64,000 bases of DNA from Paenibacillus amylolyticus (GTDB lineage: Bacteria; Bacillota; Bacilli; Paenibacillales; Paenibacillaceae). Shown here one piece after another: positions 1-64,000 of the stretch (position 1 is the stretch's first letter; each line of letters opens with the position of its first letter). The stretch spans positions 3,100,001 through 3,164,000 of the forward strand of contig NZ_CP121451.1 of the NCBI RefSeq assembly GCF_029689945.1. The letters run 5' to 3'. The position numbers were made by a program, and so were the translations under genes. The notes below the pieces were generated by a model. The model worked only from the letters and a program-made list of their open reading frames with translations. It was not told the origin of the DNA and did not search any database.

Positions 1-1
1 T

Positions 2-445
2 GCCGATGCTTTCCAATACTTGCGTGAACAAGTGAAAGGACTGGATGAACGTTCTGCACGTGCGCGTGCTGGCGAACAAAAGGTAGATACATCCAAAGCG
101 CTTGCCGCTGGCGGTAAAACATTTGATGTCGTGATCCTCGATCCCCCGGCGTTTGCCAAGACGAAATCAGCAGTCAAAGGTGCATGCCGTGGATATAAGG
201 ATATCAACCTGCAAGGAATGAAACTGGTCAATGAGGGCGGATATTTGGTAACAGCCAGCTGTTCGTATCACATGCGTCCAGACCTCTTCCTGGATACGAT
301 TGCCGATGCCGCGGAAGATGCAGGCAAAGTGCTTCGTCTGATCGACTGGAAGGCAGCCGGTAAGGACCACCCGCAAATTCTGGGCGTGGATGAAGGACAT
401 TACCTGAAATTTGCTATTTTCGAAGTGCGCAGTAAAAAGAATTAG
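2..445 (+). CDS. Class I SAM-dependent rRNA methyltransferase (RlmI/YwbD type), C-terminal part
   Basis: The frame is open from the first bases of the window, so the gene begins upstream and only about 147 C-terminal residues are seen. The motif ILDPPAFAK is the catalytic Asn/Asp-Pro-Pro type loop of RlmI-like 23S rRNA cytosine-C5 methyltransferases. It is followed by GYKDINLQGMKLVNEGGYL and the TASCSYHM segment that normally closes the Rossmann methyltransferase fold. The missing part should hold the PUA domain and the SAM-binding glycine motif. Family assignment is firm. The exact methylated base cannot be told from this fragment. Confidence 0.85.
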   Translation, partial: ADAFQYLREQVKGLDERSARARAGEQKVDTSKALAAGGKTFDVVILDPPAFAKTKSAVKGACRGYKDINLQGMKLVNEGGYLVTASCSYHMRPDLFLDTIADAAEDAGKVLRLIDWKAAGKDHPQILGVDEGHYLKFAIFEVRSKKN

Positions 446-601
446 AAGAATTTCTTTTCACTTTTTTAATCTCTTGTGAGATAAAGTGAACGTTTATATG
501 AATGATACTTTCGGTCAAAAGTCCACAGTGTGAACAGCTGCGGCTTTTTGCCGTGTTAACGGAGAGGATCTCCGGTTTTACCGGATAGTGGCAAACGTAT
601 G

Positions 602-629
602 TTCCGAACCAACTTAGATATGTTATACT
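602..629 (+). promoter_or_regulatory. Possible sigma-A promoter of addB
   Basis: A good -10 hexamer TATACT lies at 624-629, about 40 bases before the addB start. The -35 match (TTCCGA, 602-607, 16-base spacer) is poor, so only the -10 is convincing. Confidence 0.35.
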
Positions 630-669
630 GGGAATTAAAATCTTGTACGTGTGGTTTGGAGGATTAGAC

Positions 670-3600
670 ATGTCCGTTCGTTTTGTTATTGGCCGGGCAG
701 GCAGCGGCAAAAGCTCGCTGATTACCCGGGAAATTACATCCTTGCTTCAAAAGGAGCCGCAAGGTAAACCTTTGATTTTACTTGTTCCCGAACAGAGTTC
801 TTTTCGAACAGAGCAGGCATTGGTGTCTTCTGGAGCAATTAAAGGTACCATGCGTGCAGAAGTGCTCGGTTTTCGCCGATTAGCCTACCGCATAATGCAG
901 GAAGCAGGCGGTTCTGCTCGTATTCCGATCGGAGCCGAGGGCAAAAAGATGCTGCTCTACAAGGTCATCCAGCGCCGTAAGGAAGAATTGAAGCTGTTTG
1001 GTGCGTCCGGCAGCCAGCTGGGTTTTATAGGCGAATTAAATGACTTATATAGTGAGTTTAAACGTTATGAAGTTGATCCATCATTGCTGGAAGAAGGGCT
1101 ATCTGGAGGGTATGCCTCATCCTCTTCTCCAATTCTGGAGGACAAGTTGCATGACTTGAATCTGATCTATCGTGACTATGAACAGGAACTGACCCATTTA
1201 TATATTGATGATGAAGATACGTTGACCGAACTGACAGAGCGATTGTCGGAAAGTGCTTTGCTACAGGGTGCACAGATCTGGATTGATGGTTTTCAGGGAT
1301 TCACGCCACAGGAGATGAGTGTGATCGGACGCCTGATGTTGCAGTGCTCTTCCGTGACCATTGCGCTGACATTAGATCGTGCATATGATCACGGGGCTTT
1401 GCCTGGAGAACTGGAATTGTTCTATCCCACGGCGAGTGCCTACGCGCGTCTGAAAGGAATGGCTGAAGAACTGGGTGTATCGAGCGATATCATCGTGCTT
1501 GATTCAGAGATTCCACCGAGATATAAGGATCGTCCGGGACTTGCACATCTGGAGGCCGGTTTCGATCGCCGAATCCGGTGGAAAGGTGAGGGTCTGGATT
1601 CCGGAATCCGTCTGATTGCAGCGGAGAACCGTCGAGCTGAGATGGAGGGAGCACTCCGGGAGATGCGGCGCCTGGCGCAAAACGAAGGTGCACGTTATCG
1701 GGAGATGGCTGTGCTTGTTCGTCAGTTGGATACCTACGCGGACATAGCTGAACCACTATTCAGGGATTATGGCGTGCCGGTCTTTCTGGACCGCAGAAGA
1801 AATGAACTTCATCATCCATTATCCGAGTTTATCCGTTCTGCACTGGATATTGTGCGTCGCCACTGGCGTTACGAGGATGTATTTCGCTGTGTCAAAACGG
1901 ATCTGCTGCTTCCGCGTGATGGTTCCATCACCCGTGAAGATATGGACCAGCTTGAGAATTATGTACTGGCTTGTGGTATTCATGGATATCGCTGGACTGA
2001 CGGCAAACCGTGGAAATATGTTCCCAGCCTTTCGCTTGAAGACAATGGTCAGGATGGACGTAGTCGAGGTCGGGACCAAATGCTTTCTTTAATGGAGCGT
2101 TGTCGAACGGTCATTACAGATGCCTTGGGTGCTTTTGAGAAACGGATGAAAAAAGCAAAGACAGCCAAAGCCCAATGCGAGGCACTATACAGACTGCTGG
2201 AAGAGGCCGAGATTCCATGGAAGCTGGAACATATGTCTGATGATGCTAAGGCGCAAGGTGACCCCGAACGGTCGAGAGAACATCGGCAGATGTGGGGAGC
2301 TGTGTTGGATCTATTGGATCAGATGGTGGATATGATGGGCAATGAACGGCTGGATATCACTCTGTTTGCCGGGATGATTGAGACCGGGTTGGCAGAATTG
2401 AAGCTGGGTCTGGTACCACCCGCACTTGATCAGGTTTTGGTTGGTTCCATGGACCGTACGCGTCTTCAGGATATCAAATACGTATTTATCCTTGGGGCAG
2501 TTGATGGTGAATTACCTGCCGTACCTCAGGATGATGGCGTATTAACGGAACTGGAGAGAGCGTTACTGACCGAAAGAGGTGTAGCGCTTGGACCAGGTAC
2601 AACGAGGCAAATGTTGGATGAACGTTTTCTGATCTATACGGCACTTACAGCGGCTAGCAACCAATTGTGGTTGAGTTACCCGGTTGCTGATGATGAGGGA
2701 AAAGCACTGCTTCCTTCCGAGATTGTCCGCCATGTACGGAAAATGTTTGGTTTGCAAGAACAACCATTGCTTGCCCAACCACCGTTTGTGAACTCGGAAG
2801 AAGCCCATTGGTCCTATGTCACCCATCCGGGCCAGAGTCTGTCTGCGCTCATTGGACAATTGCGTAAATGGCGCCGCGGAGAAGATATCCCTGAAATATG
2901 GTGGGCGGTCTACAATTGGCATGTATCTCGGGAGGCAAGCAGACCTCAGCTGGAGCGGTTGATAGGATCGATATTTTATCGTAACCGGGCATTGCCACTA
3001 CGAACATCCACCAGTCGCAGACTGTATGGCACAGAGGTGAGGACGAGTGTTTCGCGAATGGAGCGGTTTGTCGCTTGCCCTTTCTCCCATTTTGCTTCGC
3101 ACGGGCTGCGTCTCAAAGAACGGCAATTGTACCGCCTTCAGGCTCCCGATATTGGACAACTGTTTCATGCTGCACTAAGCCAGCTGGCTATGCGTTTGCG
3201 TGAAGAAAATCGTAGTTGGGGCAGCTTAACCCCAGACCAATGCCGTAAGGAAGCCGAGCACACCGTGGAGCAGATTGCACCACAGCTGCAAGGGGAGATT
3301 TTGCTAAGCACCAAGCGCTACGGTTATATTTTCCGCAAATTGAAGGACATTGTTAGCCGGGCATCCGTTATTCTGGGTGAACAGTCCAGACGTGGAAGTT
3401 TTGAACCGATTGGGCTGGAGCTTGATTTTGGACCGGATAAAACCCTGCCGCCTCTGCGTTTTGAACTGGAGAACGGCTGTGTGATGGAGATTGTGGGTCG
3501 GATTGACCGTGTGGATGTGGCAGAAGGAGAGAATGGTTTGCTCCTCCGTGTCATTGACTATAAATCAAGCCAGACGGACCTCAAGCTGCATGAGGTGTAC

Positions 3601-4173
3601 TATGGTCTGTCATTGCAGATGCTCACCTATCTGGAGGTGCTGCTTAGTGCGGCCGAGGAATGGCTTGGGGAAACGGCAATGCCGGGAGGAACGTTGTACT
3701 TCCATGTGCATAACCCGCTGTTGCAATCCGCAAACGGTATGACATCGGAGCAAGCCGGACAAGAACTGCTGAAACGGTTCAAAATGAAAGGTCTGCTGCT
3801 GGCGGACAGGGATGCTATCGCGCAAATGGACAACACCCTGGATAAGGGGTATTCAGCCATTATTCCGGTTGCCCTTAAGGCAGATGGCAGCTTTTATAGC
3901 AGCGCCGCTGTAGCTACGCCAGAGCAATGGGATACGTTGCTTGCTTCGGTTCGCAGTAATATCCGCGAGATTGGTACCCGGATTACGGATGGGGACGTGG
4001 CCATCGAACCTTATCGTATTCAGCAGGAAGTGGCGTGCACGTTCTGTCCATATAAGCCTGTTTGTCAGTTTGATGAGAATATAGAAGGAAATGAATATAA
4101 TCTGCTTGCCAAACCAGGCAAACAGCAAATCTGGGATATGTTATCTCACACCAAAGGAGGGGAAACATCATGA
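670..4173 (+). CDS. addB: ATP-dependent helicase/nuclease subunit B (AddB)
   Basis: AddB is the second subunit of the AddAB helicase-nuclease, which resects double-strand breaks and loads RecA at Chi; it replaces RecBCD in Firmicutes. The 1167-residue length is close to B. subtilis AddB. An N-terminal Walker A (GRAGSGKSS, about residues 8-16) starts the degenerate helicase part. The C-terminal RecB-type nuclease domain has VIDYKSS. The iron-sulfur cysteines are visible as CPFSHFA (about residue 804) and the terminal CTFCPYKPVC. I chose ATG 670 over a TTG at 643 because TTGGAGGATT sits just upstream and homologs begin close to the Walker A. The stop overlaps the addA start (ATGA), which implies translational coupling. 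Confidence 0.96.
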   Translation: MSVRFVIGRAGSGKSSLITREITSLLQKEPQGKPLILLVPEQSSFRTEQALVSSGAIKGTMRAEVLGFRRLAYRIMQEAGGSARIPIGAEGKKMLLYKVIQRRKEELKLFGASGSQLGFIGELNDLYSEFKRYEVDPSLLEEGLSGGYASSSSPILEDKLHDLNLIYRDYEQELTHLYIDDEDTLTELTERLSESALLQGAQIWIDGFQGFTPQEMSVIGRLMLQCSSVTIALTLDRAYDHGALPGELELFYPTASAYARLKGMAEELGVSSDIIVLDSEIPPRYKDRPGLAHLEAGFDRRIRWKGEGLDSGIRLIAAENRRAEMEGALREMRRLAQNEGARYREMAVLVRQLDTYADIAEPLFRDYGVPVFLDRRRNELHHPLSEFIRSALDIVRRHWRYEDVFRCVKTDLLLPRDGSITREDMDQLENYVLACGIHGYRWTDGKPWKYVPSLSLEDNGQDGRSRGRDQMLSLMERCRTVITDALGAFEKRMKKAKTAKAQCEALYRLLEEAEIPWKLEHMSDDAKAQGDPERSREHRQMWGAVLDLLDQMVDMMGNERLDITLFAGMIETGLAELKLGLVPPALDQVLVGSMDRTRLQDIKYVFILGAVDGELPAVPQDDGVLTELERALLTERGVALGPGTTRQMLDERFLIYTALTAASNQLWLSYPVADDEGKALLPSEIVRHVRKMFGLQEQPLLAQPPFVNSEEAHWSYVTHPGQSLSALIGQLRKWRRGEDIPEIWWAVYNWHVSREASRPQLERLIGSIFYRNRALPLRTSTSRRLYGTEVRTSVSRMERFVACPFSHFASHGLRLKERQLYRLQAPDIGQLFHAALSQLAMRLREENRSWGSLTPDQCRKEAEHTVEQIAPQLQGEILLSTKRYGYIFRKLKDIVSRASVILGEQSRRGSFEPIGLELDFGPDKTLPPLRFELENGCVMEIVGRIDRVDVAEGENGLLLRVIDYKSSQTDLKLHEVYYGLSLQMLTYLEVLLSAAEEWLGETAMPGGTLYFHVHNPLLQSANGMTSEQAGQELLKRFKMKGLLLADRDAIAQMDNTLDKGYSAIIPVALKADGSFYSSAAVATPEQWDTLLASVRSNIREIGTRITDGDVAIEPYRIQQEVACTFCPYKPVCQFDENIEGNEYNLLAKPGKQQIWDMLSHTKGGETS

Positions 4174-7100
4174 CGAATATGCCCAAACCGGAAGGGAGCT
4201 TCTGGAGTGACGACCAGTGGAGTGCAATCTCGGAAAGCGGAGAAGATATTCTGGTTGCCGCTGCCGCGGGATCGGGTAAAACAGCCGTTTTGGTTGAACG
4301 TATTATTCGCAAGATCGCAGATCCCTCCCAAGGATTCAGTGTGGATCGTTTGCTTGTAGCGACGTTTACCAAAGTTGCCGCTGCCGAGATGAAACAAAGG
4401 ATTCGGGAAGCGCTGGAACGTGCACTTGAAGAACAGCCTGGAGAAGAACATTTGCGTAAGCAACTGTCCCTGCTTGGGAGGGCATCCATTACAACATTGC
4501 ATTCATTCTGTATGGAAGTTATTCGACGGTACTATCAGCAAATTCCGTTGAACCCCGCTTTCCGTATCCTGAATGAAAATGAAGCGGAAATCATGCGGCA
4601 GGAATTGCTCGAAGAACTTTTTGAGGAAAAGTATGGCGAAGAAGATGAAGGCAGTACATTCCGTGAATTGGTGGACTGGTTCAGTGGAGAGCGAAACGAT
4701 GATGCCATGCATCGACTGGTACAACGATTATATGATTTCTCCCGCAGTCACTCCTGGCCGGATCATTGGCTCTCAGAGATGGCATCTGCTTTTCAGGTGG
4801 AAAGCGTGGAGGAACTGGGACATTCAGCATGGGTTCAGAGTATTTTGCGTGATGCGGCTCTTGCTCTAAGTGGTGCAGCAGGACTGCTCCGTCAAGGTAT
4901 CCATATTTCCATGCAGCCTGAAGGGCCGGCACCTTATGCAGATACGTTAAAAGAAGATCTGGTGATGGTAGAAGAGCTGTTGTCTGCGGTCCAGGTTATG
5001 CCTTGGGAGAGGTTGCCGGAAGTGTTTCAGCCCGTTGCATTCGGCAAACTGAAACCCTGCAAAAAGGATCAAACGGACCCGGCTTTACAGGATCAGGTGA
5101 AGGAACTCCGTGAGGCAGCGAAAAAGGCGGTCTCCGATCTGAAAGGCTCCTTGTTCGGAAGAAGTGCGTTTGCGTTCTGGCAGGAGCTGGAGCAGGCGGC
5201 ACCACTCATGCAGGAGTTGTCGAGGCTGGTGAGTACATTTGGAGAACGTTATCGGCAGGCCAAACAGGAACGTGGGCAAGTTGACTTCAGTGATCTGGAG
5301 CATTACTGTCTGCACATTTTGCGACATGAGGATTCAACGCCTGAACTGTCAATGCCATCCGATGCGGCTATGGAGTATCGTTCGCGATTCGATGAAGTGT
5401 TGCTTGATGAATATCAGGATACCAATACGGTTCAGGAAGATATCGTAAAACTGATCTCCAGAGAAAATCCGGGTAACCGATTCATGGTAGGTGATGTCAA
5501 ACAGAGTATCTACCGGTTCCGGTTGGCTGAGCCAGGTCTGTTTATGAACAAGTATCGTCAGTACGGAGCGAGCACGCATGAGGACAGAAAAGGTGAAGAT
5601 CGCCTGAATCGTACAGGTCAACGTATTGATCTGGCGCGTAATTTCCGCAGTCGTGCGGAAGTCGTACATTCGGTCAATATGATATTCCGGCAACTCATGA
5701 ACGAAGGTGTGGCAGAGATTGCTTATGATGAACGAGCTCAACTGGCATACGGAGCTACGTTCCCGTCAGAAACACTTGGCGATGAGGCGTATACACCTGA
5801 ACTCATGCTGATCGATCGTCAGGGTGGTGGGCCTGATCTGACAGAGAGTACGGATGAGAATGGGGATGCAGCGGTCTCCGCAGAACTGGAGAGTGCCGAA
5901 CTGGAGACAGCCCAGTTGGAAGCACGGGCGATCGCAAGGCGTATTCGTGAGATGGTTGGAGATACGGACAAACCTGCCCTCCATGTATACGACAAAGCCC
6001 TGCAAACGATGCGCCCGGCACGATACGGTGACATGGTCATCTTGCTGCGTTCAACCTTGATGTGGGCTCCGCTCATGATTGAGGAATTCAGACAGCAGGG
6101 AATTCTTGCTGGTGGAGAACAGAGCAAGGGTTACTTCCAGGCTACGGAAGTGGAAATCATGATGTCTTTGCTACAGCTTGTTGATAATCCAAGGCAGGAC
6201 ATTCCGCTTGCCTCCGTGCTTCGTTCCCCGATTGTCGGACTGGATGAAGAAGAACTGGCGCAGATTCGGCTTGGTGACAAAAGACAGTCTTTCTACGATG
6301 CAGTGATAACGGCTGCTGGAGAATGGGGCGATGTCTTCACTAATGCCGTACAACAATCAAGGCATGAGGATCATCCTGATTCGAATATCGTCCAGTTGCA
6401 GTGGCCGGAAGCCTGGTCCGAGATGGAGCAGGGACAGCGGGAGACAGCGGCTTCTGTCGAGGCAGAGATTCTGGATGGTGGATATGAATTTGGTGTGCAT
6501 ACAGATGGAATTCAAGATGCCGGTTTTATTGGACATTCAGGCGGAGGTATGGGGGTTACGGAGATTTCAGGCTCGAAGTTGCAGCAAAAGTTGATTCGCT
6601 TTATGCGTCAATTGGAGCAGTGGAGACTTGAGGCAAGACAAGGCAGTCTAAGTGAACTGATCTGGCGTATGTATCGGGAAACCGGCTATTTGGACTGGGT
6701 TGGTGGTCTTCCCGGAGGACTGCAACGTCAAAGCAATCTGAAGGCATTGTACGATCGGGCACGACAATATGAGGAATCAACTGCAAATCGCGGTTTGTTC
6801 CGTTTCCTGACCTATGTTTCAAGATTGCGGGAAAACGGGGAGACCTCGGAACTGTAGCAGGTAGCTCTGGGGAGCAGGACAACGCCGTACGGATCATGAC
6901 GATTCACCGGAGTAAAGGTTTGGAGTTTCCGATCGTCTTTGTCGGTGGCATATCCAAAATGTTCAATCAGCAGGATCTGAACGCACCGTTTCTCATGCAT
7001 AAGGAGCTGGGATTTGGTCCGAGATATGTGGATCGTGAGAACCGGGTTGCTTATCCTACACTAGCGAATCTGGCGATTCGTCGTCGGGCGCAATTCGAAC

Positions 7101-8589
7101 TGCTTGCTGAAGAGATGCGTGTGTTGTACGTTGCGTTGACCCGTCCCAAAGAGAAAATGATTCTGCTGGGTACCGTAAAAGATGCGGCGAAAAAAGCGTT
7201 GGCGTGGTCTCAGGTCAAGGACAGCCCTGAACTGGCATTGCCAGACTATCTGCTGGCTGCGGGACGGAGTTACCTGGACTGGATTGGACCATCCCTGATG
7301 AGACATCCGGATGCGGCTGTGTTGCGTGAACTTGCTGGAAGCAATGATTCGTTCTCGGCCTGTCTTGCAGATGATGAATCACGATGGGCGATTTCTATCA
7401 TCTCTGCCGATCAGGTATCCCGTGATCATGTAGTGGATCAGACACTCGGAGAAGAAGACGGGATGACTGCCGTGCGGAAAGAACGAATTGCTGCACTAAA
7501 GGCGGTTCAGCCTGTGAAGTTGCTTCCATTATCAACGGTTGAAGAGCCGACAAAGAGTGCACAAGATACAGCTAACCAAAACATTCAAGATGAAGCTGCA
7601 GATACAGCAGCTCTTCAAGAAGAAGAAGAGACACGCCTGATTCGCGAAGTTGATCAACGGCTTTCGTGGACATATGACTATGAAGCGGCAACTCAAGTGG
7701 CAGCCAGTACATCTGTCACGGAGTTGAAAACGTTGCTGGCAATGCAGGATATCCAGTCTGTAGAGGTAATGGAGGAACTGGGAGAACAATCCGGGACATT
7801 ATTGGATCACAACACCCCGGGAAACCATTACACCAACGATGAAACAGGCCATGTACTACATGACTTATCCAGTGAATTGAACGAGCATGGGACTGTGCTG
7901 GGTTCAGATTTGAGCGGTGCGGTGAATGTTTCGGATGCGGGATCTGCGGTAACGTCATTCAAATTGCATCTGCGTCGTCCCAAATTTATGGGTGAGAACC
8001 AACTGACAGGAGCAGAACGGGGAACGTGTATCATACGTTGATGCAGCATCTTCCTATAGATGGATCGGCCATTGATTCACAACTTATTGAGCAGATCCTT
8101 CAGCGACTGGTGAAGCTCCAGATTTTGCTGTCCCATCACGCGGAGGCTATCGAACCGGAAGAGTTGGTCGGATTTTTCGATACAGAACCAGGGAAAGAAA
8201 TGTTGCGTGCAGAATGGGTGAAACGGGAGATTCCGTTTGTGTATGGACTTCCGGCACATCAGTCCCCTGTAGAGTGGCTACATGGACAGGCAGCGAATTC
8301 AGGTATGCACACGATAAATGATGATAGCAAACTGCAAGCATCCATCGAAAATGAAACCGTGCTTGTACAGGGGATTATCGATTGTCTGTACGAGGTTGAC
8401 GGCGAGCTTGTCCTGCTCGATTACAAGACGGATCGGGTGTTGGCGCATCGTGGTGGTTTGGATGAACTCACCAAAAACTATCGCTTCCAGCTGGATCTGT
8501 ATGGACGGGCTATTGAAGATATATTAGGTCGGAAAGTGGAACGGAAATGGCTGTACTTTTTTGATGGTGGACATGCAGTAAAATTATAA
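4170..8589 (+). CDS. addA: ATP-dependent helicase/nuclease subunit A (AddA), two frameshifts in this sequence
   Basis: AddA is the UvrD-like helicase and main nuclease subunit of AddAB. It shows Walker A (AAAAGSGKTAVLVERI), DEYQDTN, GDVKQSIYRFR, ARNFRSR, MTIHRSKGLEFP and LYVALTRPKEK, then the nuclease residues GELVLLDYKTD and YRFQLDLYGRA. The reading frame breaks twice. At 6837-6840 a run of four G needs a fifth, giving ENGGDLGTVAG. At about 8022-8025 one base is missing, giving ERGTVYHTLMQH. Repaired, the protein has about 1473 residues, clearly longer than the roughly 1230 of B. subtilis AddA. The excess lies in acidic low-complexity insertions around 6360-6570 and 7540-7960. The breaks look like sequence errors because the domains on both sides are intact. 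Confidence 0.93.
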
Positions 8590-8664
8590 TAGAGTGAAAT
8601 TTTAAAAGAATTGGATCGGAATTCAAAACCATGGATTTCATATGGGAGAGGGGTGGAACGGACG

Positions 8665-9848
8665 ATGCGTATTTTGCATACAGGGGACTGGCATTTGGGT
8701 AAAACGCTGGAAGGACGAAGCCGACTGCGTGAACAGGAAGATTTCGTTGATGAACTCGTCAGACTGGCGGATGAGCAGCAGGCGGATGCCATATTGATGG
8801 CCGGGGATGTGTACGATTCGGTGAATCCTCCCGCAGCGGCGGAGCAGCTTTTTTACGAAGCGGCAGCGCGCCTGACGGAACATGGAAGACCTCTCGTGGT
8901 CATTGCAGGCAATCATGATCAGCCAGAGCGTGTAGCTTCTGTGACTCCATTAGTGAACAGGCAGGGGATTACACTCGTAGGTATGCCTACTTCAGAAGCG
9001 GTGACCATCCATGCCAAACGGACTGGAGAGACTGGACAGATCGCGGCATTGCCTTATCCTTCTGAAGCCAGATTGAATGAATTGCTTACAGCGGACGGGG
9101 ATGAAAATGTGCTTCGTCAGGCATACAGTCAACGGGTGGGCATGTTAATGCAGCATCTGGCAGCTTCTTCCGCCCGGATACCGTGAACTTGGCTATGAGC
9201 CATATCTATGTGCTCGGCGGACTTGAAAGTGATTCGGAACGTCCGATTCAGATCGGTGGGGCGTACACGGTGGACCCTTCGTCTTTATCGACTGGTGCAC
9301 AATACACGGCGCTTGGGCATCTTCATCGTGCACAGGCTGTCAAAGGTGACGGTGTGATTCGGTATAGCGGTTCGCCTCTGGCCTACAGCTTCTCGGAAGC
9401 TGGACAGAGCAAGTCTGTCACGATGGTTGATCTGGCCCCGGGCGGAGCTGCACAGGTAGAGGAAATTTTGTTAACGTCCGGGCGTCCGCTGGTGCGTTGG
9501 AAGGCTCGTGGCGGTCTGGCAGAAGTATATCGCTGGCTGGACGAGGGACGTGATCCGCAGGCTTTTATCGACATGGAAGTATGGCTGGACGAGGCGATGT
9601 CCCTGAAGGAGATTCAGCAGCTTCGCAAATCACATGAAGGTATCATTCATATTCGACCGGTGTATCCCGAGATGGCAGCAGCAGGACTTTTGGAGCAGCG
9701 ATCGGAACTGCCGGTTCACGAGCTGTTCCGTAAATTCTATCAGCGTCAGACGGGTGGTGCCCAGCCGGAAGACAGCCTCGTACAGCTTTTCCTGGAGCTT
9801 GTGGACGAAGACGAGCCGGGTGTGCGTGAGGAGGTGGAGGAAAGATGA
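8665..9848 (+). CDS. sbcD: Nuclease SbcCD subunit D (SbcD, Mre11 family), one frameshift
   Basis: SbcD is the Mre11-type nuclease that with SbcC opens hairpins and protein-blocked DNA ends. Phosphoesterase motifs are present in order: GDWHLG, GDVYDSVNPP, GNHDQPERV, and after the break GHLHRAQ. The start ATG 8665 follows GAGAGGGGTGG. The frame is lost at 9165-9166, where TT must be TTT to give HLAAFFRPDTVNLAMSHIYV. The repaired protein has about 394 residues, the usual family length. It lies 75 bases after addA and overlaps sbcC by four bases, so addBA-sbcDC looks like one repair operon. Confidence 0.93.
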
Positions 9849-12800
9849 AGCCCATTCTATTAAAAGTTGCCGGACTGCAAAGCTATCGAGAGATGCAGGA
9901 GATTGATTTTACCGTGCTGACGGAGACGGGGCTATTCGGTATTTTCGGTCCAACGGGCAGTGGTAAATCTTCCTTGCTTGATGCCATCACACTCGCCATG
10001 TATGGCAAAGTGGAACGTGCGGTGAACGGTACGCAAGGCATCATGAATCATGCAGAAGACTCGTTATCGGTTGCTTTTACATTCGAACTGATGTCGGCGG
10101 AAGGCACTCGAAGGTTTCGAGTAGAGCGACGTTTCAAACGGAATAATGAAGTGTCGGTGAGTAACACGATCAGCAAATTCATAGAGACGGTCCATGGCGA
10201 AGAACAGGTACTTGCCGACAAATTGGCAGATGTGAATCGCTGCGTTGAAGAAGTGATCGGTTTGAAGATGGATGATTTTACACGAGCAGTCGTGCTTCCT
10301 CAAGGAAAGTTTGCCGAGTTTTTGTCACTCAAAGGCAGTGAACGTCGCCAGATGCTGCAACGATTATTCCATCTGGAGAAGTATGGGGACCAGCTGGCCA
10401 TCAAATTAAGTCGGCGGGTCAAGGATAATGACATGGTTCACCAATCTCTTGCTGCGGAGCAACAGGGACTTGGCAATGCCAGCAAGGAGACGCTGGATGA
10501 AACGAAACGCCTTCTTCAAGCTGCTGTTCAGCAGTCTGAATTATCCCGCAAAGCGCTGGATGAAGCCGCAAAGGAAGCCGAACAACTTGGTAGAATACGT
10601 GAGCTAAGTAACGAACGACAGGCCCGAATGGATGAACAGCAGAAACTGAAGGCAATGGAGCCACAGGTGGAAGCCGGCGAGCAACGGCTGAAACAATCCG
10701 TTGCGGCAGATGCCATACTGCCTGTGTTGCAGACGGTTCGAGATGCTATGGCTACGCAGAACCAGCGGCGGATTGCCGCCGAGACAGCTCATCAGCAAGC
10801 ACTGGAACATGAGCGTCTGGCAGTTCAGGAAGCGGAGAAGGCTGAGTCAGCGCGTAAGCAGATGACTGAGGAAGAACCGAAACTTTTGCTGCGTCTGGAA
10901 CAACTTGAACAAGCAAAAGAGCTGCAACGGGAACGGGACGGGCTTCAAGCCGATTGCTCGCGTCTTGCCCAGCTTCTGGAACAGGGGCAGGGTGAACAGA
11001 CTGCGCTGGGTCAGCAGCTTGAGAAAGAAAAGGAGTTGCAGCAGCGCGGGCGCAAACGGCGCGAGGAATTGCAGGAGAGCCTCAAGCCAAACGAGGTGAA
11101 GTCAGAGGAACGCAGGCAACTTCAGGCTGCACTTGAACTGAAGCATCGTGTGGATACAGCTGCGGAGCAGTTGCAGCAAAACAAAGCGGACATGCAAGCC
11201 TATAAGCAGTCGGCAGAACAGGGAGCCGACAAGCTGAAGGCGGCGGCTGAGGAAGAAAGACGCCTGAGTGATCAGCGTCAGCATCTGGTAGAACAGGCGT
11301 CAGCAGGTCTTGAGGCCTTGCTGGCCTGTGAGCAGGACATCAGCCGCGAACAGAGTTTGCTGGCCCTCGCGGAGGAACAGCTGCGTGGCACGATGCGCGA
11401 GCAGGAGCTGCACCGGCTGTCCTCCGCTTTGCGCGCCGAGCTGCGCGATGGCGAGCCATGCCCGGTGTGCGGCTCGCCGCATCACCCGCTCCCGGCTGCG
11501 CCGCCGGCAGAAGGTCCGCACGCAGGCGATGCGGACCTGGAACTGCTGCGCAGCCTGCACGCGGAGCTGCAGGAGCTGCGCTTTGGGCTGCGCCAGCAGC
11601 TGCACGAACGTCGCAGCCTGCTGACGCAGCTTGGCGCTGCGGCCGGCGATGCTCCGGCCGCAGCCGAGGCCGCGCCTGCGGCAGCGGAGCCCGAGCCCGC
11701 CGGGTCGCCCGAACACGGGCGCTCCCCGGCAGGCTGGGCATCGCGTGCCGCTGCGCTGCGCGAAGCCGCGCAGGCGCTGGCTGTCGCAGCAGCGCCGCTC
11801 CAGGCCGAAGCCGCCGCGTTGCAGCAGGCGGCTGTGGGCGCGCAGCAGCGCCGCATGGAAGCGGCAGCTGCGCAGGAGGCCGGCCGTGCCGGGCTCGCCC
11901 AGGCGGAGCGCAAGCTGGCCGAGAGCGAGGCTGCAGCGGCTGCTTTGCAGGGCCGCTGGGCCGCGGAACTGCCCGGCATCGCTCAGGAGGAGGCCAAGGC
12001 CCTCTATCAGGCGATGCAGGAGCGCGATGCGCGCGCCGAAGACATCAAGGAACGTCTGAACAAAAGCGTGACGTTCCTTGAGGAGAAGGACCAGATCATC
12101 CAATCTCTCCAGCTCAAGCTGGTGGAATTGGACAAACAACTGATCCAGTGGCAGACGCAGTGGCAGGGCAACAGCAAACAGCTCGCCGAGAAGGAAGAAC
12201 GCTTGCGCCAGTGGGTTGGGGAGCAGCGGGTAGAAGACCTGATTGCTGCGGCTCAGGCTCGTCTGGATGGACTGCGGAAAGCCGCTGCAGACTCGGCACA
12301 ACGCTTCAAAGAAGCGGACACGCTGAAGCAGGAGTCAGCCAAGAAAGATGTCATGGCTCAGCAGGCAGCCGCCTCGGCCGCAGAACATCTGCAACAGGCA
12401 CAGGAACGCTGGGCGCAACTGCTGGAACAATCTCCGTTTGACTCGGATGATGCCGTGGTGTCTGCGGCGATTCCATCGCATGAAGCGGAACGACTGGCAG
12501 GCGAAATCCAGCAGCACCGTGAACGTGAGCGTGAACTGATCTCCCAATTGCGTGAACTGGAACAAAAGCTGGGTGGTGCTGTCGTATCGGAAGAACAATG
12601 GATAGCTTGCACCGAACGTTTGCAGCAGGTCCGAAATGAGGACGAGGCTGCCCTTCGTGCCAAAGCACGTGCAGAACGTGACCTGGAGGATGTGGAGCAG
12701 CGGCATGTTCGCTGGACCGAACTGGAGAACATGCGGTTGGAGGTAAGCCGTCAAGGCGAACTGCTCAGCAAACTTCAATCTGCGTTCAGAGGCAATGCTT

Positions 12801-13264
12801 TTGTCGAGTATATTGCCGAAGAACAACTGATGCAGGTTAGTCATGCGGCATCTCAGCGTCTGCGCTTCCTGACCAAACAACGTTATTCACTGGAGGTGGA
12901 TTCCGGTGGTGGTTTTGTGATCTGTGATGATGCCAACGGGGGAGTGAAACGACCAGTGTCCACGTTGTCCGGTGGCGAGACGTTTTTGACTTCGTTGTCA
13001 CTGGCTTTGGCGCTGTCAGCCCAGATTCAGCTACGAGGTCAGTACCCGCTTCAATTCTTCTTCCTGGATGAAGGGTTCGGTACCCTTGATCCCGAGCTGT
13101 TGGATACGGTCATTACATCGCTGGAAAAACTGCATGACGACCGATTGGCTGTCGGTGTAATCAGTCACGTGCCTGAATTGCGTGCACGCTTGCCGCGCAA
13201 GCTGGTGGTGATCCCGGCAGGCGAAGCTGGAAACGGCTCACGAGTGGTCTTGGAAACCCTGTAG
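9845..13264 (+). CDS. sbcC: Nuclease SbcCD subunit C (SbcC, Rad50 family ATPase)
   Basis: SbcC is the SMC-like ATPase partner of SbcD. An N-terminal Walker A (FGPTGSGKSSLLDAI, about residue 36) is followed by two long heptad coiled coils. These flank a zinc hook (CPVCG, cysteines near 539 and 542). The C-terminal signature TLSGGETFLTSLSLAL and Walker B FFLDEGFGTLD complete the ATPase head. The reading frame is intact over 1139 residues. The segment from about 11380 to 12010, which starts just before the hook and runs into the second coil, is strikingly GC-rich and alanine-rich compared with the rest of the gene. Confidence 0.96.
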   Translation: MKPILLKVAGLQSYREMQEIDFTVLTETGLFGIFGPTGSGKSSLLDAITLAMYGKVERAVNGTQGIMNHAEDSLSVAFTFELMSAEGTRRFRVERRFKRNNEVSVSNTISKFIETVHGEEQVLADKLADVNRCVEEVIGLKMDDFTRAVVLPQGKFAEFLSLKGSERRQMLQRLFHLEKYGDQLAIKLSRRVKDNDMVHQSLAAEQQGLGNASKETLDETKRLLQAAVQQSELSRKALDEAAKEAEQLGRIRELSNERQARMDEQQKLKAMEPQVEAGEQRLKQSVAADAILPVLQTVRDAMATQNQRRIAAETAHQQALEHERLAVQEAEKAESARKQMTEEEPKLLLRLEQLEQAKELQRERDGLQADCSRLAQLLEQGQGEQTALGQQLEKEKELQQRGRKRREELQESLKPNEVKSEERRQLQAALELKHRVDTAAEQLQQNKADMQAYKQSAEQGADKLKAAAEEERRLSDQRQHLVEQASAGLEALLACEQDISREQSLLALAEEQLRGTMREQELHRLSSALRAELRDGEPCPVCGSPHHPLPAAPPAEGPHAGDADLELLRSLHAELQELRFGLRQQLHERRSLLTQLGAAAGDAPAAAEAAPAAAEPEPAGSPEHGRSPAGWASRAAALREAAQALAVAAAPLQAEAAALQQAAVGAQQRRMEAAAAQEAGRAGLAQAERKLAESEAAAAALQGRWAAELPGIAQEEAKALYQAMQERDARAEDIKERLNKSVTFLEEKDQIIQSLQLKLVELDKQLIQWQTQWQGNSKQLAEKEERLRQWVGEQRVEDLIAAAQARLDGLRKAAADSAQRFKEADTLKQESAKKDVMAQQAAASAAEHLQQAQERWAQLLEQSPFDSDDAVVSAAIPSHEAERLAGEIQQHRERERELISQLRELEQKLGGAVVSEEQWIACTERLQQVRNEDEAALRAKARAERDLEDVEQRHVRWTELENMRLEVSRQGELLSKLQSAFRGNAFVEYIAEEQLMQVSHAASQRLRFLTKQRYSLEVDSGGGFVICDDANGGVKRPVSTLSGGETFLTSLSLALALSAQIQLRGQYPLQFFFLDEGFGTLDPELLDTVITSLEKLHDDRLAVGVISHVPELRARLPRKLVVIPAGEAGNGSRVVLETL

Positions 13265-13769
13265 AGATAGCCATATATTTATTTGCATACCGTCTTGGCT
13301 GGGACCAGAATGCCGAAGATATCGTGCAGATGTATGTTTGTCTGTCTGAAGGATGGCTTGTCACTGTTGAACGGCAAGACATGGAGGAAAGAGGGGAGCT
13401 TTAGAATTCCCTACTCCAAGTCTCAGCAATATGAATGATAAAAGCTCTTATAGTCCAAGTAACTAAAATGACCAAATATGATTTTGTAAAAATATTTCTT
13501 TTCTTGCATGGATAACATAGCAGAGTGAGTTTCATCACAGATACAGGTTCATCCCGCTGTTATACTACAGTTAAGCCGACAAACTTGATTTAAGTACCCG
13601 GCGGACATCTGATCAGGACGTTTCCTGAATGGATGTCCGCGCAGCAGACTTCCAAGGAAGCCGCTCACGGGGTGCTTCTTTTTGTGTTTTCCCGTTGGCA
13701 GTGTCAATTCGCCCAGTTCTGAATACCATGAAAAGGTGATCAAGAGCAGAATCAGGGAGGCGTTGGCAA
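13265..13769. other. 505-base intergenic region with hairpins, no gene seen
   Basis: No convincing reading frame on either strand. Two palindromic segments stand out: 13601-13640, where GCGGACATC pairs with GATGTCCGC around an inner TCAGGA/TCCTGA stem, and 13656-13688, a short GAAGC/GCTTC stem followed by a run of T. Together they could be a small structured RNA or a leader of the gene at 13770. A TATACT at 13561-13566 could be its -10 box, but no -35 box was recognised. Confidence 0.4.
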
Positions 13770-14114
13770 GTGGAAAAAGTGGAAGCGAAGAAATTATGCA
13801 AGGACCACATGCACCGTTATGTATGTGTACAGATGAATGACGGCATGCATTACGATGGCATTATGGAAAATGTGGATGACGAAATGATCTACCTGGCTGT
13901 TCCTGTTGGACCGGAAGCCATGGTTAATCATGCAAACTGGGCTCCCAATGCAATGCCTGGAGCAAACTATCCGATTGGTCATACCCGCGGATTTTATCCG
14001 GGATACGGGTACCCTGCGCCCTATCCGTATTATGGTTATGGCCGCAGACGTTTTAACCGACTGGTGCTTCCGTTATTCGCGCTTACAGCATTAACTCTTT
14101 TACCGTATTATTGA
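13770..14114 (+). CDS. Small protein of unknown function, possibly with an Sm-like N-terminus
   Basis: I do not recognise this 114-residue protein by name. The GTG start at 13770 has a well-placed AGGGAGG. Residues 11-45 (HMHRYVCVQMNDGMHYDGIM, then ENVDDEMIYLAVP) alternate hydrophobic and polar residues and carry a G...D...L pattern. That recalls the Sm1 strand-turn-strand motif of small beta-barrel proteins. The middle is rich in Pro, Gly and Tyr (GYGYPAPYPYYGYGRRR). The end is a hydrophobic stretch, LVLPLFALTALTLLPYY. Tyr/Gly/Pro-rich tails are common in spore-surface proteins of Bacillales, but that role is inference. It is followed by a strong terminator at 14322. Confidence 0.7.
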   Translation: MEKVEAKKLCKDHMHRYVCVQMNDGMHYDGIMENVDDEMIYLAVPVGPEAMVNHANWAPNAMPGANYPIGHTRGFYPGYGYPAPYPYYGYGRRRFNRLVLPLFALTALTLLPYY

Positions 14115-14321
14115 AATTGAGAAAACAAAGATACAAGTACAGTGAGTCATTTTCATATCCCTTATGAAAGTCTGAGAGAAAGAACAACTCGAGAATGAAT
14201 ATGTTTCATTCGTGGAGCCATCATACAGGATGAAATACAGCAGTCTTATCACATACGGAGTCTTAGCCTCCTGGATCAGGACAGTTATTATGATTCAACG
14301 GGCAACATACCAAACATCCAA

Positions 14322-14369
14322 AAGGTCATGCATTTGCAGAAGCGACTTCTGTAAGGCATGACCTTTTTT
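14322..14369 (+). terminator. Rho-independent terminator
   Basis: AAGGTCATGC pairs with GCATGACCTT around an inner GCAGAAG-CGA-CTTCTGT stem, and a run of six T follows. This is a long, nearly perfect hairpin, probably ending the transcript of the gene at 13770. Confidence 0.85.
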
Positions 14370-14697
14370 CTTGAGACTGATTCATGTAAGGTTGTCGATG
14401 ATGAACGGATGGCATATAACGTGTAATTAAACCTGATGCAAGCAGAAGCGGGACTTAATGCATCTATAACAGCAAACGGCTCTGCATATGCGAAAAGAGA
14501 AAATGTCTATGTGTGAGTAAAAAATCAATGCACCGCCTGGCTTTGATTCTCTATTTAATTCTTTATTCCGATAAGAAGTTGGCGACGGGTGGAATCGAGA
14601 CGCTTTCTCTTGCTCATGGTTTAGGAGTAGAGGGGTGATGTGAACGCTGACGAATCTGAGGCACCTTATTCAAGGTTTTGAAGCGACGGCAGCTGTC

Positions 14698-14845
14698 TAA
14701 GGAATTCGAGACACGTTATAACCGCATAATCAGTCGTTTTCAGCAAGGTTATGACGTTATTTCAGACAATAACGTGTCTGATGTTCCTTATAATTTGAAA
14801 TGAAGCCCTAAACACCAAATAAGACGTTCTGTGTTCCTTAGAAAA
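14698..14845. repeat. Three copies of a 25-30 base intergenic repeat
   Basis: Copies at 14698-14722 (minus orientation), 14767-14794 and 14816-14845 (plus orientation) share the core AACGTGTCTGATGTTCCTTA with a few changes each. The first copy is inverted relative to the other two. Between them GACGTTAT and ATAACGTG (14753-14775) form a small palindrome. Such short elements may be dispersed in the genome. Copy number outside this window cannot be seen. Confidence 0.6.
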
Positions 14846-14904
14846 TCGTCAACTTCCCATTCGCAAGCGCATGTAGCATCCTGTATAAGGACTTCATAAT
14901 GCCC

Positions 14905-16038
14905 TCAACTTAATGCAGATTTCAGATCCTCAAGTAAATCCTCAACATCCTCGATTCCAACGGAGATACGAATCAAACCGTCCGTGATTCCCAATTCTTG
15001 CCGCCGTTCATAAGGGATGGACACATGTGTCATTCGGGCAGGCACAGAAATTAAACTTTCCACCGCGCCCAGACTTTCAGCCAATGTGAAATAACGGACT
15101 TTGCTTAACACGTCATCTACTTTCTCAGCACTGCCTACATCAAAGGAAACCATACCGCCATATCCTCTCGCTTGTGTGGAAGCGAGCTTGTGCTGCGGAT
15201 GATCAGACAATCCCGGATAATAGACTTTGCTCACGGTTGGATGCTGATTCAAAAAGGCCACAATCTGCTCTGTATTCCGTTCCTGTGCTTCCATCCGCAG
15301 CCCCAATGTTTTCAGACCACGCATTAGCAGCCAGGAATCCATAGGTCCCAGAACTGCGCCGATTGCATTTTGGATAAAATGCAGATCCTCTCCAAGTTGC
15401 TCGCTGTTGACAACCGCCAGTCCTGCCACGACATCACTATGACCACCGATATATTTCGTTGCAGAATGAAGTACAATATCTGCCCCCAGAGCCAGCGGGG
15501 TTTGCCAATAAGGCGTACTGAATGTGTTGTCCACGATGAACAGCAATTCATGTTGTTTCGACCATTTCGCTACAGCAGCAATGTCGGTAACCTTGAGTAA
15601 CGGATTAGTAGGTGTTTCTACATAAATGGCCTTTGTATTGGATTGCAAAGCTTGCTCCAGTGCCTGTAGTGATGTTGTATCTACAAAGGTAGACTCGATC
15701 CCCAGGCGATTCAGCACTTTGGTGAAAATGCGATAGGTTCCGCCGTATACATCATCCGTCAGAATGACGTGATCTCCAGTTTTCAACAGCGACAGTACAG
15801 CGTGAATGGCGACCATTCCCGAACTAAAAGCAAAACCTCGAACACCATCCTCCAGCTCTTTAATGACTTCTTCCAACGCATGACGCGTAGGGTTGCCTGT
15901 GCGTGAATACTCGTATCCTTTGTGCACACCCACGGATTCCTGCTCATACGTGCTTACCTGATAGATCGGCACACTCACTGCACCAGTATGTGGATCACCA
16001 ACAATTCCTGCATGAATCAGCTTTGTTTTGGGTCTCAT
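14905..16038 (-). CDS. mccB: Cystathionine gamma-lyase / homocysteine gamma-lyase (MccB)
   Basis: A PLP enzyme of the Cys/Met metabolism family that splits cystathionine to cysteine, the second step of methionine-to-cysteine conversion. The 377 residues match B. subtilis MccB. Visible motifs are YEYSRTGNPTR, the substrate loop SSGMVAIHAVL, and the PLP-lysine segment LHSATKYIGGHSDVVAG. I chose ATG 16038 over the in-frame ATG 16053 because a GGAGG lies eight bases before it. It starts right after the mccA stop, so the two are cotranscribed. The mccA partner argues for the lyase role over cystathionine gamma-synthase. Confidence 0.9.
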   Translation of the reverse strand: MRPKTKLIHAGIVGDPHTGAVSVPIYQVSTYEQESVGVHKGYEYSRTGNPTRHALEEVIKELEDGVRGFAFSSGMVAIHAVLSLLKTGDHVILTDDVYGGTYRIFTKVLNRLGIESTFVDTTSLQALEQALQSNTKAIYVETPTNPLLKVTDIAAVAKWSKQHELLFIVDNTFSTPYWQTPLALGADIVLHSATKYIGGHSDVVAGLAVVNSEQLGEDLHFIQNAIGAVLGPMDSWLLMRGLKTLGLRMEAQERNTEQIVAFLNQHPTVSKVYYPGLSDHPQHKLASTQARGYGGMVSFDVGSAEKVDDVLSKVRYFTLAESLGAVESLISVPARMTHVSIPYERRQELGITDGLIRISVGIEDVEDLLEDLKSALS

Positions 16039-16039
16039 C

Positions 16040-16972
16040 TCATTGTCCTCCATTATAGATATTTTGGCTTAAATACCGTTCGCTGCTATCCGGAAAAATA
16101 ACGACGATGTTACTTCCCGGAGCTGCGTGAGCGGCTTCGTTCAATGCGGCTTGCATAGCTGCACCAGATGAACTTCCTACCAGTAGTCCTTCCAACAGGG
16201 CTAGATCCTTGACCCGCTCAAAGGCGTCTTCGTCTGAGATCGTATGAATGGCGTCAAAATAGTTCACATCCATAAATGGAGATAACGTTTCGACGCCTAT
16301 TCCTTCTGTACGGTGAGGTCCCGAGGGACCTCCTGCGAGAATTGAACCTTCGGGTTCCACGATACATGTTTTGATTAACGGGTTTTGCTCCTTCAAATAG
16401 CGGGATCCTCCCATGAAGGTTCCGCCGGAACCGGCTCCGGCGACATATACATGCACCTGTCCGTTCAGATCACGCCAAATCTCGGGGCCCAGATGTTCGT
16501 AATGTGCGAGTGGGTTATCACCATTGGAGAACTGACCTGGAATATACGAACCCGGTATTTCTTTCGCCAGCGATTCCGCCTTGCGTATGGCACCAGTGAT
16601 GCCTTCTGATGTGGGGGTGTTCACGACCGTTGCTCCAAGGGCTTTCATCAATTGCTGCTTCTCGACGCTGAACTTCTGAGGTACCGTGAAAATGACATTC
16701 AGATTCAGCCCCACAGCCGCCATTGCCAGACCAATGCCTGTATTACCGGCAGTAGCTTCAATTACCGTTCCACCTGGCTTAACCTCTCCTCGTGCCAAGG
16801 CCTTCTCCAATAAAAACTTGCCGATCCGGTCTTTCACACTTCCTCCTGGATTCATGAATTCCAATTTGGCGAACAGTCGGATTCCTTCCGGTAAGGGATA
16901 TCGAGTTAATTCAAGCAGAGGCGTATTACCTATCAGTTCCTGAACATGTTGATAAACAGTCAAATTAACCAA
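16040..16972 (-). CDS. mccA: O-acetylserine-dependent cystathionine beta-synthase (MccA)
   Basis: A fold-type II PLP enzyme of the cysteine synthase family. In the MccA branch it condenses homocysteine with O-acetylserine (or serine) to cystathionine. It has the PLP-lysine site NPGGSVKDRIG, the phosphate-binding ATAGNTGIGLAMAA, the second glycine loop GAGSGGTFMGG and the C-terminal VGSSSGAAMQAA. The length of 310 residues is normal and there is no CBS regulatory domain. The start is TTG 16972, preceded by AAGGAG inside the end of the upstream methyltransferase gene. The operon yrrT-mccA-mccB supports reverse transsulfuration over plain cysteine synthesis. Confidence 0.9.
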   Translation of the reverse strand: MVNLTVYQHVQELIGNTPLLELTRYPLPEGIRLFAKLEFMNPGGSVKDRIGKFLLEKALARGEVKPGGTVIEATAGNTGIGLAMAAVGLNLNVIFTVPQKFSVEKQQLMKALGATVVNTPTSEGITGAIRKAESLAKEIPGSYIPGQFSNGDNPLAHYEHLGPEIWRDLNGQVHVYVAGAGSGGTFMGGSRYLKEQNPLIKTCIVEPEGSILAGGPSGPHRTEGIGVETLSPFMDVNYFDAIHTISDEDAFERVKDLALLEGLLVGSSSGAAMQAALNEAAHAAPGSNIVVIFPDSSERYLSQNIYNGGQ

Positions 16973-17608
16973 TCTCCTTTTTTGCGTTCATTAACCATAC
17001 ATATTTGTTTACTCGGAAAAAGTGCGTGATAAAACCATATTTCGATAAAATGGTCTGTAAGACATCCATTGTTGTATAGTATTCGGTCCGTAGATCCGTC
17101 AACAGCTCAGTGTAGCCTTGAGCAGCTACTTCATCCTCAATCTGCTGACGACTCGCCTGATTCTGAAAGACAGTATCTGCAAATACAATCTTTCCATGGG
17201 GACTTAGAGCTTGGCGTATATTGAAATCGCCTGTTCTTTCTCCGCATCCGTTAAATGATGAAAAGCATATGTGCTCACGATGGCGTCGATCGGCTCAGCA
17301 ATAGATGGGAAATCCAGAAAGTCTCCTTCCATCAATTCGAAATTCAAATTTCGCTTCCGCACCTGATGGATCATCCCTTGGGAAGGCTCGATCCCGTATA
17401 CTTTAAGACCTGAGGCTATCAACTTTTCGGTAAGGTTTCCTGTGCCTACGCCAAATTCCAAAATTGTCCCGCTCACCTCTGCGACCACTGCCTGAAGAAT
17501 TTCTTCATAATGCTCAAACACTTCCTGATACTGTTGGTCATGTCCTCTTACAGTTTGATCATAATCATTTGACCATTGGTCAAATAAAGGCACAAACTCT
17601 CTACCCAT
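16965..17608 (-). CDS. yrrT: YrrT-like SAM-dependent methyltransferase, one frameshift
   Basis: A class I SAM methyltransferase with the glycine motif ILEFGVGTGNLTEKL and YGIEPSQGMIHQ. It matches YrrT, the first gene of the B. subtilis mccAB operon; its substrate is not known. The frame is lost near 17206, where one C is missing. Adding it joins YAKL to LSPHGKIVFADTVFQNQ and continues to the stop at 16965-16967. The repaired length of 214 residues equals the family length. The end overlaps the mccA start, so translation of the two is probably coupled. The usual mtnN gene between yrrT and mccA is absent here. Confidence 0.85.
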
Positions 17609-17705
17609 TACCTCAATGTCCTCCTTGGTATTGCCAAGAATAAAAACAAGTATATCAATGGGGATTATATACTATAAAAATGTAATTTAAAAGAAAATAT
17701 TGTAA

Positions 17706-17797
17706 TTTTATGGCTTTAAATCATCAACTCTGTACCTCTTTAATGGATTGATTATGATCGATTTCGAGAGTTAATTCATCATCTGAAAGCCATAAAA
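17706..17797. repeat. Inverted repeat with 12-base perfect arms
   Basis: TTTTATGGCTTT at 17706-17717 is the exact reverse complement of AAAGCCATAAAA at 17786-17797. Just inside, AACTCT and AGAGTT (with CATCA and TCATCATC nearby) extend the symmetry imperfectly. It could be a cruciform, an RNA hairpin or a remnant of a small mobile repeat. Confidence 0.6.
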
Positions 17798-17860
17798 ATG
17801 GATCACTGAGATAGAGGGGAGGGAGCGTTAACCCTGATTACCCGATTGTGTGCGTGAAGA

Positions 17861-17890
17861 TTGGACGTGGGTTTTTACTTCTAGTATGAT
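17861..17890 (+). promoter_or_regulatory. Sigma-A type promoter of the HIT gene
   Basis: TTGGAC (17861-17866) and TATGAT (17885-17890) with an 18-base spacer, about 43 bases before the start codon. Confidence 0.6.
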
Positions 17891-17933
17891 AGAAGGGAAT
17901 ACATACACTGGAATACAAAGGAGGGTATGAACT

Positions 17934-18293
17934 ATGGATTGCTTATTTTGCAAAATTGTAGAGGGCACCATTCCTTCCAATAAAGTACTGGAGAATGACC
18001 ATGTTATCGTGTTTCACGACATCCAGCCCGCTGCACCGACACATGTGCTTGTCATTCCGAAGAAACATATTGCTTCCATGAATGATGTCACTGCAGAAGA
18101 TCTGCCATTGATCGGCGAGATTCATCTGGCTGCTCAAGAAGCGGCCAAGCGTCTTGGGGTGGAGGAAACCGGATATCGTTTAATCAACAATTGTGGTAAG
18201 GATGGAGAACAGACTGTTCATCATCTGCACTATCATTTGCTGGGCGGGACCAGACTTGGCGTGTTGACCAGTCTGTCGGATTCTCACAAATAA
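17934..18293 (+). CDS. hit: HIT family protein (histidine-triad nucleotide hydrolase)
   Basis: A 119-residue protein of the HINT branch of histidine-triad proteins, which hydrolyse nucleoside phosphoramidates and similar compounds. The N-terminal CLFCKIVEG carries the zinc-type cysteines of bacterial HIT proteins. The C-terminal HHLHYHLLGG is the histidine triad, with the central His as nucleophile. The ATG at 17934 follows AAAGGAGGG. It is followed by the rpsU promoter, so it is probably a single-gene transcript. The cellular substrate is unknown. Confidence 0.93.
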   Translation: MDCLFCKIVEGTIPSNKVLENDHVIVFHDIQPAAPTHVLVIPKKHIASMNDVTAEDLPLIGEIHLAAQEAAKRLGVEETGYRLINNCGKDGEQTVHHLHYHLLGGTRLGVLTSLSDSHK

Positions 18294-18393
18294 ACGAGCT
18301 AAGGGGTACTGCTATTGAGGATTTAGTCATATGCATGAAGTCCATGAACATGTGACCAAACGATCATATAAATAAGGGATCATTACATTGAGG

Positions 18394-18423
18394 TTGACAC
18401 CTTTATTAACTTTCGCCTATAAT
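18394..18423 (+). promoter_or_regulatory. Strong sigma-A promoter of rpsU-yqeY
   Basis: Consensus TTGACA (18394-18399) and TATAAT (18418-18423) with an 18-base spacer, 60 bases before the rpsU start. Confidence 0.85.
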
Positions 18424-18482
18424 GAAAGATGATGAACCGTGTTATTGCTCTTGGACGGTCTGGTCGGAGGGAGGGAAAACTG

Positions 18483-18656
18483 GTGTCTGAAACTAAAGTT
18501 CGCAAAAACGAGACTATTGATGCTGCACTTCGTCGTTTTAAACGCTCCATCGCTAAAGATGGCGTATTGGCTGAGGTGAAGAAACGTAAGCATTATGAGA
18601 AGCCAAGCGTAAAGCGCAAGAAAAAGTCCGAGGCTGCTCGTAAGAGAAAGTTTTAG
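18483..18656 (+). CDS. rpsU: 30S ribosomal protein S21
   Basis: The 57-residue sequence [20 protein letters not shown], followed by a very basic tail ending in [10 protein letters not shown], is typical of S21, a small-subunit protein near the mRNA exit path. I place the start at GTG 18483, seven bases after GGAGGGAGGG, not at the ATGs near 18429. Those lie too close to the promoter and would add residues not found in S21. It is followed after 15 bases by yqeY, the conserved Bacillales pairing. Confidence 0.96.
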
Positions 18657-18671
18657 GAGGATTTTAACTAC

Positions 18672-19115
18672 ATGAATCTTAGCGAACGATTGAACGAAGA
18701 TATGAAGCAAGCGATGAAGAGTAAGGACAAGTTCAGACTCTCCAACATTCGGTTGATTCGTTCGACGATCAAGAATCTTGAAATAGATTTGAAAAGAGAT
18801 TTGGATGACAACGAAGTGCTTGATATTCTGAGTCGTGAAATCAAACAGCGCAAAGATGCCCTCCAAGAATTTGACAAAGCGGGCCGTGAGGACCTCGCGG
18901 CAAATGCAAAAGCGGAAATTGAAGTACTCATCCAGTACCTTCCCGCACAACTTTCCGAAGAAGAAATTAAAGTTATTGTACAGCAGACCATCCAGGAAAC
19001 CGGTGCTTCTTCGAAAGCCGAGATGGGGAAAGTTATGGCGGCCCTTATGCCGAAAGTCAAAGGCAAAGCGGACGGCAAACTGGTGAATCAAGCAGTTCAA
19101 CAATTTCTGCAATAA
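18672..19115 (+). CDS. yqeY: GatB/YqeY domain-containing protein
   Basis: A 147-residue YqeY protein. It begins with MNLSERLNEDMKQAMKSKD and ends with a helical tail related to the tRNA-contacting domain of GatB, the amidotransferase subunit. Its function is not established; a role in tRNA-dependent amidation or translation quality is suggested only by the fold. AGGAGG lies just before the ATG. It is cotranscribed with rpsU, and a strong terminator follows at 19135. Confidence 0.93.
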   Translation: MNLSERLNEDMKQAMKSKDKFRLSNIRLIRSTIKNLEIDLKRDLDDNEVLDILSREIKQRKDALQEFDKAGREDLAANAKAEIEVLIQYLPAQLSEEEIKVIVQQTIQETGASSKAEMGKVMAALMPKVKGKADGKLVNQAVQQFLQ

Positions 19116-19134
19116 AGCATAAAGCAAATCAATA

Positions 19135-19166
19135 AACACCTTCTGACTTGTCAGAAGGTGTTTTTT
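19135..19166 (+). terminator. Rho-independent terminator after yqeY
   Basis: AACACCTTCTGA pairs perfectly with TCAGAAGGTGTT around a CTTG loop, followed by T residues. Confidence 0.9.
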
Positions 19167-19367
19167 CCATTTAAATTAGAAGAGATGCTGCCCTTGGGAA
19201 AGTGGAGTTTCTTTATAATGGTTAATATATATGATTATGGTTTTATTTTCTTGCAATTGATCAAGTTTTCAAATATAATTTTAAGATTTTGAAACGAAAT
19301 GTTGCATTGCACGTAATAAATACCATAAGCTGGACAGTATAACATTAATGGAAAAGGGGGGACTATT

Positions 19368-20728
19368 GTGAAGGGAAAGCGCCGGAAGAAGCTTACGGGG
19401 CCACTGATGCTCTTAATGCTGCTGACGCTGCTGCTTCCTGTCTGGATTGGATCACCGTCAGCGCATGCAGCTGAGAAGAGTGGTGCCGTATATATTATTC
19501 CGGTTGATAAACCAATCGAGCAGGGACTTGGCAAGTTCATGGAACGTGGATTCAAGGAAGCGGAAAAGATGAACGCTGGCTTGATCGTTCTTGATATCAA
19601 TACGCCGGGAGGCCGTGTCGACACTGCGGAAGCGTTGGGTACCCTGATCAAGGACAGCCCGATTGAGACTGTTGCATTTGTCCGTGGAGATGCTGCTTCA
19701 GCCGGAAGTTTTCTGGCTCTGAATGCAGATAAGATCGTAATGTCACCAGGCAGTATGATTGGTGCGGCAGCTATGGTCGACAGTACGGGTAAACATGTTG
19801 ATGATCCGAAGCTTGTTGCATTCTGGAAAAGCAAGATGCAGGGAGCAGCCGAAATCAGTGGTCGTGATGGCAACATCGCAGCTGGAATGACGGATGTTAA
19901 CATTGTTGTTGAAATGCCAGAGATCAATAAAACCAAGCAAAAAGGTGAAATTATTGCTCTCTCGGCTGAAGAAGCGCTGAAAGTTGGTTATGCTGACCAC
20001 ATCAGCAATACCCCGGAAGAAGCGGCAGCTTGGCTTGGTTACAGTCAGGATGACGTGTTTAAGGTAGAACGTACGACAGCGGAGAATATTTCATCGTTTC
20101 TTACCAATCCGGTTGTCATGACAGTACTATTATTCTTGGGAATTGCGGGTGTGATCATTGAATTGATTGTTCCTGGTTTTGGAGTTCCTGGTATTGTGGG
20201 TATCGTGTGTTTCGTATTGTATTTCTCGGGTAATTACATTGCGGGATTTGCCGGAGCAGAAACATGGGTGCTATTTACCGTCGGACTCATTATGATGATT
20301 CTGGAGATGTTTATTCCGAGCTTTGGTATTCTGGGAATTTTGGGTTCGATTGCACTTGTGGCCGGTGTTGTAAGGGCTGTGATGATACGAGTGATGCTTT
20401 TGTATCCCTGGGTATCGCCTTTGGAGCAGCGCTGGTGGTCATTGCGATTATCTCAATCATCTTTAAGGATCGAGGAATCTGGAATCGGTTCATACTGAGT
20501 GACAGCATGTCTGCGGATCGGGGTTATTCATCAGCTACAGAACGTAAAGAGCTGATTGGCCTGCAAGGGATCAGTCTGACACCGCTTCGTCCTTCGGGTA
20601 CAGCGATGTTTGAAGGGGAACGAATTGACGTTGTGACCGACGGAGATTTTATACCCATCGATACACCCATTATTGTGATTAAAGCGGAAGGTACCCGGAT
20701 TGTGGTTCAGCAAGCTTTGCCGGTGTAA
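19368..20728 (+). CDS. nfeD: NfeD family membrane serine protease-like protein (YqeZ), one frameshift
   Basis: A long NfeD (stomatin operon partner) protein. It has an N-terminal signal peptide ending near SPSAHAAEKS and a ClpP/SppA-like protease domain. DINTPGGRVDTAEALG and the probable nucleophile serine in GDAASAGSFLAL are visible, with MSPGSMIGAA following. A membrane domain of several helices and a C-terminal OB-fold (GLQGISLTPLRPSGTAMFEG) complete it. One base is missing near 20376-20380, between GVVRA and DDTSDAFVSLG. The repaired length is about 453 residues. It starts at GTG 19368 after AAAAGGGGGG. With floA it forms the conserved microdomain operon. Confidence 0.92.
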
Positions 20729-20739
20729 CTCGCTTTATG

Positions 20740-20763
20740 GCCGAAGCGGAATAACGCTTCGGC
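20740..20763 (+). other. Perfect stem-loop between nfeD and floA
   Basis: GCCGAAGCG and CGCTTCGGC form a nine-pair stem with a GAATAA loop, 11 bases after the nfeD stop. No T run follows, so it is more likely an RNA processing or stability element, or a partial attenuator, than a full terminator. Confidence 0.6.
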
Positions 20764-20893
20764 AATGTACATAACCACTTAAGCTGAAGCTGCCAGCGAG
20801 GTGGTGCATTACTTTTCATTGAGCAGCGCACTCATGTCTGACTTCTTTGACTGCGTTATCAAAATTCAATTTGCAAATGGAGGAAATTAAACA

Positions 20894-21904
20894 ATGGACG
20901 CATCTATGATTACGATTTTGCTCATTGCGGTAGTAGGTATTATCGTATTGAGCGTATTCTTCAGCTTTTTCCCGGTTATGCTCTGGGTTTCCGCAATTGC
21001 ATCCGGTGTACGCGTAAGTATTATCACACTGGTGGCGATGAGACTGAGACGTGTAACGCCTAGCCGTATCGTGAATCCAATGATCAAAGCAACCAAAGCG
21101 GGTCTCAAACTTTCCATGAACCAACTGGAAAGTCACTTCCTTGCCGGTGGTAACGTTGACCGTGTTGTAAACGCTCTGATTGCTGCACAACGTGCAAACA
21201 TTCCACTCGAATTTGAACGTGCTGCTGCGATTGACCTCGCAGGTCGTGACGTATTGCAAGCCGTACAAATGAGCGTTAACCCACGTGTTATCGAAACACC
21301 AATTGTCTCTGCGGTAGCCAAAGATGGTATCGAAGTTAAAGTTAGAGCGCGGGTTACGGTTCGTGCGAATATTGACCGTCTCGTCGGTGGTGCTGGTGAA
21401 GAAACGATCATCGCCCGTGTCGGTGAAGGTATCGTAAGTACGAACGGTTCCTCCAATTCTCACAAAGACGTCCTGGAAAATCCGGATCTCATCTCACGTA
21501 CGGTATTGTCCAAAGGTCTGGATGCAGGTACTGCTTTTGAAATCCTGTCCATTGATATTGCGGACGTTGATGTAGGTAAGAACATCGGTGCCTTCTTGCA
21601 AACAGAGCAGGCAGAGGCTGATAAACGAATTGCTCAGGCAAAAGCCGAAGAGCGTCGTGCAATGGCGGTAGCGCAAGAGCAAGAGATGAAAGCTCGCGTA
21701 GTGGAAATGAGAGCGCGCGTTGTTGAATCCGAATCCCAAGTACCTTTGGCTATGTCCGAAGCCCTGCGTAGTGGCAAGATCGGTGTCATGGATTACATGA
21801 ACCTGAAGAATATTGAAGCAGATACTCAAATGCGTAACACATTGGGAAAACCTGGTGAAGGTTCAAATTCCAACGATCAGGGTGATTCCAAAAACGGAAG
21901 ATAG
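20894..21904 (+). CDS. floA: Flotillin-like protein FloA
   Basis: FloA organises functional membrane microdomains in Bacillales. The 336 residues start with a membrane-inserting hydrophobic segment (about residues 6-30). The SPFH/PHB domain follows ([20 protein letters not shown] to the [20 protein letters not shown] region). A Glu/Ala/Lys-rich helical flotillin stalk ([20 protein letters not shown]) and a short polar tail complete it. The ATG at 20894 is preceded by GGAGG. The gene follows nfeD, whose product usually acts with the SPFH partner. Confidence 0.95.
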
Positions 21905-21917
21905 GCGGTGAGTGCAT

Positions 21918-22516
21918 ATGGGCCTATTTGAATGGATTTTTAATAATCTGTATATCGTGGCCGTCATCGGTTTTGCGCTCTTCTCTTTCTTGGGGAAGGC
22001 TGCAAAATCGGCTGATCCAAAAAGCGTCCTGCCAACGGGATGCCCACATTTGGAGGCAACGGTGATTCAGGCCGGGATGAACGCTCAAGAGGGGATTCAC
22101 CTCCGCAGCAGACGTCTGGACCTGTAGATCCCCGCTATGATGAACAGTATGACGATCGGTATGATGACGAGCAATATAAGAATCAGTACGATCAACCGTA
22201 TTCGGAGCCTGCTGCATCTTCTCGCCCTGCCAATGACTACAGAAGTGAGGGCACGATGAGTGCCATGGAAAATTCACTTGAAGAACAGATGAGAGGCATG
22301 GAAGAACAGCAGCGTTTGATCGAAGAACGCTTGAATCGCATCTCTTCTGCGAATCGGCCAGTTGTGTCTGATTCCGGTTGGAGTGATTCCAGCACGGATG
22401 AATCGGGAGCATCAACTCGGCTTCGTCCAGCGGACATTCGCACAGGTGTATTATGGGCAGAAGTACTGGGTTCCCCGCGTTCCAAGCAACCGTTTGGCAC
22501 AAGAGGGAAACTGTAA
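21918..22516 (+). CDS. Membrane-anchored acidic protein of unknown function, third gene of the nfeD-floA cluster, one frameshift
   Basis: I do not recognise this protein. It occupies the yqfB place after floA. An N-terminal hydrophobic anchor (about residues 3-24, FEWIFNNLYIVAVIGFALFS) is followed by a soluble tail. That tail has Tyr/Asp/Gln repeats (DPRYDEQYDDRYDDEQYKNQ), a helical EEQMRGMEEQQRLIEERLNR segment and a conserved-looking end, DIRTGVLWAEVLGSPRSKQP. The frame breaks in an A run at 22019-22023, which needs one more A to give ADPKKRPANGMPTFGG. The repaired length is 199 residues. I prefer ATG 21918, seven bases after GGCGG, to GTG 21912. A role at FloA microdomains is suggested only by position. 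Confidence 0.75.
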
Positions 22517-22542
22517 ACAAGTTAGGCTATTGGACGGAATTA

Positions 22543-22587
22543 GAGCCGTCTCTGGTGAGCATGAAGCCGCCGGAGACGGCTCTTTTT
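22543..22587 (+). terminator. Rho-independent terminator of the nfeD-floA cluster
   Basis: GAGCCGTCTC pairs perfectly with GAGACGGCTC across a 20-base loop, followed by TTTTT. Confidence 0.85.
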
Positions 22588-22695
22588 GTGTTCTATCCTT
22601 TTTTCTCAATATTCGTCCCTAACACGCCCCGGAATTTTCATAAATTCATGAATCTGCGCATAAGTTGAACTGTAGAGGAAGGGGAAGACCTTCGA

Positions 22696-22989
22696 ATGAC
22701 CCGGATCAGCCGCAAGCTGCGCAGATGGACGAGTGAAGTGTTGGATCTGCCGCAGGATGTGCTTTATGATATGCCACGGTTAACCCTGATCGGCAGTAAG
22801 CAATTGTATATAGAGAATCATCGCGGTGTCATCCATTTCACCCCGGATCGCATCGTATTGGCTCTTTCCCAAGGCCAGTTGGAGATCAAAGGAACAGCCT
22901 TGGTGATCCGTAACATTTTGCCGGATGAAGTAGCAGTTGAAGGAACGATTCTGGATATTCATATGAATGGAGTGGAGGGGAACGGATGA
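22696..22989 (+). CDS. yqfC: Sporulation protein YqfC
   Basis: A 97-residue YqfC-family protein (RKLRRWTSEVLDLPQDVLYD, then MPRLTLIGSKQLYIENHRG). In B. subtilis it is made in the mother cell under sigma-E and works together with YqfD; the mechanism is unknown. GAGGAAGGGG precedes the ATG. The end overlaps the yqfD start by four bases, so the two are coupled. Confidence 0.92.
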   Translation: MTRISRKLRRWTSEVLDLPQDVLYDMPRLTLIGSKQLYIENHRGVIHFTPDRIVLALSQGQLEIKGTALVIRNILPDEVAVEGTILDIHMNGVEGNG

Positions 22990-24177
22990 AGCAGCCCAGT
23001 CTGTATAAACTGCGGGGAGCAGTCCGAATCAGGGTCACTGGGGGAGACATTGAAACTTTGATCAACACGGTGGCAGAGCAGGGACTGGAAGTGTGGAACC
23101 TGCGTGCTCACGATGGACGCGTGGCAGAGATGAACATTCTGCTGCCGCATTTTTTCAGGTTGCGTCCTGTGTTGAAGCGGACAGGCTGCAGGGTGAAAGT
23201 GATCCATCGCAGCGGTTTCCCTTTTTTTGCAGCTCAACTATTACGCAGGAAGTTCTTTCTTGGAGGAATGCTGTTTTTTGTGGCAGCTTTGTTTGCGTTA
23301 TCGTCCATGGTATGGGATGTGGAGGTCAAGGGGAACACCACTATTCCTACGGACGAGGTACTCGCAGCAGCGAAGAAAGAGGGGATATATCCTTTCCAAT
23401 GGGTGTTTCGCTTGCCGAGCCAAGACAAGCTCTCCAGACAGCTTGCACTCGCTCTGCCAGATGTAACCTGGATTGGCGTGAGCAAGAGGGGACAACCATT
23501 ACCATTCAGGTTGTGGAATCGGCGCAACCCAAGCGCGAGCCGTTACTGAATCCCAGACATCTGATCAGCAAGTCCGATGCTGTGGTCACTCAAATCTATG
23601 CGGAGCAGGGGCGCCCTGTTGTTCAGAAGGACATGCGTGTCAAAAAGGGCCAGGTATTAATCTCGGGCATTCTCGGGGATGAGGAGAATACCAAAACCAT
23701 CGTAGCCAAAGGCGAAGTTCGTGGTCTGGTATGGCGTGAGTATCAGGTAGAGGTCCCGCTGGTGCAAAAACATAACACAATGACAGGTGAGAGCAAAGAA
23801 CGCTTTTACATGGTACTGGGGAAATGGGCGATCCAATTGTGGGGGTACGGAAATACACCATTCAGTTCATTTGATACGGAGAGTAGTCATAGACCAATGA
23901 CTTGGCGATCTTTCACACTTCCCATGGGCTGGCTGACGGAAAAGACCTGGAGACCCGAGTACATGAGGAACAACAGACGACAGAATGGGCCAGAACGAAA
24001 GGATTGGAAGGAGCAAGGAACGATATTATCGCCAAAAATGGCAAAGGAACGAAAATTATAAGTGAAAAAATTTTGCATGAGAAGAAAGAGAATGGTAAAG
24101 TTTATATGAAAGTCTTATTTGAAGTAGAAGAAAGCATTGCGGAGGAACTTCCGCTAGTCCATAGTCAAGGAGAATGA
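22986..24177 (+). CDS. yqfD: Sporulation protein YqfD, two frameshifts
   Basis: YqfD is a mother-cell sporulation membrane protein. The N-terminal part has a soluble domain and a membrane segment (FFLGGMLFFVAALFALSSMV). A POTRA-like region follows (VWDVEVKGNTTIPTDEVLAA) before the large C-terminal domain. The frame breaks at 23484-23485, where AA should be AAA to give GVSKEGTTITIQVVES. It breaks again at 23940-23943, where four A should be five to give LTEKDLETRVHEEQQ. Repaired, it has 397 residues, as in B. subtilis. It sits between yqfC and phoH in the conserved order. Confidence 0.92.
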
Positions 24178-24183
24178 GGATAT

Positions 24184-25155
24184 TTGTCAGAGCAAACACG
24201 CAGCATACAAATCTCCCTCCAGAGTGCGGGAGAGGGGCAATCTCTTTTTGGACCCCAAGATACTTTTCTTAAACTGATTGAATCCGAGATTCCCGCCCAG
24301 ATTGCATCCCGTGAAGCGGAGATTGTGATTTTCGGCAACGTAAAGCAAGTGGAATCGCTTGAACAATTATTTGATGTGTTACTGCAATTGATACGCAACG
24401 GATATGTGTTAACCGAAAGAGATGTGAAGTATGCGATTGAACTTGCCAAGGATATGCGGGCAGACCAGCTATTGGATCTGTTCAAGGGCGAGATTACGAC
24501 GACTTACCGAGGTAAACCCATCCGTGTTAAAACCATTGGACAGAAGCACTATGTAACTACAATTAAAAAACGTGATATTGTATTTGGCATTGGTCCTGCC
24601 GGTACGGGGAAAACCTACCTTGCTGTTGTATTGGCTGTTGCCGCAATTAAAGAAGGCAGTGTCAAACGCATTGTGCTTACGCGGCCTGCTGTTGAAGCAG
24701 GAGAAAGTCTTGGGTTTTTGCCAGGTGACCTTCAGGAAAAGGTAGACCCGTATCTGCGACCGCTGTACGATGCCCTGTATGACGTTATGGGACAAGAACA
24801 GACCGCGAAGGCACTGGAGCGAGGATTAATCGAAATTGCACCACTCGCCTATATGCGGGGGCGTACCTTGGATGACTCGTTCATCATTCTCGATGAAGCA
24901 CAGAACACCACGCCGGAACAGATGAAGATGTTTCTGACCCGTCTTGGTTTTGGCTCCAAAATGGTCATCACCGGTGACGTGACACAGATTGATTTACCGC
25001 GTGGCAAGAAGTCCGGGCTTGTGGAAGCGAATACGATCTTGAACGAAGTTGAAGAGATTGGATTTGTGCATTTTGCCGAACAAGATGTTGTGCGGCATTC
25101 CCTCGTCCAGAAAATTATCGTGGCTTACAACCACGCCGCAGAAAATCAAGCATAG
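24184..25155 (+). CDS. phoH: PhoH family ATPase (YqfE type)
   Basis: A 323-residue PhoH-like P-loop ATPase. Walker A is FGIGPAGTGKTYLAV and Walker B is FIILDEAQNTTPEQMKMFL. The conserved TRPAVEAGESLGFLPGDLQEK and ITGDVTQIDLPRGKKSGLVE are present. A KH-like N-terminal segment precedes the ATPase. The role is uncertain, probably RNA-related because ybeY is nearby and the family is linked to RNA processing. The start is TTG 24184, shortly after AAGGAGAATGAGG at the end of yqfD. Confidence 0.93.
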   Translation: MSEQTRSIQISLQSAGEGQSLFGPQDTFLKLIESEIPAQIASREAEIVIFGNVKQVESLEQLFDVLLQLIRNGYVLTERDVKYAIELAKDMRADQLLDLFKGEITTTYRGKPIRVKTIGQKHYVTTIKKRDIVFGIGPAGTGKTYLAVVLAVAAIKEGSVKRIVLTRPAVEAGESLGFLPGDLQEKVDPYLRPLYDALYDVMGQEQTAKALERGLIEIAPLAYMRGRTLDDSFIILDEAQNTTPEQMKMFLTRLGFGSKMVITGDVTQIDLPRGKKSGLVEANTILNEVEEIGFVHFAEQDVVRHSLVQKIIVAYNHAAENQA

Positions 25156-25171
25156 AAAGGGATTGTCTAAA

Positions 25172-27420
25172 GTGACCTCGAAGGAACCGTCAAAAGGCAA
25201 ATCTTTTCAGAATAAGGCTACAGGATGGAAGTATAGCGTGTGGGCACGCTATCTTCTGTTTTTGTTTCTGGTGATTCTTTTCTTCGTGAGTCTGGCCTCC
25301 AAACTGCTCCCTGAGCGGTACGATATTCAGGAAGGTACACGAAGTGAAGTAGACATTGCTGCGCCCATGCAGATTCCGAATAACAAGGCCACACTCAAAG
25401 CACAGGAAGAAGCTGCTGAACGGGTACAGCCCATATTTCAGATTGTCCAGTTGCGAAACGAAAATCTGATGACCACCCTGCTTGATCGTGTGGATCGATT
25501 AAATCAGGATGATCAGATTTCAAGTCAGGACAAAATTGATATATATCGGGATGAAATTCCGCAGCGCCAGAAGGACTTTGTGACCAACTATATCAATAAT
25601 AATCGAAAAGCCGGTACATACTCCGAGACGCTGTTGGAAGAGATCAGAAATGTGGTACAGGAGCAAAGCTACCGTATTCCCGAAGAAACCTACATCAAAA
25701 TTTCACGTCTGACATCGGATGATATCCAGGAAATGAAATCAGTTGCCAGGGATATTGTTGCCCGGTTAATGACAGACCAGATCAGTGATGCAACTACTGC
25801 CCGTGCCAAAGTGGCTGAGATGGTGAGTGTCAGCTCTCTTAGTAAGCGTACGCAACGTGAGGTTGTGCAAGAGCTTGCTCGCCTTGTGGTGACGGCTAAT
25901 CGCTTCTACGATGAAGAGGGAACCAAGGAAGCGAAAGTGCAGGCACGTGAGAACACGCAGACCGTCTTTATCAAGCAAGGGGACACCCTGGTTGCCAAAG
26001 GTGAGATGATCACCCCGGAGATGTATGCTTTGCTCGATGAGAATGATTTGTTGAAAAATGAAGTGAACTACTGGCCACAGCTGGGTCTTCTCATGTTTTC
26101 CTGCCTGTTGTCAGCAGCAATACTGATGTATATTCAGCAAAACAGCGGAACGCATTTCAAATATAATAATGCGCAGCTGTTGATGCTTGTTCTCATTTTT
26201 ATTATTACGATTGTGGTTATGCATGTGACGGCGATTATTCAAACCAATGAGAGGTCGTATGTAGGCTTCCTTGCACCTGTTGCAGTAGGGGCGATGTTAA
26301 TTGCGCTGTTGCTGGATACGTCGCTTGCCTTTGTATGTTCAATATTGATCGGTCTGTTGTCCAGCATCATTTTGAACACGCATCAGGGTCAGCTCTTTGA
26401 CTTCGAGCTAGGGTTCTTTGCCGTGGCAGTTTCGTTTGTTGCGATCTTTGCAACTCATCGGGCCAGCCAGCGATCAACGATCCTGAAAGGGGCTATTATG
26501 GTCTGCCTGTTCGGTTCAATAGCCGTCTTCACCCTGGCTTTGATTGACTCGGGAGATTGGAACCGGACCACGACACTGTATGGTGTCGGGTTTGCCTTTG
26601 CGGGTGGCGTGTTAACTGCCATACTGGTCATTGGGCTGATGCCATTTTTCGAAACTTCATTTGGCATTTTGTCAGCGCTCAAACTGGTGGAACTGTCTAA
26701 TCCGAACCATCCGCTTCTGCGCAAGTTGCTTACGGAGACACCAGGTACTTATCATCACAGTGTGATGGTGGGCAATCTTTCCGAAGCTGCGGCTGAAGCC
26801 ATCGGTGCTAACGGATTGCTCTGCCGAGTGGGTTCGTATTATCATGATATTGGCAAGACGAAGCGGCCCATCTATTTATCGAGAATCAGAACAATATGGA
26901 GAATCCGCATGATTCAATTGATCCGAAACTGAGCAAATCCATTATCGTCGCCCATGCGCGTGATGGGGTGGAGATGCAGAATGATTATAAGCTGCCCAGA
27001 CCTATTCGGGATATTGCGGAACAGCATCACGGCACAACGTTTCTCCACTATTTCTATCACAAAGCTTTGCGCCAGGCGGAAGAAGCAGGAGTTGAGCCTG
27101 ATTTCACGGAAGAAGATTTCCGTTACCCCGGGCCGAAGGCTCAGTCCAAGGAATCGGCTATTGTTGGCATTGCCGATAGTGTGGAGGCTGCTGTAAGATC
27201 GTTGCGCAAACCGACCGTGGAGCAAGTGGAGTCCATGATTGAGAAGATTATTAAAGGACGATTGGACGATCATCAATTCAATGATTGTGACCTTACAATG
27301 CGTGAACTGGATATCGTCGCAAGAACCTTGAAGGAAACGGTGATGGGAATCTTCCACTCCAGGATCGAATATCCGGAGGAGATTAAGAAACCCAAGCCGA
27401 CTTCGCCCGAAGCAGGTTAA
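25172..27420 (+). CDS. yqfF: 7TM-HD family phosphohydrolase (YqfF/PgpH type), one frameshift
   Basis: A membrane protein of the 7TM-7TMR_HD group. In relatives such as Listeria PgpH the HD domain hydrolyses cyclic di-AMP. An N-terminal membrane segment is followed by an extracellular domain to about residue 310, several membrane helices, and the HD domain (GTYHHSVMVGNLSEAA, YYHDIGKTKRP, EQHHGTTFLHYFYHKAL). The frame breaks at 26875-26877, where TTT should be TTTT, giving RPIYFIENQNNMENPHDSID. Repaired length is about 749 residues. I chose GTG 25172, nine bases after AAGGGA; a TTG at 25163 is possible but too close to that site. Confidence 0.92.
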
Positions 27421-27454
27421 TTCAATAATATGAGCAGACAGGAGTTATGAAAGA

Positions 27455-27952
27455 ATGAGTCTTAATCTGGCATGGAATAATGAACAACAGGATAAAGAAA
27501 TTACAGAACCGATGATTGCAATGCTGGAACAGTTGCTGAATCTCGCCGGAGAAGCAGAAGGTGTTGCAGACGGGGAAGTGGCTCTGACTTTTGTGAACGA
27601 TGAGCAGATCCATGAGTTGAACCGTGACTATCGCGGTATTGACCGTCCTACGGATGTATTGTCCTTTGCGATGAACGAAACGGTGGATGAAGAACTTGAT
27701 ATTATCTATGAGCTTGACGAAGATGAAGAAATGGAAGAAATGCCGGATGTTCTTGGAGACATCATCATTTCCGTACCACGGACCATCCTGCAAAGTGAAG
27801 AGTATGGACACTCCTTTGAACGTGAACTTGGTTTCCTCTTTGTCCATGGTTTCTTGCACCTGCTCGGATACGACCATCAGGATGAAGCAAGTGAGGCTGA
27901 AATGATGGGCAAACAAGAAGCGGTATTGGCCCAGGCCGGGTTGACACGATAA
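27455..27952 (+). CDS. ybeY: Endoribonuclease YbeY (rRNA maturation)
   Basis: YbeY is a zinc-dependent endoribonuclease involved in 16S rRNA 3'-end maturation and ribosome quality control. The zinc site HGFLHLLGYDH (three histidines spaced H-x3-H-x5-H) is near residue 125. The RGIDRPTDVLSFAMNE motif is also typical. The 165 residues are normal for the family. The ATG follows ACAGGAGTT. The stop codon overlaps the dgkA start (TAATG). Confidence 0.95.
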   Translation: MSLNLAWNNEQQDKEITEPMIAMLEQLLNLAGEAEGVADGEVALTFVNDEQIHELNRDYRGIDRPTDVLSFAMNETVDEELDIIYELDEDEEMEEMPDVLGDIIISVPRTILQSEEYGHSFERELGFLFVHGFLHLLGYDHQDEASEAEMMGKQEAVLAQAGLTR

Positions 27953-28323
27953 TGAAAAGACGCTCCTGGGGTCTGGTATTCCGCAATGCTGCGGAAGGAA
28001 TCGCATATGGGTTGCGGACTCAGCGTAATGTGAGAGTTCACACGGGAGTGGCTGTCTTGATGTGTGTAGCCGGCTTTTTTTTCAGAATCTCAAGAACGGA
28101 TTGGATGTTTGTGCTGACCGCTGTCTTTTTGGTTCTGGTGACTGAATTGATGAACACGGCTGTAGAGGCAGCAGTGGATTTGGCACATCCCCATATCCAT
28201 CCGCTGGCAAAAGCGGCGAAGGATACCGCGGCCGGGGCAGTTCTGCTGGCTGCGGTATTCGCCGTCATCATCGGTTGTATCGTTTTTATTAAGCCGGTGA
28301 TGAGCTGGCTGGGTTTGTACTGA
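27952..28323 (+). CDS. dgkA: Diacylglycerol kinase / undecaprenol kinase (DgkA family)
   Basis: A small trimeric membrane kinase. In Gram-positives it mainly phosphorylates undecaprenol to recycle the lipid carrier for wall synthesis. The 123 residues have three membrane helices. The family signature is present as VTELMNTAVEAAVDLAHP and LAKAAKDTAAGAVLLA, with the catalytic Glu in the first and metal-binding residues in the second. It is translationally coupled to ybeY by overlap. The next gene, cdd, is 300 bases away with a repeat between. Confidence 0.93.
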   Translation: MKRRSWGLVFRNAAEGIAYGLRTQRNVRVHTGVAVLMCVAGFFFRISRTDWMFVLTAVFLVLVTELMNTAVEAAVDLAHPHIHPLAKAAKDTAAGAVLLAAVFAVIIGCIVFIKPVMSWLGLY

Positions 28324-28625
28324 TTTTGTGGTAACTTTGTTTTGATTCGTTTGGTTTGATTTTAATACTACACACGAATATAAAGTTGGATCTTTTTTTA
28401 AGTTGAACTTTTGATTTACACGATAACGTAGAGGCCAGAAATAACTTGTAGAAGCGTAGCGTTCGCCTTTATCCCCGGATTTTAACTTTGTAAAAGTGAA
28501 TCAAAAAATCTGGGGATAACAGCGATCGAAAAGTTATTCTGGACGCGGAGTGGCCAGTGTAAATGATCTTTAGTTGAACTTAACATATAGAGCGCAGCTT
28601 TATATTGCACCCTAAGGGAGAGAAT
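28324..28625. other. About 300-base intergenic region dominated by an 80-base palindromic repeat
   Basis: AT-rich bases follow dgkA, then the repeat at 28451-28530, then the cdd leader. No reading frame is credible and no clear promoter was identified. Confidence 0.5.
28451..28530. repeat. Palindromic intergenic repeat, copy A
   Basis: Left arm GTTCGCCTTTATCCCCGGAT plus TTT and right arm AAAATCTGGGGATAACAGCG plus ATC are imperfect reverse complements of about 23 bases around a variable loop. The same element occurs at 55713-55791 with only a few differences, mostly in the loop. Confidence 0.8.
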
Positions 28626-29042
28626 ATGATGGATAATGGTTTGCTAATGCAAGAAGCAATTAAGGCACGTACGAAGGCGTATACGCCTTACTCCCATTTT
28701 GGTGTAGGTGCGGCTTTGCTTGACAGTGAAGGGCATGTGCATCATGGTTGTAATATTGAGAATGCAGCCTACACCCCAGGCAACTGTGCTGAACGTACAG
28801 CGATGTTCAGTGCCATTGCAGGTGGGCAAAAACCTCGCAGCTTCAAAGCGATTGCCATTGTGGGAGATACGGATGGTCCAATTGCTCCATGTGGTGTATG
28901 TCGTCAGGTGATGTACGAGCTGTGTGAACCCGATATGAAAGTCATCTTGGGGAACATGAAAGGTGATCTGCAAGAGACCACCGTTGCTGAACTGTTACCT
29001 TGGGCTTTTGGGCCTTCTGATCTGAATTCTGCCAAAAAATAA
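28626..29042 (+). CDS. cdd: Cytidine deaminase
   Basis: Cdd deaminates cytidine and deoxycytidine to uridine forms in pyrimidine salvage. The zinc site is complete: NCAERTAMFSAI supplies the Cys and catalytic Glu, PCGVCRQVMYE supplies the other two Cys. YTPYSHFGVGAALL and GCNIENAAYTPGN form the substrate site. I use ATG 28626, just after AAGGGAGAGA, not an upstream TTG at 28605. It gives 138 residues. The gene is followed by era as in B. subtilis. Confidence 0.95.
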   Translation: MMDNGLLMQEAIKARTKAYTPYSHFGVGAALLDSEGHVHHGCNIENAAYTPGNCAERTAMFSAIAGGQKPRSFKAIAIVGDTDGPIAPCGVCRQVMYELCEPDMKVILGNMKGDLQETTVAELLPWAFGPSDLNSAKK

Positions 29043-29079
29043 ACCAATATTCCAGGCCTAGGCGCCTGAGGAGGAACAT

Positions 29080-29979
29080 ATGAAAAAACAAGCATTTAAA
29101 TCCGGTTTTGTAGCTATTATTGGACGTCCGAACGTAGGCAAATCCACACTGATGAATCAGGTGATCGGACAGAAAATTGCGATCATGTCGGACAAGCCGC
29201 AAACGACTCGTAATAAAATTCATGGTGTGTACACATCCGAACATCAGCAGATCGTATTTTTGGACACACCGGGGATTCACAAACGTCAGTCCAAGCTTGG
29301 CGATTTCATGAACCAGACTGCTCTGAACACGCTCGGAGAAGTGGAAGCAGCTCTATTCCTGATTGACGCTTCGGAAGGTATGGGTGGCGGTGACCGTTAT
29401 ATTGCGGAGCAGTTGAAAAATATCCGTACACCGGTCATCCTGGTCATGAATAAAATCGACAAAATTGAGCCGGAAGCGTTGCTCCCTCTTATTGAGGAGT
29501 ATCGCAAGTTACATGATTTCGCTGAAATCGTGCCTGTCTCTGCCATGCTCGGAAGTAATGTAAGCACCTTGTTGGAACAGCTAGGCAAGTATTTGCCAGA
29601 AGGCCCACAGTACTATCCGGATGACCAGGTTACTGACCATCCAGAGCAGTTTGTATGTGCAGAATTGATCCGTGAGAAAATTTTGCAGATGACTCGTGAA
29701 GAAGTACCACACTCCATTGCGGTAACGATTGAGGATATGAAAGTACAAGATAACGGTGTCGTTTATATCTCTGCCGTTATTTTTGTGGAACGGGATTCGC
29801 AAAAAGGAATCATCATCGGGAAGCAGGGGGCCCTTTTGAAAGAAGTGGGTAAACGAGCAAGGCATGACATTCAAAACCTGCTGGGCTCCAAAATTTTCAT
29901 GGATTTGTGGGTCAAAGTGAAAAAAGACTGGAGAAATCAGGATCGGGTTCTGCGTGACCTTGGTTTTGGCCGCGATTGA
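29080..29979 (+). CDS. era: GTPase Era
   Basis: Era is an essential GTPase that binds the 3' end of 16S rRNA during 30S assembly. G1 is [13 protein letters not shown], the switch region [13 protein letters not shown]3 DTPGIHK, G4 MNKIDK, and G5 VSAMLG. The C-terminal KH domain contains [19 protein letters not shown]. The 299 residues are standard. The ATG follows GAGGAGG. It lies upstream of yqzL and recO. Confidence 0.97.
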
Positions 29980-30083
29980 TCGCCAACGGAGTATCCAGTA
30001 ATTGCAACACATAGTTTACCTTGCAAGACTCCATCCTATCTGGTAGATGCAGACGTCATTTCCGAAGAGAGGATGAAATTCCG

Positions 30084-30224
30084 ATGCGAGATTTTTCGTG
30101 GAAGGTTTTTGCGATGACGGGGGATGTGGAGTCCTATTTGTTATATACCGAGGCGTGTAACTCGTTAGGACAGGAGTCGGATCATGCAAGGGAAGTGATC
30201 GAAGATGAAGAAGCCGAAGGATAA
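30084..30224 (+). CDS. yqzL: YqzL-like small protein
   Basis: A 46-residue protein beginning MRDFSWKVFAMTGDVESYLL. It fits the YqzL family found between era and recO in Bacillales; the function is unknown. The ATG at 30084 follows GAGAGGATG. The remaining residues are acidic (REVIEDEEAEG). Confidence 0.8.
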   Translation: MRDFSWKVFAMTGDVESYLLYTEACNSLGQESDHAREVIEDEEAEG

Positions 30225-30257
30225 TTGGCTGATTCGGGAATGGTTAGGTGACGAGGC

Positions 30258-31010
30258 ATGCTATACAGGGTGGAAGGGATTGTCATCCGCAGCATGGACT
30301 ACGGCGAAGGGAACAAAATTATTACGCTTTGCACCGAAAGCGGAGGAAAAGTAGGGGTACTCGTCCGCGGTGCCAAAAAGCCCAAGAGCCGACATGCTGC
30401 ACTGGTGCAGCCGTTTACGTATGGTCAATATGTATATTTTCGCAACACAGGTCTGGGCACACTGAACGCTGGAGAAATTGTTGAATCCTATCATGAATTG
30501 CGTGAAGACCTGTTCAAGGCCTCTTATGCCTCTTATGCGTGTGAACTATTGGATCGCGTGCTTCAGGATGAAGAGACAGGTACATTTTGGTTTAAGCAAT
30601 TAAAGGCGTGTTTGCAGGCGTTGAAGGAAGAGAAAGATCCGGTTGTGATCACAAGTCTGTACGAAATGAAAATATTACAGGCAGCCGGATATGGACCACA
30701 GTTGGACGAGTGTATCTCCTGCAATCAGGAGCGGCCAGATGAACAGCTGTTTATAAGTCCAAGACTTGGCGGCGTTCTGTGTCGTGCATGCAAACATTTC
30801 GATCCTCCTGCAATGTCCGTAAGTCCAAAGGCGCTGAAATTGTTGCGTGTGTTCGCTCAGTTGGATCTGCAGCGCCTGGGAAATATATCAGTAAGTGAGT
30901 CTACCCGTGATGAGATCAAAAAGCTGATGCGTGCTTTCATGGATCATCAACTTGGTCTGAATCTTAAATCCCGTTCTTTCCTCGATCAGATGGAGAAGTA
31001 CGGGATTTGA
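30258..31010 (+). CDS. recO: DNA repair protein RecO
   Basis: RecO anneals DNA and, with RecF and RecR, loads RecA on gapped DNA. The N-terminal OB fold starts MLYRVEGIVIRSMDYGEGNK. A zinc-binding motif is visible as CISC at about residue 152 and CRAC about 24 residues later. The 250 residues match the family. It lies after era-yqzL and is separated from glyQ by a T-box leader. Confidence 0.95.
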   Translation: MLYRVEGIVIRSMDYGEGNKIITLCTESGGKVGVLVRGAKKPKSRHAALVQPFTYGQYVYFRNTGLGTLNAGEIVESYHELREDLFKASYASYACELLDRVLQDEETGTFWFKQLKACLQALKEEKDPVVITSLYEMKILQAAGYGPQLDECISCNQERPDEQLFISPRLGGVLCRACKHFDPPAMSVSPKALKLLRVFAQLDLQRLGNISVSESTRDEIKKLMRAFMDHQLGLNLKSRSFLDQMEKYGI

Positions 31011-31038
31011 GGCGTTTACGTAAATGTGAAACTATATC

Positions 31039-31067
31039 TTGACTTCATACTAGATTTTATATATTAT
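31039..31067 (+). promoter_or_regulatory. Sigma-A promoter of the glyQS T-box transcript
   Basis: TTGACT (31039-31044) and TATTAT (31062-31067), 17-base spacer. It lies just after the recO stop and just before the T-box leader. Confidence 0.75.
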
Positions 31068-31073
31068 GAAATA

Positions 31074-31375
31074 TAATTTCTCTTTATGAGACATGCATTG
31101 AACGAGAAAGTAAAAGACTGGATTTATTGCATTGGTGGAGACAAGTTGTTGTATAACACTTGTGAATCATGAATGAGCGAGCCGGGGATGGTGGGAGCCT
31201 GGTTGAATCGGTTTTTGAAACGGCACTCGGGAGCATGAATGGACACGGAAAAGTGGGCTGGAACGACAGGATCATTCTGTTGATCCAAGCCAAGTAGGGT
31301 GGAACCGCGGGAATAGCTCTCGTCCCTACGTCTGTACAACAGGCGTAGGACGGGGCTATTTATTGTTGTCTGCAC
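31074..31375 (+). promoter_or_regulatory. T-box riboswitch leader, glycine-responsive
   Basis: The conserved T-box sequence AGGGTGGAACCGCG is at 31296-31309. Upstream is a long stem I with the distal-loop signature GGTGGGAG (31189-31196). A GGC glycine codon at 31222-31224, followed by A, is the probable specifier. Downstream, AATAGCTCTCGTCCCTACG (from 31312) and CGTAGGACGGGGCTATT form the terminator, which uncharged tRNA-Gly would prevent. The position directly before glyQS fits. Confidence 0.92.
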
Positions 31376-31417
31376 CGTTCTAAGCTTGCTATCAAACCAT
31401 CGAAAAGGAGCATGATT

Positions 31418-32304
31418 ATGAATTTTCAGCAGATGATTCTAACGCTGCAACAATTCTGGGCCGAGCATAACTGTATTATTGTCCAGCCATATGATACGGA
31501 AAAGGGGCAGGTACGATGAACCCGATGACCTTTTTGCGTTCGCTTGGACCCGAACCTTGGAAAGTGGCCTATGTGGAGCCTTCCCGTCGTCCTTCGGACG
31601 GACGTTATGGTGAGAATCCTAACCGGCTGTACCAGCATCATCAGTTCCAGGTAATCATCAAGCCTTCACCGGACAACATTCAGGAAATTTATCTGGAAAG
31701 TCTGAAGCGTCTGGGTATTGATCCGCTCAAACATGATATTCGGTTTGTTGAAGATAACTGGGAGAATCCTTCCCTTGGTTGTGCAGGTCTTGGTTGGGAA
31801 GTGTGGTTGGACGGAATGGAAATTACACAATTTACGTATTTCCAACAGGTGGGTGGAATCGAGACGAATCCGGTAGCTGTTGAAATCACATATGGTATGG
31901 AGCGTTTGGCTTCTTACATTCAGGATAAAGAAAATGTGTTTGATCTGGAGTGGGTGGAAGGTATCACTTATGGTGATGTGTTCCGTCAGCCAGAATTCGA
32001 ACACTCTAAATATACCTTTGAAGTATCTGATGTCAAAATGCTCTTTACCCTTTTCAACATGCATGAAGAAGAAGCAAACAAGGCGATGGCGCAGCATCTG
32101 GTATTCCCGGCATATGACTATGTGCTGAAATGTTCCCACACATTCAACCTGTTGGATGCACGTGGAGCCATCAGTGTAACGGAACGTACGGGTTACATCA
32201 CACGTGTCCGTAATCTGGCTCGCCAAGTCGCTGCAACATATATGGAAGAGCGTGAGAAGCTGGGCTTCCCGCTGATTAAGAAAGGGGGAGCCGAGCATGT
32301 CTAA
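31418..32304 (+). CDS. glyQ: Glycyl-tRNA synthetase alpha subunit, one frameshift
   Basis: GlyQ is the catalytic subunit of the heterotetrameric bacterial glycyl-tRNA synthetase. The ATG at 31418 follows AAAAGGAGC. The first 29 codons ([20 protein letters not shown]) are in another frame from the rest. The G run at 31504-31507 needs one more G, giving [20 protein letters not shown]. The repaired protein has 295 residues, the usual length, with [20 protein letters not shown] and [20 protein letters not shown]. This gene is expected to be essential in an organism of this type, so the break must be a sequence error or an internal start. Confidence 0.95.
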
Positions 32305-34372
32305 GGATCTGTTGTTTGAAATTGGACTGGAAGAAGTCCCTGCACGTTTCATGCGCGCAGCGATCGCACAGCTGCAAGAGCGTGTCGTGAAATGGCTTGA
32401 CGCATCCCGCATTGCTTATGGTGAAGTGAATGCGTACGCCACACCGCGACGACTGGCTGTTTTGATCCAGAACGTGGCTGAAAAACAGGAAGATATAGAG
32501 GAAGAAGTGAAAGGTCCTTCACGCAAAATTGCCCTGGACGACAGTGGCAATTGGAGCAAAGCTGCACTCGGATTCGCTCGCAGTCAAGGTGTTGAACCGG
32601 ACCAATTCACGTTCAAGGAACTAAACGGAGTCGAATATGTCTATGCAGTGAAGTCCAGTAAAGGTGTGGAAACGGCTTCTGTGATTGGCGAAGGTTTGCT
32701 TTCTGTATTGCATGCCATGACGTTCCCGAAATTCATGCGTTGGGCTTCCTATGATTTTAAATTTGTTCGTCCAATCCGCTGGATTGTGGCAATGCTCGGC
32801 AGTGACGTCATTGATCTGGAAGTGACAGGTGTCAAGTCGGGTAATGTCACTCGCGGACATCGTTTCCTCGGTAAGGAAGCCGTGATCTCCACTCCGTCTT
32901 CATACGTGGAAGTGCTGCGTTCAGAGCATGTCATTGCAGATATCCAGGAACGTGAGCAGATGATTGTATCCCAGATACAGGCACTGGCTGCTGAGAAAAA
33001 ATGGGATATTGCGATTAAGGAAGACTTGTTGGAGGAAGTCCTGTTCCTGGTAGAAACACCTACCGTATTGTTCGGGACATTCGACTCTTCATTCTTGAAT
33101 ATTCCGCAAGAAGTATTGATTACGTCCATGCGTGAGCATCAGCGTTATTTCCCTGTACTGGACAACGAAGGACAATTGTTGCCATTCTTCGTGACGGTAC
33201 GCAACGGTGGAAGTGATTCACTCGATGTGATTGCAAAAGGAAATGAAAAAGTACTGCGTGCACGTCTGTCTGATGCCAAGTTCTTCTATGAGGAAGATCA
33301 GAAACTTCAGATTAAGGATGCATTGTCGAAGCTGGAAAGTATCGTCTTCCAGGAAGAGCTCGGAACGGTTGGCGATAAAGTGCGCCGTATTCGCAAGATT
33401 GCCGATGGAATTGCTGCCAAACTGCAAGTCTCCGGTGATGTTGCCGAATCCGTTAGCCGCTCTGCCGATATCTGCAAATTCGATCTGGTAACATTGATGG
33501 TGGGTGAATTCCCTGAACTGCAAGGTGTGATGGGTGAGGATTACGCTCGTAAATCCGGCGAAAAAGAAGAAGTGGCCAAAGCGGTATTTGAACACTATCA
33601 GCCACGTTTCGCTGGAGATCAATCCCCTGCCTCACTTGTTGGTGCCATTGTGAGTGCTGCGGACAAAATGGATACAATCGTGGGTTGTTTCTCCATCAAC
33701 ATCATTCCAACGGGTTCTCAGGATCCGTACGCACTGCGCCGTCAGGCTGCAGGTATTGTACAGATTTTGCTGGATCACCAGCTTCCGCTGACATTGTCAG
33801 ACGTGTTTGGAGTAGCACTTCAAGTGCATGCCCAGATGAACCTGCTGAAACGTGCAGACGAAGAAGTTCGTAAAGATCTGCAAGACTTCTTTGGTCTTCG
33901 AGTGAAAAAATTGTTGTCCGAAACCGTTCGCTACGACGTAGTGGATGCCGTTATTTCTTCCGGATTCGATGATATCAGTGCTGTGGTTCCAAAAGGTGAA
34001 GCGTTGATGGCGGCTGTTCTGACAGGAGACGCCTTCAAAACAACGGTTGAATCGTTCAACCGTGTAGGGAATTTGGCTGCCAAAGCATCCAATGCTTCGG
34101 TACATCCAGAACTGTTCACAGAAGAGGGAGAGCGTCAGCTGCACGAGGCATGGAGCAGAACGAATGCAGAGTACCGTCAGGCGTTGACTCAGCACGATGC
34201 TGCTGAAGCGCTGGCTATTGCATCTGCTTGGAAAGATGGGATTACCTCATTCTTTGATTCGGTCATGGTTATGGCTGAAGATGAGGCTGTCCGTGCCAAT
34301 CGACTTGCTTTACTTGCGGCTATTGATCGTGACTTAAAAGGATTTGCTGATTTTTCCAAGTTGGTTTGGTAA
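32297..34372 (+). CDS. glyS: Glycyl-tRNA synthetase beta subunit
   Basis: GlyS is the large tRNA-binding subunit. The 691 residues begin [19 protein letters not shown] and are intact. An HD-like domain and a C-terminal anticodon-binding (DALR-type) domain are expected. The conserved [20 protein letters not shown] is present. It starts eight bases before the glyQ stop after AAAGGGGGAG, so it is coupled to glyQ and controlled by the T-box. Confidence 0.96.
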
Positions 34373-34458
34373 TTGGGCATATTTCATGAGTCCTTTACCA
34401 CAGACTTGAAGCAAAGCTGAAATTCAGTATTAAAGAAGGATATATGAGGGTATAAATA

Positions 34459-34505
34459 TACGGAACGGGTTGTGAAATGTATTTTTGACAACCGCTCCGT
34501 ATTTT
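34459..34505 (+). terminator. Rho-independent terminator after glyS
   Basis: ATACGGAACGGGTTGT pairs with ACAACCGCTCCGTAT (one mismatch) across a 14-base loop, followed by T residues. Confidence 0.8.
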
Positions 34506-34618
34506 AGCCTTTTGATTTCCCTTGTTGTGGCAGAAGGATTTTGCCTGGCTGGGGTCGTATATTACAATATGCAGCTATTTTATTGAAACCGGGTGGTCTG
34601 GGTTTGAGTGAGTTGAAT

Positions 34619-35071
34619 ATGCGTCATATCGTTGTGGATGGTGATGCTTGCCCGGTGAAAACCGAGATTGCGCAAACCGCTCGCCTTTTCAATATCCCTG
34701 TATTGTTAGTCTCTTCATTTGATCATTTGCTTCAAGGAGGAGAAGGGGTGCGTACCGTGCAAGTGGATCGCAGTGATCAGAGCGCAGATCTTTACATTGC
34801 CAATCATATTAAGCCATATGATGTGGTTATCACTCAGGACTATGGACTTGCGGCACTTGCGCTCGGCAAACGTTGTTATGTTTTATCCTTTCGTGGTCGT
34901 GAGTTTAACGACCGTGACATTGATTTCATGTTGGATTCTCGTCATACTGCGGCCAAAGCAAGAAAAAGAGGCCACTACGGGAAGGGCCCAAAGCCTTTCA
35001 CAGAGCAGGATCGAGAATTTTTTCAACATAAACTGACAAAACTTTTAAAAGATTTGCAGGAGAATGTGTAA
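34619..35071 (+). CDS. yqxD: YaiI/YqxD family protein (DUF188)
   Basis: A 150-residue protein with the DUF188 signature VVDGDACPVKTEI, the later HIKPYDVVITQDYGLA and a C-terminal KARKRGHYGKGPKPFTEQD. The fold is PIN/NYN-like, so a nuclease role is possible but not shown. The ATG at 34619 is chosen because the family begins right before the VDGDACP motif; the ribosome binding site is weak. It stands directly before dnaG as in B. subtilis. Confidence 0.9.
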   Translation: MRHIVVDGDACPVKTEIAQTARLFNIPVLLVSSFDHLLQGGEGVRTVQVDRSDQSADLYIANHIKPYDVVITQDYGLAALALGKRCYVLSFRGREFNDRDIDFMLDSRHTAAKARKRGHYGKGPKPFTEQDREFFQHKLTKLLKDLQENV

Positions 35072-35118
35072 GTTTATCGAATTATATTTACGTGTTGAAG
35101 AGATGAAGGTGGCCAGAG

Positions 35119-36939
35119 ATGAGTACCGGACAAGGCGGTATACCCGAAAGTATTATTGAATCGGTGTTACAGCAGAATGATATTGTCGATACGGTGAGCC
35201 GATTTGTGCATCTGACCAAGCAGGGGAAGTATATGAAAGGCCTCTGTCCTTTTCATTCCGAGAAGACGCCTTCGTTCACCGTTACACCTGAGAAACAAAT
35301 TTTCTACTGCTACGGTTGCGGCACGGGTGGAAATGCCATCAAATTCAGGATGGAAATCGAAGGGTTATCCTTTCCCGAGGCTGTCAAAACGATGGCGGAA
35401 GAAAGTCACATCTCTATGGGGGAATGGCAAGGGCGTGAATCTGCTCATGTGAATCCGGAGACCGAACGTCTGTTGGAGGCCTATGAGCTTACCGCGAAGC
35501 TGTATCATTTTTTGTTGAAAAATACAGAGCACGGCAAGTCAGCCATGGAGTACTTACGCTCTAGAGGTTTTGGCGACAAGTTGATTGACCAGTTCCAGAT
35601 TGGGTTCGCGCCAAATCGTTGGGACACACTGGTACAATTTCTTGAAAAACGTAACTATCCGCTCGAAGAGATGGAAAAGGGTGGACTTCTGTCACCGCGA
35701 AATGAAGGCCAAGGATATGTGGACCGATTCCGAGACCGGATTATGTTCCCGATCAATGGCAGGAGCGGGAAGCCGATTGCATTTGCAGGACGCATATTGG
35801 GAGATGGGCAACCGAAGTATCTAAATTCACCGGAAACCCGGTTATTTAACAAAAGCCGTGTTCTCTATAATCTGCATCAGGCCAAAAATGCAATTCGCAA
35901 ACAAAGACAAGCCATATTGTTCGAGGGATATGGTGATGTCATCTCCGCATGGGATCAAGACATCCAGAATGGTGTAGCGGCAATGGGTACTGCGCTCACC
36001 GAGAATCAGGCGCTGATGCTCAAAGGAATGTGTGACGAAGTCATCATATGTTATGACGGTGACAAAGCAGGACAGGCTGCTGCACTCAAAACTTCCCCAT
36101 TCTTGAGGAAGCCGGATTGCAGGTCAAAGTGGCTCTCATCCCCGAGGGACTTGACCCGGATGATTTTATTCGGAAGCATGGTGGTGAACGGTTCCGAAAC
36201 CAGATTGTGGACGGTGCCGTGACAACTACAAAATTTAAACTTATAAACTTAAAAAAAAAGCCATATACTGCTAGAGGGTGGCGGACAAATCGCCTATTCA
36301 AAAGAAGCAGTAAAAGTGATTGCCCCCTTACCTTCTCCAACAGAAAGGGAAGTGTATCTTCGTGAACTGGCTGCAGAAGTGGATGTATCATTCGAAACAT
36401 TGAAGCAGGAGTGTAATGAAGAACGGGAGGCGATGAAAAATAACCTTCAGTTTGGGGATAATAACCCGAAAAGGTGGAATAATGGTAGGCAACAAAATAG
36501 GCAGGTGCCTACACCCAATCTGCTGCCGGCTTATCACGCTGCTGAACGCAAACTGCTTGCCTGGATGTTGCAGGATGATGAGGCTGCCCAGTACGTGAAT
36601 GAGCATCTTGGTGAAGCTTTTAACTTGGATGATCATGCAGCTATTGCTGCTTATCTATATGCCTACTATGCGCAAGGCAAACCGTCGGATACAAGCCGCT
36701 TTATGTCTTCACTGCATGACGATCGCTTGGAAAAAACGGTCAGTTCAATCTCGATGATGGATGGTCCAGGTGAATGGAGTATTCAAATGCTCGATGATTG
36801 CATCAGGGAAGTGCTGAAGTATCCACGAAAGAAAGAGTACGATTTGAAAAAAGAAGAAATGATTGCTGCAGAGCGGGCAGGCGATTCTGTACGCGCGGCA
36901 CAGATTGCAATTGAAATGATTGCCCTAGAGAGACAGTGA
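35119..36939 (+). CDS. dnaG: DNA primase, two frameshifts
   Basis: DnaG makes RNA primers at the replication fork. The CHC2 zinc finger is visible (CPFHSEKTPSF and CYGCGTGG). The catalytic core has DRFRDRIMFPI, FEGYGDVISA (Toprim Glu) and CYDGDKAG. The C-terminal helicase-binding domain follows. At 36093-36094 one T is missing, and correction gives ALKTFPILEEAGLQVKVALI. At 36251-36259 a run of nine A should be eight, giving LKKSHILLEGGGQIAYSKEA. Corrected, it is about 606 residues, standard length. The gene is expected to be essential, so both breaks are very probably errors. Confidence 0.95.
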
Positions 36940-36982
36940 ACGTCTGATTATTGGATGTTTCTAGGGAGGAGGGAGTCGAGTT

Positions 36983-38122
36983 ATGGCGAATGATCAGCAT
37001 ACTGAACTAGAAACAGAATTGACACTGGATCAGGTTAAGGATCAATTGATTGAATCAGGTAAGAAAAGAGCTTCGCTGAATTACAAGGAAATTATAGAGA
37101 AACTCTCTCCTTTTGAGCAGGATGCAGAGCAAATGGATGAGTTCTATGAGCAGCTGAGTGATCTGGGTATCGATGTAGTGAATGAGAATGATGAAGAGGT
37201 TACACTGCGTCCTAGTGAAGATTCCGAGAACAACACGAGAGAGGGAGAGGACGAATTCCACTTTGATGATGATCTGAGCTTGCCGCCAGGTATCAAAATC
37301 AATGACCCTGTCCGTATGTATCTCAAGGAAATTGGTCGTGTGCCATTGTTGTCGGCAGATGATGAAGTACAACTGGCCAAACGGATTGAAAACGGGGATG
37401 AAGAAGCCAAGCGTCGTTTGGCTGAAGCGAACCTGCGTCTCGTAGTCAGTATCGCCAAGCGTTACGTTGGACGTGGCATGCTGTTCCTTGATTTGATTCA
37501 GGAAGGTAACATGGGTCTGATCAAAGCGGTTGAGAAGTTTGACCACAAAAAAGGATACAAGTTCAGTACGTATGCTACATGGTGGATTCGCCAGGCGATC
37601 ACTCGTGCTATTGCTGACCAGGCGCGTACGATTCGTATTCCTGTACACATGGTGGAGACGATTAATAAGCTGATCCGGGTATCCCGTCAGCTGTTGCAGG
37701 AACTTGGGCGTGAACCAACACCAGAAGAAATCGCTGCTGAGATGGATCTGAGTGTCGAAAAAGTTCGTGAAATTACGAAGATTGCACAGGAACCGGTTTC
37801 TCTGGAAACACCGATCGGTGAGGAAGATGATTCCCATCTGGGTGACTTCATCGAGGATCAGGAAGCACTTGCTCCGGCAGATGCGGCTGCGTATGAGTTG
37901 TTGAAAGAACAACTCGAAGATGTACTGGATACACTGACTGAGCGTGAAGAGAACGTTCTTCGTCTGCGTTTTGGTCTGGACGATGGACGGACGAGAACGC
38001 TGGAGGAAGTGGGCAAGGTATTTGGTGTTACGCGTGAGCGTATTCGTCAGATTGAAGCCAAGGCTCTTCGTAAATTGCGCCACCCGAGTCGTAGTAAACG
38101 ACTCAAAGATTTCCTCGAATAA
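36983..38122 (+). CDS. sigA: RNA polymerase primary sigma factor SigA
   Basis: The housekeeping sigma factor, 379 residues. Region 1.1 is at the N-terminus, and region 1.2 begins at [20 protein letters not shown]. Region 2 is [20 protein letters not shown] and [20 protein letters not shown]. Region 3 and region 4 end with [20 protein letters not shown] before the family end [25 protein letters not shown] precedes the ATG. It forms the yqxD-dnaG-sigA macromolecular-synthesis group. A terminator follows at 38132. Confidence 0.98.
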
Positions 38123-38131
38123 TCGAACTAT

Positions 38132-38182
38132 GGGAGACTTTCCGCAAGACGCTTTAGCGGCGGCGGGGTCTCCTTTATTTTT
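38132..38182 (+). terminator. Rho-independent terminator after sigA
   Basis: GGAGAC pairs with GTCTCC around an inner CCGC/GCGG stem; a T-rich tail follows. Confidence 0.75.
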
Positions 38183-38306
38183 AATTTGAATGTCTTGATT
38201 TCTTGGTTTTGGAAATTCATCCTTGAAATGTTTTATTGGATTTTATTTTATCGCTTTTCCTTGTTCAATGCAAATCAATAAATTAAATGAATGGTGTAGG
38301 TGCTTC

Positions 38307-39065
38307 ATGAAACTTTCGAATCGATTACAGCGAATACATGATCAAATTCCCGATGGCAGCCGCATGGCTGATATCGGTTCAGACCACGCGCTGCTGCCCG
38401 TAGCCGCAATCCGCAGCGGGAAAGCCGCAACTGCAGTAGCCGGGGAAGTTAATCCTGGGCCTTACGATGCTGCATGCAAACAAGTCAGTGATGCTGGCCT
38501 GAAAGAAAAAATAACGGTACGGCGTGGAGACGGATTGGATGTGATCTCTGCGGGCGAAGTGGATGTCATCACCATTGCAGGTATGGGTGGTGCGCTGATT
38601 GCTTCTATTTTGGACCGAGGCATATCCAAATTGGAAGGCGTACAGTTACTTATTTTGCAACCGAATGTGGGAGAGGATATTCTCAGACGCTGGTTGCTGG
38701 AGCATCACTGGGTGGTTGTAGCAGAACAGTTGCTCGAAGAAGATGGCAAGATCTATGAGATTATCACGGCGATGCCACAATCCGTAAGCCCGATTGCCAA
38801 TGATGAGGTGTATCGTGCACGTCCGCTTCAAGGCGGAGCAGCATTGACAGAAGAGTTGTTGCTGCGCATGGGACCGTATTTGGTCGATCGTCCAACAGAT
38901 GTGTTTTTTGCCAAATGGGAAAGCGAGATCATTAAACTGCAAGGGGTTGTAAACTCCATCTCCAAATCCGATCAGGATTCTTCCCGGGACAAGGCGGCTG
39001 AGGTAGAGCGTCTTATCGCAAATTTGAAGGAGGTTTTGGCATGTTTGCCAAAGGTCAAACTGTAA
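38307..39065 (+). CDS. trmK: tRNA (adenine22-N1)-methyltransferase TrmK
   Basis: TrmK methylates N1 of A22 in bacterial tRNAs. The Rossmann glycine motif is MADIGSDHALLPVAAI and the catalytic-loop region is ITIAGMGGALIASIL, then LQPNVGEDILRRWL. A helical C-terminal domain follows. I use ATG 38307, giving 252 residues; family members begin with KLSNRLQRI directly after the start. The end overlaps the yqfO start by 25 bases, the conserved pairing. Confidence 0.93.
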   Translation: MKLSNRLQRIHDQIPDGSRMADIGSDHALLPVAAIRSGKAATAVAGEVNPGPYDAACKQVSDAGLKEKITVRRGDGLDVISAGEVDVITIAGMGGALIASILDRGISKLEGVQLLILQPNVGEDILRRWLLEHHWVVVAEQLLEEDGKIYEIITAMPQSVSPIANDEVYRARPLQGGAALTEELLLRMGPYLVDRPTDVFFAKWESEIIKLQGVVNSISKSDQDSSRDKAAEVERLIANLKEVLACLPKVKL

Positions 39066-40155
39066 TTCAACTGATGGAGCAGCTCGCTCCGAAACATTTG
39101 GCTGTACCGGATGACCGGATTGGTTTACAGCTCGGCAGTTTGCAAAAAGAAATCAGTCATGTGTTAGTTGCATTGGATGTGACGGATGAAGTGGTGGATG
39201 AAGCGATCCGCATCGGAGCCAACCTGATTATTGCCCATCACGCCATCATTTTCCGACCCGTTAAGTCACTGAATACAGATACTCCTATGGGTAAGTTGTA
39301 TGAAAAGCTGATTAAGCATGATATTGCTGTTTATATCAGTCATACAAACCTGGACGTGGCCGAGGGTGGCATGAATGACTGGATGGCCGAGGCACTCGGG
39401 ATTGAGAGCAAAGAATCGCTGGAAGATGTACATACAGATCATCTGTACAAGTTGGCTGTATTTGTGCCTCGTACCCATCATGAGCAGGTTCTTCAGGCCA
39501 TCCTGGAAGCCGGAGCGGGAAGTATCGGTCAATACAACAAGTGCAGCTTCAACACAGAGGGTACTGGAACGTTTGTACCTGGTGAAGGGACTGAGCCGTA
39601 TATCGGTACCCAAGGGCAGATGGAGCGTGTGGAAGAAATGCGGATCGAGACCATCGTACCTCAAAGCCTGAGAAGTAAGGTCGTTCAGGCGATGCTTAAG
39701 GCTCATCCATATGAGGAAGTGGCCTATGACCTCTATGCAATGGATTTAAAAGGCCGTACGCTTGGTCTGGGACGCCTGGGACCTCTTAGGGAGCCTAAGA
39801 CATTGGGTGAGCTCGTGGAGGTCGTGAAGACCCAATTCAATGTGTCTCATGTGCGTGTTGTCGGAGATCTGAACAAGCAGATCAAAAGGCAGCGGTCCTT
39901 GGCGGCTCTGGCAGCCGTTACGTGCTCACTGCCCGTTTCAAAGGTGCGGATGTTATTGTGACCGGTGATATTGATTATCACACGGCTCATGATGCGTTAA
40001 TGGCAGGTATGTGCATTATTGACCCGGGACATAATTCCGAGAAAATTATGAAACCGAAAACGGCTGATTGGCTTCGTTCTCGTCTGGAAGAGAAACGATA
40101 TGCTACGCAAGTTACAGCTTCAGAGGTTAATACAGAGGTATTCCAGTTTATCTAA
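39041..40155 (+). CDS. yqfO: Nif3-like dinuclear metal center protein (YqfO), one frameshift
   Basis: A YqfO/NIF3 protein with an inserted PII-like central domain (YKLAVFVPRTHHEQVLQAIL). It has the metal-site motifs IIAHHAIIFRP and SHTNLDVAEGGMND, and at the end VTGDIDYHTAHDALMAGM with DPGHNSEK. The function is unknown; a GTP cyclohydrolase I type 2 role has been proposed for relatives. The frame breaks at 39884-39887, where four A should be five to give NKQIKKAAVLGGSGSRYVLT. The repaired 371 residues are normal. AAGGAGG precedes the ATG inside trmK. Confidence 0.93.
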
Positions 40156-40192
40156 AAAGATAACCCAAGTGTGATTCCCAGTAATATTAAGC

Positions 40193-40221
40193 TTGTCTGG
40201 GAACTCAAATGCCTGTATACT
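40193..40221 (+). promoter_or_regulatory. Sigma-A promoter of rnpB
   Basis: TTGTCT (40193-40198) and TATACT (40216-40221) with a 17-base spacer; the RNase P RNA begins about ten bases later. Confidence 0.8.
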
Positions 40222-40231
40222 ATGTAATGTT

Positions 40232-40649
40232 GTTCGGAAAGCTTGACAGACAATCGCTGGTGGCCTTTGTTGCCACGAGAGGAAAGTCCGGGCTCCACAG
40301 GGCAGGATGCTGGATAACGTCCAGTCAGCGCGAGTTGAAGGATAGTGCCACAGAAATGGACCGCCGATGGCCGGATTTTCCGGCACAGGCAAGGATGGAA
40401 CCGAGGTGTAAGAGACCCCGAGGAACGCTGGTGACTTCGTTCCTGGTAAACCCCATCTGGAGCAAGACCTAATGGGACACAGTCGCCTTTTCGGAGGAGG
40501 CAGCCTTAGCCCGAGGTGTGTCTAGGTTGGTCGCTTGAGCTGTGCAGCAATGTATGGCCTAGATAGATGATTGTCGCTTCTGGTGGGAGGGTAGTTCCCG
40601 TATGAACCACGAAGAGCACAGAACCCGGCTTACGGTAAGCTTTCCTAAC
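40232..40649 (+). ncRNA. rnpB: RNase P RNA (type B)
   Basis: The catalytic RNA of RNase P, which trims tRNA 5' ends. Universal segments are visible: GAGGAAAGTCCGGGCTC (helix P4 5' side) near 40280, GTAAACCCC near 40446, and AGATAGATGATTGTCGC near 40562. The ends pair as helix P1: GTTCGGAAAGCTT (40232-40244) with AAGCTTTCCTAAC. The Bacillus-type (B) architecture and 418-base length fit Firmicutes. The tail to about 40832 includes further hairpins and a terminator. Confidence 0.95.
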
Positions 40650-40925
40650 TGCAACAACAGTAATACAGTGTAGTCCACCTATCAGTCGAGGACAGTCCTT
40701 GAGATTCGCCGATGGCCTGACTGATCAGAAGGACCCGTGCATATCTCAAAAAAACATAAATCCTGTTGATACAGGTTCCATACTATAGAAAAAGCGGCAG
40801 TTCCGATATTCTCGGGCCTGCCGCCTTTTTGGTTACTCATATATTTAGTTTGGACGTGTCTGGTGTTTTCAGACACGCCCTAATCAATCATACGCAAAAT
40901 ATAGGGCAACGTTTATGACAGTTCA
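40650..40925. other. Region downstream of rnpB with three hairpins, no gene seen
   Basis: ATCAGTC and GACTGAT (about 40681-40722) form an inverted repeat. A bidirectional terminator lies at 40791-40832. A third hairpin, ACGTGTCTG and CAGACACGC, is at 40852-40878. No reading frame is supported. Confidence 0.5.
40791..40832. terminator. Bidirectional rho-independent terminator
   Basis: AAAAGCGGCAG and CTGCCGCCTTTTT surround a 17-base loop. T runs exist on both strands, so it can end the rnpB transcript and the leftward aminotransferase transcript. Confidence 0.85.
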
Positions 40926-42155
40926 TTACAGTGTAACAACACTGTCGGCTGTTAACGAAGCATGCCAACGTTGAATGGCACGATCCATTCGTTCGACGGC
41001 TTCAGGAAGAAGCTCAGGGTCCGTATGAGTAAAGTTGATTCGCATACGGTTCAGCTCCGGTGTACCTGCATAGAAGGAATCCCCCGGAACAATGCACACC
41101 TTCTCCTGGATACCATACGTGAACAGATTGCTTGCCAGCATGCCTTCGGGCAATTGCAGCCACAAGAACATGCCACCTTGAGGTGAATTCCACGAGATGC
41201 CCTCCCATGATTTGGCTGCCATAAGTGTGGTCAGCGTTATCATCCGCTGTTCGTAATCCTCTGAAATATGGCGAATATGCGCATCCAGATCGAAAGATTC
41301 AAGCAGTGCATGAAGCGCTCTTTGGTCGATGCTGCTGGAATGCAGGTCGGCACCTTGTTTGGCTCGTGCTGCCATTTTGACAATATCGGGAGCAGCTAAT
41401 ATCCAGCCCGTACGAAGACCAGGTGCAACAGTTTTGGAGAATGTACTGGTGTAGATAACATTGGAGGGGCCGTCATGGGATACGGCATCCAGTTCTGCAA
41501 GAGCAGGGACATCCAATTGCTCCGGATTGAACCGGATTTCACCATAGGGATCATCTTCCAGAATAAGTACACCGTACTTGCGGCACAGATCGACAGCCTG
41601 TTGTCTTCTTTCTCGTGACCATACTTTTCCCGTAGGATTGGAGAATGTTGGGTTGATATAGACAAGTTTTGGACGATGTAATTGGAGTTGTTCCTCCAGA
41701 GATTCAGGCAACATACCGTGATCATCACAGGCTACGCCGTGAGATTCAGCCTGATAGGAGTGAATGACTTGCAGAGCAGCAAGGTAGGTTGGTGATTCAA
41801 CCAATACGCTGTCACCCGGGTTGAGAAGGATGCGGCTTACCAAGTCAATGGATTGCTGTGAACCCGTAGTGAGTAGCATGTGATCGGGTGAAGCGGGAAT
41901 GCCCTTGGATTCGAGACGTTCGGCGATTTTGGCGCGAAGAGGACGGTAACCCTCAGTCTCCGCATATTGAAGAGCGGCGGCTCCGCTCATAAATACTTTT
42001 TCATATGCAACGCGGATGGCTTCCAGCGGGAATGAAGTCTGGGCTGGTAATCCACCGGCTAGCGAGATCATGCCAGGTGCCTGAGCGGCCTGAAGCATGT
42101 CGCGAACGACAGAGGACGGGGTGTTTTGTGCCATTTTGGACCAAGGGATACTCAT
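40926..42155 (-). CDS. PLP-dependent aminotransferase of the MocR-partner group
   Basis: A fold-type I class I/II aminotransferase of 409 residues. It resembles 2-aminoadipate and aromatic aminotransferases (MISLAGGLPAQTSFPLEAIR, TTGSQQSIDLVSRILLNPGD, INPTFSNPTGKVWSRERRQQ). The PLP lysine is in YTSTFSKTVAPGLRTGW. Substrate cannot be assigned. The start ATG 42155 follows AGGAGATGAG, and the upstream ATAACAG motif overlaps that site. It is divergent from a MocR-type regulator, which probably controls it. Confidence 0.85.
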   Translation of the reverse strand: MSIPWSKMAQNTPSSVVRDMLQAAQAPGMISLAGGLPAQTSFPLEAIRVAYEKVFMSGAAALQYAETEGYRPLRAKIAERLESKGIPASPDHMLLTTGSQQSIDLVSRILLNPGDSVLVESPTYLAALQVIHSYQAESHGVACDDHGMLPESLEEQLQLHRPKLVYINPTFSNPTGKVWSRERRQQAVDLCRKYGVLILEDDPYGEIRFNPEQLDVPALAELDAVSHDGPSNVIYTSTFSKTVAPGLRTGWILAAPDIVKMAARAKQGADLHSSSIDQRALHALLESFDLDAHIRHISEDYEQRMITLTTLMAAKSWEGISWNSPQGGMFLWLQLPEGMLASNLFTYGIQEKVCIVPGDSFYAGTPELNRMRINFTHTDPELLPEAVERMDRAIQRWHASLTADSVVTL

Positions 42156-42169
42156 GTTATTCTCATCTC

Positions 42170-42248
42170 CTGTTATTCACTGTTATACTGTATTATAAAC
42201 TATATTAGACGGACTGCACTATAACAGTAAAATGAAGATCATAACAGT
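42170..42248. promoter_or_regulatory. Operator array of four ACTGTTAT-type sites
   Basis: CTGTTAT at 42170-42176 and ACTGTTAT at 42179-42186 are in one orientation. ATAACAGT at 42221-42228 and again at 42241-42248 are in the opposite one. All four lie in the 107 bases between the divergent aminotransferase and MocR-type genes, and the outer ones approach both ribosome binding sites. I infer these are the regulator's binding sites. Confidence 0.7.
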
Positions 42249-42262
42249 TGGGGGGAGCATCC

Positions 42263-43783
42263 ATGCATATTGAATTAAAACGGGGAAGCAGTACCAAATT
42301 GTACGTGCAGATTGCATTAACGATTGCGGATCGTATCAGATCAGGACTCATTGAACCTGGAACCCGACTTCCTTCTGTTCGTAAAATGACCGTGGATTTG
42401 GGGGTTAGCCTGGTCACTGTATCCAAAGCTTATGCGGAACTTGAAGCAATTCAATTGATCACCTGCTCCCAGGGCAAAGGTTGTTATGTAAGAGGTACAT
42501 TGAACGTGGATCCGCTGGAGGATGCGGACCGAGCGAATCGAAACCATGCCAACAGTGAATCCGGTACGTCATGGAACTGGCAGATGGCACTTGTGGATTA
42601 TTTACCGCGAGCGCAGCTCTGGAGACATTTCGATACGTCACCTCAAGTGAAGTATGAACTTCATATGTCAGCAATTCAGCCTGAACTGCTCCCTACACGC
42701 GAGATTATCGACAGTGCCTATCGGCTTTCCTCTGATCATGCAGAGCGTATGGCGGCGTATGGATCTTTTCAGGGAGATCGGGAGTTAAGACAGGTCTTCG
42801 CCGAACATTTTGCTGAGCGTGGACTACAGGTGGCACCTGAACGCATGTTAATTACAAGCGGCGCTCAGCAGGGAATAGATCTTGTGGCACGGACTTTTAT
42901 CGGCCCTGGGGATGTTGTATACATGGAGGCACCAAGCTATACCGGGGCCATTGATGTATTTACGAGTAGAGGCGCGAAGATCATTACAGTTCCCATGGAT
43001 GATGAAGGCATGCGTATCGATCTGTTGACCCGGTTATGTGATACCTATCCTCCCAAGCTGATCTATACGATTCCGACCTATCACAATCCAACAGGCATTA
43101 CAATGAGTGCAAGAAGGCGAGCACAGCTTCTGAATCTTGCGCAAAGCTATCACTGCCTCATTTTGGAGGATGATCCGTTTGCAGATCTTTATTTTCGGGA
43201 CCCTCCGCCGGCTTCCATTAAATCGATGGATGGGACAGGTCATGTCGTATATATCAAAAGCTTCAGCAAGGTGCTCTCTCCCGGCTGCCGTATAGCCTGC
43301 GCCATTGCAGACGGAAGTGTGTTGACCCGGCTTGTGGCTGCGAAATCTACGGCAGACTTGGGCAGTCCGCTGCTTACCCAAAAGGCATTGCAATCTTTTA
43401 TTCAAAATCAGTACGGTGCTTATGTATCCCGATTGAGGGATGAATTGTATTCTCGTTTGTGCGCAGCATCAGAAGTGCTGGAAGAGTACGCCATTGGGGG
43501 CATGCAGTGGAGCTTGCCGGAGGGAGGACTTAATCTGTGGCTCCAACTTCCGAATAACTTGGATATGCGTGAGTTGCATCATCAATCACTTGCAGCCGGG
43601 GTTTCTTTCCTTCCGGGTTCCGCCTGTTATGTGAGTGAAATGGATACACCAAGTCTGCGCATCTGTTTTACTGTAACGAGCGTTGAGCTATTGTGTGAAG
43701 GGCTTCGTGTATTGTGTGGAGTTATTGACAAAGCAACACCTGAGCAAGGTGGGACAGTGGCGGACAGGCTACCGCTCATATAA
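42263..43783 (+). CDS. MocR-type transcriptional regulator (GntR helix-turn-helix fused to aminotransferase fold)
   Basis: An MocR/GabR-type protein of 506 residues. The N-terminal GntR winged helix (LYVQIALTIADRIRSGLIEP, LPSVRKMTVDLGVSLVTVSK) is followed by an aminotransferase-like effector domain. That domain contains TSGAQQGIDLVARTFIGPGD, IPTYHNPTGITMSARRRAQL, LILEDDPFADLYF and the PLP lysine in VVYIKSFSKVLSPGCR. ATG 42263 follows GGGGGGAG. It is divergent from an aminotransferase gene, the classic arrangement for MocR control, and the shared region has four repeated sites. The effector is unknown. Confidence 0.9.
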   Translation: MHIELKRGSSTKLYVQIALTIADRIRSGLIEPGTRLPSVRKMTVDLGVSLVTVSKAYAELEAIQLITCSQGKGCYVRGTLNVDPLEDADRANRNHANSESGTSWNWQMALVDYLPRAQLWRHFDTSPQVKYELHMSAIQPELLPTREIIDSAYRLSSDHAERMAAYGSFQGDRELRQVFAEHFAERGLQVAPERMLITSGAQQGIDLVARTFIGPGDVVYMEAPSYTGAIDVFTSRGAKIITVPMDDEGMRIDLLTRLCDTYPPKLIYTIPTYHNPTGITMSARRRAQLLNLAQSYHCLILEDDPFADLYFRDPPPASIKSMDGTGHVVYIKSFSKVLSPGCRIACAIADGSVLTRLVAAKSTADLGSPLLTQKALQSFIQNQYGAYVSRLRDELYSRLCAASEVLEEYAIGGMQWSLPEGGLNLWLQLPNNLDMRELHHQSLAAGVSFLPGSACYVSEMDTPSLRICFTVTSVELLCEGLRVLCGVIDKATPEQGGTVADRLPLI

Positions 43784-43869
43784 TTTTTCGGACTATGGAC
43801 ATACATCCAATCCACTTTCGACCTGCTGCAATAGGTTATAGTATCACCAGAAAGGGAGTTGGTTTTGAA

Positions 43870-44127
43870 ATGAACCATTACTGTCCACCGCTTTGCCCAA
43901 TTGTCTGTGACCCGATCCAGGTTGTTGAGGATTATTACATCCCACAGATCGTGCCTGTCATCCACCCAATTGAAGTGATCAAAAAACATCACTGTGTTCC
44001 GATTCACCACCACATGTACCCTGTAGTTGTCAAAGAAGAGGACCCTTGCTATGTTTCCAGTCACAATCCGAAGAAAAAATCCGTAAAAAAATCAAGTAAA
44101 GCCCGCACATCTTCTCGCAAGCGCTAA
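43870..44127 (+). CDS. Spore coat protein, CotD-like
   Basis: An 85-residue protein. It begins MNHYCPPLCPIVCDPIQVVE and continues with IVPVIHPIEV, a histidine-rich HHCVPIHHHMYP, and a lysine/serine-rich tail ending SSRKR. The Cys/His/Pro-rich body and the IVPxIHP motif resemble CotD-type coat proteins. The ATG at 43870 follows AAAGGGAG. Coat location is inferred from the resemblance only. It is convergent with the subtilase gene. Confidence 0.75.
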   Translation: MNHYCPPLCPIVCDPIQVVEDYYIPQIVPVIHPIEVIKKHHCVPIHHHMYPVVVKEEDPCYVSSHNPKKKSVKKSSKARTSSRKR

Positions 44128-44166
44128 TCGCAGCGGGTGCCCGGGGAAATTGGATATAAACCGAAG

Positions 44167-44205
44167 AGCAGCGTACGCCCCGGGGCGCAGCTGCTTTTGT
44201 ATTTT
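44167..44205 (+). terminator. Probable terminator after the CotD-like gene
   Basis: AGCAGC and GCTGCT flank GCGTACGCCCCGGGGCGC, followed by a T-rich tail (TTTGTATTTTT). Confidence 0.6.
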
Positions 44206-44226
44206 TACGGAGTAGAGTCATTACGG

Positions 44227-46100
44227 TTACGGGGTATATTTCTTCATCGTATTATCCATTTGCTGTCTGACATGTTGCGGCCAGAACTGCAAAGGCGCGC
44301 TGTTGCCCGATGCAGCTTGCAGTGCCTTGTAGACATCGATTTGCCCATAGCCGAAATACTTATCGTGACCCGGATCACCGAGGTCAATCACACTTTGGCG
44401 CATTAGATCCATCACTTCCGTGTTGGTCAAATCCGGGTTCAACGAACGAATCAAACCTGCAAGTGCGGCTACATGGGGACTAGCCATGGATGTTCCGGAC
44501 AAGGCTGCATACTGATTGTTTGGATAGGTACTGGCGATACTGGACCCGGGGCCATCACATCCACATAATCCCCGTAGTTGGAATAGGAAGCTTTGCTCAT
44601 ATCCGGGTCTGTAGCAGATACGGCAAATACTTCCGGATAAGCAGCAGGGTAGCCTGGACGCTCCGTATTATCATTGCCCGTGGCTGCAATCAGGACGATA
44701 TCCCGGTCAAAAGCATATTTAATGGCATCATGAAGAAATTGCGCATCAGCATAATTGCCCAGACTCATGTTGATTACTTTGGCTCCATGGTCGGCTGCCC
44801 AGATGATACCTTCGGCAACCGCATACGTGGTACCCGAACCTGAGTTGTCGAGTACTTTAACCGGCAGTACCTTGTTATACCAGCTCATGCCTGCCACACC
44901 TTCATTATTGTTGACAATGGCACCGATAATGCCAGCGACGTGTGTGCCATGTCCCACATCATCCATTGGTTTGCTTCCCGGCTCGACCACATTATACCCC
45001 TCAAGAAGCTTGCCCTTCAGGTCAGGATGGTTCATATCAACGCCTGTATCTACGACTGCAACGATGACGTCTTTGTTTCCCTTGGTAATGTTCCAACCTC
45101 TGTTTGTCTCAATCGCAGGCAGGTTCCACTGATAATCAGAGAACAAAATATCGTTGGGTATCGTTACATCGGTTTGTTCAGTTACGGTATCATTGGTTAA
45201 ATACATGTAGTGGGGTTCCATATAGAGTGGATTCCATTTGCTTTCGAAATAACTATGCAATTGCTTGTAACTCATGTCTTCTGACCGAAAAACATATGTG
45301 TATCCAAGCTTGCGTATTGAGTTAGACTTTAGATCAGATTTAATGATACGCATATCCCGTTCACCGGGATCCTGACGAAAACGGATGACGATTTCATTTT
45401 CGTAAAAATGACTGGCATTGGCATTATCATGTCCGGTTTTCACAGTGATTTCGTTAAGCGTATCCGGATGAACCGATTCAATTTTGAATTTACCTTCACG
45501 CGGATAGGGGATTATGCGCAGATTTTTGCGCTGATGTTGTTCAACAGCATTCAATACGTTCTGGCTGAACAAGGCAATGACAGCTCTTTTGCCATCTTTG
45601 GAGGGTTGCCCCATCACAAAATATTTTTCTTTTCCCAAAGGGAAAGAAGAGGATTCGAAACTTTGACGTTTGTTCACCGCTTTTTTAGCCAGAGTCAGCG
45701 CATGTTGCAGCTTCTGTTGCTCCAACTTGCTTCCTTGTGTGGAAGCTTGATCAAACGGCTTGTTGAAGGAGCCATTGATATTCATGAGATGAATGGATCT
45801 GATATGTTCATGTGAGCTTTGGAGATCATTCACATATCGGCTTACTTGCGCAGCGTTCATTGCGGCGGTTTTCTCCAGCATGATACTGAGATGTTGTTTG
45901 GCATCCATGCGGGTCAAAAGATCTGTTGCTTTGACATCCTGTACTTTCAGACGCTGCTTACTCGTATGCTCTTCATGAGCAGAATCGGACAGAGCACTTG
46001 GCTTGGGTTCTTGACGATTGGATGTTGGAAGCAGAAGCGTCAGGGCAAGTGCTCCCGCACCAGCTGCAAGGGCCCAATTGATCCATTTCGGTCTGGACAT
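44227..46100 (-). CDS. S8 family serine peptidase (subtilase) with long N-terminal region, one frameshift
   Basis: A secreted or membrane-anchored subtilase. The N-terminus has a signal/anchor (WALAAGAGALALTLLL). About 300 residues of N-terminal region follow, then the catalytic domain. Catalytic Asp is in AVVDTGVDMNHPDLKG (about residue 350), His in DVGHGTHVAGIIG (about 383), Ser in LSGTSMASPHVAAL. The frame breaks near 44543-44546, where one base is missing; repair gives VMAPGSSIASTYPNNQYAAL. The repaired length is 624 residues. GAAGGAGG precedes the ATG. The region around HIRSIHLMNINGSF suggests a sensor-like fold, and EIVIRFRQDPGERDM an inhibitor-like propeptide; both are inference. Confidence 0.9.
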
Positions 46101-46383
46101 GATGGATGGAACCTCCTTCGTTCATTTTAAACAATCATTAACAGTGCTTCATCGATGTCACTGGTTATATCTATCGTTAGAAAAAGCGGAATGTTTTATG
46201 CAAGCGAGTTCGAGTCTAACTGCATATAAGAGGCATGTTCAACGACGGAAACGGAAAGCATGATTAAGGGATACCGCTCGTCATCTTTTTATGGTAGGAT
46301 TATACCTGAGAATTCAAAGGTCAGGGGAAAACCACCGTTGGCCGACCTATATGTAAGGACTTATTTAAGGGGGAGCTACCTTT

Positions 46384-46890
46384 ATGTCAGCAGCCAATGT
46401 ACAGAAAACATGTGAGTCAACTAGGGAAAAGTTAAAACCGGCTATCGATCGGATTGAAAAATTTTTGAATGAGAATGCTTTGCCTGAACTGGATCAGAAT
46501 CAGACGGAGGAATCAACAGTCTTCTACAAAGGGTTTCTTTCAGATCTCCGTCATTTGCTCGTTTTTTCTGAAGTTTCTTACGAAAAACTTGGCGTTGTGC
46601 TGCGTCGTGCCAACTTTGATGTCGATTTTGCCGAAAAGGCTCTTTATAATACGTATCACCAATGCGTAAACAGCTTTTTCTATCCCAAAAATGAATGTTA
46701 TTCCGAAGACGGAAGATATGCTTACACAGGACAAGATGCCATTCGTTTTCGTGATAAGCCAATCCGTGCAGTACGGGATGTCATTCTTGAGGTTTCCAAA
46801 ACCTACGAAGAATTGCGCGATGATCTGGCATATTATGAAAGTGACTACCTGACTCAGCGCCGTATGCAAAATCAACGGAATCACGCTTAA
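46384..46890 (+). CDS. ypuI: YpuI-like protein (DUF3907)
   Basis: A 168-residue soluble protein matching the YpuI/DUF3907 pattern: TVFYKGFLSDLRHLLVFSEV, AEKALYNTYHQCVNSFFYPK, and GRYAYTGQDAIRFRDKP. The function is unknown and the family is limited to Bacillales. AAGGGGGAG precedes the ATG. A strong terminator follows at once, so it is probably monocistronic. Confidence 0.85.
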   Translation: MSAANVQKTCESTREKLKPAIDRIEKFLNENALPELDQNQTEESTVFYKGFLSDLRHLLVFSEVSYEKLGVVLRRANFDVDFAEKALYNTYHQCVNSFFYPKNECYSEDGRYAYTGQDAIRFRDKPIRAVRDVILEVSKTYEELRDDLAYYESDYLTQRRMQNQRNHA

Positions 46891-46921
46891 TGCATGTTTG
46901 AACCTTAATATGAATTGGACG

Positions 46922-46948
46922 AAACCGCCCTTGTGGCGGTTTTTTTGT
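46922..46948 (+). terminator. Rho-independent terminator after ypuI
   Basis: AAACCGCC and GGCGGTTT around a CTTGT loop, followed by T residues. Confidence 0.92.
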
Positions 46949-47054
46949 GTTTTGGTGAGTATCCAAACGAGGGGAGGTCATGTCATCATCTGGCATTTTG
47001 GCGGAGAATATCGGGTTTGTGGCGGGGAGAGAATAGTAGTCGAGGTGATAAAAA

Positions 47055-47273
47055 ATGAGCCAAGACAAACCAATTGTCAAATGCAGCGTCTCCAACTGCA
47101 ACTTTTGGGGAGAAAACAACTTCTGTCAGGCCGATGCCATCATGATTGACATCGACCAACATGCCACCCGTCGTCTGCATGAGGAATTTGCCGGTGAGAC
47201 ATTTGACTCGGACCACCATGATCATGCACGTACATCCTCTGCAACATGCTGTCACACGTTCAAACCCAAGTGA
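47055..47273 (+). CDS. DUF1540 domain protein
   Basis: A 72-residue protein with the DUF1540 cysteine pattern: VKCSVSNCNFWGENNFCQAD and a late CCHTFKP. The cysteines suggest a small metal-binding fold. A His/Asp stretch (DSDHHDHAR) lies between. Members are common in Bacillales and Clostridia and no function is known. GAGGTG precedes the ATG. Confidence 0.88.
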   Translation: MSQDKPIVKCSVSNCNFWGENNFCQADAIMIDIDQHATRRLHEEFAGETFDSDHHDHARTSSATCCHTFKPK

Positions 47274-47308
47274 GCAGTCATTCCTATTCATAATGGAGGT
47301 GCTTCCAA

Positions 47309-47722
47309 ATGAGAAATGACGATAATAACATTCGTCCTACGAATCGCCCTGAAACCAAAGGTGAAGTTGAAAAACAGCGTTTGCGTGTCGATTATCCCAG
47401 AAAAGCACATCGGGAAGAGTACGGGGCAGAGGTCGCACCCCCAACTGTTGTCAGAACTGGAGGGACTGAACGCTCAGAACCTGTAGTTGAGAAACTTGAA
47501 GCAGACCGTGTCATGGAGTCCACAGGCAAAGTCGCGGGTTATATGGGACTGGCCTTCGGCATCGCGTCCTTGTTCATGTGGTCCATCGTACTTGGACCAG
47601 CGGCAGCTGTTCTGGGTTACTATGCTTATGTAAATGGTCGGAAAACAGCGGGGGCTTGGTCCATCGGACTGGGTATTGTCGCCACGCTGAGTTATTTCTT
47701 CATGGTTCCATTTGCACGTTAA
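47309..47722 (+). CDS. Small membrane protein (DUF4190-like)
   Basis: A 137-residue protein with a charged N-terminal half (RLRVDYPRKAHREEYGAEVA) and two C-terminal membrane helices (GYMGLAFGIASLFMWSIVLG and GAWSIGLGIVATLSYFFMVP). The helix pair with a G-Y-Y-A-Y-x-N-G-R turn resembles DUF4190-type proteins. The function is unknown. AATGGAGGTG precedes the ATG. It follows the DUF1540 gene by 35 bases and is probably cotranscribed. Confidence 0.8.
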   Translation: MRNDDNNIRPTNRPETKGEVEKQRLRVDYPRKAHREEYGAEVAPPTVVRTGGTERSEPVVEKLEADRVMESTGKVAGYMGLAFGIASLFMWSIVLGPAAAVLGYYAYVNGRKTAGAWSIGLGIVATLSYFFMVPFAR

Positions 47723-47744
47723 GTGTATAATATTCAACACGAAG

Positions 47745-47792
47745 CCTTCTGTTTTCATCACCCATATGTGGTGACTCACAGAAGGTTTTTTC
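47745..47792 (+). terminator. Rho-independent terminator
   Basis: CCTTCTG and CAGAAGG, with an inner ATCACC/GGTGAC stem, followed by a T run. Confidence 0.85.
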
Positions 47793-47912
47793 GTATATGC
47801 GCAGGTTAAATGATCAGATTGATATATTTTTTTGAAAAGAATGGAACCTTGCTGTAAAACGATGTAGAATAAGGTCATAATATGCTTAATACTACGAGAG
47901 TGGGTATAACTC

Positions 47913-48665
47913 ATGCAGATAGATCCAAGCGGATCGCGGCAGTTGTTGGAACTGCAACTATCCAATGTGAATAACCAAACCAGTGGGTCACAACCAGATG
48001 CTGGTTCAACAGTGGATTTCGCCAATGTGATGGACGGGCTGTTAGGCACGGGCGGCAATTCGACGAGCAATACGGATTCCATCGGTACGCTCTCCAAACG
48101 ATCCAGCGATGGTTTGTTGTGGCTGCAACTTGGAAGCACGTACAACCCGGATATGAGCACATCTGGCTCGTCCTCTGTCTCCAATAATATTGTTCAGTCT
48201 TTGTTATCTGTATCCAATACAGGAGTTGTGGATTCCGGTGCTTCTGTACCTACGGATTATGAATCTTTGATCGCGGAGGCAAGTGCCAAATACGGTGTTC
48301 CTGAATCATTAATCAAGGCCGTCATTGACACAGAGTCGAATTTTAATCCAAATGTCGTATCCTCCGCCGGTGCCAAGGGGCTCATGCAACTAATGGACGG
48401 GACGGCTGCAGGGCTGGGCGTGAGTAATTCATTTGATCCTGCCCAGAACATTGATGCGGGTACCAAATATCTTTCTCTTCAGCTCCAGCGCTTCGGTGGA
48501 GAAGTGAACATGGCGCTTGCTGCATATAATGCAGGACCGGGTCGTGTTTCACGTCTGGGCGTGTCGAGTGATCGTGAACTGATGAGTGTACTTAACCTTT
48601 TGCCTTCAGAAACACAGAATTATATTTCCAAAGTGGAGAAGGCACGGTCGAAATATGTGATCTAA
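47913..48665 (+). CDS. Lytic transglycosylase domain protein (SLT type)
   Basis: A 250-residue protein whose last 130 residues form a Slt/goose-lysozyme-like domain. The catalytic Glu is in AVIDTESNFNPNVVS, followed by AGAKGLMQLMDGTA and ALAAYNAGPGRVSRL, the standard family 1 transglycosylase signature. It cleaves peptidoglycan without hydrolysis. The first 115 residues are Ser/Gly/Asn-rich and probably a linker. No signal peptide is evident, so the export route is unclear; similar proteins in Bacillus include CwlQ. Confidence 0.9.
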   Translation: MQIDPSGSRQLLELQLSNVNNQTSGSQPDAGSTVDFANVMDGLLGTGGNSTSNTDSIGTLSKRSSDGLLWLQLGSTYNPDMSTSGSSSVSNNIVQSLLSVSNTGVVDSGASVPTDYESLIAEASAKYGVPESLIKAVIDTESNFNPNVVSSAGAKGLMQLMDGTAAGLGVSNSFDPAQNIDAGTKYLSLQLQRFGGEVNMALAAYNAGPGRVSRLGVSSDRELMSVLNLLPSETQNYISKVEKARSKYVI

Positions 48666-48711
48666 ACACACGGCATACATTTGCGGTAACACATGATAGG
48701 CAGCATGAGAT

Positions 48712-48764
48712 CCAATGTGGGAGCAGCAGTGCTTGAAAGTACTGTTCCCGATTGGTCTTTTTGT
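48712..48764 (+). terminator. Rho-independent terminator
   Basis: CCAATGTGGGAGCAGCAGT pairs imperfectly with AGTACTGTTCCCGATTGG, followed by TCTTTTTG. Confidence 0.65.
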
Positions 48765-48788
48765 GTTGTACGGGTGTCATGTTACAAT
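48761..48788 (+). promoter_or_regulatory. Promoter of the cysteine desulfurase-thiI operon
   Basis: TTGTGT (48761-48766) and TACAAT (48783-48788), 16-base spacer. Transcription would begin near 48795. Confidence 0.55.
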
Positions 48789-48836
48789 GCTCACTGTAGG
48801 ATCATGAACGAAAAGATAAGGGAGGTTCAACCTCAT

Positions 48837-49984
48837 TTGAAATATTTTGATTATGCTGCAACCACGCCTCCCCACCCGGATGTCATTCGTACGATGGCCG
48901 AAATTATGGAGACACAATTCGGTAATCCGTCTTCTATTCATGGATATGGGGAGCGTGCTCATCAATTGTTGCGTCGTGCACGTTCTGGCTGTGCTGTGGC
49001 CATAGGGGTTAAGCCTGAGGAGATTGTATTTACTTCCGGAGCGACCGAGAGCAATAATCTTGCCATAAAAGGTGCGGCATTACGTTATCAGTCAAGAGGA
49101 AGACATATCATTACAACAGCTACTGAACATGCCTCGGTGTATGAAAGTGTGATGCAATTGCAACAGTGGGGATGGGATGTGACGCTAATTCCTGTCAACT
49201 CCGCGGGTGTGGTGAATGCTCAGCAGGTTGTAGATGCAATCAGACCGGACACGGTGTTGGTGAGTCTGATGCATGTAAACAATGAAACAGGGGCAATCCA
49301 CCCAATTGCAGAGATTGGCAAACAGCTGAAAAAGAAAGCCCCCGCGTGCTCTTCCATGTGGATGGTGTTCAGGGTTTTGGCAAAATGGAGGCTGCACCTG
49401 CCGGTTGGGGTGCAGATCTCTATAGTCTGTCTGCCCACAAGATCCGTGGACCGAAGGGAGCAGGTCTCTTGTATATGCGAAGTGGCGTGGAACTTACGCC
49501 ACTCATGTCAGGCGGATCACAGGAGCATGGGCTAAGAGCAGGCACGGAAAACGTGGCCTTGCTGGTAGGCATGGCAAAGGCCATGCGGATGGCAGCAGAA
49601 GGCCAGGTTGATTTTGCCCAGCGTACCCGGATACTCCGTGATCGATTGATGGAGACGATACGTGATATTCCTGAATTTGAATTGAACAGTCGTACCGAGG
49701 GTGCACCACATATTGTGCACTTTTCCTATCCCGGGATGAAGGCAGAAGTGGCGCTGCACACCTTGGAGCAACTTGGCGTAACCATATCCACCCAATCAGC
49801 CTGTTCTTCCCGTTCGGCTGAACCGAGTCGGACATTGCTTGCGATGGGCAGGGATGCAGCTTGTGCTGGTGGAGGATTACGCATTAGTCTTGGAGATGAA
49901 CATACAGAAGAAGATGTAGCCTTGCTTGAACAGGCGTTACATCAGATGGTGGCGCAGTTGCGCCCCCTCGAAAGGCGGATGTGA
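48837..49984 (+). CDS. nifZ: Cysteine desulfurase (NifZ/IscS type), one frameshift
   Basis: A class V PLP enzyme that moves sulfur from cysteine, here probably to ThiI for tRNA 4-thiouridine. Motifs are KYFDYAATTPPH, FTSGATESNNLAIKG, TEHASV, the PLP lysine in YSLSAHKIRGPKGAGLL, and the persulfide Cys in STQSACSSRSAEPSRTLL. A C run at 49339-49343 needs one more C, giving KKAPRVLFHVDGVQGFGK. The repaired length is 382 residues. I favour TTG 48837 because AAGGGAGG lies upstream and homologs start this way; ATG 48804 is in frame but only about nine bases from the predicted transcription start. thiI follows at once. Confidence 0.92.
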
Positions 49985-51232
49985 ATGGATATGAAATATG
50001 ATATGCTGCTTCTCCGTTTCGGAGAGTTTATGTTAAAAGGGAAAAATCGGGCCCGATTCGAAAAAACGATCATTACACAGGTAAAAGCTCTTCTTAAACC
50101 CTATCCAGGAGCGAGCCTTCGCAAAGAGTATGGCCGTGTCTATGTGGATCTTGGCGGTGAATCACACATTGAACTGATTAAGGTGCTAAAGCGTGTATTT
50201 GGCGTAATGTCGATTAGTCCCGTTAAAGTCACCCCATCCGAGCTTGATGAGATTGTGAAAACGGCAGTTGCTTTTATGGACGAAAGGCAAGATGAATTCA
50301 AGGACGGCACTACATTCAAAGTAAATGTAAGACGGGTATGGAAGGAATTCCCGAACTCTTCCCATGAAATGAACCATCTGGTTGGTTCTCCGATCCTTCG
50401 GAAGTTCCAGCAATTGAGTGTTGATGTTCGCGAGCCTGATATTGAACTGCGCGTGGAAATTCGGGATCAGGGCACGTATATTTTCAATGAAACCATTCCT
50501 GCAGTAGGCGGGTTTCCGCTGGGCACGAATGGGAAAGCGATGGTATTGCTATCAGGTGGGATAGACAGCCCGGTGGCAGCCTGGTCTTCCATGCGTCGTG
50601 GACTGGAAGTGGAATGTGTACATTTTTACAGTTACCCGTTCACAAGCCAGCGTGCGAAAGAGAAAGTTATTGATTTGGCACGTGCCCTTGCTGACCATGC
50701 AGGAACAATCAAGCTGCATCTGGTTCCATTTACGGAGATCCAAACAGCTTTTACCCAACTGGGTCAGGATAATCTGATTATTACTCTGATGAGACGTTCG
50801 ATGCTGCGAATTGCATCGAAGCTTGCTGAGCGTGAACGCGCATTTGCACTGATCACCGGGGATAGCCTGGGGCAAGTAGCAAGCCAAACGCTTCCAAGCA
50901 TGAATGTCATTGGTCGTGCGACAGATCTCCCGCTACTGCGACCACTGGTTATGATGGATAAACAGGAGATCATTACCCTGTCCAAACAGATTGGAACGTA
51001 TGACATCTCCATTTTGCCTTATGAGGATTGCTGTACTCTCTTTGTCCCAAAGTCACCTTCTACCAACCCCAATCTTCGAATTGTGGATAAAATTGAAGCA
51101 ACAATGAGCGATCTGCCAGAATGGGTGGATCAAGCGGTGGAACGAACAGAAACAATCACTCTTCACGCCGGTGAAAAGTCTGTGGTAACGAATCAGACAG
51201 GCGATAATGACATGAAGGATGACTGGTTCTAA
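49985..51232 (+). CDS. thiI: tRNA 4-thiouridine synthetase ThiI
   Basis: ThiI installs 4-thiouridine at position 8 of tRNA. The N-terminal ferredoxin-like and THUMP domains are followed by the PP-loop ATPase (VLLSGGIDSPVAAW), then ITGDSLGQVASQTLPSM, typical of the AANH domain. YEDCCTLFVPKSP carries cysteines of the catalytic region. There is no C-terminal rhodanese domain. The protein has 415 residues. It starts at the base after the desulfurase stop, so the sulfur donor and acceptor are cotranslated. Confidence 0.96.
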   Translation: MDMKYDMLLLRFGEFMLKGKNRARFEKTIITQVKALLKPYPGASLRKEYGRVYVDLGGESHIELIKVLKRVFGVMSISPVKVTPSELDEIVKTAVAFMDERQDEFKDGTTFKVNVRRVWKEFPNSSHEMNHLVGSPILRKFQQLSVDVREPDIELRVEIRDQGTYIFNETIPAVGGFPLGTNGKAMVLLSGGIDSPVAAWSSMRRGLEVECVHFYSYPFTSQRAKEKVIDLARALADHAGTIKLHLVPFTEIQTAFTQLGQDNLIITLMRRSMLRIASKLAERERAFALITGDSLGQVASQTLPSMNVIGRATDLPLLRPLVMMDKQEIITLSKQIGTYDISILPYEDCCTLFVPKSPSTNPNLRIVDKIEATMSDLPEWVDQAVERTETITLHAGEKSVVTNQTGDNDMKDDWF

Positions 51233-51285
51233 AATTAATAAAAATTAGCATGGCTTACATAATAAGGGCTATGTTAACTGCAAAA

Positions 51286-51320
51286 AAAGGACTGTTCGAT
51301 GAATATCGTTCAGTCCTTTG
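51286..51320. terminator. Terminator between thiI and terC, best on the minus strand
   Basis: AAAGGACTG and CAGTCCTTT with inner CGAT/ATCG. The minus strand has a run of seven T directly after, fitting the leftward terC gene; on the plus strand it may also slow thiI read-through. Confidence 0.75.
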
Positions 51321-51349
51321 CTGTATTAAAAAATGTTTAGAATTTTAGC

Positions 51350-52060
51350 CTAAGAATAGGAGCGCTGCTGTTCCCCGCCAGATCCTTTGCGGCTGGAATT
51401 GCTGGAGCGTTTGCGATAACCTGCAAAGACTATGCCTCCGATCACCACAACGATGAAGAGAATGCGCAATGCCGGATGTTCGGTGAAGTAAGGCAAGAGT
51501 CGCTGCTCCTCCGTAATCATATTGGAAGCCGTATATCCCAGAACGATGGCTCCAACATAGATGATCCAGGGAAAGTGATTAATTAGCTTGATGAACAGGG
51601 TACTGCCCCAAACAATAATAGGTACACTGATCAGAAGCCCGAGGATGACAAGCACGAGATGCTGCTGCGCAGCTCCGGCAACTGCAATCACGTTATCCAG
51701 TCCCATGGCTGCATCCGCGATTACAATTGTTCGCACAGCGGTCCATAAGGAAGTCCCCGCCTGAATATCATTGTGTTCATCTCCCTGATCCGCCAATAAT
51801 TTATAGGCAATCCAGATCAGGAGTATACCTCCCACAAGCAAGAGCCAAGGCACTTTAAGCAACCATAAAACAACAACTGTTGCCAAAATTCGAATCAGAA
51901 GTGCACCGCCCGTTCCGTATAAAATCGCCTTTTTCTGCACGGAAGGGTGCAAATTTCGAGCTGCGAGACCAATGACGATGGCATTATCTCCAGCCAGAAT
52001 GAGATCAATGAAGACAACGTTCAGCAAAGCCAGCCAAAATGTGGGGCTAAATAGCTCCAT
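51350..52060 (-). CDS. TerC family membrane protein (paralog 1)
   Basis: A 236-residue integral membrane protein of the TerC/YjbE group. It begins with the family acidic motif in VVFIDLILAGDNAIVIGLAA and repeats it in TIVIADAAMGLDNVIAVAGA, as expected for the two-fold DUF475/TerC topology. Members are linked to metal (manganese) export that supports exoenzyme metalation. A basic serine-rich tail (KRSSNSSRKGSGGEQQ) is cytosolic. It is divergent from a second TerC gene 86 bases away. Metal specificity cannot be read from sequence. Confidence 0.88.
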   Translation of the reverse strand: MELFSPTFWLALLNVVFIDLILAGDNAIVIGLAARNLHPSVQKKAILYGTGGALLIRILATVVVLWLLKVPWLLLVGGILLIWIAYKLLADQGDEHNDIQAGTSLWTAVRTIVIADAAMGLDNVIAVAGAAQQHLVLVILGLLISVPIIVWGSTLFIKLINHFPWIIYVGAIVLGYTASNMITEEQRLLPYFTEHPALRILFIVVVIGGIVFAGYRKRSSNSSRKGSGGEQQRSYS

Positions 52061-52146
52061 GTATTATGTCACTCCTTATATACGGTTCAATCATTAAGAA
52101 TAGCATGGACAACTCTCACATACAAGTTAATGTGGGGGATGAGGAC

Positions 52147-52805
52147 ATGGATACACTCTGGCTGTTGACTGAGATTTTAATGATCAATCTGGTATTGAGT
52201 GGAGATAATGCGGTTGTTATTGCGCTTGCGAGCAAGGATCTGCCACCAATACAACGGAAAAAAGCGGTATGGTGGGGGCTTTTGGTGCGGTGCTGCTGCG
52301 CTGCGTATTAACCTTCGTAGCGGTATTATTGCTGGGAATTCCCTTTATCCAAGCAGCAGGTGGGCTGTTGCTGCTCTGGATTGCCGTGAAGTTGCTGCTT
52401 CAAAATGATGATGAAGTACATATTCGAGAAGCTTCTACGACGTGGAAAGCCATTCAAACGATTCTAATTGCCGATTTTGTAATGAGCCTGGATAATGTTT
52501 TGGCCATAGCAGCTTTGGCAGACGGAGATTTGGCTTTGATCGTCATCGGAATCGCAATCAGTATCCCTATTGTCGTATGGGGAAGCGGGTTAATTGTTGG
52601 TTTGCTCAAGCGATTTCCGATTCTGGTATTCGCCGGATCAGGCATTCTGGCTTTTACAGCCGGTGAGATGGTGATGAAAGACCCCAAACTGGGAGAATGG
52701 CTGGGAGGTATGGCATCAGAGGTGCATACACTGCTGCCCGTAGCAATGGCTTGTCTTGTTATTGCGGTTGGAGGAGCACACAAATTTGTGCGGAAGAACG
52801 CGTAG
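52147..52805 (+). CDS. TerC family membrane protein (paralog 2), one frameshift
   Basis: A second TerC protein with MINLVLSGDNAVVIALASKD and ILIADFVMSLDNVLAIAALA. A G run at 52274-52278 needs one more G, giving KKAVWWGAFGAVLLRCVLTF. The repaired length is 219 residues. The ATG at 52147 follows GGGGGATGAGG. It is divergent from paralog 1 and shares the short 86-base promoter region with it. Confidence 0.9.
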
Positions 52806-52832
52806 TTTAGCTGTGGGCAAAAGCTTGATATA

Positions 52833-52866
52833 TAACCGTCTGAACCGTCCGGTTTAGGCGGTTTTG
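52833..52866 (+). terminator. Terminator after the second terC
   Basis: AACCGTC and GGCGGTT with an inner ACCG/CGGT stem, followed by TTTG. Confidence 0.65.
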
Positions 52867-53096
52867 TGTTGACAGAATACGCTTGTTATGACAACTCCCA
52901 TTGGGCTAGTCATAAGTTGCACTTTTTAGGGTAATACAGGTAAAGCGCACATGCAAAGTGCGACATAAAGTATAGTTTTTTGCCGAAACATCGGATACAC
53001 TAGAAGCAGGATTACAGGTATTAAAATTAACAGTCGAAATGCGTATCGTTCATTAAGAAATAAAGTACATAGCCATGGTATAAGAGGTGATTGCTG

Positions 53097-53591
53097 ATGA
53101 GGATGAGAAATGAAAAAGCGATTGGACTATTTATTGTAGTTGCGGGAATAATTATTCTGCTTGGCAAGTTTGGTGTATTTGGCTTCATAGGTCGTAATTT
53201 CTGGCCTTTGTTGATCCTGTTACCAGGTATCGCCCTTCATGCGTTATATTATGCTCGTATTTCACCGTCGTGGTCGCTTGTTCCTGCCGGCATACTAACG
53301 GTGTATGGTGTTTTATTCAGTATAACGAATACATGGGGCGCTGGACTCATGAGCAGGCTGTGGCCAGCATTCTTGCTTGGAGTTGCCATAGGATTGTTTG
53401 AATATGGAATGGCCGAACGGCGAAGACCGGAATATGTGTTACCTGTAGCCTTGATCCTTGGTGCGGTGTCCATCATATTATTCGGATTTACCTTGCTGCA
53501 AACGGGAATTATCTATGTACTAGCTGTTCTTTTGATCCTGGTCGGAGCCTGGTTATTGCTGGGACGAGGACGTCAAGGGAGAGGCTGGTAA
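53097..53591 (+). CDS. LiaI/LiaF-like membrane protein
   Basis: A 164-residue protein with about five membrane helices. It starts MRMRNEKAIGLFIVVAGIII, and NFWPLLILLPGIALH follows, the pattern of the LiaI-LiaF-like transmembrane domain (DUF5668). The ATG at 53097 follows AAGAGGTGA. There is no soluble C-terminal domain, so it is not a full LiaF. A role in envelope stress is possible but not shown. A terminator follows. Confidence 0.78.
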   Translation: MRMRNEKAIGLFIVVAGIIILLGKFGVFGFIGRNFWPLLILLPGIALHALYYARISPSWSLVPAGILTVYGVLFSITNTWGAGLMSRLWPAFLLGVAIGLFEYGMAERRRPEYVLPVALILGAVSIILFGFTLLQTGIIYVLAVLLILVGAWLLLGRGRQGRGW

Positions 53592-53667
53592 CATTCCCAG
53601 TGGTCTTTTCGTGCGAAATATCTTGATTTTTACCTATAATAAACTATAATATAAGGGATATAGGCAT

Positions 53668-53697
53668 GCGTCGGGATATCACCGACGCTTATTTTGT
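53668..53697 (+). terminator. Rho-independent terminator before typA
   Basis: GCGTCGG and CCGACGC around GATATCA, followed by TTATTTTG. Confidence 0.7.
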
Positions 53698-53767
53698 GAG
53701 TAACCTGCGAAATTGCGGGAAGTTTAGTAGATAAGAATTGAAATTGGAAAGGATATGGATACAAACC

Positions 53768-55612
53768 ATGCATTCAAGAGAACACATTCGCAATATTGCG
53801 ATTATTGCCCACGTCGACCACGGGAAAACTACGCTCGTCGACAAGTTGCTCCAGCAATCCGGTACTTTCCGTGATCACGAAACGGTACAGGAGCGCGCAA
53901 TGGACTCCAACGATTTGGAGCGTGAACGCGGTATTACGATTTTGGCCAAAAATACGGCTATAACTTATAAAGATTACCTGATCAACATTGTGGATACACC
54001 AGGACACGCCGACTTCGGTGGTGAAGTGGAACGTATCATGAAAATGGTTGACGGCGTATTGCTCGTTGTTGATGCATATGAAGGCTGTATGCCACAAACG
54101 AAATTCGTACTTCGTAAAGCACTGGAGCACAACCTGACACCAATCGTTGTTGTAAACAAAATTGACCGTCCAGCGGCTCGTCCGTCTGAGGTTATTGATG
54201 AAGTACTGGACCTGTTCATTGAACTGGGTGCCAATGACGAACAACTTGAATTCCCTGTTGTATATGCTTCCGCATTGAACGGAACTTCCAGCATGGAAAG
54301 TGATCCTGCAAAACAGGACGATAACATGATGGCGATCTACGATACGATCGTTAGTCATATCCCTCACCCAACAGAGAATGTTGAAGAGCCACTTCAATTC
54401 CTCGTTACTTTGATGGACTACAATGAATACCTTGGCCGTATTGCCATTGGTCGTGTTAACCGCGGTGTGATCCGTCAAGGACAATCGGTAACGGTTATTA
54501 TGCGTGATGGTAAGAGCAAAACTGCACGTATCGAGAAACTGTTCGGTTTCCAAGGTCTCAAACGTATTGAGACGGAAGAAGCAGGAGCAGGCGACATCGT
54601 TGCCATTGCAGGGATCAAGGACATCAACATTGGTGAAACCATTGCCGACCCTAACAATCCAGAAGCACTCCCAGTTTTGAAAATCGATGAGCCTACCCTG
54701 CAAATGACGTTCCTCGTGAACAACAGTCCATTCGCAGGTCGTGAAGGTAAATGGGTAACTTCCCGTAAACTTCGTGAGCGTTTGTTAAAAGAGTTGGAAA
54801 CCGACGTATCCCTTCGTGTTGACGAAACAGAAAGCCCTGATGCATTTGTCGTTTCCGGACGTGGTGAGCTTCACTTGGGTATCCTGATCGAGAACATGCG
54901 TCGTGAAGGATATGAGCTTCAAGTATCCAAACCAGAAGTTATCGTTAAAGAAGTTGACGGTAAGAAAATGGAACCTCTTGAGCGCTTGTTGATTGATATC
55001 CCTGAAGAAAGCATGGGTTCCGTAATGGAGAGCCTGGGCGCACGTAAAGCAGAGATGGTCAACATGGTCAACACAGGTAGTGGTCAAGTTCGTCTGGAGT
55101 TCCTGATTCCAGCACGTGGTTTGATCGGATATAGCACAAACTTCCTGACATTGACTCGTGGTTACGGTGTTATGAACCATGCATTTGACAGCTACGCTCC
55201 AGTCGTATCCGGTCAAGTGGGTGGACGTCACCAAGGTGTACTGATTTCCACTGAAACAGGTACATCTACGTTCTACGGCATGATGGGTGTTGAGGATCGC
55301 GGTACGCTCTTCTTGGAGCCGGGAACTGAAATCTACGAAGGTATGATTGTTGGTGAACATACACGTGACAATGATATCGTTGTTAACATCTGCAAAGAAA
55401 AACAACTGACTAACGTTCGTTCTTCTGGTAAAGATGATACGGTTAAAATTAAAACGCCGATTATCTTCTCATTGGAACAGGCGCTTGAATATCTGAATGA
55501 AGATGAATATTGTGAGATTACTCCTAAATCCATTCGTCTTCGTAAGAAGATCCTGAACAAATCCGAGCGTGAGCGTGCAGAAAAACAACGCAAAATGGCT
55601 TCCAAAGCTTAA
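53768..55612 (+). CDS. typA: GTP-binding protein TypA/BipA
   Basis: TypA is a ribosome-binding translational GTPase involved in ribosome assembly and stress growth. G1 is [15 protein letters not shown], the switch includes [13 protein letters not shown]3 [14 protein letters not shown]4 [10 protein letters not shown]. Domains resembling EF-G follow, with the BipA C-terminal part ([20 protein letters not shown]). The 614 residues are intact. ATG 53768 gives the family N-terminus [18 protein letters not shown] lies farther upstream than usual. It is followed by ylaH as in B. subtilis. Confidence 0.95.
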
Positions 55613-55712
55613 TAACAACAAAATAAAAGTTATAAGTTAACGTTTGATGGGCCCGGCTAGTAACGAGAGCTTGTACAGCTAACGTAGTGTAGGGAACAGA
55701 ATCGATTCTGAA

Positions 55713-55791
55713 GAAGCGAAGCGTTCGCCTTTATCCCCGGATTTTACCATGAAAATGGATCAAAAAAATCTGGGGATAACAGCGATCGGAA
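55713..55791. repeat. Palindromic intergenic repeat, copy B
   Basis: Nearly identical to the element at 28451-28530, same orientation: GAAGCGAAGCGTTCGCCTTT, ATCCCCGGATTTTA, a variable centre, then AAAAATCTGGGGATAACAGC. It sits alone in the 297-base region between typA and ylaH. Confidence 0.8.
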
Positions 55792-55909
55792 GAACGAGCT
55801 GAGACCGAAACGGTCACGATGCACGTACTGGCTCTCTAAGTTGCTAAAGGGAGTTTCATCAATCAGTTAACTTATACTCTAGCATGAACACGAAAGGAGC
55901 TGGCTGTGC

Positions 55910-56206
55910 ATGCAAGCATGGTTCGCATCACACCCGATCGTAGCCTACATCGTCATCTTTGTATTGATTACTTACGTATATAACAAGGTGTTTCGGGTAC
56001 GTCAGAAATTGCCACTTGGTAAGGAAATCGTTCTCTATATATTGATGGCGATGGGCACATTCATGCTTCTTATTTTTCAGATCGACAAGCTTCCCATCAT
56101 TCAATGTTTGTTGGTCGCGGTCGGTTTGATGTTGTTAGTGAGAGTGCGTTATTTCATTGAAGGTCGTCAAAAGAAAAAAGCGGAAGCTGCCGCTCGAAAT
56201 TCATAA
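55910..56206 (+). CDS. ylaH: YlaH-like membrane protein
   Basis: A 98-residue protein with three hydrophobic segments (IVAYIVIFVLITYVYNKVF, IVLYILMAMGTFMLLIF, QCLLVAVGLMLLVRVRYFIE) and a basic tail. It matches YlaH, the gene after typA in Bacillales; the function is unknown. The ATG at 55910 follows AAAGGAGC. Confidence 0.85.
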   Translation: MQAWFASHPIVAYIVIFVLITYVYNKVFRVRQKLPLGKEIVLYILMAMGTFMLLIFQIDKLPIIQCLLVAVGLMLLVRVRYFIEGRQKKKAEAAARNS

Positions 56207-56296
56207 ATCCTGTCTTGTACAGACCATCCGTTTTCCTTAGGGAAAGCGGTTGTCTTTTATTTAGACAAAAACAGATGTGATAAAGGTGTTGAAGAT

Positions 56297-57358
56297 ATGA
56301 GCTCAAATTCGAATGGACTGCCTCCACGGAGACAGGCGCCAACGCAATCCGGTGCTTCTGGATCGAAGAATGGCAAGGGCAAGCAGCCTAAGAAGAAAAA
56401 GAGAATGAATGCTTTTGGCAGAATCCTTTTAAGTCTATTGGTTATTGCCATTTTGGTAGGCGGTGGATATGCGTACTGGGTATACAATCAAGTCGTGGAT
56501 ACAGGCATCGATAAACCGGTACCTCCCGGGATGTCAGCGACAACCAAACCGATCACGATGCTATTATTAGGTACAGATAACCGTCCTGAAACGGGCACAT
56601 ATCTCTCGGATGTTGTTATGGTGGCCTCATTGAATCCGGAGACCAAGACAGCAACCATTGTATCTCTGCCTCGAGACACGCGTATTCAATTGGATGGGTA
56701 TAAATCCAACAAGCTGAATTCCTATTATCCAAGATTCAAAGCACAGGAAAAAACCACTGGCAAAAATGCAGAGGATCAGATGAAAGAAATGATGAGCAAG
56801 TATTTGGATGTAGATATTAACTATACAACCGTTCTGAATTTCCAGGCTTTCCGTGATGCTGTCAATGCCGTGGGTGGCGTGGATGTGACTGTGGATAAAA
56901 ATATGTGTTATAGAGATACCGCCGATGGAACAGATATCAATCTGGTCGCTGGTGCACAACATCTCGATGGTAAAGCGGCACTGGATTTTGTTCGTTACCG
57001 CAAATCCAATTGTAATCCGAAGACTGCAGAATCCAATGACTTTGATCGTAACAAACGTCAAAACCAAGTGCTGAATTCCATGCTGGATCAGATGAAGTCT
57101 CTTGGGGGCATTACGAAGATCAGCAAGGTGATTGGTGCAGTTGACAAGAATATGACGACAGATGTGGAATCGGAACAAATGAAAAACTTTATCTCGACGT
57201 ATTGGAACATTTCCACCTCGGATGTGCATTATACTCCGGTTACCGGAGAGTGGAGAAGTCCTTATGTGTATATTAATGAGACGGAACTTGCCAATGCGAA
57301 ACAGGCTTTACAAGATACACTTTCAGGTAAAGTGATCCCTTCATCTTCAGGTGAATGA
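56297..57358 (+). CDS. LytR-CpsA-Psr (LCP) family cell-wall ligase
   Basis: LCP proteins attach teichoic acids or other polymers to peptidoglycan. A basic cytosolic N-terminus (KQPKKKKRMNAFGR) precedes one membrane helix (ILLSLLVIAILVGGGYAYWV). The extracellular LCP domain has ITMLLLGTDNRPE, SDVVMVASLNPETK, SLPRDTRIQL, NAVGGVDVTVDK and ALDFVRYRK. The 353 residues are typical. The ATG follows AAAGGTG. It sits alone between ylaH and the flavin-oxidase-like gene; the attached polymer is unknown. Confidence 0.92.
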   Translation: MSSNSNGLPPRRQAPTQSGASGSKNGKGKQPKKKKRMNAFGRILLSLLVIAILVGGGYAYWVYNQVVDTGIDKPVPPGMSATTKPITMLLLGTDNRPETGTYLSDVVMVASLNPETKTATIVSLPRDTRIQLDGYKSNKLNSYYPRFKAQEKTTGKNAEDQMKEMMSKYLDVDINYTTVLNFQAFRDAVNAVGGVDVTVDKNMCYRDTADGTDINLVAGAQHLDGKAALDFVRYRKSNCNPKTAESNDFDRNKRQNQVLNSMLDQMKSLGGITKISKVIGAVDKNMTTDVESEQMKNFISTYWNISTSDVHYTPVTGEWRSPYVYINETELANAKQALQDTLSGKVIPSSSGE

Positions 57359-57456
57359 TCTTCATTCTTTTGGGATTGGAAGCACGTTAATCGGTATGCT
57401 ATAATAACATAAACCAAGTATAAGAATTGCATAAAGAAGGTTAGGGGGCTGGTTGA

Positions 57457-57909
57457 ATGTCCGAGGCCGTCACACAATTAACTGAATCTCTTTTACAGCA
57501 ATTCAAGAATGAGACCTTTGTGCTTCTGAGCACAGTGGATGTAGAATCCGGAGGTCCGACTTCAACAGCCATCTCCTGGATTTATGCGGAGAATGCTTCT
57601 ACTTTTCGTGTAGCGATCGATCATCGTTCACGTTTAGTGAATAACATGATGACTAATCCGCTCATTACGGTTACTGTCTTTGGAGAAGAGACGGTATACG
57701 CAGTGAACGGACGTGCTACGGTACGACAAGATCCGTTGCAGGATGTTCCATTCAATATGTGCTGTTTCGACATTACCATTGAAGCGGTGAGGAATGCTCT
57801 GTTTTACGGCGCTCAACTGTCCTCTGTACCTCAATATGTCAAAATATATGATCAGCGTGCTGCTGAGAAATTAGATGAGCAGGTTTTTGCTGCCATGAAA
57901 AAAGCCTAG
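57457..57909 (+). CDS. Pyridoxamine 5'-phosphate oxidase-like flavoprotein (YlaL type)
   Basis: A 150-residue split-barrel protein of the PNPOx family. TFVLLSTVDVESGGPTSTAI is the first strand pair of the flavin-binding barrel, and LVNNMMTNPLITVTVFGEE the second. True PNPOx activity is unlikely because the usual PLP-contact residues are not apparent. It is followed by ylaJ- and ylaK-like genes, so it is likely YlaL. GGTTAGGGGG precedes the ATG. Confidence 0.82.
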   Translation: MSEAVTQLTESLLQQFKNETFVLLSTVDVESGGPTSTAISWIYAENASTFRVAIDHRSRLVNNMMTNPLITVTVFGEETVYAVNGRATVRQDPLQDVPFNMCCFDITIEAVRNALFYGAQLSSVPQYVKIYDQRAAEKLDEQVFAAMKKA

Positions 57910-57931
57910 TGAGAGATCACTGGGCTTTTTG
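57898..57931. terminator. Bidirectional terminator between two convergent genes
   Basis: AAAAAAGCC-AGTG and CACT-GGGCTTTTT form the hairpin, with the stop codons of both flanking genes inside or next to it. Confidence 0.85.
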
Positions 57932-58612
57932 TTGTCTTTTGTCAGATGAATGTGTCTGCTGCATCTGTTGTTTTTGATTCATGTGTTCATCCGGATTTTG
58001 ACGGACTTTAACGTCTTTTGGGAGTTGGGGGATTATTCGTCCCACCATGTCAGCAAGTTCTGAAGCAAAACCGGATATTGGGTGCCCTTGACGAATATGT
58101 TCACCAATCTCTTTAATTCGTTCAGTGACATCGGCGTCAGCAGTAACAATGGAATCTACACCTTCGGGGTCTTTACGAAGCGCTTCGGCAACCGAGTACT
58201 TAATCGTACCTACGCGAGCGCGTTCCAGTTCACCATCAACATCAATACCCACGACGGCAGTATTGCCGAGAATGACGCAGTTTGCATCTTTAACACCTTC
58301 CACTTGCTTGGCAAGGGCTTTAAGGTGATTGATTCGTTTCTCATTTGGCATCCGGCCACTCTTTGCATCATCCGCAATGTTGGTATCATGGACTTCACCT
58401 GTATTCTCATTGAGACGGTCCAAACGTGAAGGATTCATCCGATCTTCCTGTGCATTGAGCATGTGAGATCCTTTCCTTTGATCTTGCTGAGTTGTAACAT
58501 TTCCTCCGTAACCTTTCGCATGTGTACCCTGATTCGGCGAAGCGGAACGTGTGGAATTGTTGCAACCTGTAAGTATAAAGATCAGAAGCAGCGTGCAAAC
58601 CCATATTCTCAT
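57917..58612 (-). CDS. ylaJ: YhcN/YlaJ family sporulation lipoprotein
   Basis: A 231-residue lipoprotein. The signal peptide ends in a lipobox (LLLIFILTGC, Cys 17). A polar linker follows, then the YhcN/YlaJ domain (LAKQVEGVKDANCVILGNTA, VGIDVDGELERARVGTIKYS). The tail is Gln/His-rich. Members are germination or spore-coat-associated lipoproteins made late in sporulation. It is transcribed against its neighbours. Confidence 0.88.
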   Translation of the reverse strand: MRIWVCTLLLIFILTGCNNSTRSASPNQGTHAKGYGGNVTTQQDQRKGSHMLNAQEDRMNPSRLDRLNENTGEVHDTNIADDAKSGRMPNEKRINHLKALAKQVEGVKDANCVILGNTAVVGIDVDGELERARVGTIKYSVAEALRKDPEGVDSIVTADADVTERIKEIGEHIRQGHPISGFASELADMVGRIIPQLPKDVKVRQNPDEHMNQKQQMQQTHSSDKRQQKAQ

Positions 58613-58764
58613 AAATGTTCATCCTTTCTTGGAGTTTTTCAGAATGGTTGACAATTATTTTGCCCTAGTCGAATACATTTATGTATGGGATCATGATTGT
58701 CCATGCCGCTGCTGAAAGATCACACTATCCATGCCTTTAACGACGCCGCTTTGGAGGGGATTGA

Positions 58765-60098
58765 ATGAAAAAGATTTTTGTATTGGATACCAACGTGCTT
58801 CTACATGACCCCAATGCCATATTTGCCTTTGAGGAACATGAGGTAATCATTCCCGCGGTTGTATTGGAGGAGATCGACTCCAAAAAAGAAATGCCGATGA
58901 AATTGGGCGTAATGCCCGTAATGTATCGAGATTGTTGGATGGATTACGTGAGCTGGGTCACCTGCACAGTGGGGTACCTCTGGCTAATGGAGGTAATCTG
59001 AAAGTAGAACTGAATCATCGGAGTTTCGTTAAAGTTCAGGAAATGTTTGGTGAAGTATCCAACGATAATCGCATTTTGGCTGTCGCATTGAATTATCAGA
59101 TCGAGGAAAATGAAAAGGAAATCGTCGAACGTCAGGTGGTGCTTGTCAGTAAAGATGTACTTGTGCGTATCAAAGCGGATGTACTTGGTTTGTTCACACA
59201 GGATTACTTATCAGATCGGACGGCAGGACTCAGCGAGTTATATCCAGGTTATACGGCCCTCAAAGTTCATCCGTCTGTCATTGATGAGTTTTACACATAT
59301 CGTTTTTTACCAATCAAACCGTTACAGTTGTCCTATTCGTTGTATCCGAATGAATTCGTTATTCTCAAGGATGAGATGGGAACCAACAAATCGGCTTTGC
59401 TCAAAGTGAATACAGAGGGAACAAAGCTGGAGCCACTTTTCCTTAGTAACGATAATGTCTGGGGCATTAGCGCGCGTAACGCACAACAACGGATGGCGCT
59501 TGAACTGCTTTTGAATGACGACATCCCGCTTGTTACGATCACTGGTAAAGCCGGAACAGGGAAAACCCTGCTGGCTCTAGCAGCAGGTCTGCTTAAGGTA
59601 GAGGATGATCACAAATATAAAAAACTGTTGATTGCTCGTCCTGTCGTTCCGATGGGCAAAGATATTGGTTACTTGCCTGGTGAGAAAGAAGAAAAACTTC
59701 GTCCATGGATGCAGCCGATTTATGATAATCTGGAGTTTTTGTTTGACACCAAAAAGGCTGGAGATATCGATAAAATTCTAATGGGGCTTGGCAGTATTCA
59801 GGTAGAGGCTTTAACGTATATTCGGGGAAGATCGATACCTGGACAGTTTATCATTATTGATGAAGCTCAGAATCTGTCCCGACATGAAGTAAAGACCATT
59901 GTATCCAGGGTCGGTGAGGGCAGTAAAATTATTTTGATGGGTGACCCCGAACAGATTGATCATCCGTATCTGGATTCTGCCAGTAACGGTCTGACGTATA
60001 TCGTGGAACGGTTCAAGCAAGAGGGAATCAGCGGACATATCATGCTCGAAAAGGGAGAGCGGTCCAAGCTGGCACAGCTTGCAGCTGATTTACTGTAA
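58765..60098 (+). CDS. ylaK: PhoH family protein with N-terminal PIN domain (YlaK), one frameshift
   Basis: A PIN-PhoH (PhoH2) fusion, a putative RNA-cleaving helicase-like ATPase. The PIN domain begins [20 protein letters not shown]. The ATPase has [39 protein letters not shown] and [16 protein letters not shown]. An A run at 58882-58887 needs one more A, giving [20 protein letters not shown]. The repaired length is 444 residues, as in B. subtilis YlaK. GGAGGGG precedes the ATG. This is the second PhoH gene in the window; the other lacks the PIN domain. Confidence 0.93.
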
Positions 60099-60138
60099 AA
60101 GATTAAGGGGATTTATTTCCCGGAAAATGTTGTCATTG

Positions 60139-60167
60139 AAACTGGCTCTTGGAGCCGGTTTTTTTGC
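60139..60167 (+). terminator. Rho-independent terminator after ylaK
   Basis: AACTGGCTC and GAGCCGGTT, sharing bases around a short TTG loop, followed by T residues. Confidence 0.85.
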
Positions 60168-60225
60168 TGAAAAACGAAGAAAGCGTTATTGCACAGAACT
60201 CGATATGCTCGTAGTATGCAAAAAT

Positions 60226-60244
60226 CCGAAAAAGTGTTTTTCGG
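60226..60244 (+). other. Perfect short palindrome upstream of the solute-binding-like gene
   Basis: CCGAAAAA-GTG-TTTTTCGG, an eight-pair stem with a three-base loop, in the 220 bases between ylaK and the next gene. It may be a binding site or a weak terminator. Confidence 0.45.
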
Positions 60245-60320
60245 CAGGGTAGGACAAGAGTACTACTTATTTGTTACAATACTTGTTGCAGGAAAAACTA
60301 GGTGAACAGGAGGTAAGTTA

Positions 60321-61589
60321 ATGAAGCGTAGACATCAGGTAGTTTTGTTCGCGGTATTGCTGCTTTCGTTAACGATCTTGTCACCGAGTTTTGATTTTAG
60401 AGGTTCACAGCTCAATCAGGAACGCGACCAGGAGAAGGATGCCTTTCCGGGTTCTTCGTCCCGTAATGAAGATGCTCAGGCTCCGCTGGAGATTGTGGTT
60501 GCCATGTCGGATGAAGAGTTTCAAGCCTTTCAGAAGATAGCCAAAGAAGTGGCTGCTTCCCAGCTGGTAGAAATTAATCTTCGGAATGAGAAGCCGGATA
60601 CATATAAACGTGTTTTGGATCTTGAATTTTCACTAGGAGAGAACGGAGATGTTGTTCTGCTTGATAGTGAGGAAGTGCAATACTATGCCCAAAAAGGGTA
60701 CCTGTATCCGTTAAACGGAACAACATTATCGAAGTCGCTCGGAGATACGGTAGTTGAGTTACGGGGACTGACAGAGTGGAATGGTTATCAATGGGGGATG
60801 CCTTTTGATTTTGATCCCTACATTCTGGCTGCACAATCTTCATTTCTGAAGAGATCAGGCATGGAGTCGTTACCTCACAATAAAGATCAGTGGGCTAAGC
60901 TTACTCAACAAGCCATGGTGGAAGGAATTCCTTTAATTACGCTGAACGTCAATGATATTTACGGGACGAATGCGTGGTTGAATCATTTGGAGCCGAGGAT
61001 GGCACCAGATCAAGTTAAACAAATGCAAACGGATTCGCAAACGGGGAATCTACAGCAGGGAATTCAGTTGATGAATCAGATTCAACCCCATATTATGCTT
61101 CAGTCTACCAATCCGATGATCTCAACAACTGCTGACGAGAATAACACACCGATGGTTGTATCATTGTTTTCTCAATTATTAAGTGCAGATCAAGCGAGTG
61201 CAGTTAATAACGATTCTTTGGAGCGCATTTCTTTGGAAACCTTGGAAACTGAGAACTCCAGAAGCCTTGTCATTACTGCGGGCTCGGTTGAGGCGGAGGA
61301 AGCCAGTAGATGGATTGAAGGAATGACGTCTGCTACGATACAATTAAAATGGTACCAGCAGGTTAACCGTTTACCTGCAAAGCAACAGGAACTGGATTTG
61401 GAGTCTGAGAAGCTCGCTGGACGTTATGATATGACAAAGAGACATTCCTGGTTCGCAACACCCCAAGATGCCCCCGCTGCAACGACTGAAAGTCAGGTTC
61501 TAATAACTCGTTTTCAACAAAAAGTACAACAATTCTTAAAGGGAGAAATTACAGCCAATCAATACGTAAACAGTATTAGAACGCATTAG
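60321..61589 (+). CDS. Orphan extracellular solute-binding-like protein
   Basis: A 422-residue secreted protein. An N-terminal hydrophobic segment (VVLFAVLLLSLTILSPSF) lacks the lipobox cysteine usual for such proteins in Gram-positives. The body resembles the family 1 solute-binding fold of carbohydrate ABC transporters (GDVVLLDSEEVQYYAQKGYL, YPLNGTTLSKSL, YQWGMPFDFDPYILA). No transporter permease or ATPase gene is nearby. It may be a sensor, a decoy or a structural relative. AGGAGG precedes the ATG. It is convergent with the coiled-coil gene, ten bases apart. Confidence 0.75.
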   Translation: MKRRHQVVLFAVLLLSLTILSPSFDFRGSQLNQERDQEKDAFPGSSSRNEDAQAPLEIVVAMSDEEFQAFQKIAKEVAASQLVEINLRNEKPDTYKRVLDLEFSLGENGDVVLLDSEEVQYYAQKGYLYPLNGTTLSKSLGDTVVELRGLTEWNGYQWGMPFDFDPYILAAQSSFLKRSGMESLPHNKDQWAKLTQQAMVEGIPLITLNVNDIYGTNAWLNHLEPRMAPDQVKQMQTDSQTGNLQQGIQLMNQIQPHIMLQSTNPMISTTADENNTPMVVSLFSQLLSADQASAVNNDSLERISLETLETENSRSLVITAGSVEAEEASRWIEGMTSATIQLKWYQQVNRLPAKQQELDLESEKLAGRYDMTKRHSWFATPQDAPAATTESQVLITRFQQKVQQFLKGEITANQYVNSIRTH

Positions 61590-61599
61590 AACAATTTCT

Positions 61600-62676
61600 T
61601 TAAAATGATATGGCTAGTTTTACTTCCAATATGCCTTCACTTGTTGAAACATCCGTTGCTTTGACAAAAGAGAGGATTTTCTGAGGATAGAATCCAAGAT
61701 CGAATTCTCTTTCCAGCATTCGGCGAGTGGTATCCGGTAATTCAAGCTGGTTGAATACAAGTTTGTCCACGTGAAAACGAATGGAGTTTTGAGGTTCATT
61801 TTCTACCGTATAATGTCCTTCAATGCTTAATTGCAACTGATCCCGCTGACCGGATGCGATAATCTTATCCTCATTAAACTCAAAGGCAAAGTCTTCGAAG
61901 ATGGAATTTTGGGAACGAAGAAATGTATTAAGTTCATCCTGCCCAATACGAATCGTATACGTTGTTCCTGTTGTAGATATGCCGCCGTTTTGCTTTTGAA
62001 TAAAATCAGGAAGGTTCTGCATGGCGGATGCCAATGCTTTGAAATATCGTTTCACCTCATAGATGCCGATATTCTCCCAATACAGGGTCAATTCATCCAT
62101 CAGTTTCTGAATCGCTGCCGCATCTCCGCTGGTGGCTATTTGGGCATCCACTTCTTTTTGCAAGGCGACTACACGTTCCCGCTGGTTTTGGAGATTAATC
62201 TTCATTGCGGTCAATTCTGCTGTAGTCTGACGAATCTGAGTGGAAGTCTGTTGCAGGTTGCGATAGTGGTCCTGATACTTGTCCAGCACAGCCTGATCCC
62301 GTCCAATAATAATCTGATAATAATCATACAATACAAACAGGTCTTTCAATGACCTGGCTCCCAGGACCGTCATGAGAAGACTGTCGCGTTCTCCTGTGTA
62401 GTAAGACCTCACTACTGCTCCGGCCCGATCTTGCTGGATATGTATCTGCTCTTCCTGTTCCTGAAGCTGGACGGCTAATGTCTCGTTTTGTTGAGCCAGC
62501 TGTTTCTGCCTTTCGGCGATGCGTTCGATTTCATGATCGATTTCGACGATAGATAGACTTTTTTGCAAGATCTCACGTGTATCCTCAGGTGAAGACTCTG
62601 CGTAGGTGTAGGAAGAGGGTAGTTGCAGGAATATAATGATGCATAATATAAATGCGGCAATGCCATGACGTCTCAC
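61600..62676 (-). CDS. Secreted coiled-coil protein of unknown function
   Basis: A 358-residue protein with a signal peptide (GIAAFILCIIIFLQLPSS, cut near YAESS). Residues 30-200 are a long coiled coil. It contains a RAGAVVRSYYTGERDSLLMT segment like that of PcsB/CwlO-type peptidoglycan-hydrolase N-terminal domains, but no NlpC/P60 or CHAP domain follows. The C-terminal 140 residues (TYTIRIGQDELNTFLRSQNS) form a domain I do not recognise. It may be a cell-wall or divisome adaptor. Confidence 0.8.
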   Translation of the reverse strand: MRRHGIAAFILCIIIFLQLPSSYTYAESSPEDTREILQKSLSIVEIDHEIERIAERQKQLAQQNETLAVQLQEQEEQIHIQQDRAGAVVRSYYTGERDSLLMTVLGARSLKDLFVLYDYYQIIIGRDQAVLDKYQDHYRNLQQTSTQIRQTTAELTAMKINLQNQRERVVALQKEVDAQIATSGDAAAIQKLMDELTLYWENIGIYEVKRYFKALASAMQNLPDFIQKQNGGISTTGTTYTIRIGQDELNTFLRSQNSIFEDFAFEFNEDKIIASGQRDQLQLSIEGHYTVENEPQNSIRFHVDKLVFNQLELPDTTRRMLEREFDLGFYPQKILSFVKATDVSTSEGILEVKLAISF

Positions 62677-62858
62677 CGATCATTCTCCTTTCCACTTCTT
62701 CAATGACAATAGTACAGGCTTGATGTCTTCCAGACAATATATGAAACAAATACGTGAATTATCCTTAGTGGTTACATAACACCATGAACATTCATCTAAT
62801 CTGAACACAACAAAAAGCAACCCGACAGATATCGGATCACTTTCATGCTGCAGGTGGA

Positions 62859-63094
62859 TTAGAGCGGCAAACCCATTTCGAATACGGTCCAGTAGCTGAA
62901 CCCCGTGAATGTGACGATCATATAACCCCAGAAGAGCAATATGTACGTTCGTTCAGTAAATTTCAAGTATCCCAAAATGACAAAAAACGCAGTCTGCAGG
63001 AAAAAAAGCAAAGCCATTTCGACCAGATCTCCCGCAAAAGCCATCAGGCCAATCGCAAGCGTGAAGAACCCGAGTACCCGAACATGCGTGCCAC
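62859..63094 (-). CDS. DUF2626 membrane protein (YqgY-like), one frameshift
   Basis: A 78-residue membrane protein recognised only after repair. The start is GTG 63094 with GAGAGGAGG upstream. The first codons read MARMF, then one base is missing near 63080 (minus strand TTCGGG should be TTCCGGG), giving RVLGFFTLAIGLMAFAGDLV, and further EMALLFFLQTAFFVILGYLK. This is the DUF2626 pattern, with YWTVFEMGLPL at the end. The function is unknown. Confidence 0.8.
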
Positions 63095-63407
63095 GGTAAA
63101 TCCTCCTCTCTAAGTACGATCATAGATTGTCTACACAACATTATACCGGGAAAGGAAAAACGTGTAAACAAATTTGGATATGAAAGCGAATTCTTTTTTT
63201 GCTAAAAGGAAGTATAGAGAGATAAGTTTTACATGTGTCACGTATGAGCAAGCCTGAATGTGGAAATACATTTTAGTATGAAATCAATTCTATGAACTCT
63301 ATGAGAGGCATAAGAATGAATGAAGCAGCTTTTATACCTAATTCACATACCGGTCTTCCGGTAATGCGGACGGTTATTTTAGGATGTTGTTAGGAGGGTA
63401 TTATAGC
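63095..63407. other. 313-base intergenic region with a possible 25-codon leader frame
   Basis: AT-rich, with no gene recognised on either strand. A short frame at 63316-63393 ([20 protein letters not shown] then ILGCC) has a GAGAGG upstream, and its stop TAG is the start of the TAGGAGGG of the next gene. It may be a leader peptide or chance. Confidence 0.35.
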
Positions 63408-64000
63408 ATGACTGCAGTGAGACAGGATGCTTGGAGCACAGAGGACGATTTGATATTGGCTGAGGTTACTTTGCGTCATATTCGTGAAGGCAGTACACAA
63501 TTGGCCGCTTTTGAAGAGGTAGGCGAGAAAATAGGCAGAACATCTGCCGCATGTGGTTTTCGCTGGAACAGTTGTGTACGCAAAAAGTATGAATCTGCCA
63601 TCAGTAACGCCAAGGCACAACGACAAAAACGAAGTTATCTCAGAAAGCAGCCAGCTATGCTCGGACCACAGGTTGCAGCATTGTCTACACTGGATACTGA
63701 AGAACAACTGTACAAATCAGATGGGATCTCGGACGATTCATTATCGATGGATGCCGTAATCCGCTTCCTGCGTCAATGGAAGGGAACCGTTCAGGAGAGT
63801 AGTCGTCAACTCAAGATGCTGGAGAAAGAACTTCGGGAGAAAGAAGATGAATTGCTTGAACTCCGTCTGGAGAATGACCGTCTCTCCAAGGAAGTGAATG
63901 AAGTACAGACGGATTACCGTGTGGTGAATGACGACTACAAAGCATTGATTCAGATTATGGATCGGGCTCGCAGACTCGCATTTTTGTCCGAAGAAGAAGA
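63408..64000 (+). CDS. RsfA family transcriptional regulator, partial
   Basis: The frame starts at ATG 63408 after TAGGAGGG and runs off the end of the window without a stop, so only 197 residues are seen. The N-terminal Myb/SANT-like helix-turn-helix ([53 protein letters not shown]) is typical of RsfA/YlbO prespore-specific regulators. It is followed by a long coiled coil ([20 protein letters not shown]). In B. subtilis RsfA tunes sigma-F dependent genes. Confidence 0.88.

Follow-up and report, generated by a model that had tools for sequence, protein, structure and literature searches.

Indel errors in long-read assemblies reportedly affect protein prediction and inflate the number of truncated proteins (an observation ascribed to Watson and Warr, 2019). 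For MinION assemblies, the Kastor paper (PMC12007338) describes deletion errors as prominent after homopolymers with few non-repeated bases lost, and puts frameshifted "pseudogenes" at 23.3% of genes before correction. The assembly treated here is like the Kastor assemblies in its deletion profile, its frameshifted genes and its lowered completeness; the two cases differ in that the Kastor figure covers a whole annotation whereas ours concerns 15 of 53 genes in one window, judged without reads, and in that the completeness of 92.2 given there is a BUSCO value whereas our 95.84 is another measure (PMC12007338). By this latter measure the 17 same-genus genomes listed reach 99–100.

The window, which is the whole stretch of 64,000 bases that we analysed, spans bases 3,100,001–3,164,000 of a contig 6.82 Mb long, one of the three that make up the genome. 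Close named relatives, taken from the best 80 of 581 loci, belong to Paenibacillus, in the xylanexedens/amylolyticus group. We consider the indels that break its genes to be consensus errors of an insufficiently polished long-read assembly, a reading to which we give a probability of about 98%.

Frameshifts in the window and the same genes in relatives

Eight relatives (G001–G008) were chosen from these best 80 of 581 loci, and the matching stretch, which is full-span in six of them and shorter in G005 and G007 due to contig ends, was compared with the window in a block alignment from which some relatives are missing in some blocks. In the six close relatives the long aligned pieces are ~87–95% identical to the window. 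An automatic rule that counts window-private frameshifting indels within the ORFs of relative G002 returned 21 sites, and a subsequent site-by-site reading dropped four of these and added one, leaving 18. The dropped calls were 7617 (a three-base difference), 63109 (a loss upstream of the start of the DUF2626 gene, in its likely ribosome-binding region), and 13596 and 13678 (both in a doubtful 74-residue ORF); the added site, in yrrT, lies where fewer than four relatives are aligned. The ORFs at 13586–13810 and 24237–24536 were judged to be doubtful genes and excluded on that judgement. The broken genes are as follows:

4170–8605, plus strand: addA, with one-base losses at 6836 (G run) and 8024 (adjoining a G run, ambiguous); the protein of a relative matches TIGR02785 addA_Gpos (NCBIfam) above its cut-off
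8631–9848, plus strand: sbcD, with a one-base loss at 9167 (T run); the protein of a relative matches TIGR00619 above its cut-off
16965–17608, minus strand: yrrT-like class I methyltransferase gene, with a one-base loss at ~17208 (no run; three relatives aligned)
19368–20728, plus strand: nfeD (NfeD1b), with a one-base loss at 20379 (no run)
21912–22516, plus strand: third gene of the floA cluster, with a four-base loss at 22017
22986–24177, plus strand: yqfD (PF06898), with one-base losses at 23483 (A run) and 23940 (no run)
25058–27420, plus strand: yqfF (7TM-HD), with a one-base loss at 26874 (T run)
31400–32304, plus strand: glyQ (PF02091), with a one-base loss at 31499 (A run)
35119–36939, plus strand: dnaG (DnaG domains), with a one-base loss at 36087 and a one-base gain at 36251 (both A runs)
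39041–40155, plus strand: yqfO (DUF34/NIF3), with a one-base loss at 39883 (A run)
44227–46100, minus strand: subtilase gene (S8 peptidase), with a one-base loss at 44547 (no run)
48837–49984, plus strand: cysteine desulfurase gene (aminotransferase class V), with a one-base loss at 49339 (no run); its top NCBIfam matches fall below their cut-offs
52105–52805, plus strand: terC (YjbE family), with a one-base loss at 52273 (G run)
58765–60098, plus strand: ylaK (PIN and PhoH domains), with a one-base loss at 58881 (A run)
62859–63094, minus strand: DUF2626 gene (PF11117; start inferred by eye), with a one-base loss close to its start, at 63080

Family searches with the intact proteins of relatives (Pfam for all 15 genes, NCBIfam for 10 of the 15) gave matches that agree with 13 of the 15 gene names. 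The Pfam match of the yrrT-like gene, to Methyltransf_25, shows a class I methyltransferase only, and no Pfam family was found for the relative's intact protein of the third floA-cluster gene; "yrrT" and "floA cluster" are the names used by the first-pass annotation.

That annotation had reported at least 18 frameshifts in these 15 genes, which the site-by-site reading, with 18, bears out, and had described them as single-base indels lying mostly at homopolymers, all but one of them losses. There are indeed 17 losses and one gain (36251), and 17 of the 18 are of a single base, the exception being the four-base loss at 22017. The homopolymer claim holds for 12 of the 18 sites, where relatives have a run of at least three (the ambiguous 8024 included), and fails for the other six (17208, 20379, 22017, 23940, 44547 and 49339). 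At two of these (20379 and 49339) the loss is paired with an altered neighbouring base, as is also seen in mutL, and inspection by eye revealed no common motif among the non-run sites. Alignment to close Paenibacillus relatives, proposed earlier as a check, showed the shifts to be private to the window and present in none of the aligned relatives, in which the broken genes run open at full length.

If the shifts were real yet harmless, the genes would have to be rescued at the runs, by either programmed frameshifting or slippage during transcription. A runs are known sites of slippage in other bacteria, and two of the sites do lie at A runs of 6–9 (dnaG 36251 and ylaK 58881), but most of the remaining sites are at runs of 3–6 or at no run, the shift sites are not conserved (the shifts being absent from all aligned relatives), and the same kind of loss occurs in ribosomal RNA and in duplicate contigs, as described below. 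We regard rescue of this kind as the least probable of the explanations weighed here.

The relatives served also as controls for the rate of such indels. Under the automatic rule the window's 21 private frameshifting indels compare with 2, 3, 0, 2, 1 and 1 in G001–G006, respectively, with 6 in G007 and with 9 in the more distant G008. Genes less than 95% open number 15 of 53 in the window (a count that includes a doubtful 99-residue antisense ORF, while yrrT lies outside the 53) versus 8 of 302 gene-genome pairs in G001–G006 (Fisher p ~1e-8), 4 of 42 in G007 and 6 of 44 in G008. As the 53-gene set was built from G002, G003, G004 and G006 it favours those four; in G001 and G005, which were not used for it, 4 of 94 gene-genome pairs are less than 95% open. 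Homopolymer tracts that are invariant in relatives are altered in the window in 13 of 3906 cases, all 13 by shortening, versus 5 of 22,098 in G001–G006, 3 of 2692 in G007 and 8 of 3433 in G008; for invariant tracts of at least five bases the figures are 7 of 55 in the window versus 0 of 283 in G001–G006.

Disagreement between copies within the assembly

The two small contigs of the genome each duplicate a part of the chromosome with which they disagree. Between contig C3 (3943 bases) and its chromosomal duplicate there are no mismatches but three one-base indels, located at runs; for contig C2 (3533 bases) the differences are three mismatches and five one-base indels. At each such site at least one consensus must be wrong, unless the contigs are true second copies; while they could in principle be genuine second copies, they are probably assembly by-products. 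The chromosomal counterparts of contigs C2 (L126) and C3 (L127) lie at about C1:1,720,281–1,723,812 and C1:191,095–195,040, and their ORFs appear phage-like by eye. We also considered whether a small contig might be a sequencing control strand, an idea that we rejected: both contigs duplicate the chromosome, and neither found a match in a phage collection searched in near mode.

The ribosomal RNA genes provide a second internal comparison. Among the 12 copies of 23S rRNA in the assembly there are 11 short-indel columns (10 of one base and one of two bases), versus one in G024 and none in G019, related genomes in one and two contigs with 12 copies each. At the level of single copies we counted 16 one-base losses in ~35 kb, or one per 2.2 kb, a tally that excludes two columns gapped in 9 of the 12 copies (one of one base, and one of two bases that varies in the controls too). 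The tallies further imply one base that is absent from all 12 copies; this base and the gaps in 9 of 12 copies may be genuine differences. In columns where none of the 24 control copies has a base, the assembly inserts 246, which make up two 123-base intervening sequences, and no other 23S bases are gained relative to these 24 copies. The 123-base intervening sequence is present in two of the 12 copies (L155, C1:393267–396313, and L164, C1:2016185–2019227), and is missing from the 10 other copies and from the 24 copies of the two related genomes.

These disagreements bear on real gene decay, in which the frameshifts would be genuine pseudogene lesions of a strain that is losing these genes. 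The indels do stand in the record and do break 15 genes, but losses of the same kind are found in the rRNA copies and duplicate contigs, and the broken genes include glyQ, dnaG and, outside the window, rpoB, all of which are essential in Bacillus subtilis. Among private substitutions the third-position share is 0.725 in 14 of the broken genes and 0.754 in intact genes (0.58–0.77 in relatives G001–G007); as the private substitutions look normal, so does selection in the broken genes, and in these 14 of the 15 they give no sign of relaxed selection. The first-pass annotation had preferred consensus error over gene decay, and the contradicting duplicate contigs and 23S copies, the genome-wide spread, the completeness and the normal substitutions all uphold that preference; we consider decay exceedingly improbable.

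Spread over the genome and the mismatch repair genes

A coding-frame Viterbi model found 39 frame jumps in 217.3 kb of coding sequence from 14 stretches of the genome, with 0 to 8 jumps per stretch and at least one in 13 of the 14 (L112 being without a jump). The same model found 12 jumps in 345.0 kb from 20 control stretches of two relatives, on which it had also been trained, and four in 471.7 kb from the homologous stretches of the eight relatives. One control stretch, L148 (G002:C1:1100001–1120000), holds five of the 12 control jumps, the most of any of the 20. Of the 18 window sites the model recovers only 7, and it therefore underestimates the number of frameshifts.

Essential and repair genes elsewhere in the genome are affected as well. 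In rpoB the reading frame is broken into pieces of 853 and 401 residues, versus 1188 residues in two relatives. A one-base loss splits mutS and another splits mutL, whereas all three genes are whole in G024 and G019. In the alignment of the three genomes, with ends and indels of at least 10 bases excluded, the other short indels are of 3, 6 and 9 bases.

The split mutS and mutL might suggest a mismatch-repair-deficient mutator, that is, a living strain in which neither gene really works and which is accumulating indels at homopolymers. At ~3 kb per error, though, genes of 2–3 kb would already be expected to carry such losses. In a mutator one would also expect transitions to make up more of the substitutions and gains to account for a fair part of the indels at runs, neither of which was found: among private substitutions the transition/transversion ratio is 2.37 in broken and 1.87 in intact genes, within the 1.5–3.7 of relatives, gains are rare, and losses fall at runs of 2–3 and off runs too. 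Lack of a working rpoB or dnaG should moreover be lethal to the cell, and we hold a mutator of this kind to be extremely unlikely. A variant, in which a living mutator carries many real indels in part of the population or has them rescued by slippage, such that the frameshifts in essential genes are tolerated, appears to us very unlikely.

Probable source of the errors and consequences for annotation

The indels are thus most likely an ordinary artefact, a matter of data quality and not of biology. They are mainly one-base losses concentrated at homopolymers, are private with respect to eight relatives, occur genome-wide regardless of gene importance, and leave copies of the same sequence in disagreement within the assembly. 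Losses dominate, runs as short as 2–3 are affected, one contig of 6.82 Mb keeps 12 23S genes apart, and the small contigs are duplicates; from these features we infer an assembly from long reads without accurate short-read polishing, with nanopore-type reads more likely as the source than other kinds. In such data the read signal would leave run length unresolved and the consensus would undercount the run, a base adjoining a G or C run would sometimes be dropped, and the dropped bases would persist for want of polishing with accurate reads, while the living cell would carry intact genes. A pure run-length model leaves some cases uncovered, because six of the 18 sites are off runs and one loss is of four bases. 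At about one missing letter per three thousand bases in the genome sequence of this soil bacterium, healthy genes come to look broken.

It had been predicted that automatic annotation of this window would over-call pseudogenes, and the failure of 15 of 53 genes in a simple openness test supports this. The annotation of the present assembly should consequently be read with care, and if the assembly represents its species in genome collections, as the make-up of the searched set, with one genome per species, suggests, its frameshifts could pass for gene loss in comparative studies. Comparisons of rRNA copies, duplicate contigs and invariant tracts provide within-assembly tests that work without reads. 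Six private frameshifting indels, five of them one-base losses, were also counted in the corresponding stretch (loci L008 and L105–L107) of G007, which is Paenibacillus sp. PCH8, so that its assembly may share the indel problem to a lesser degree.
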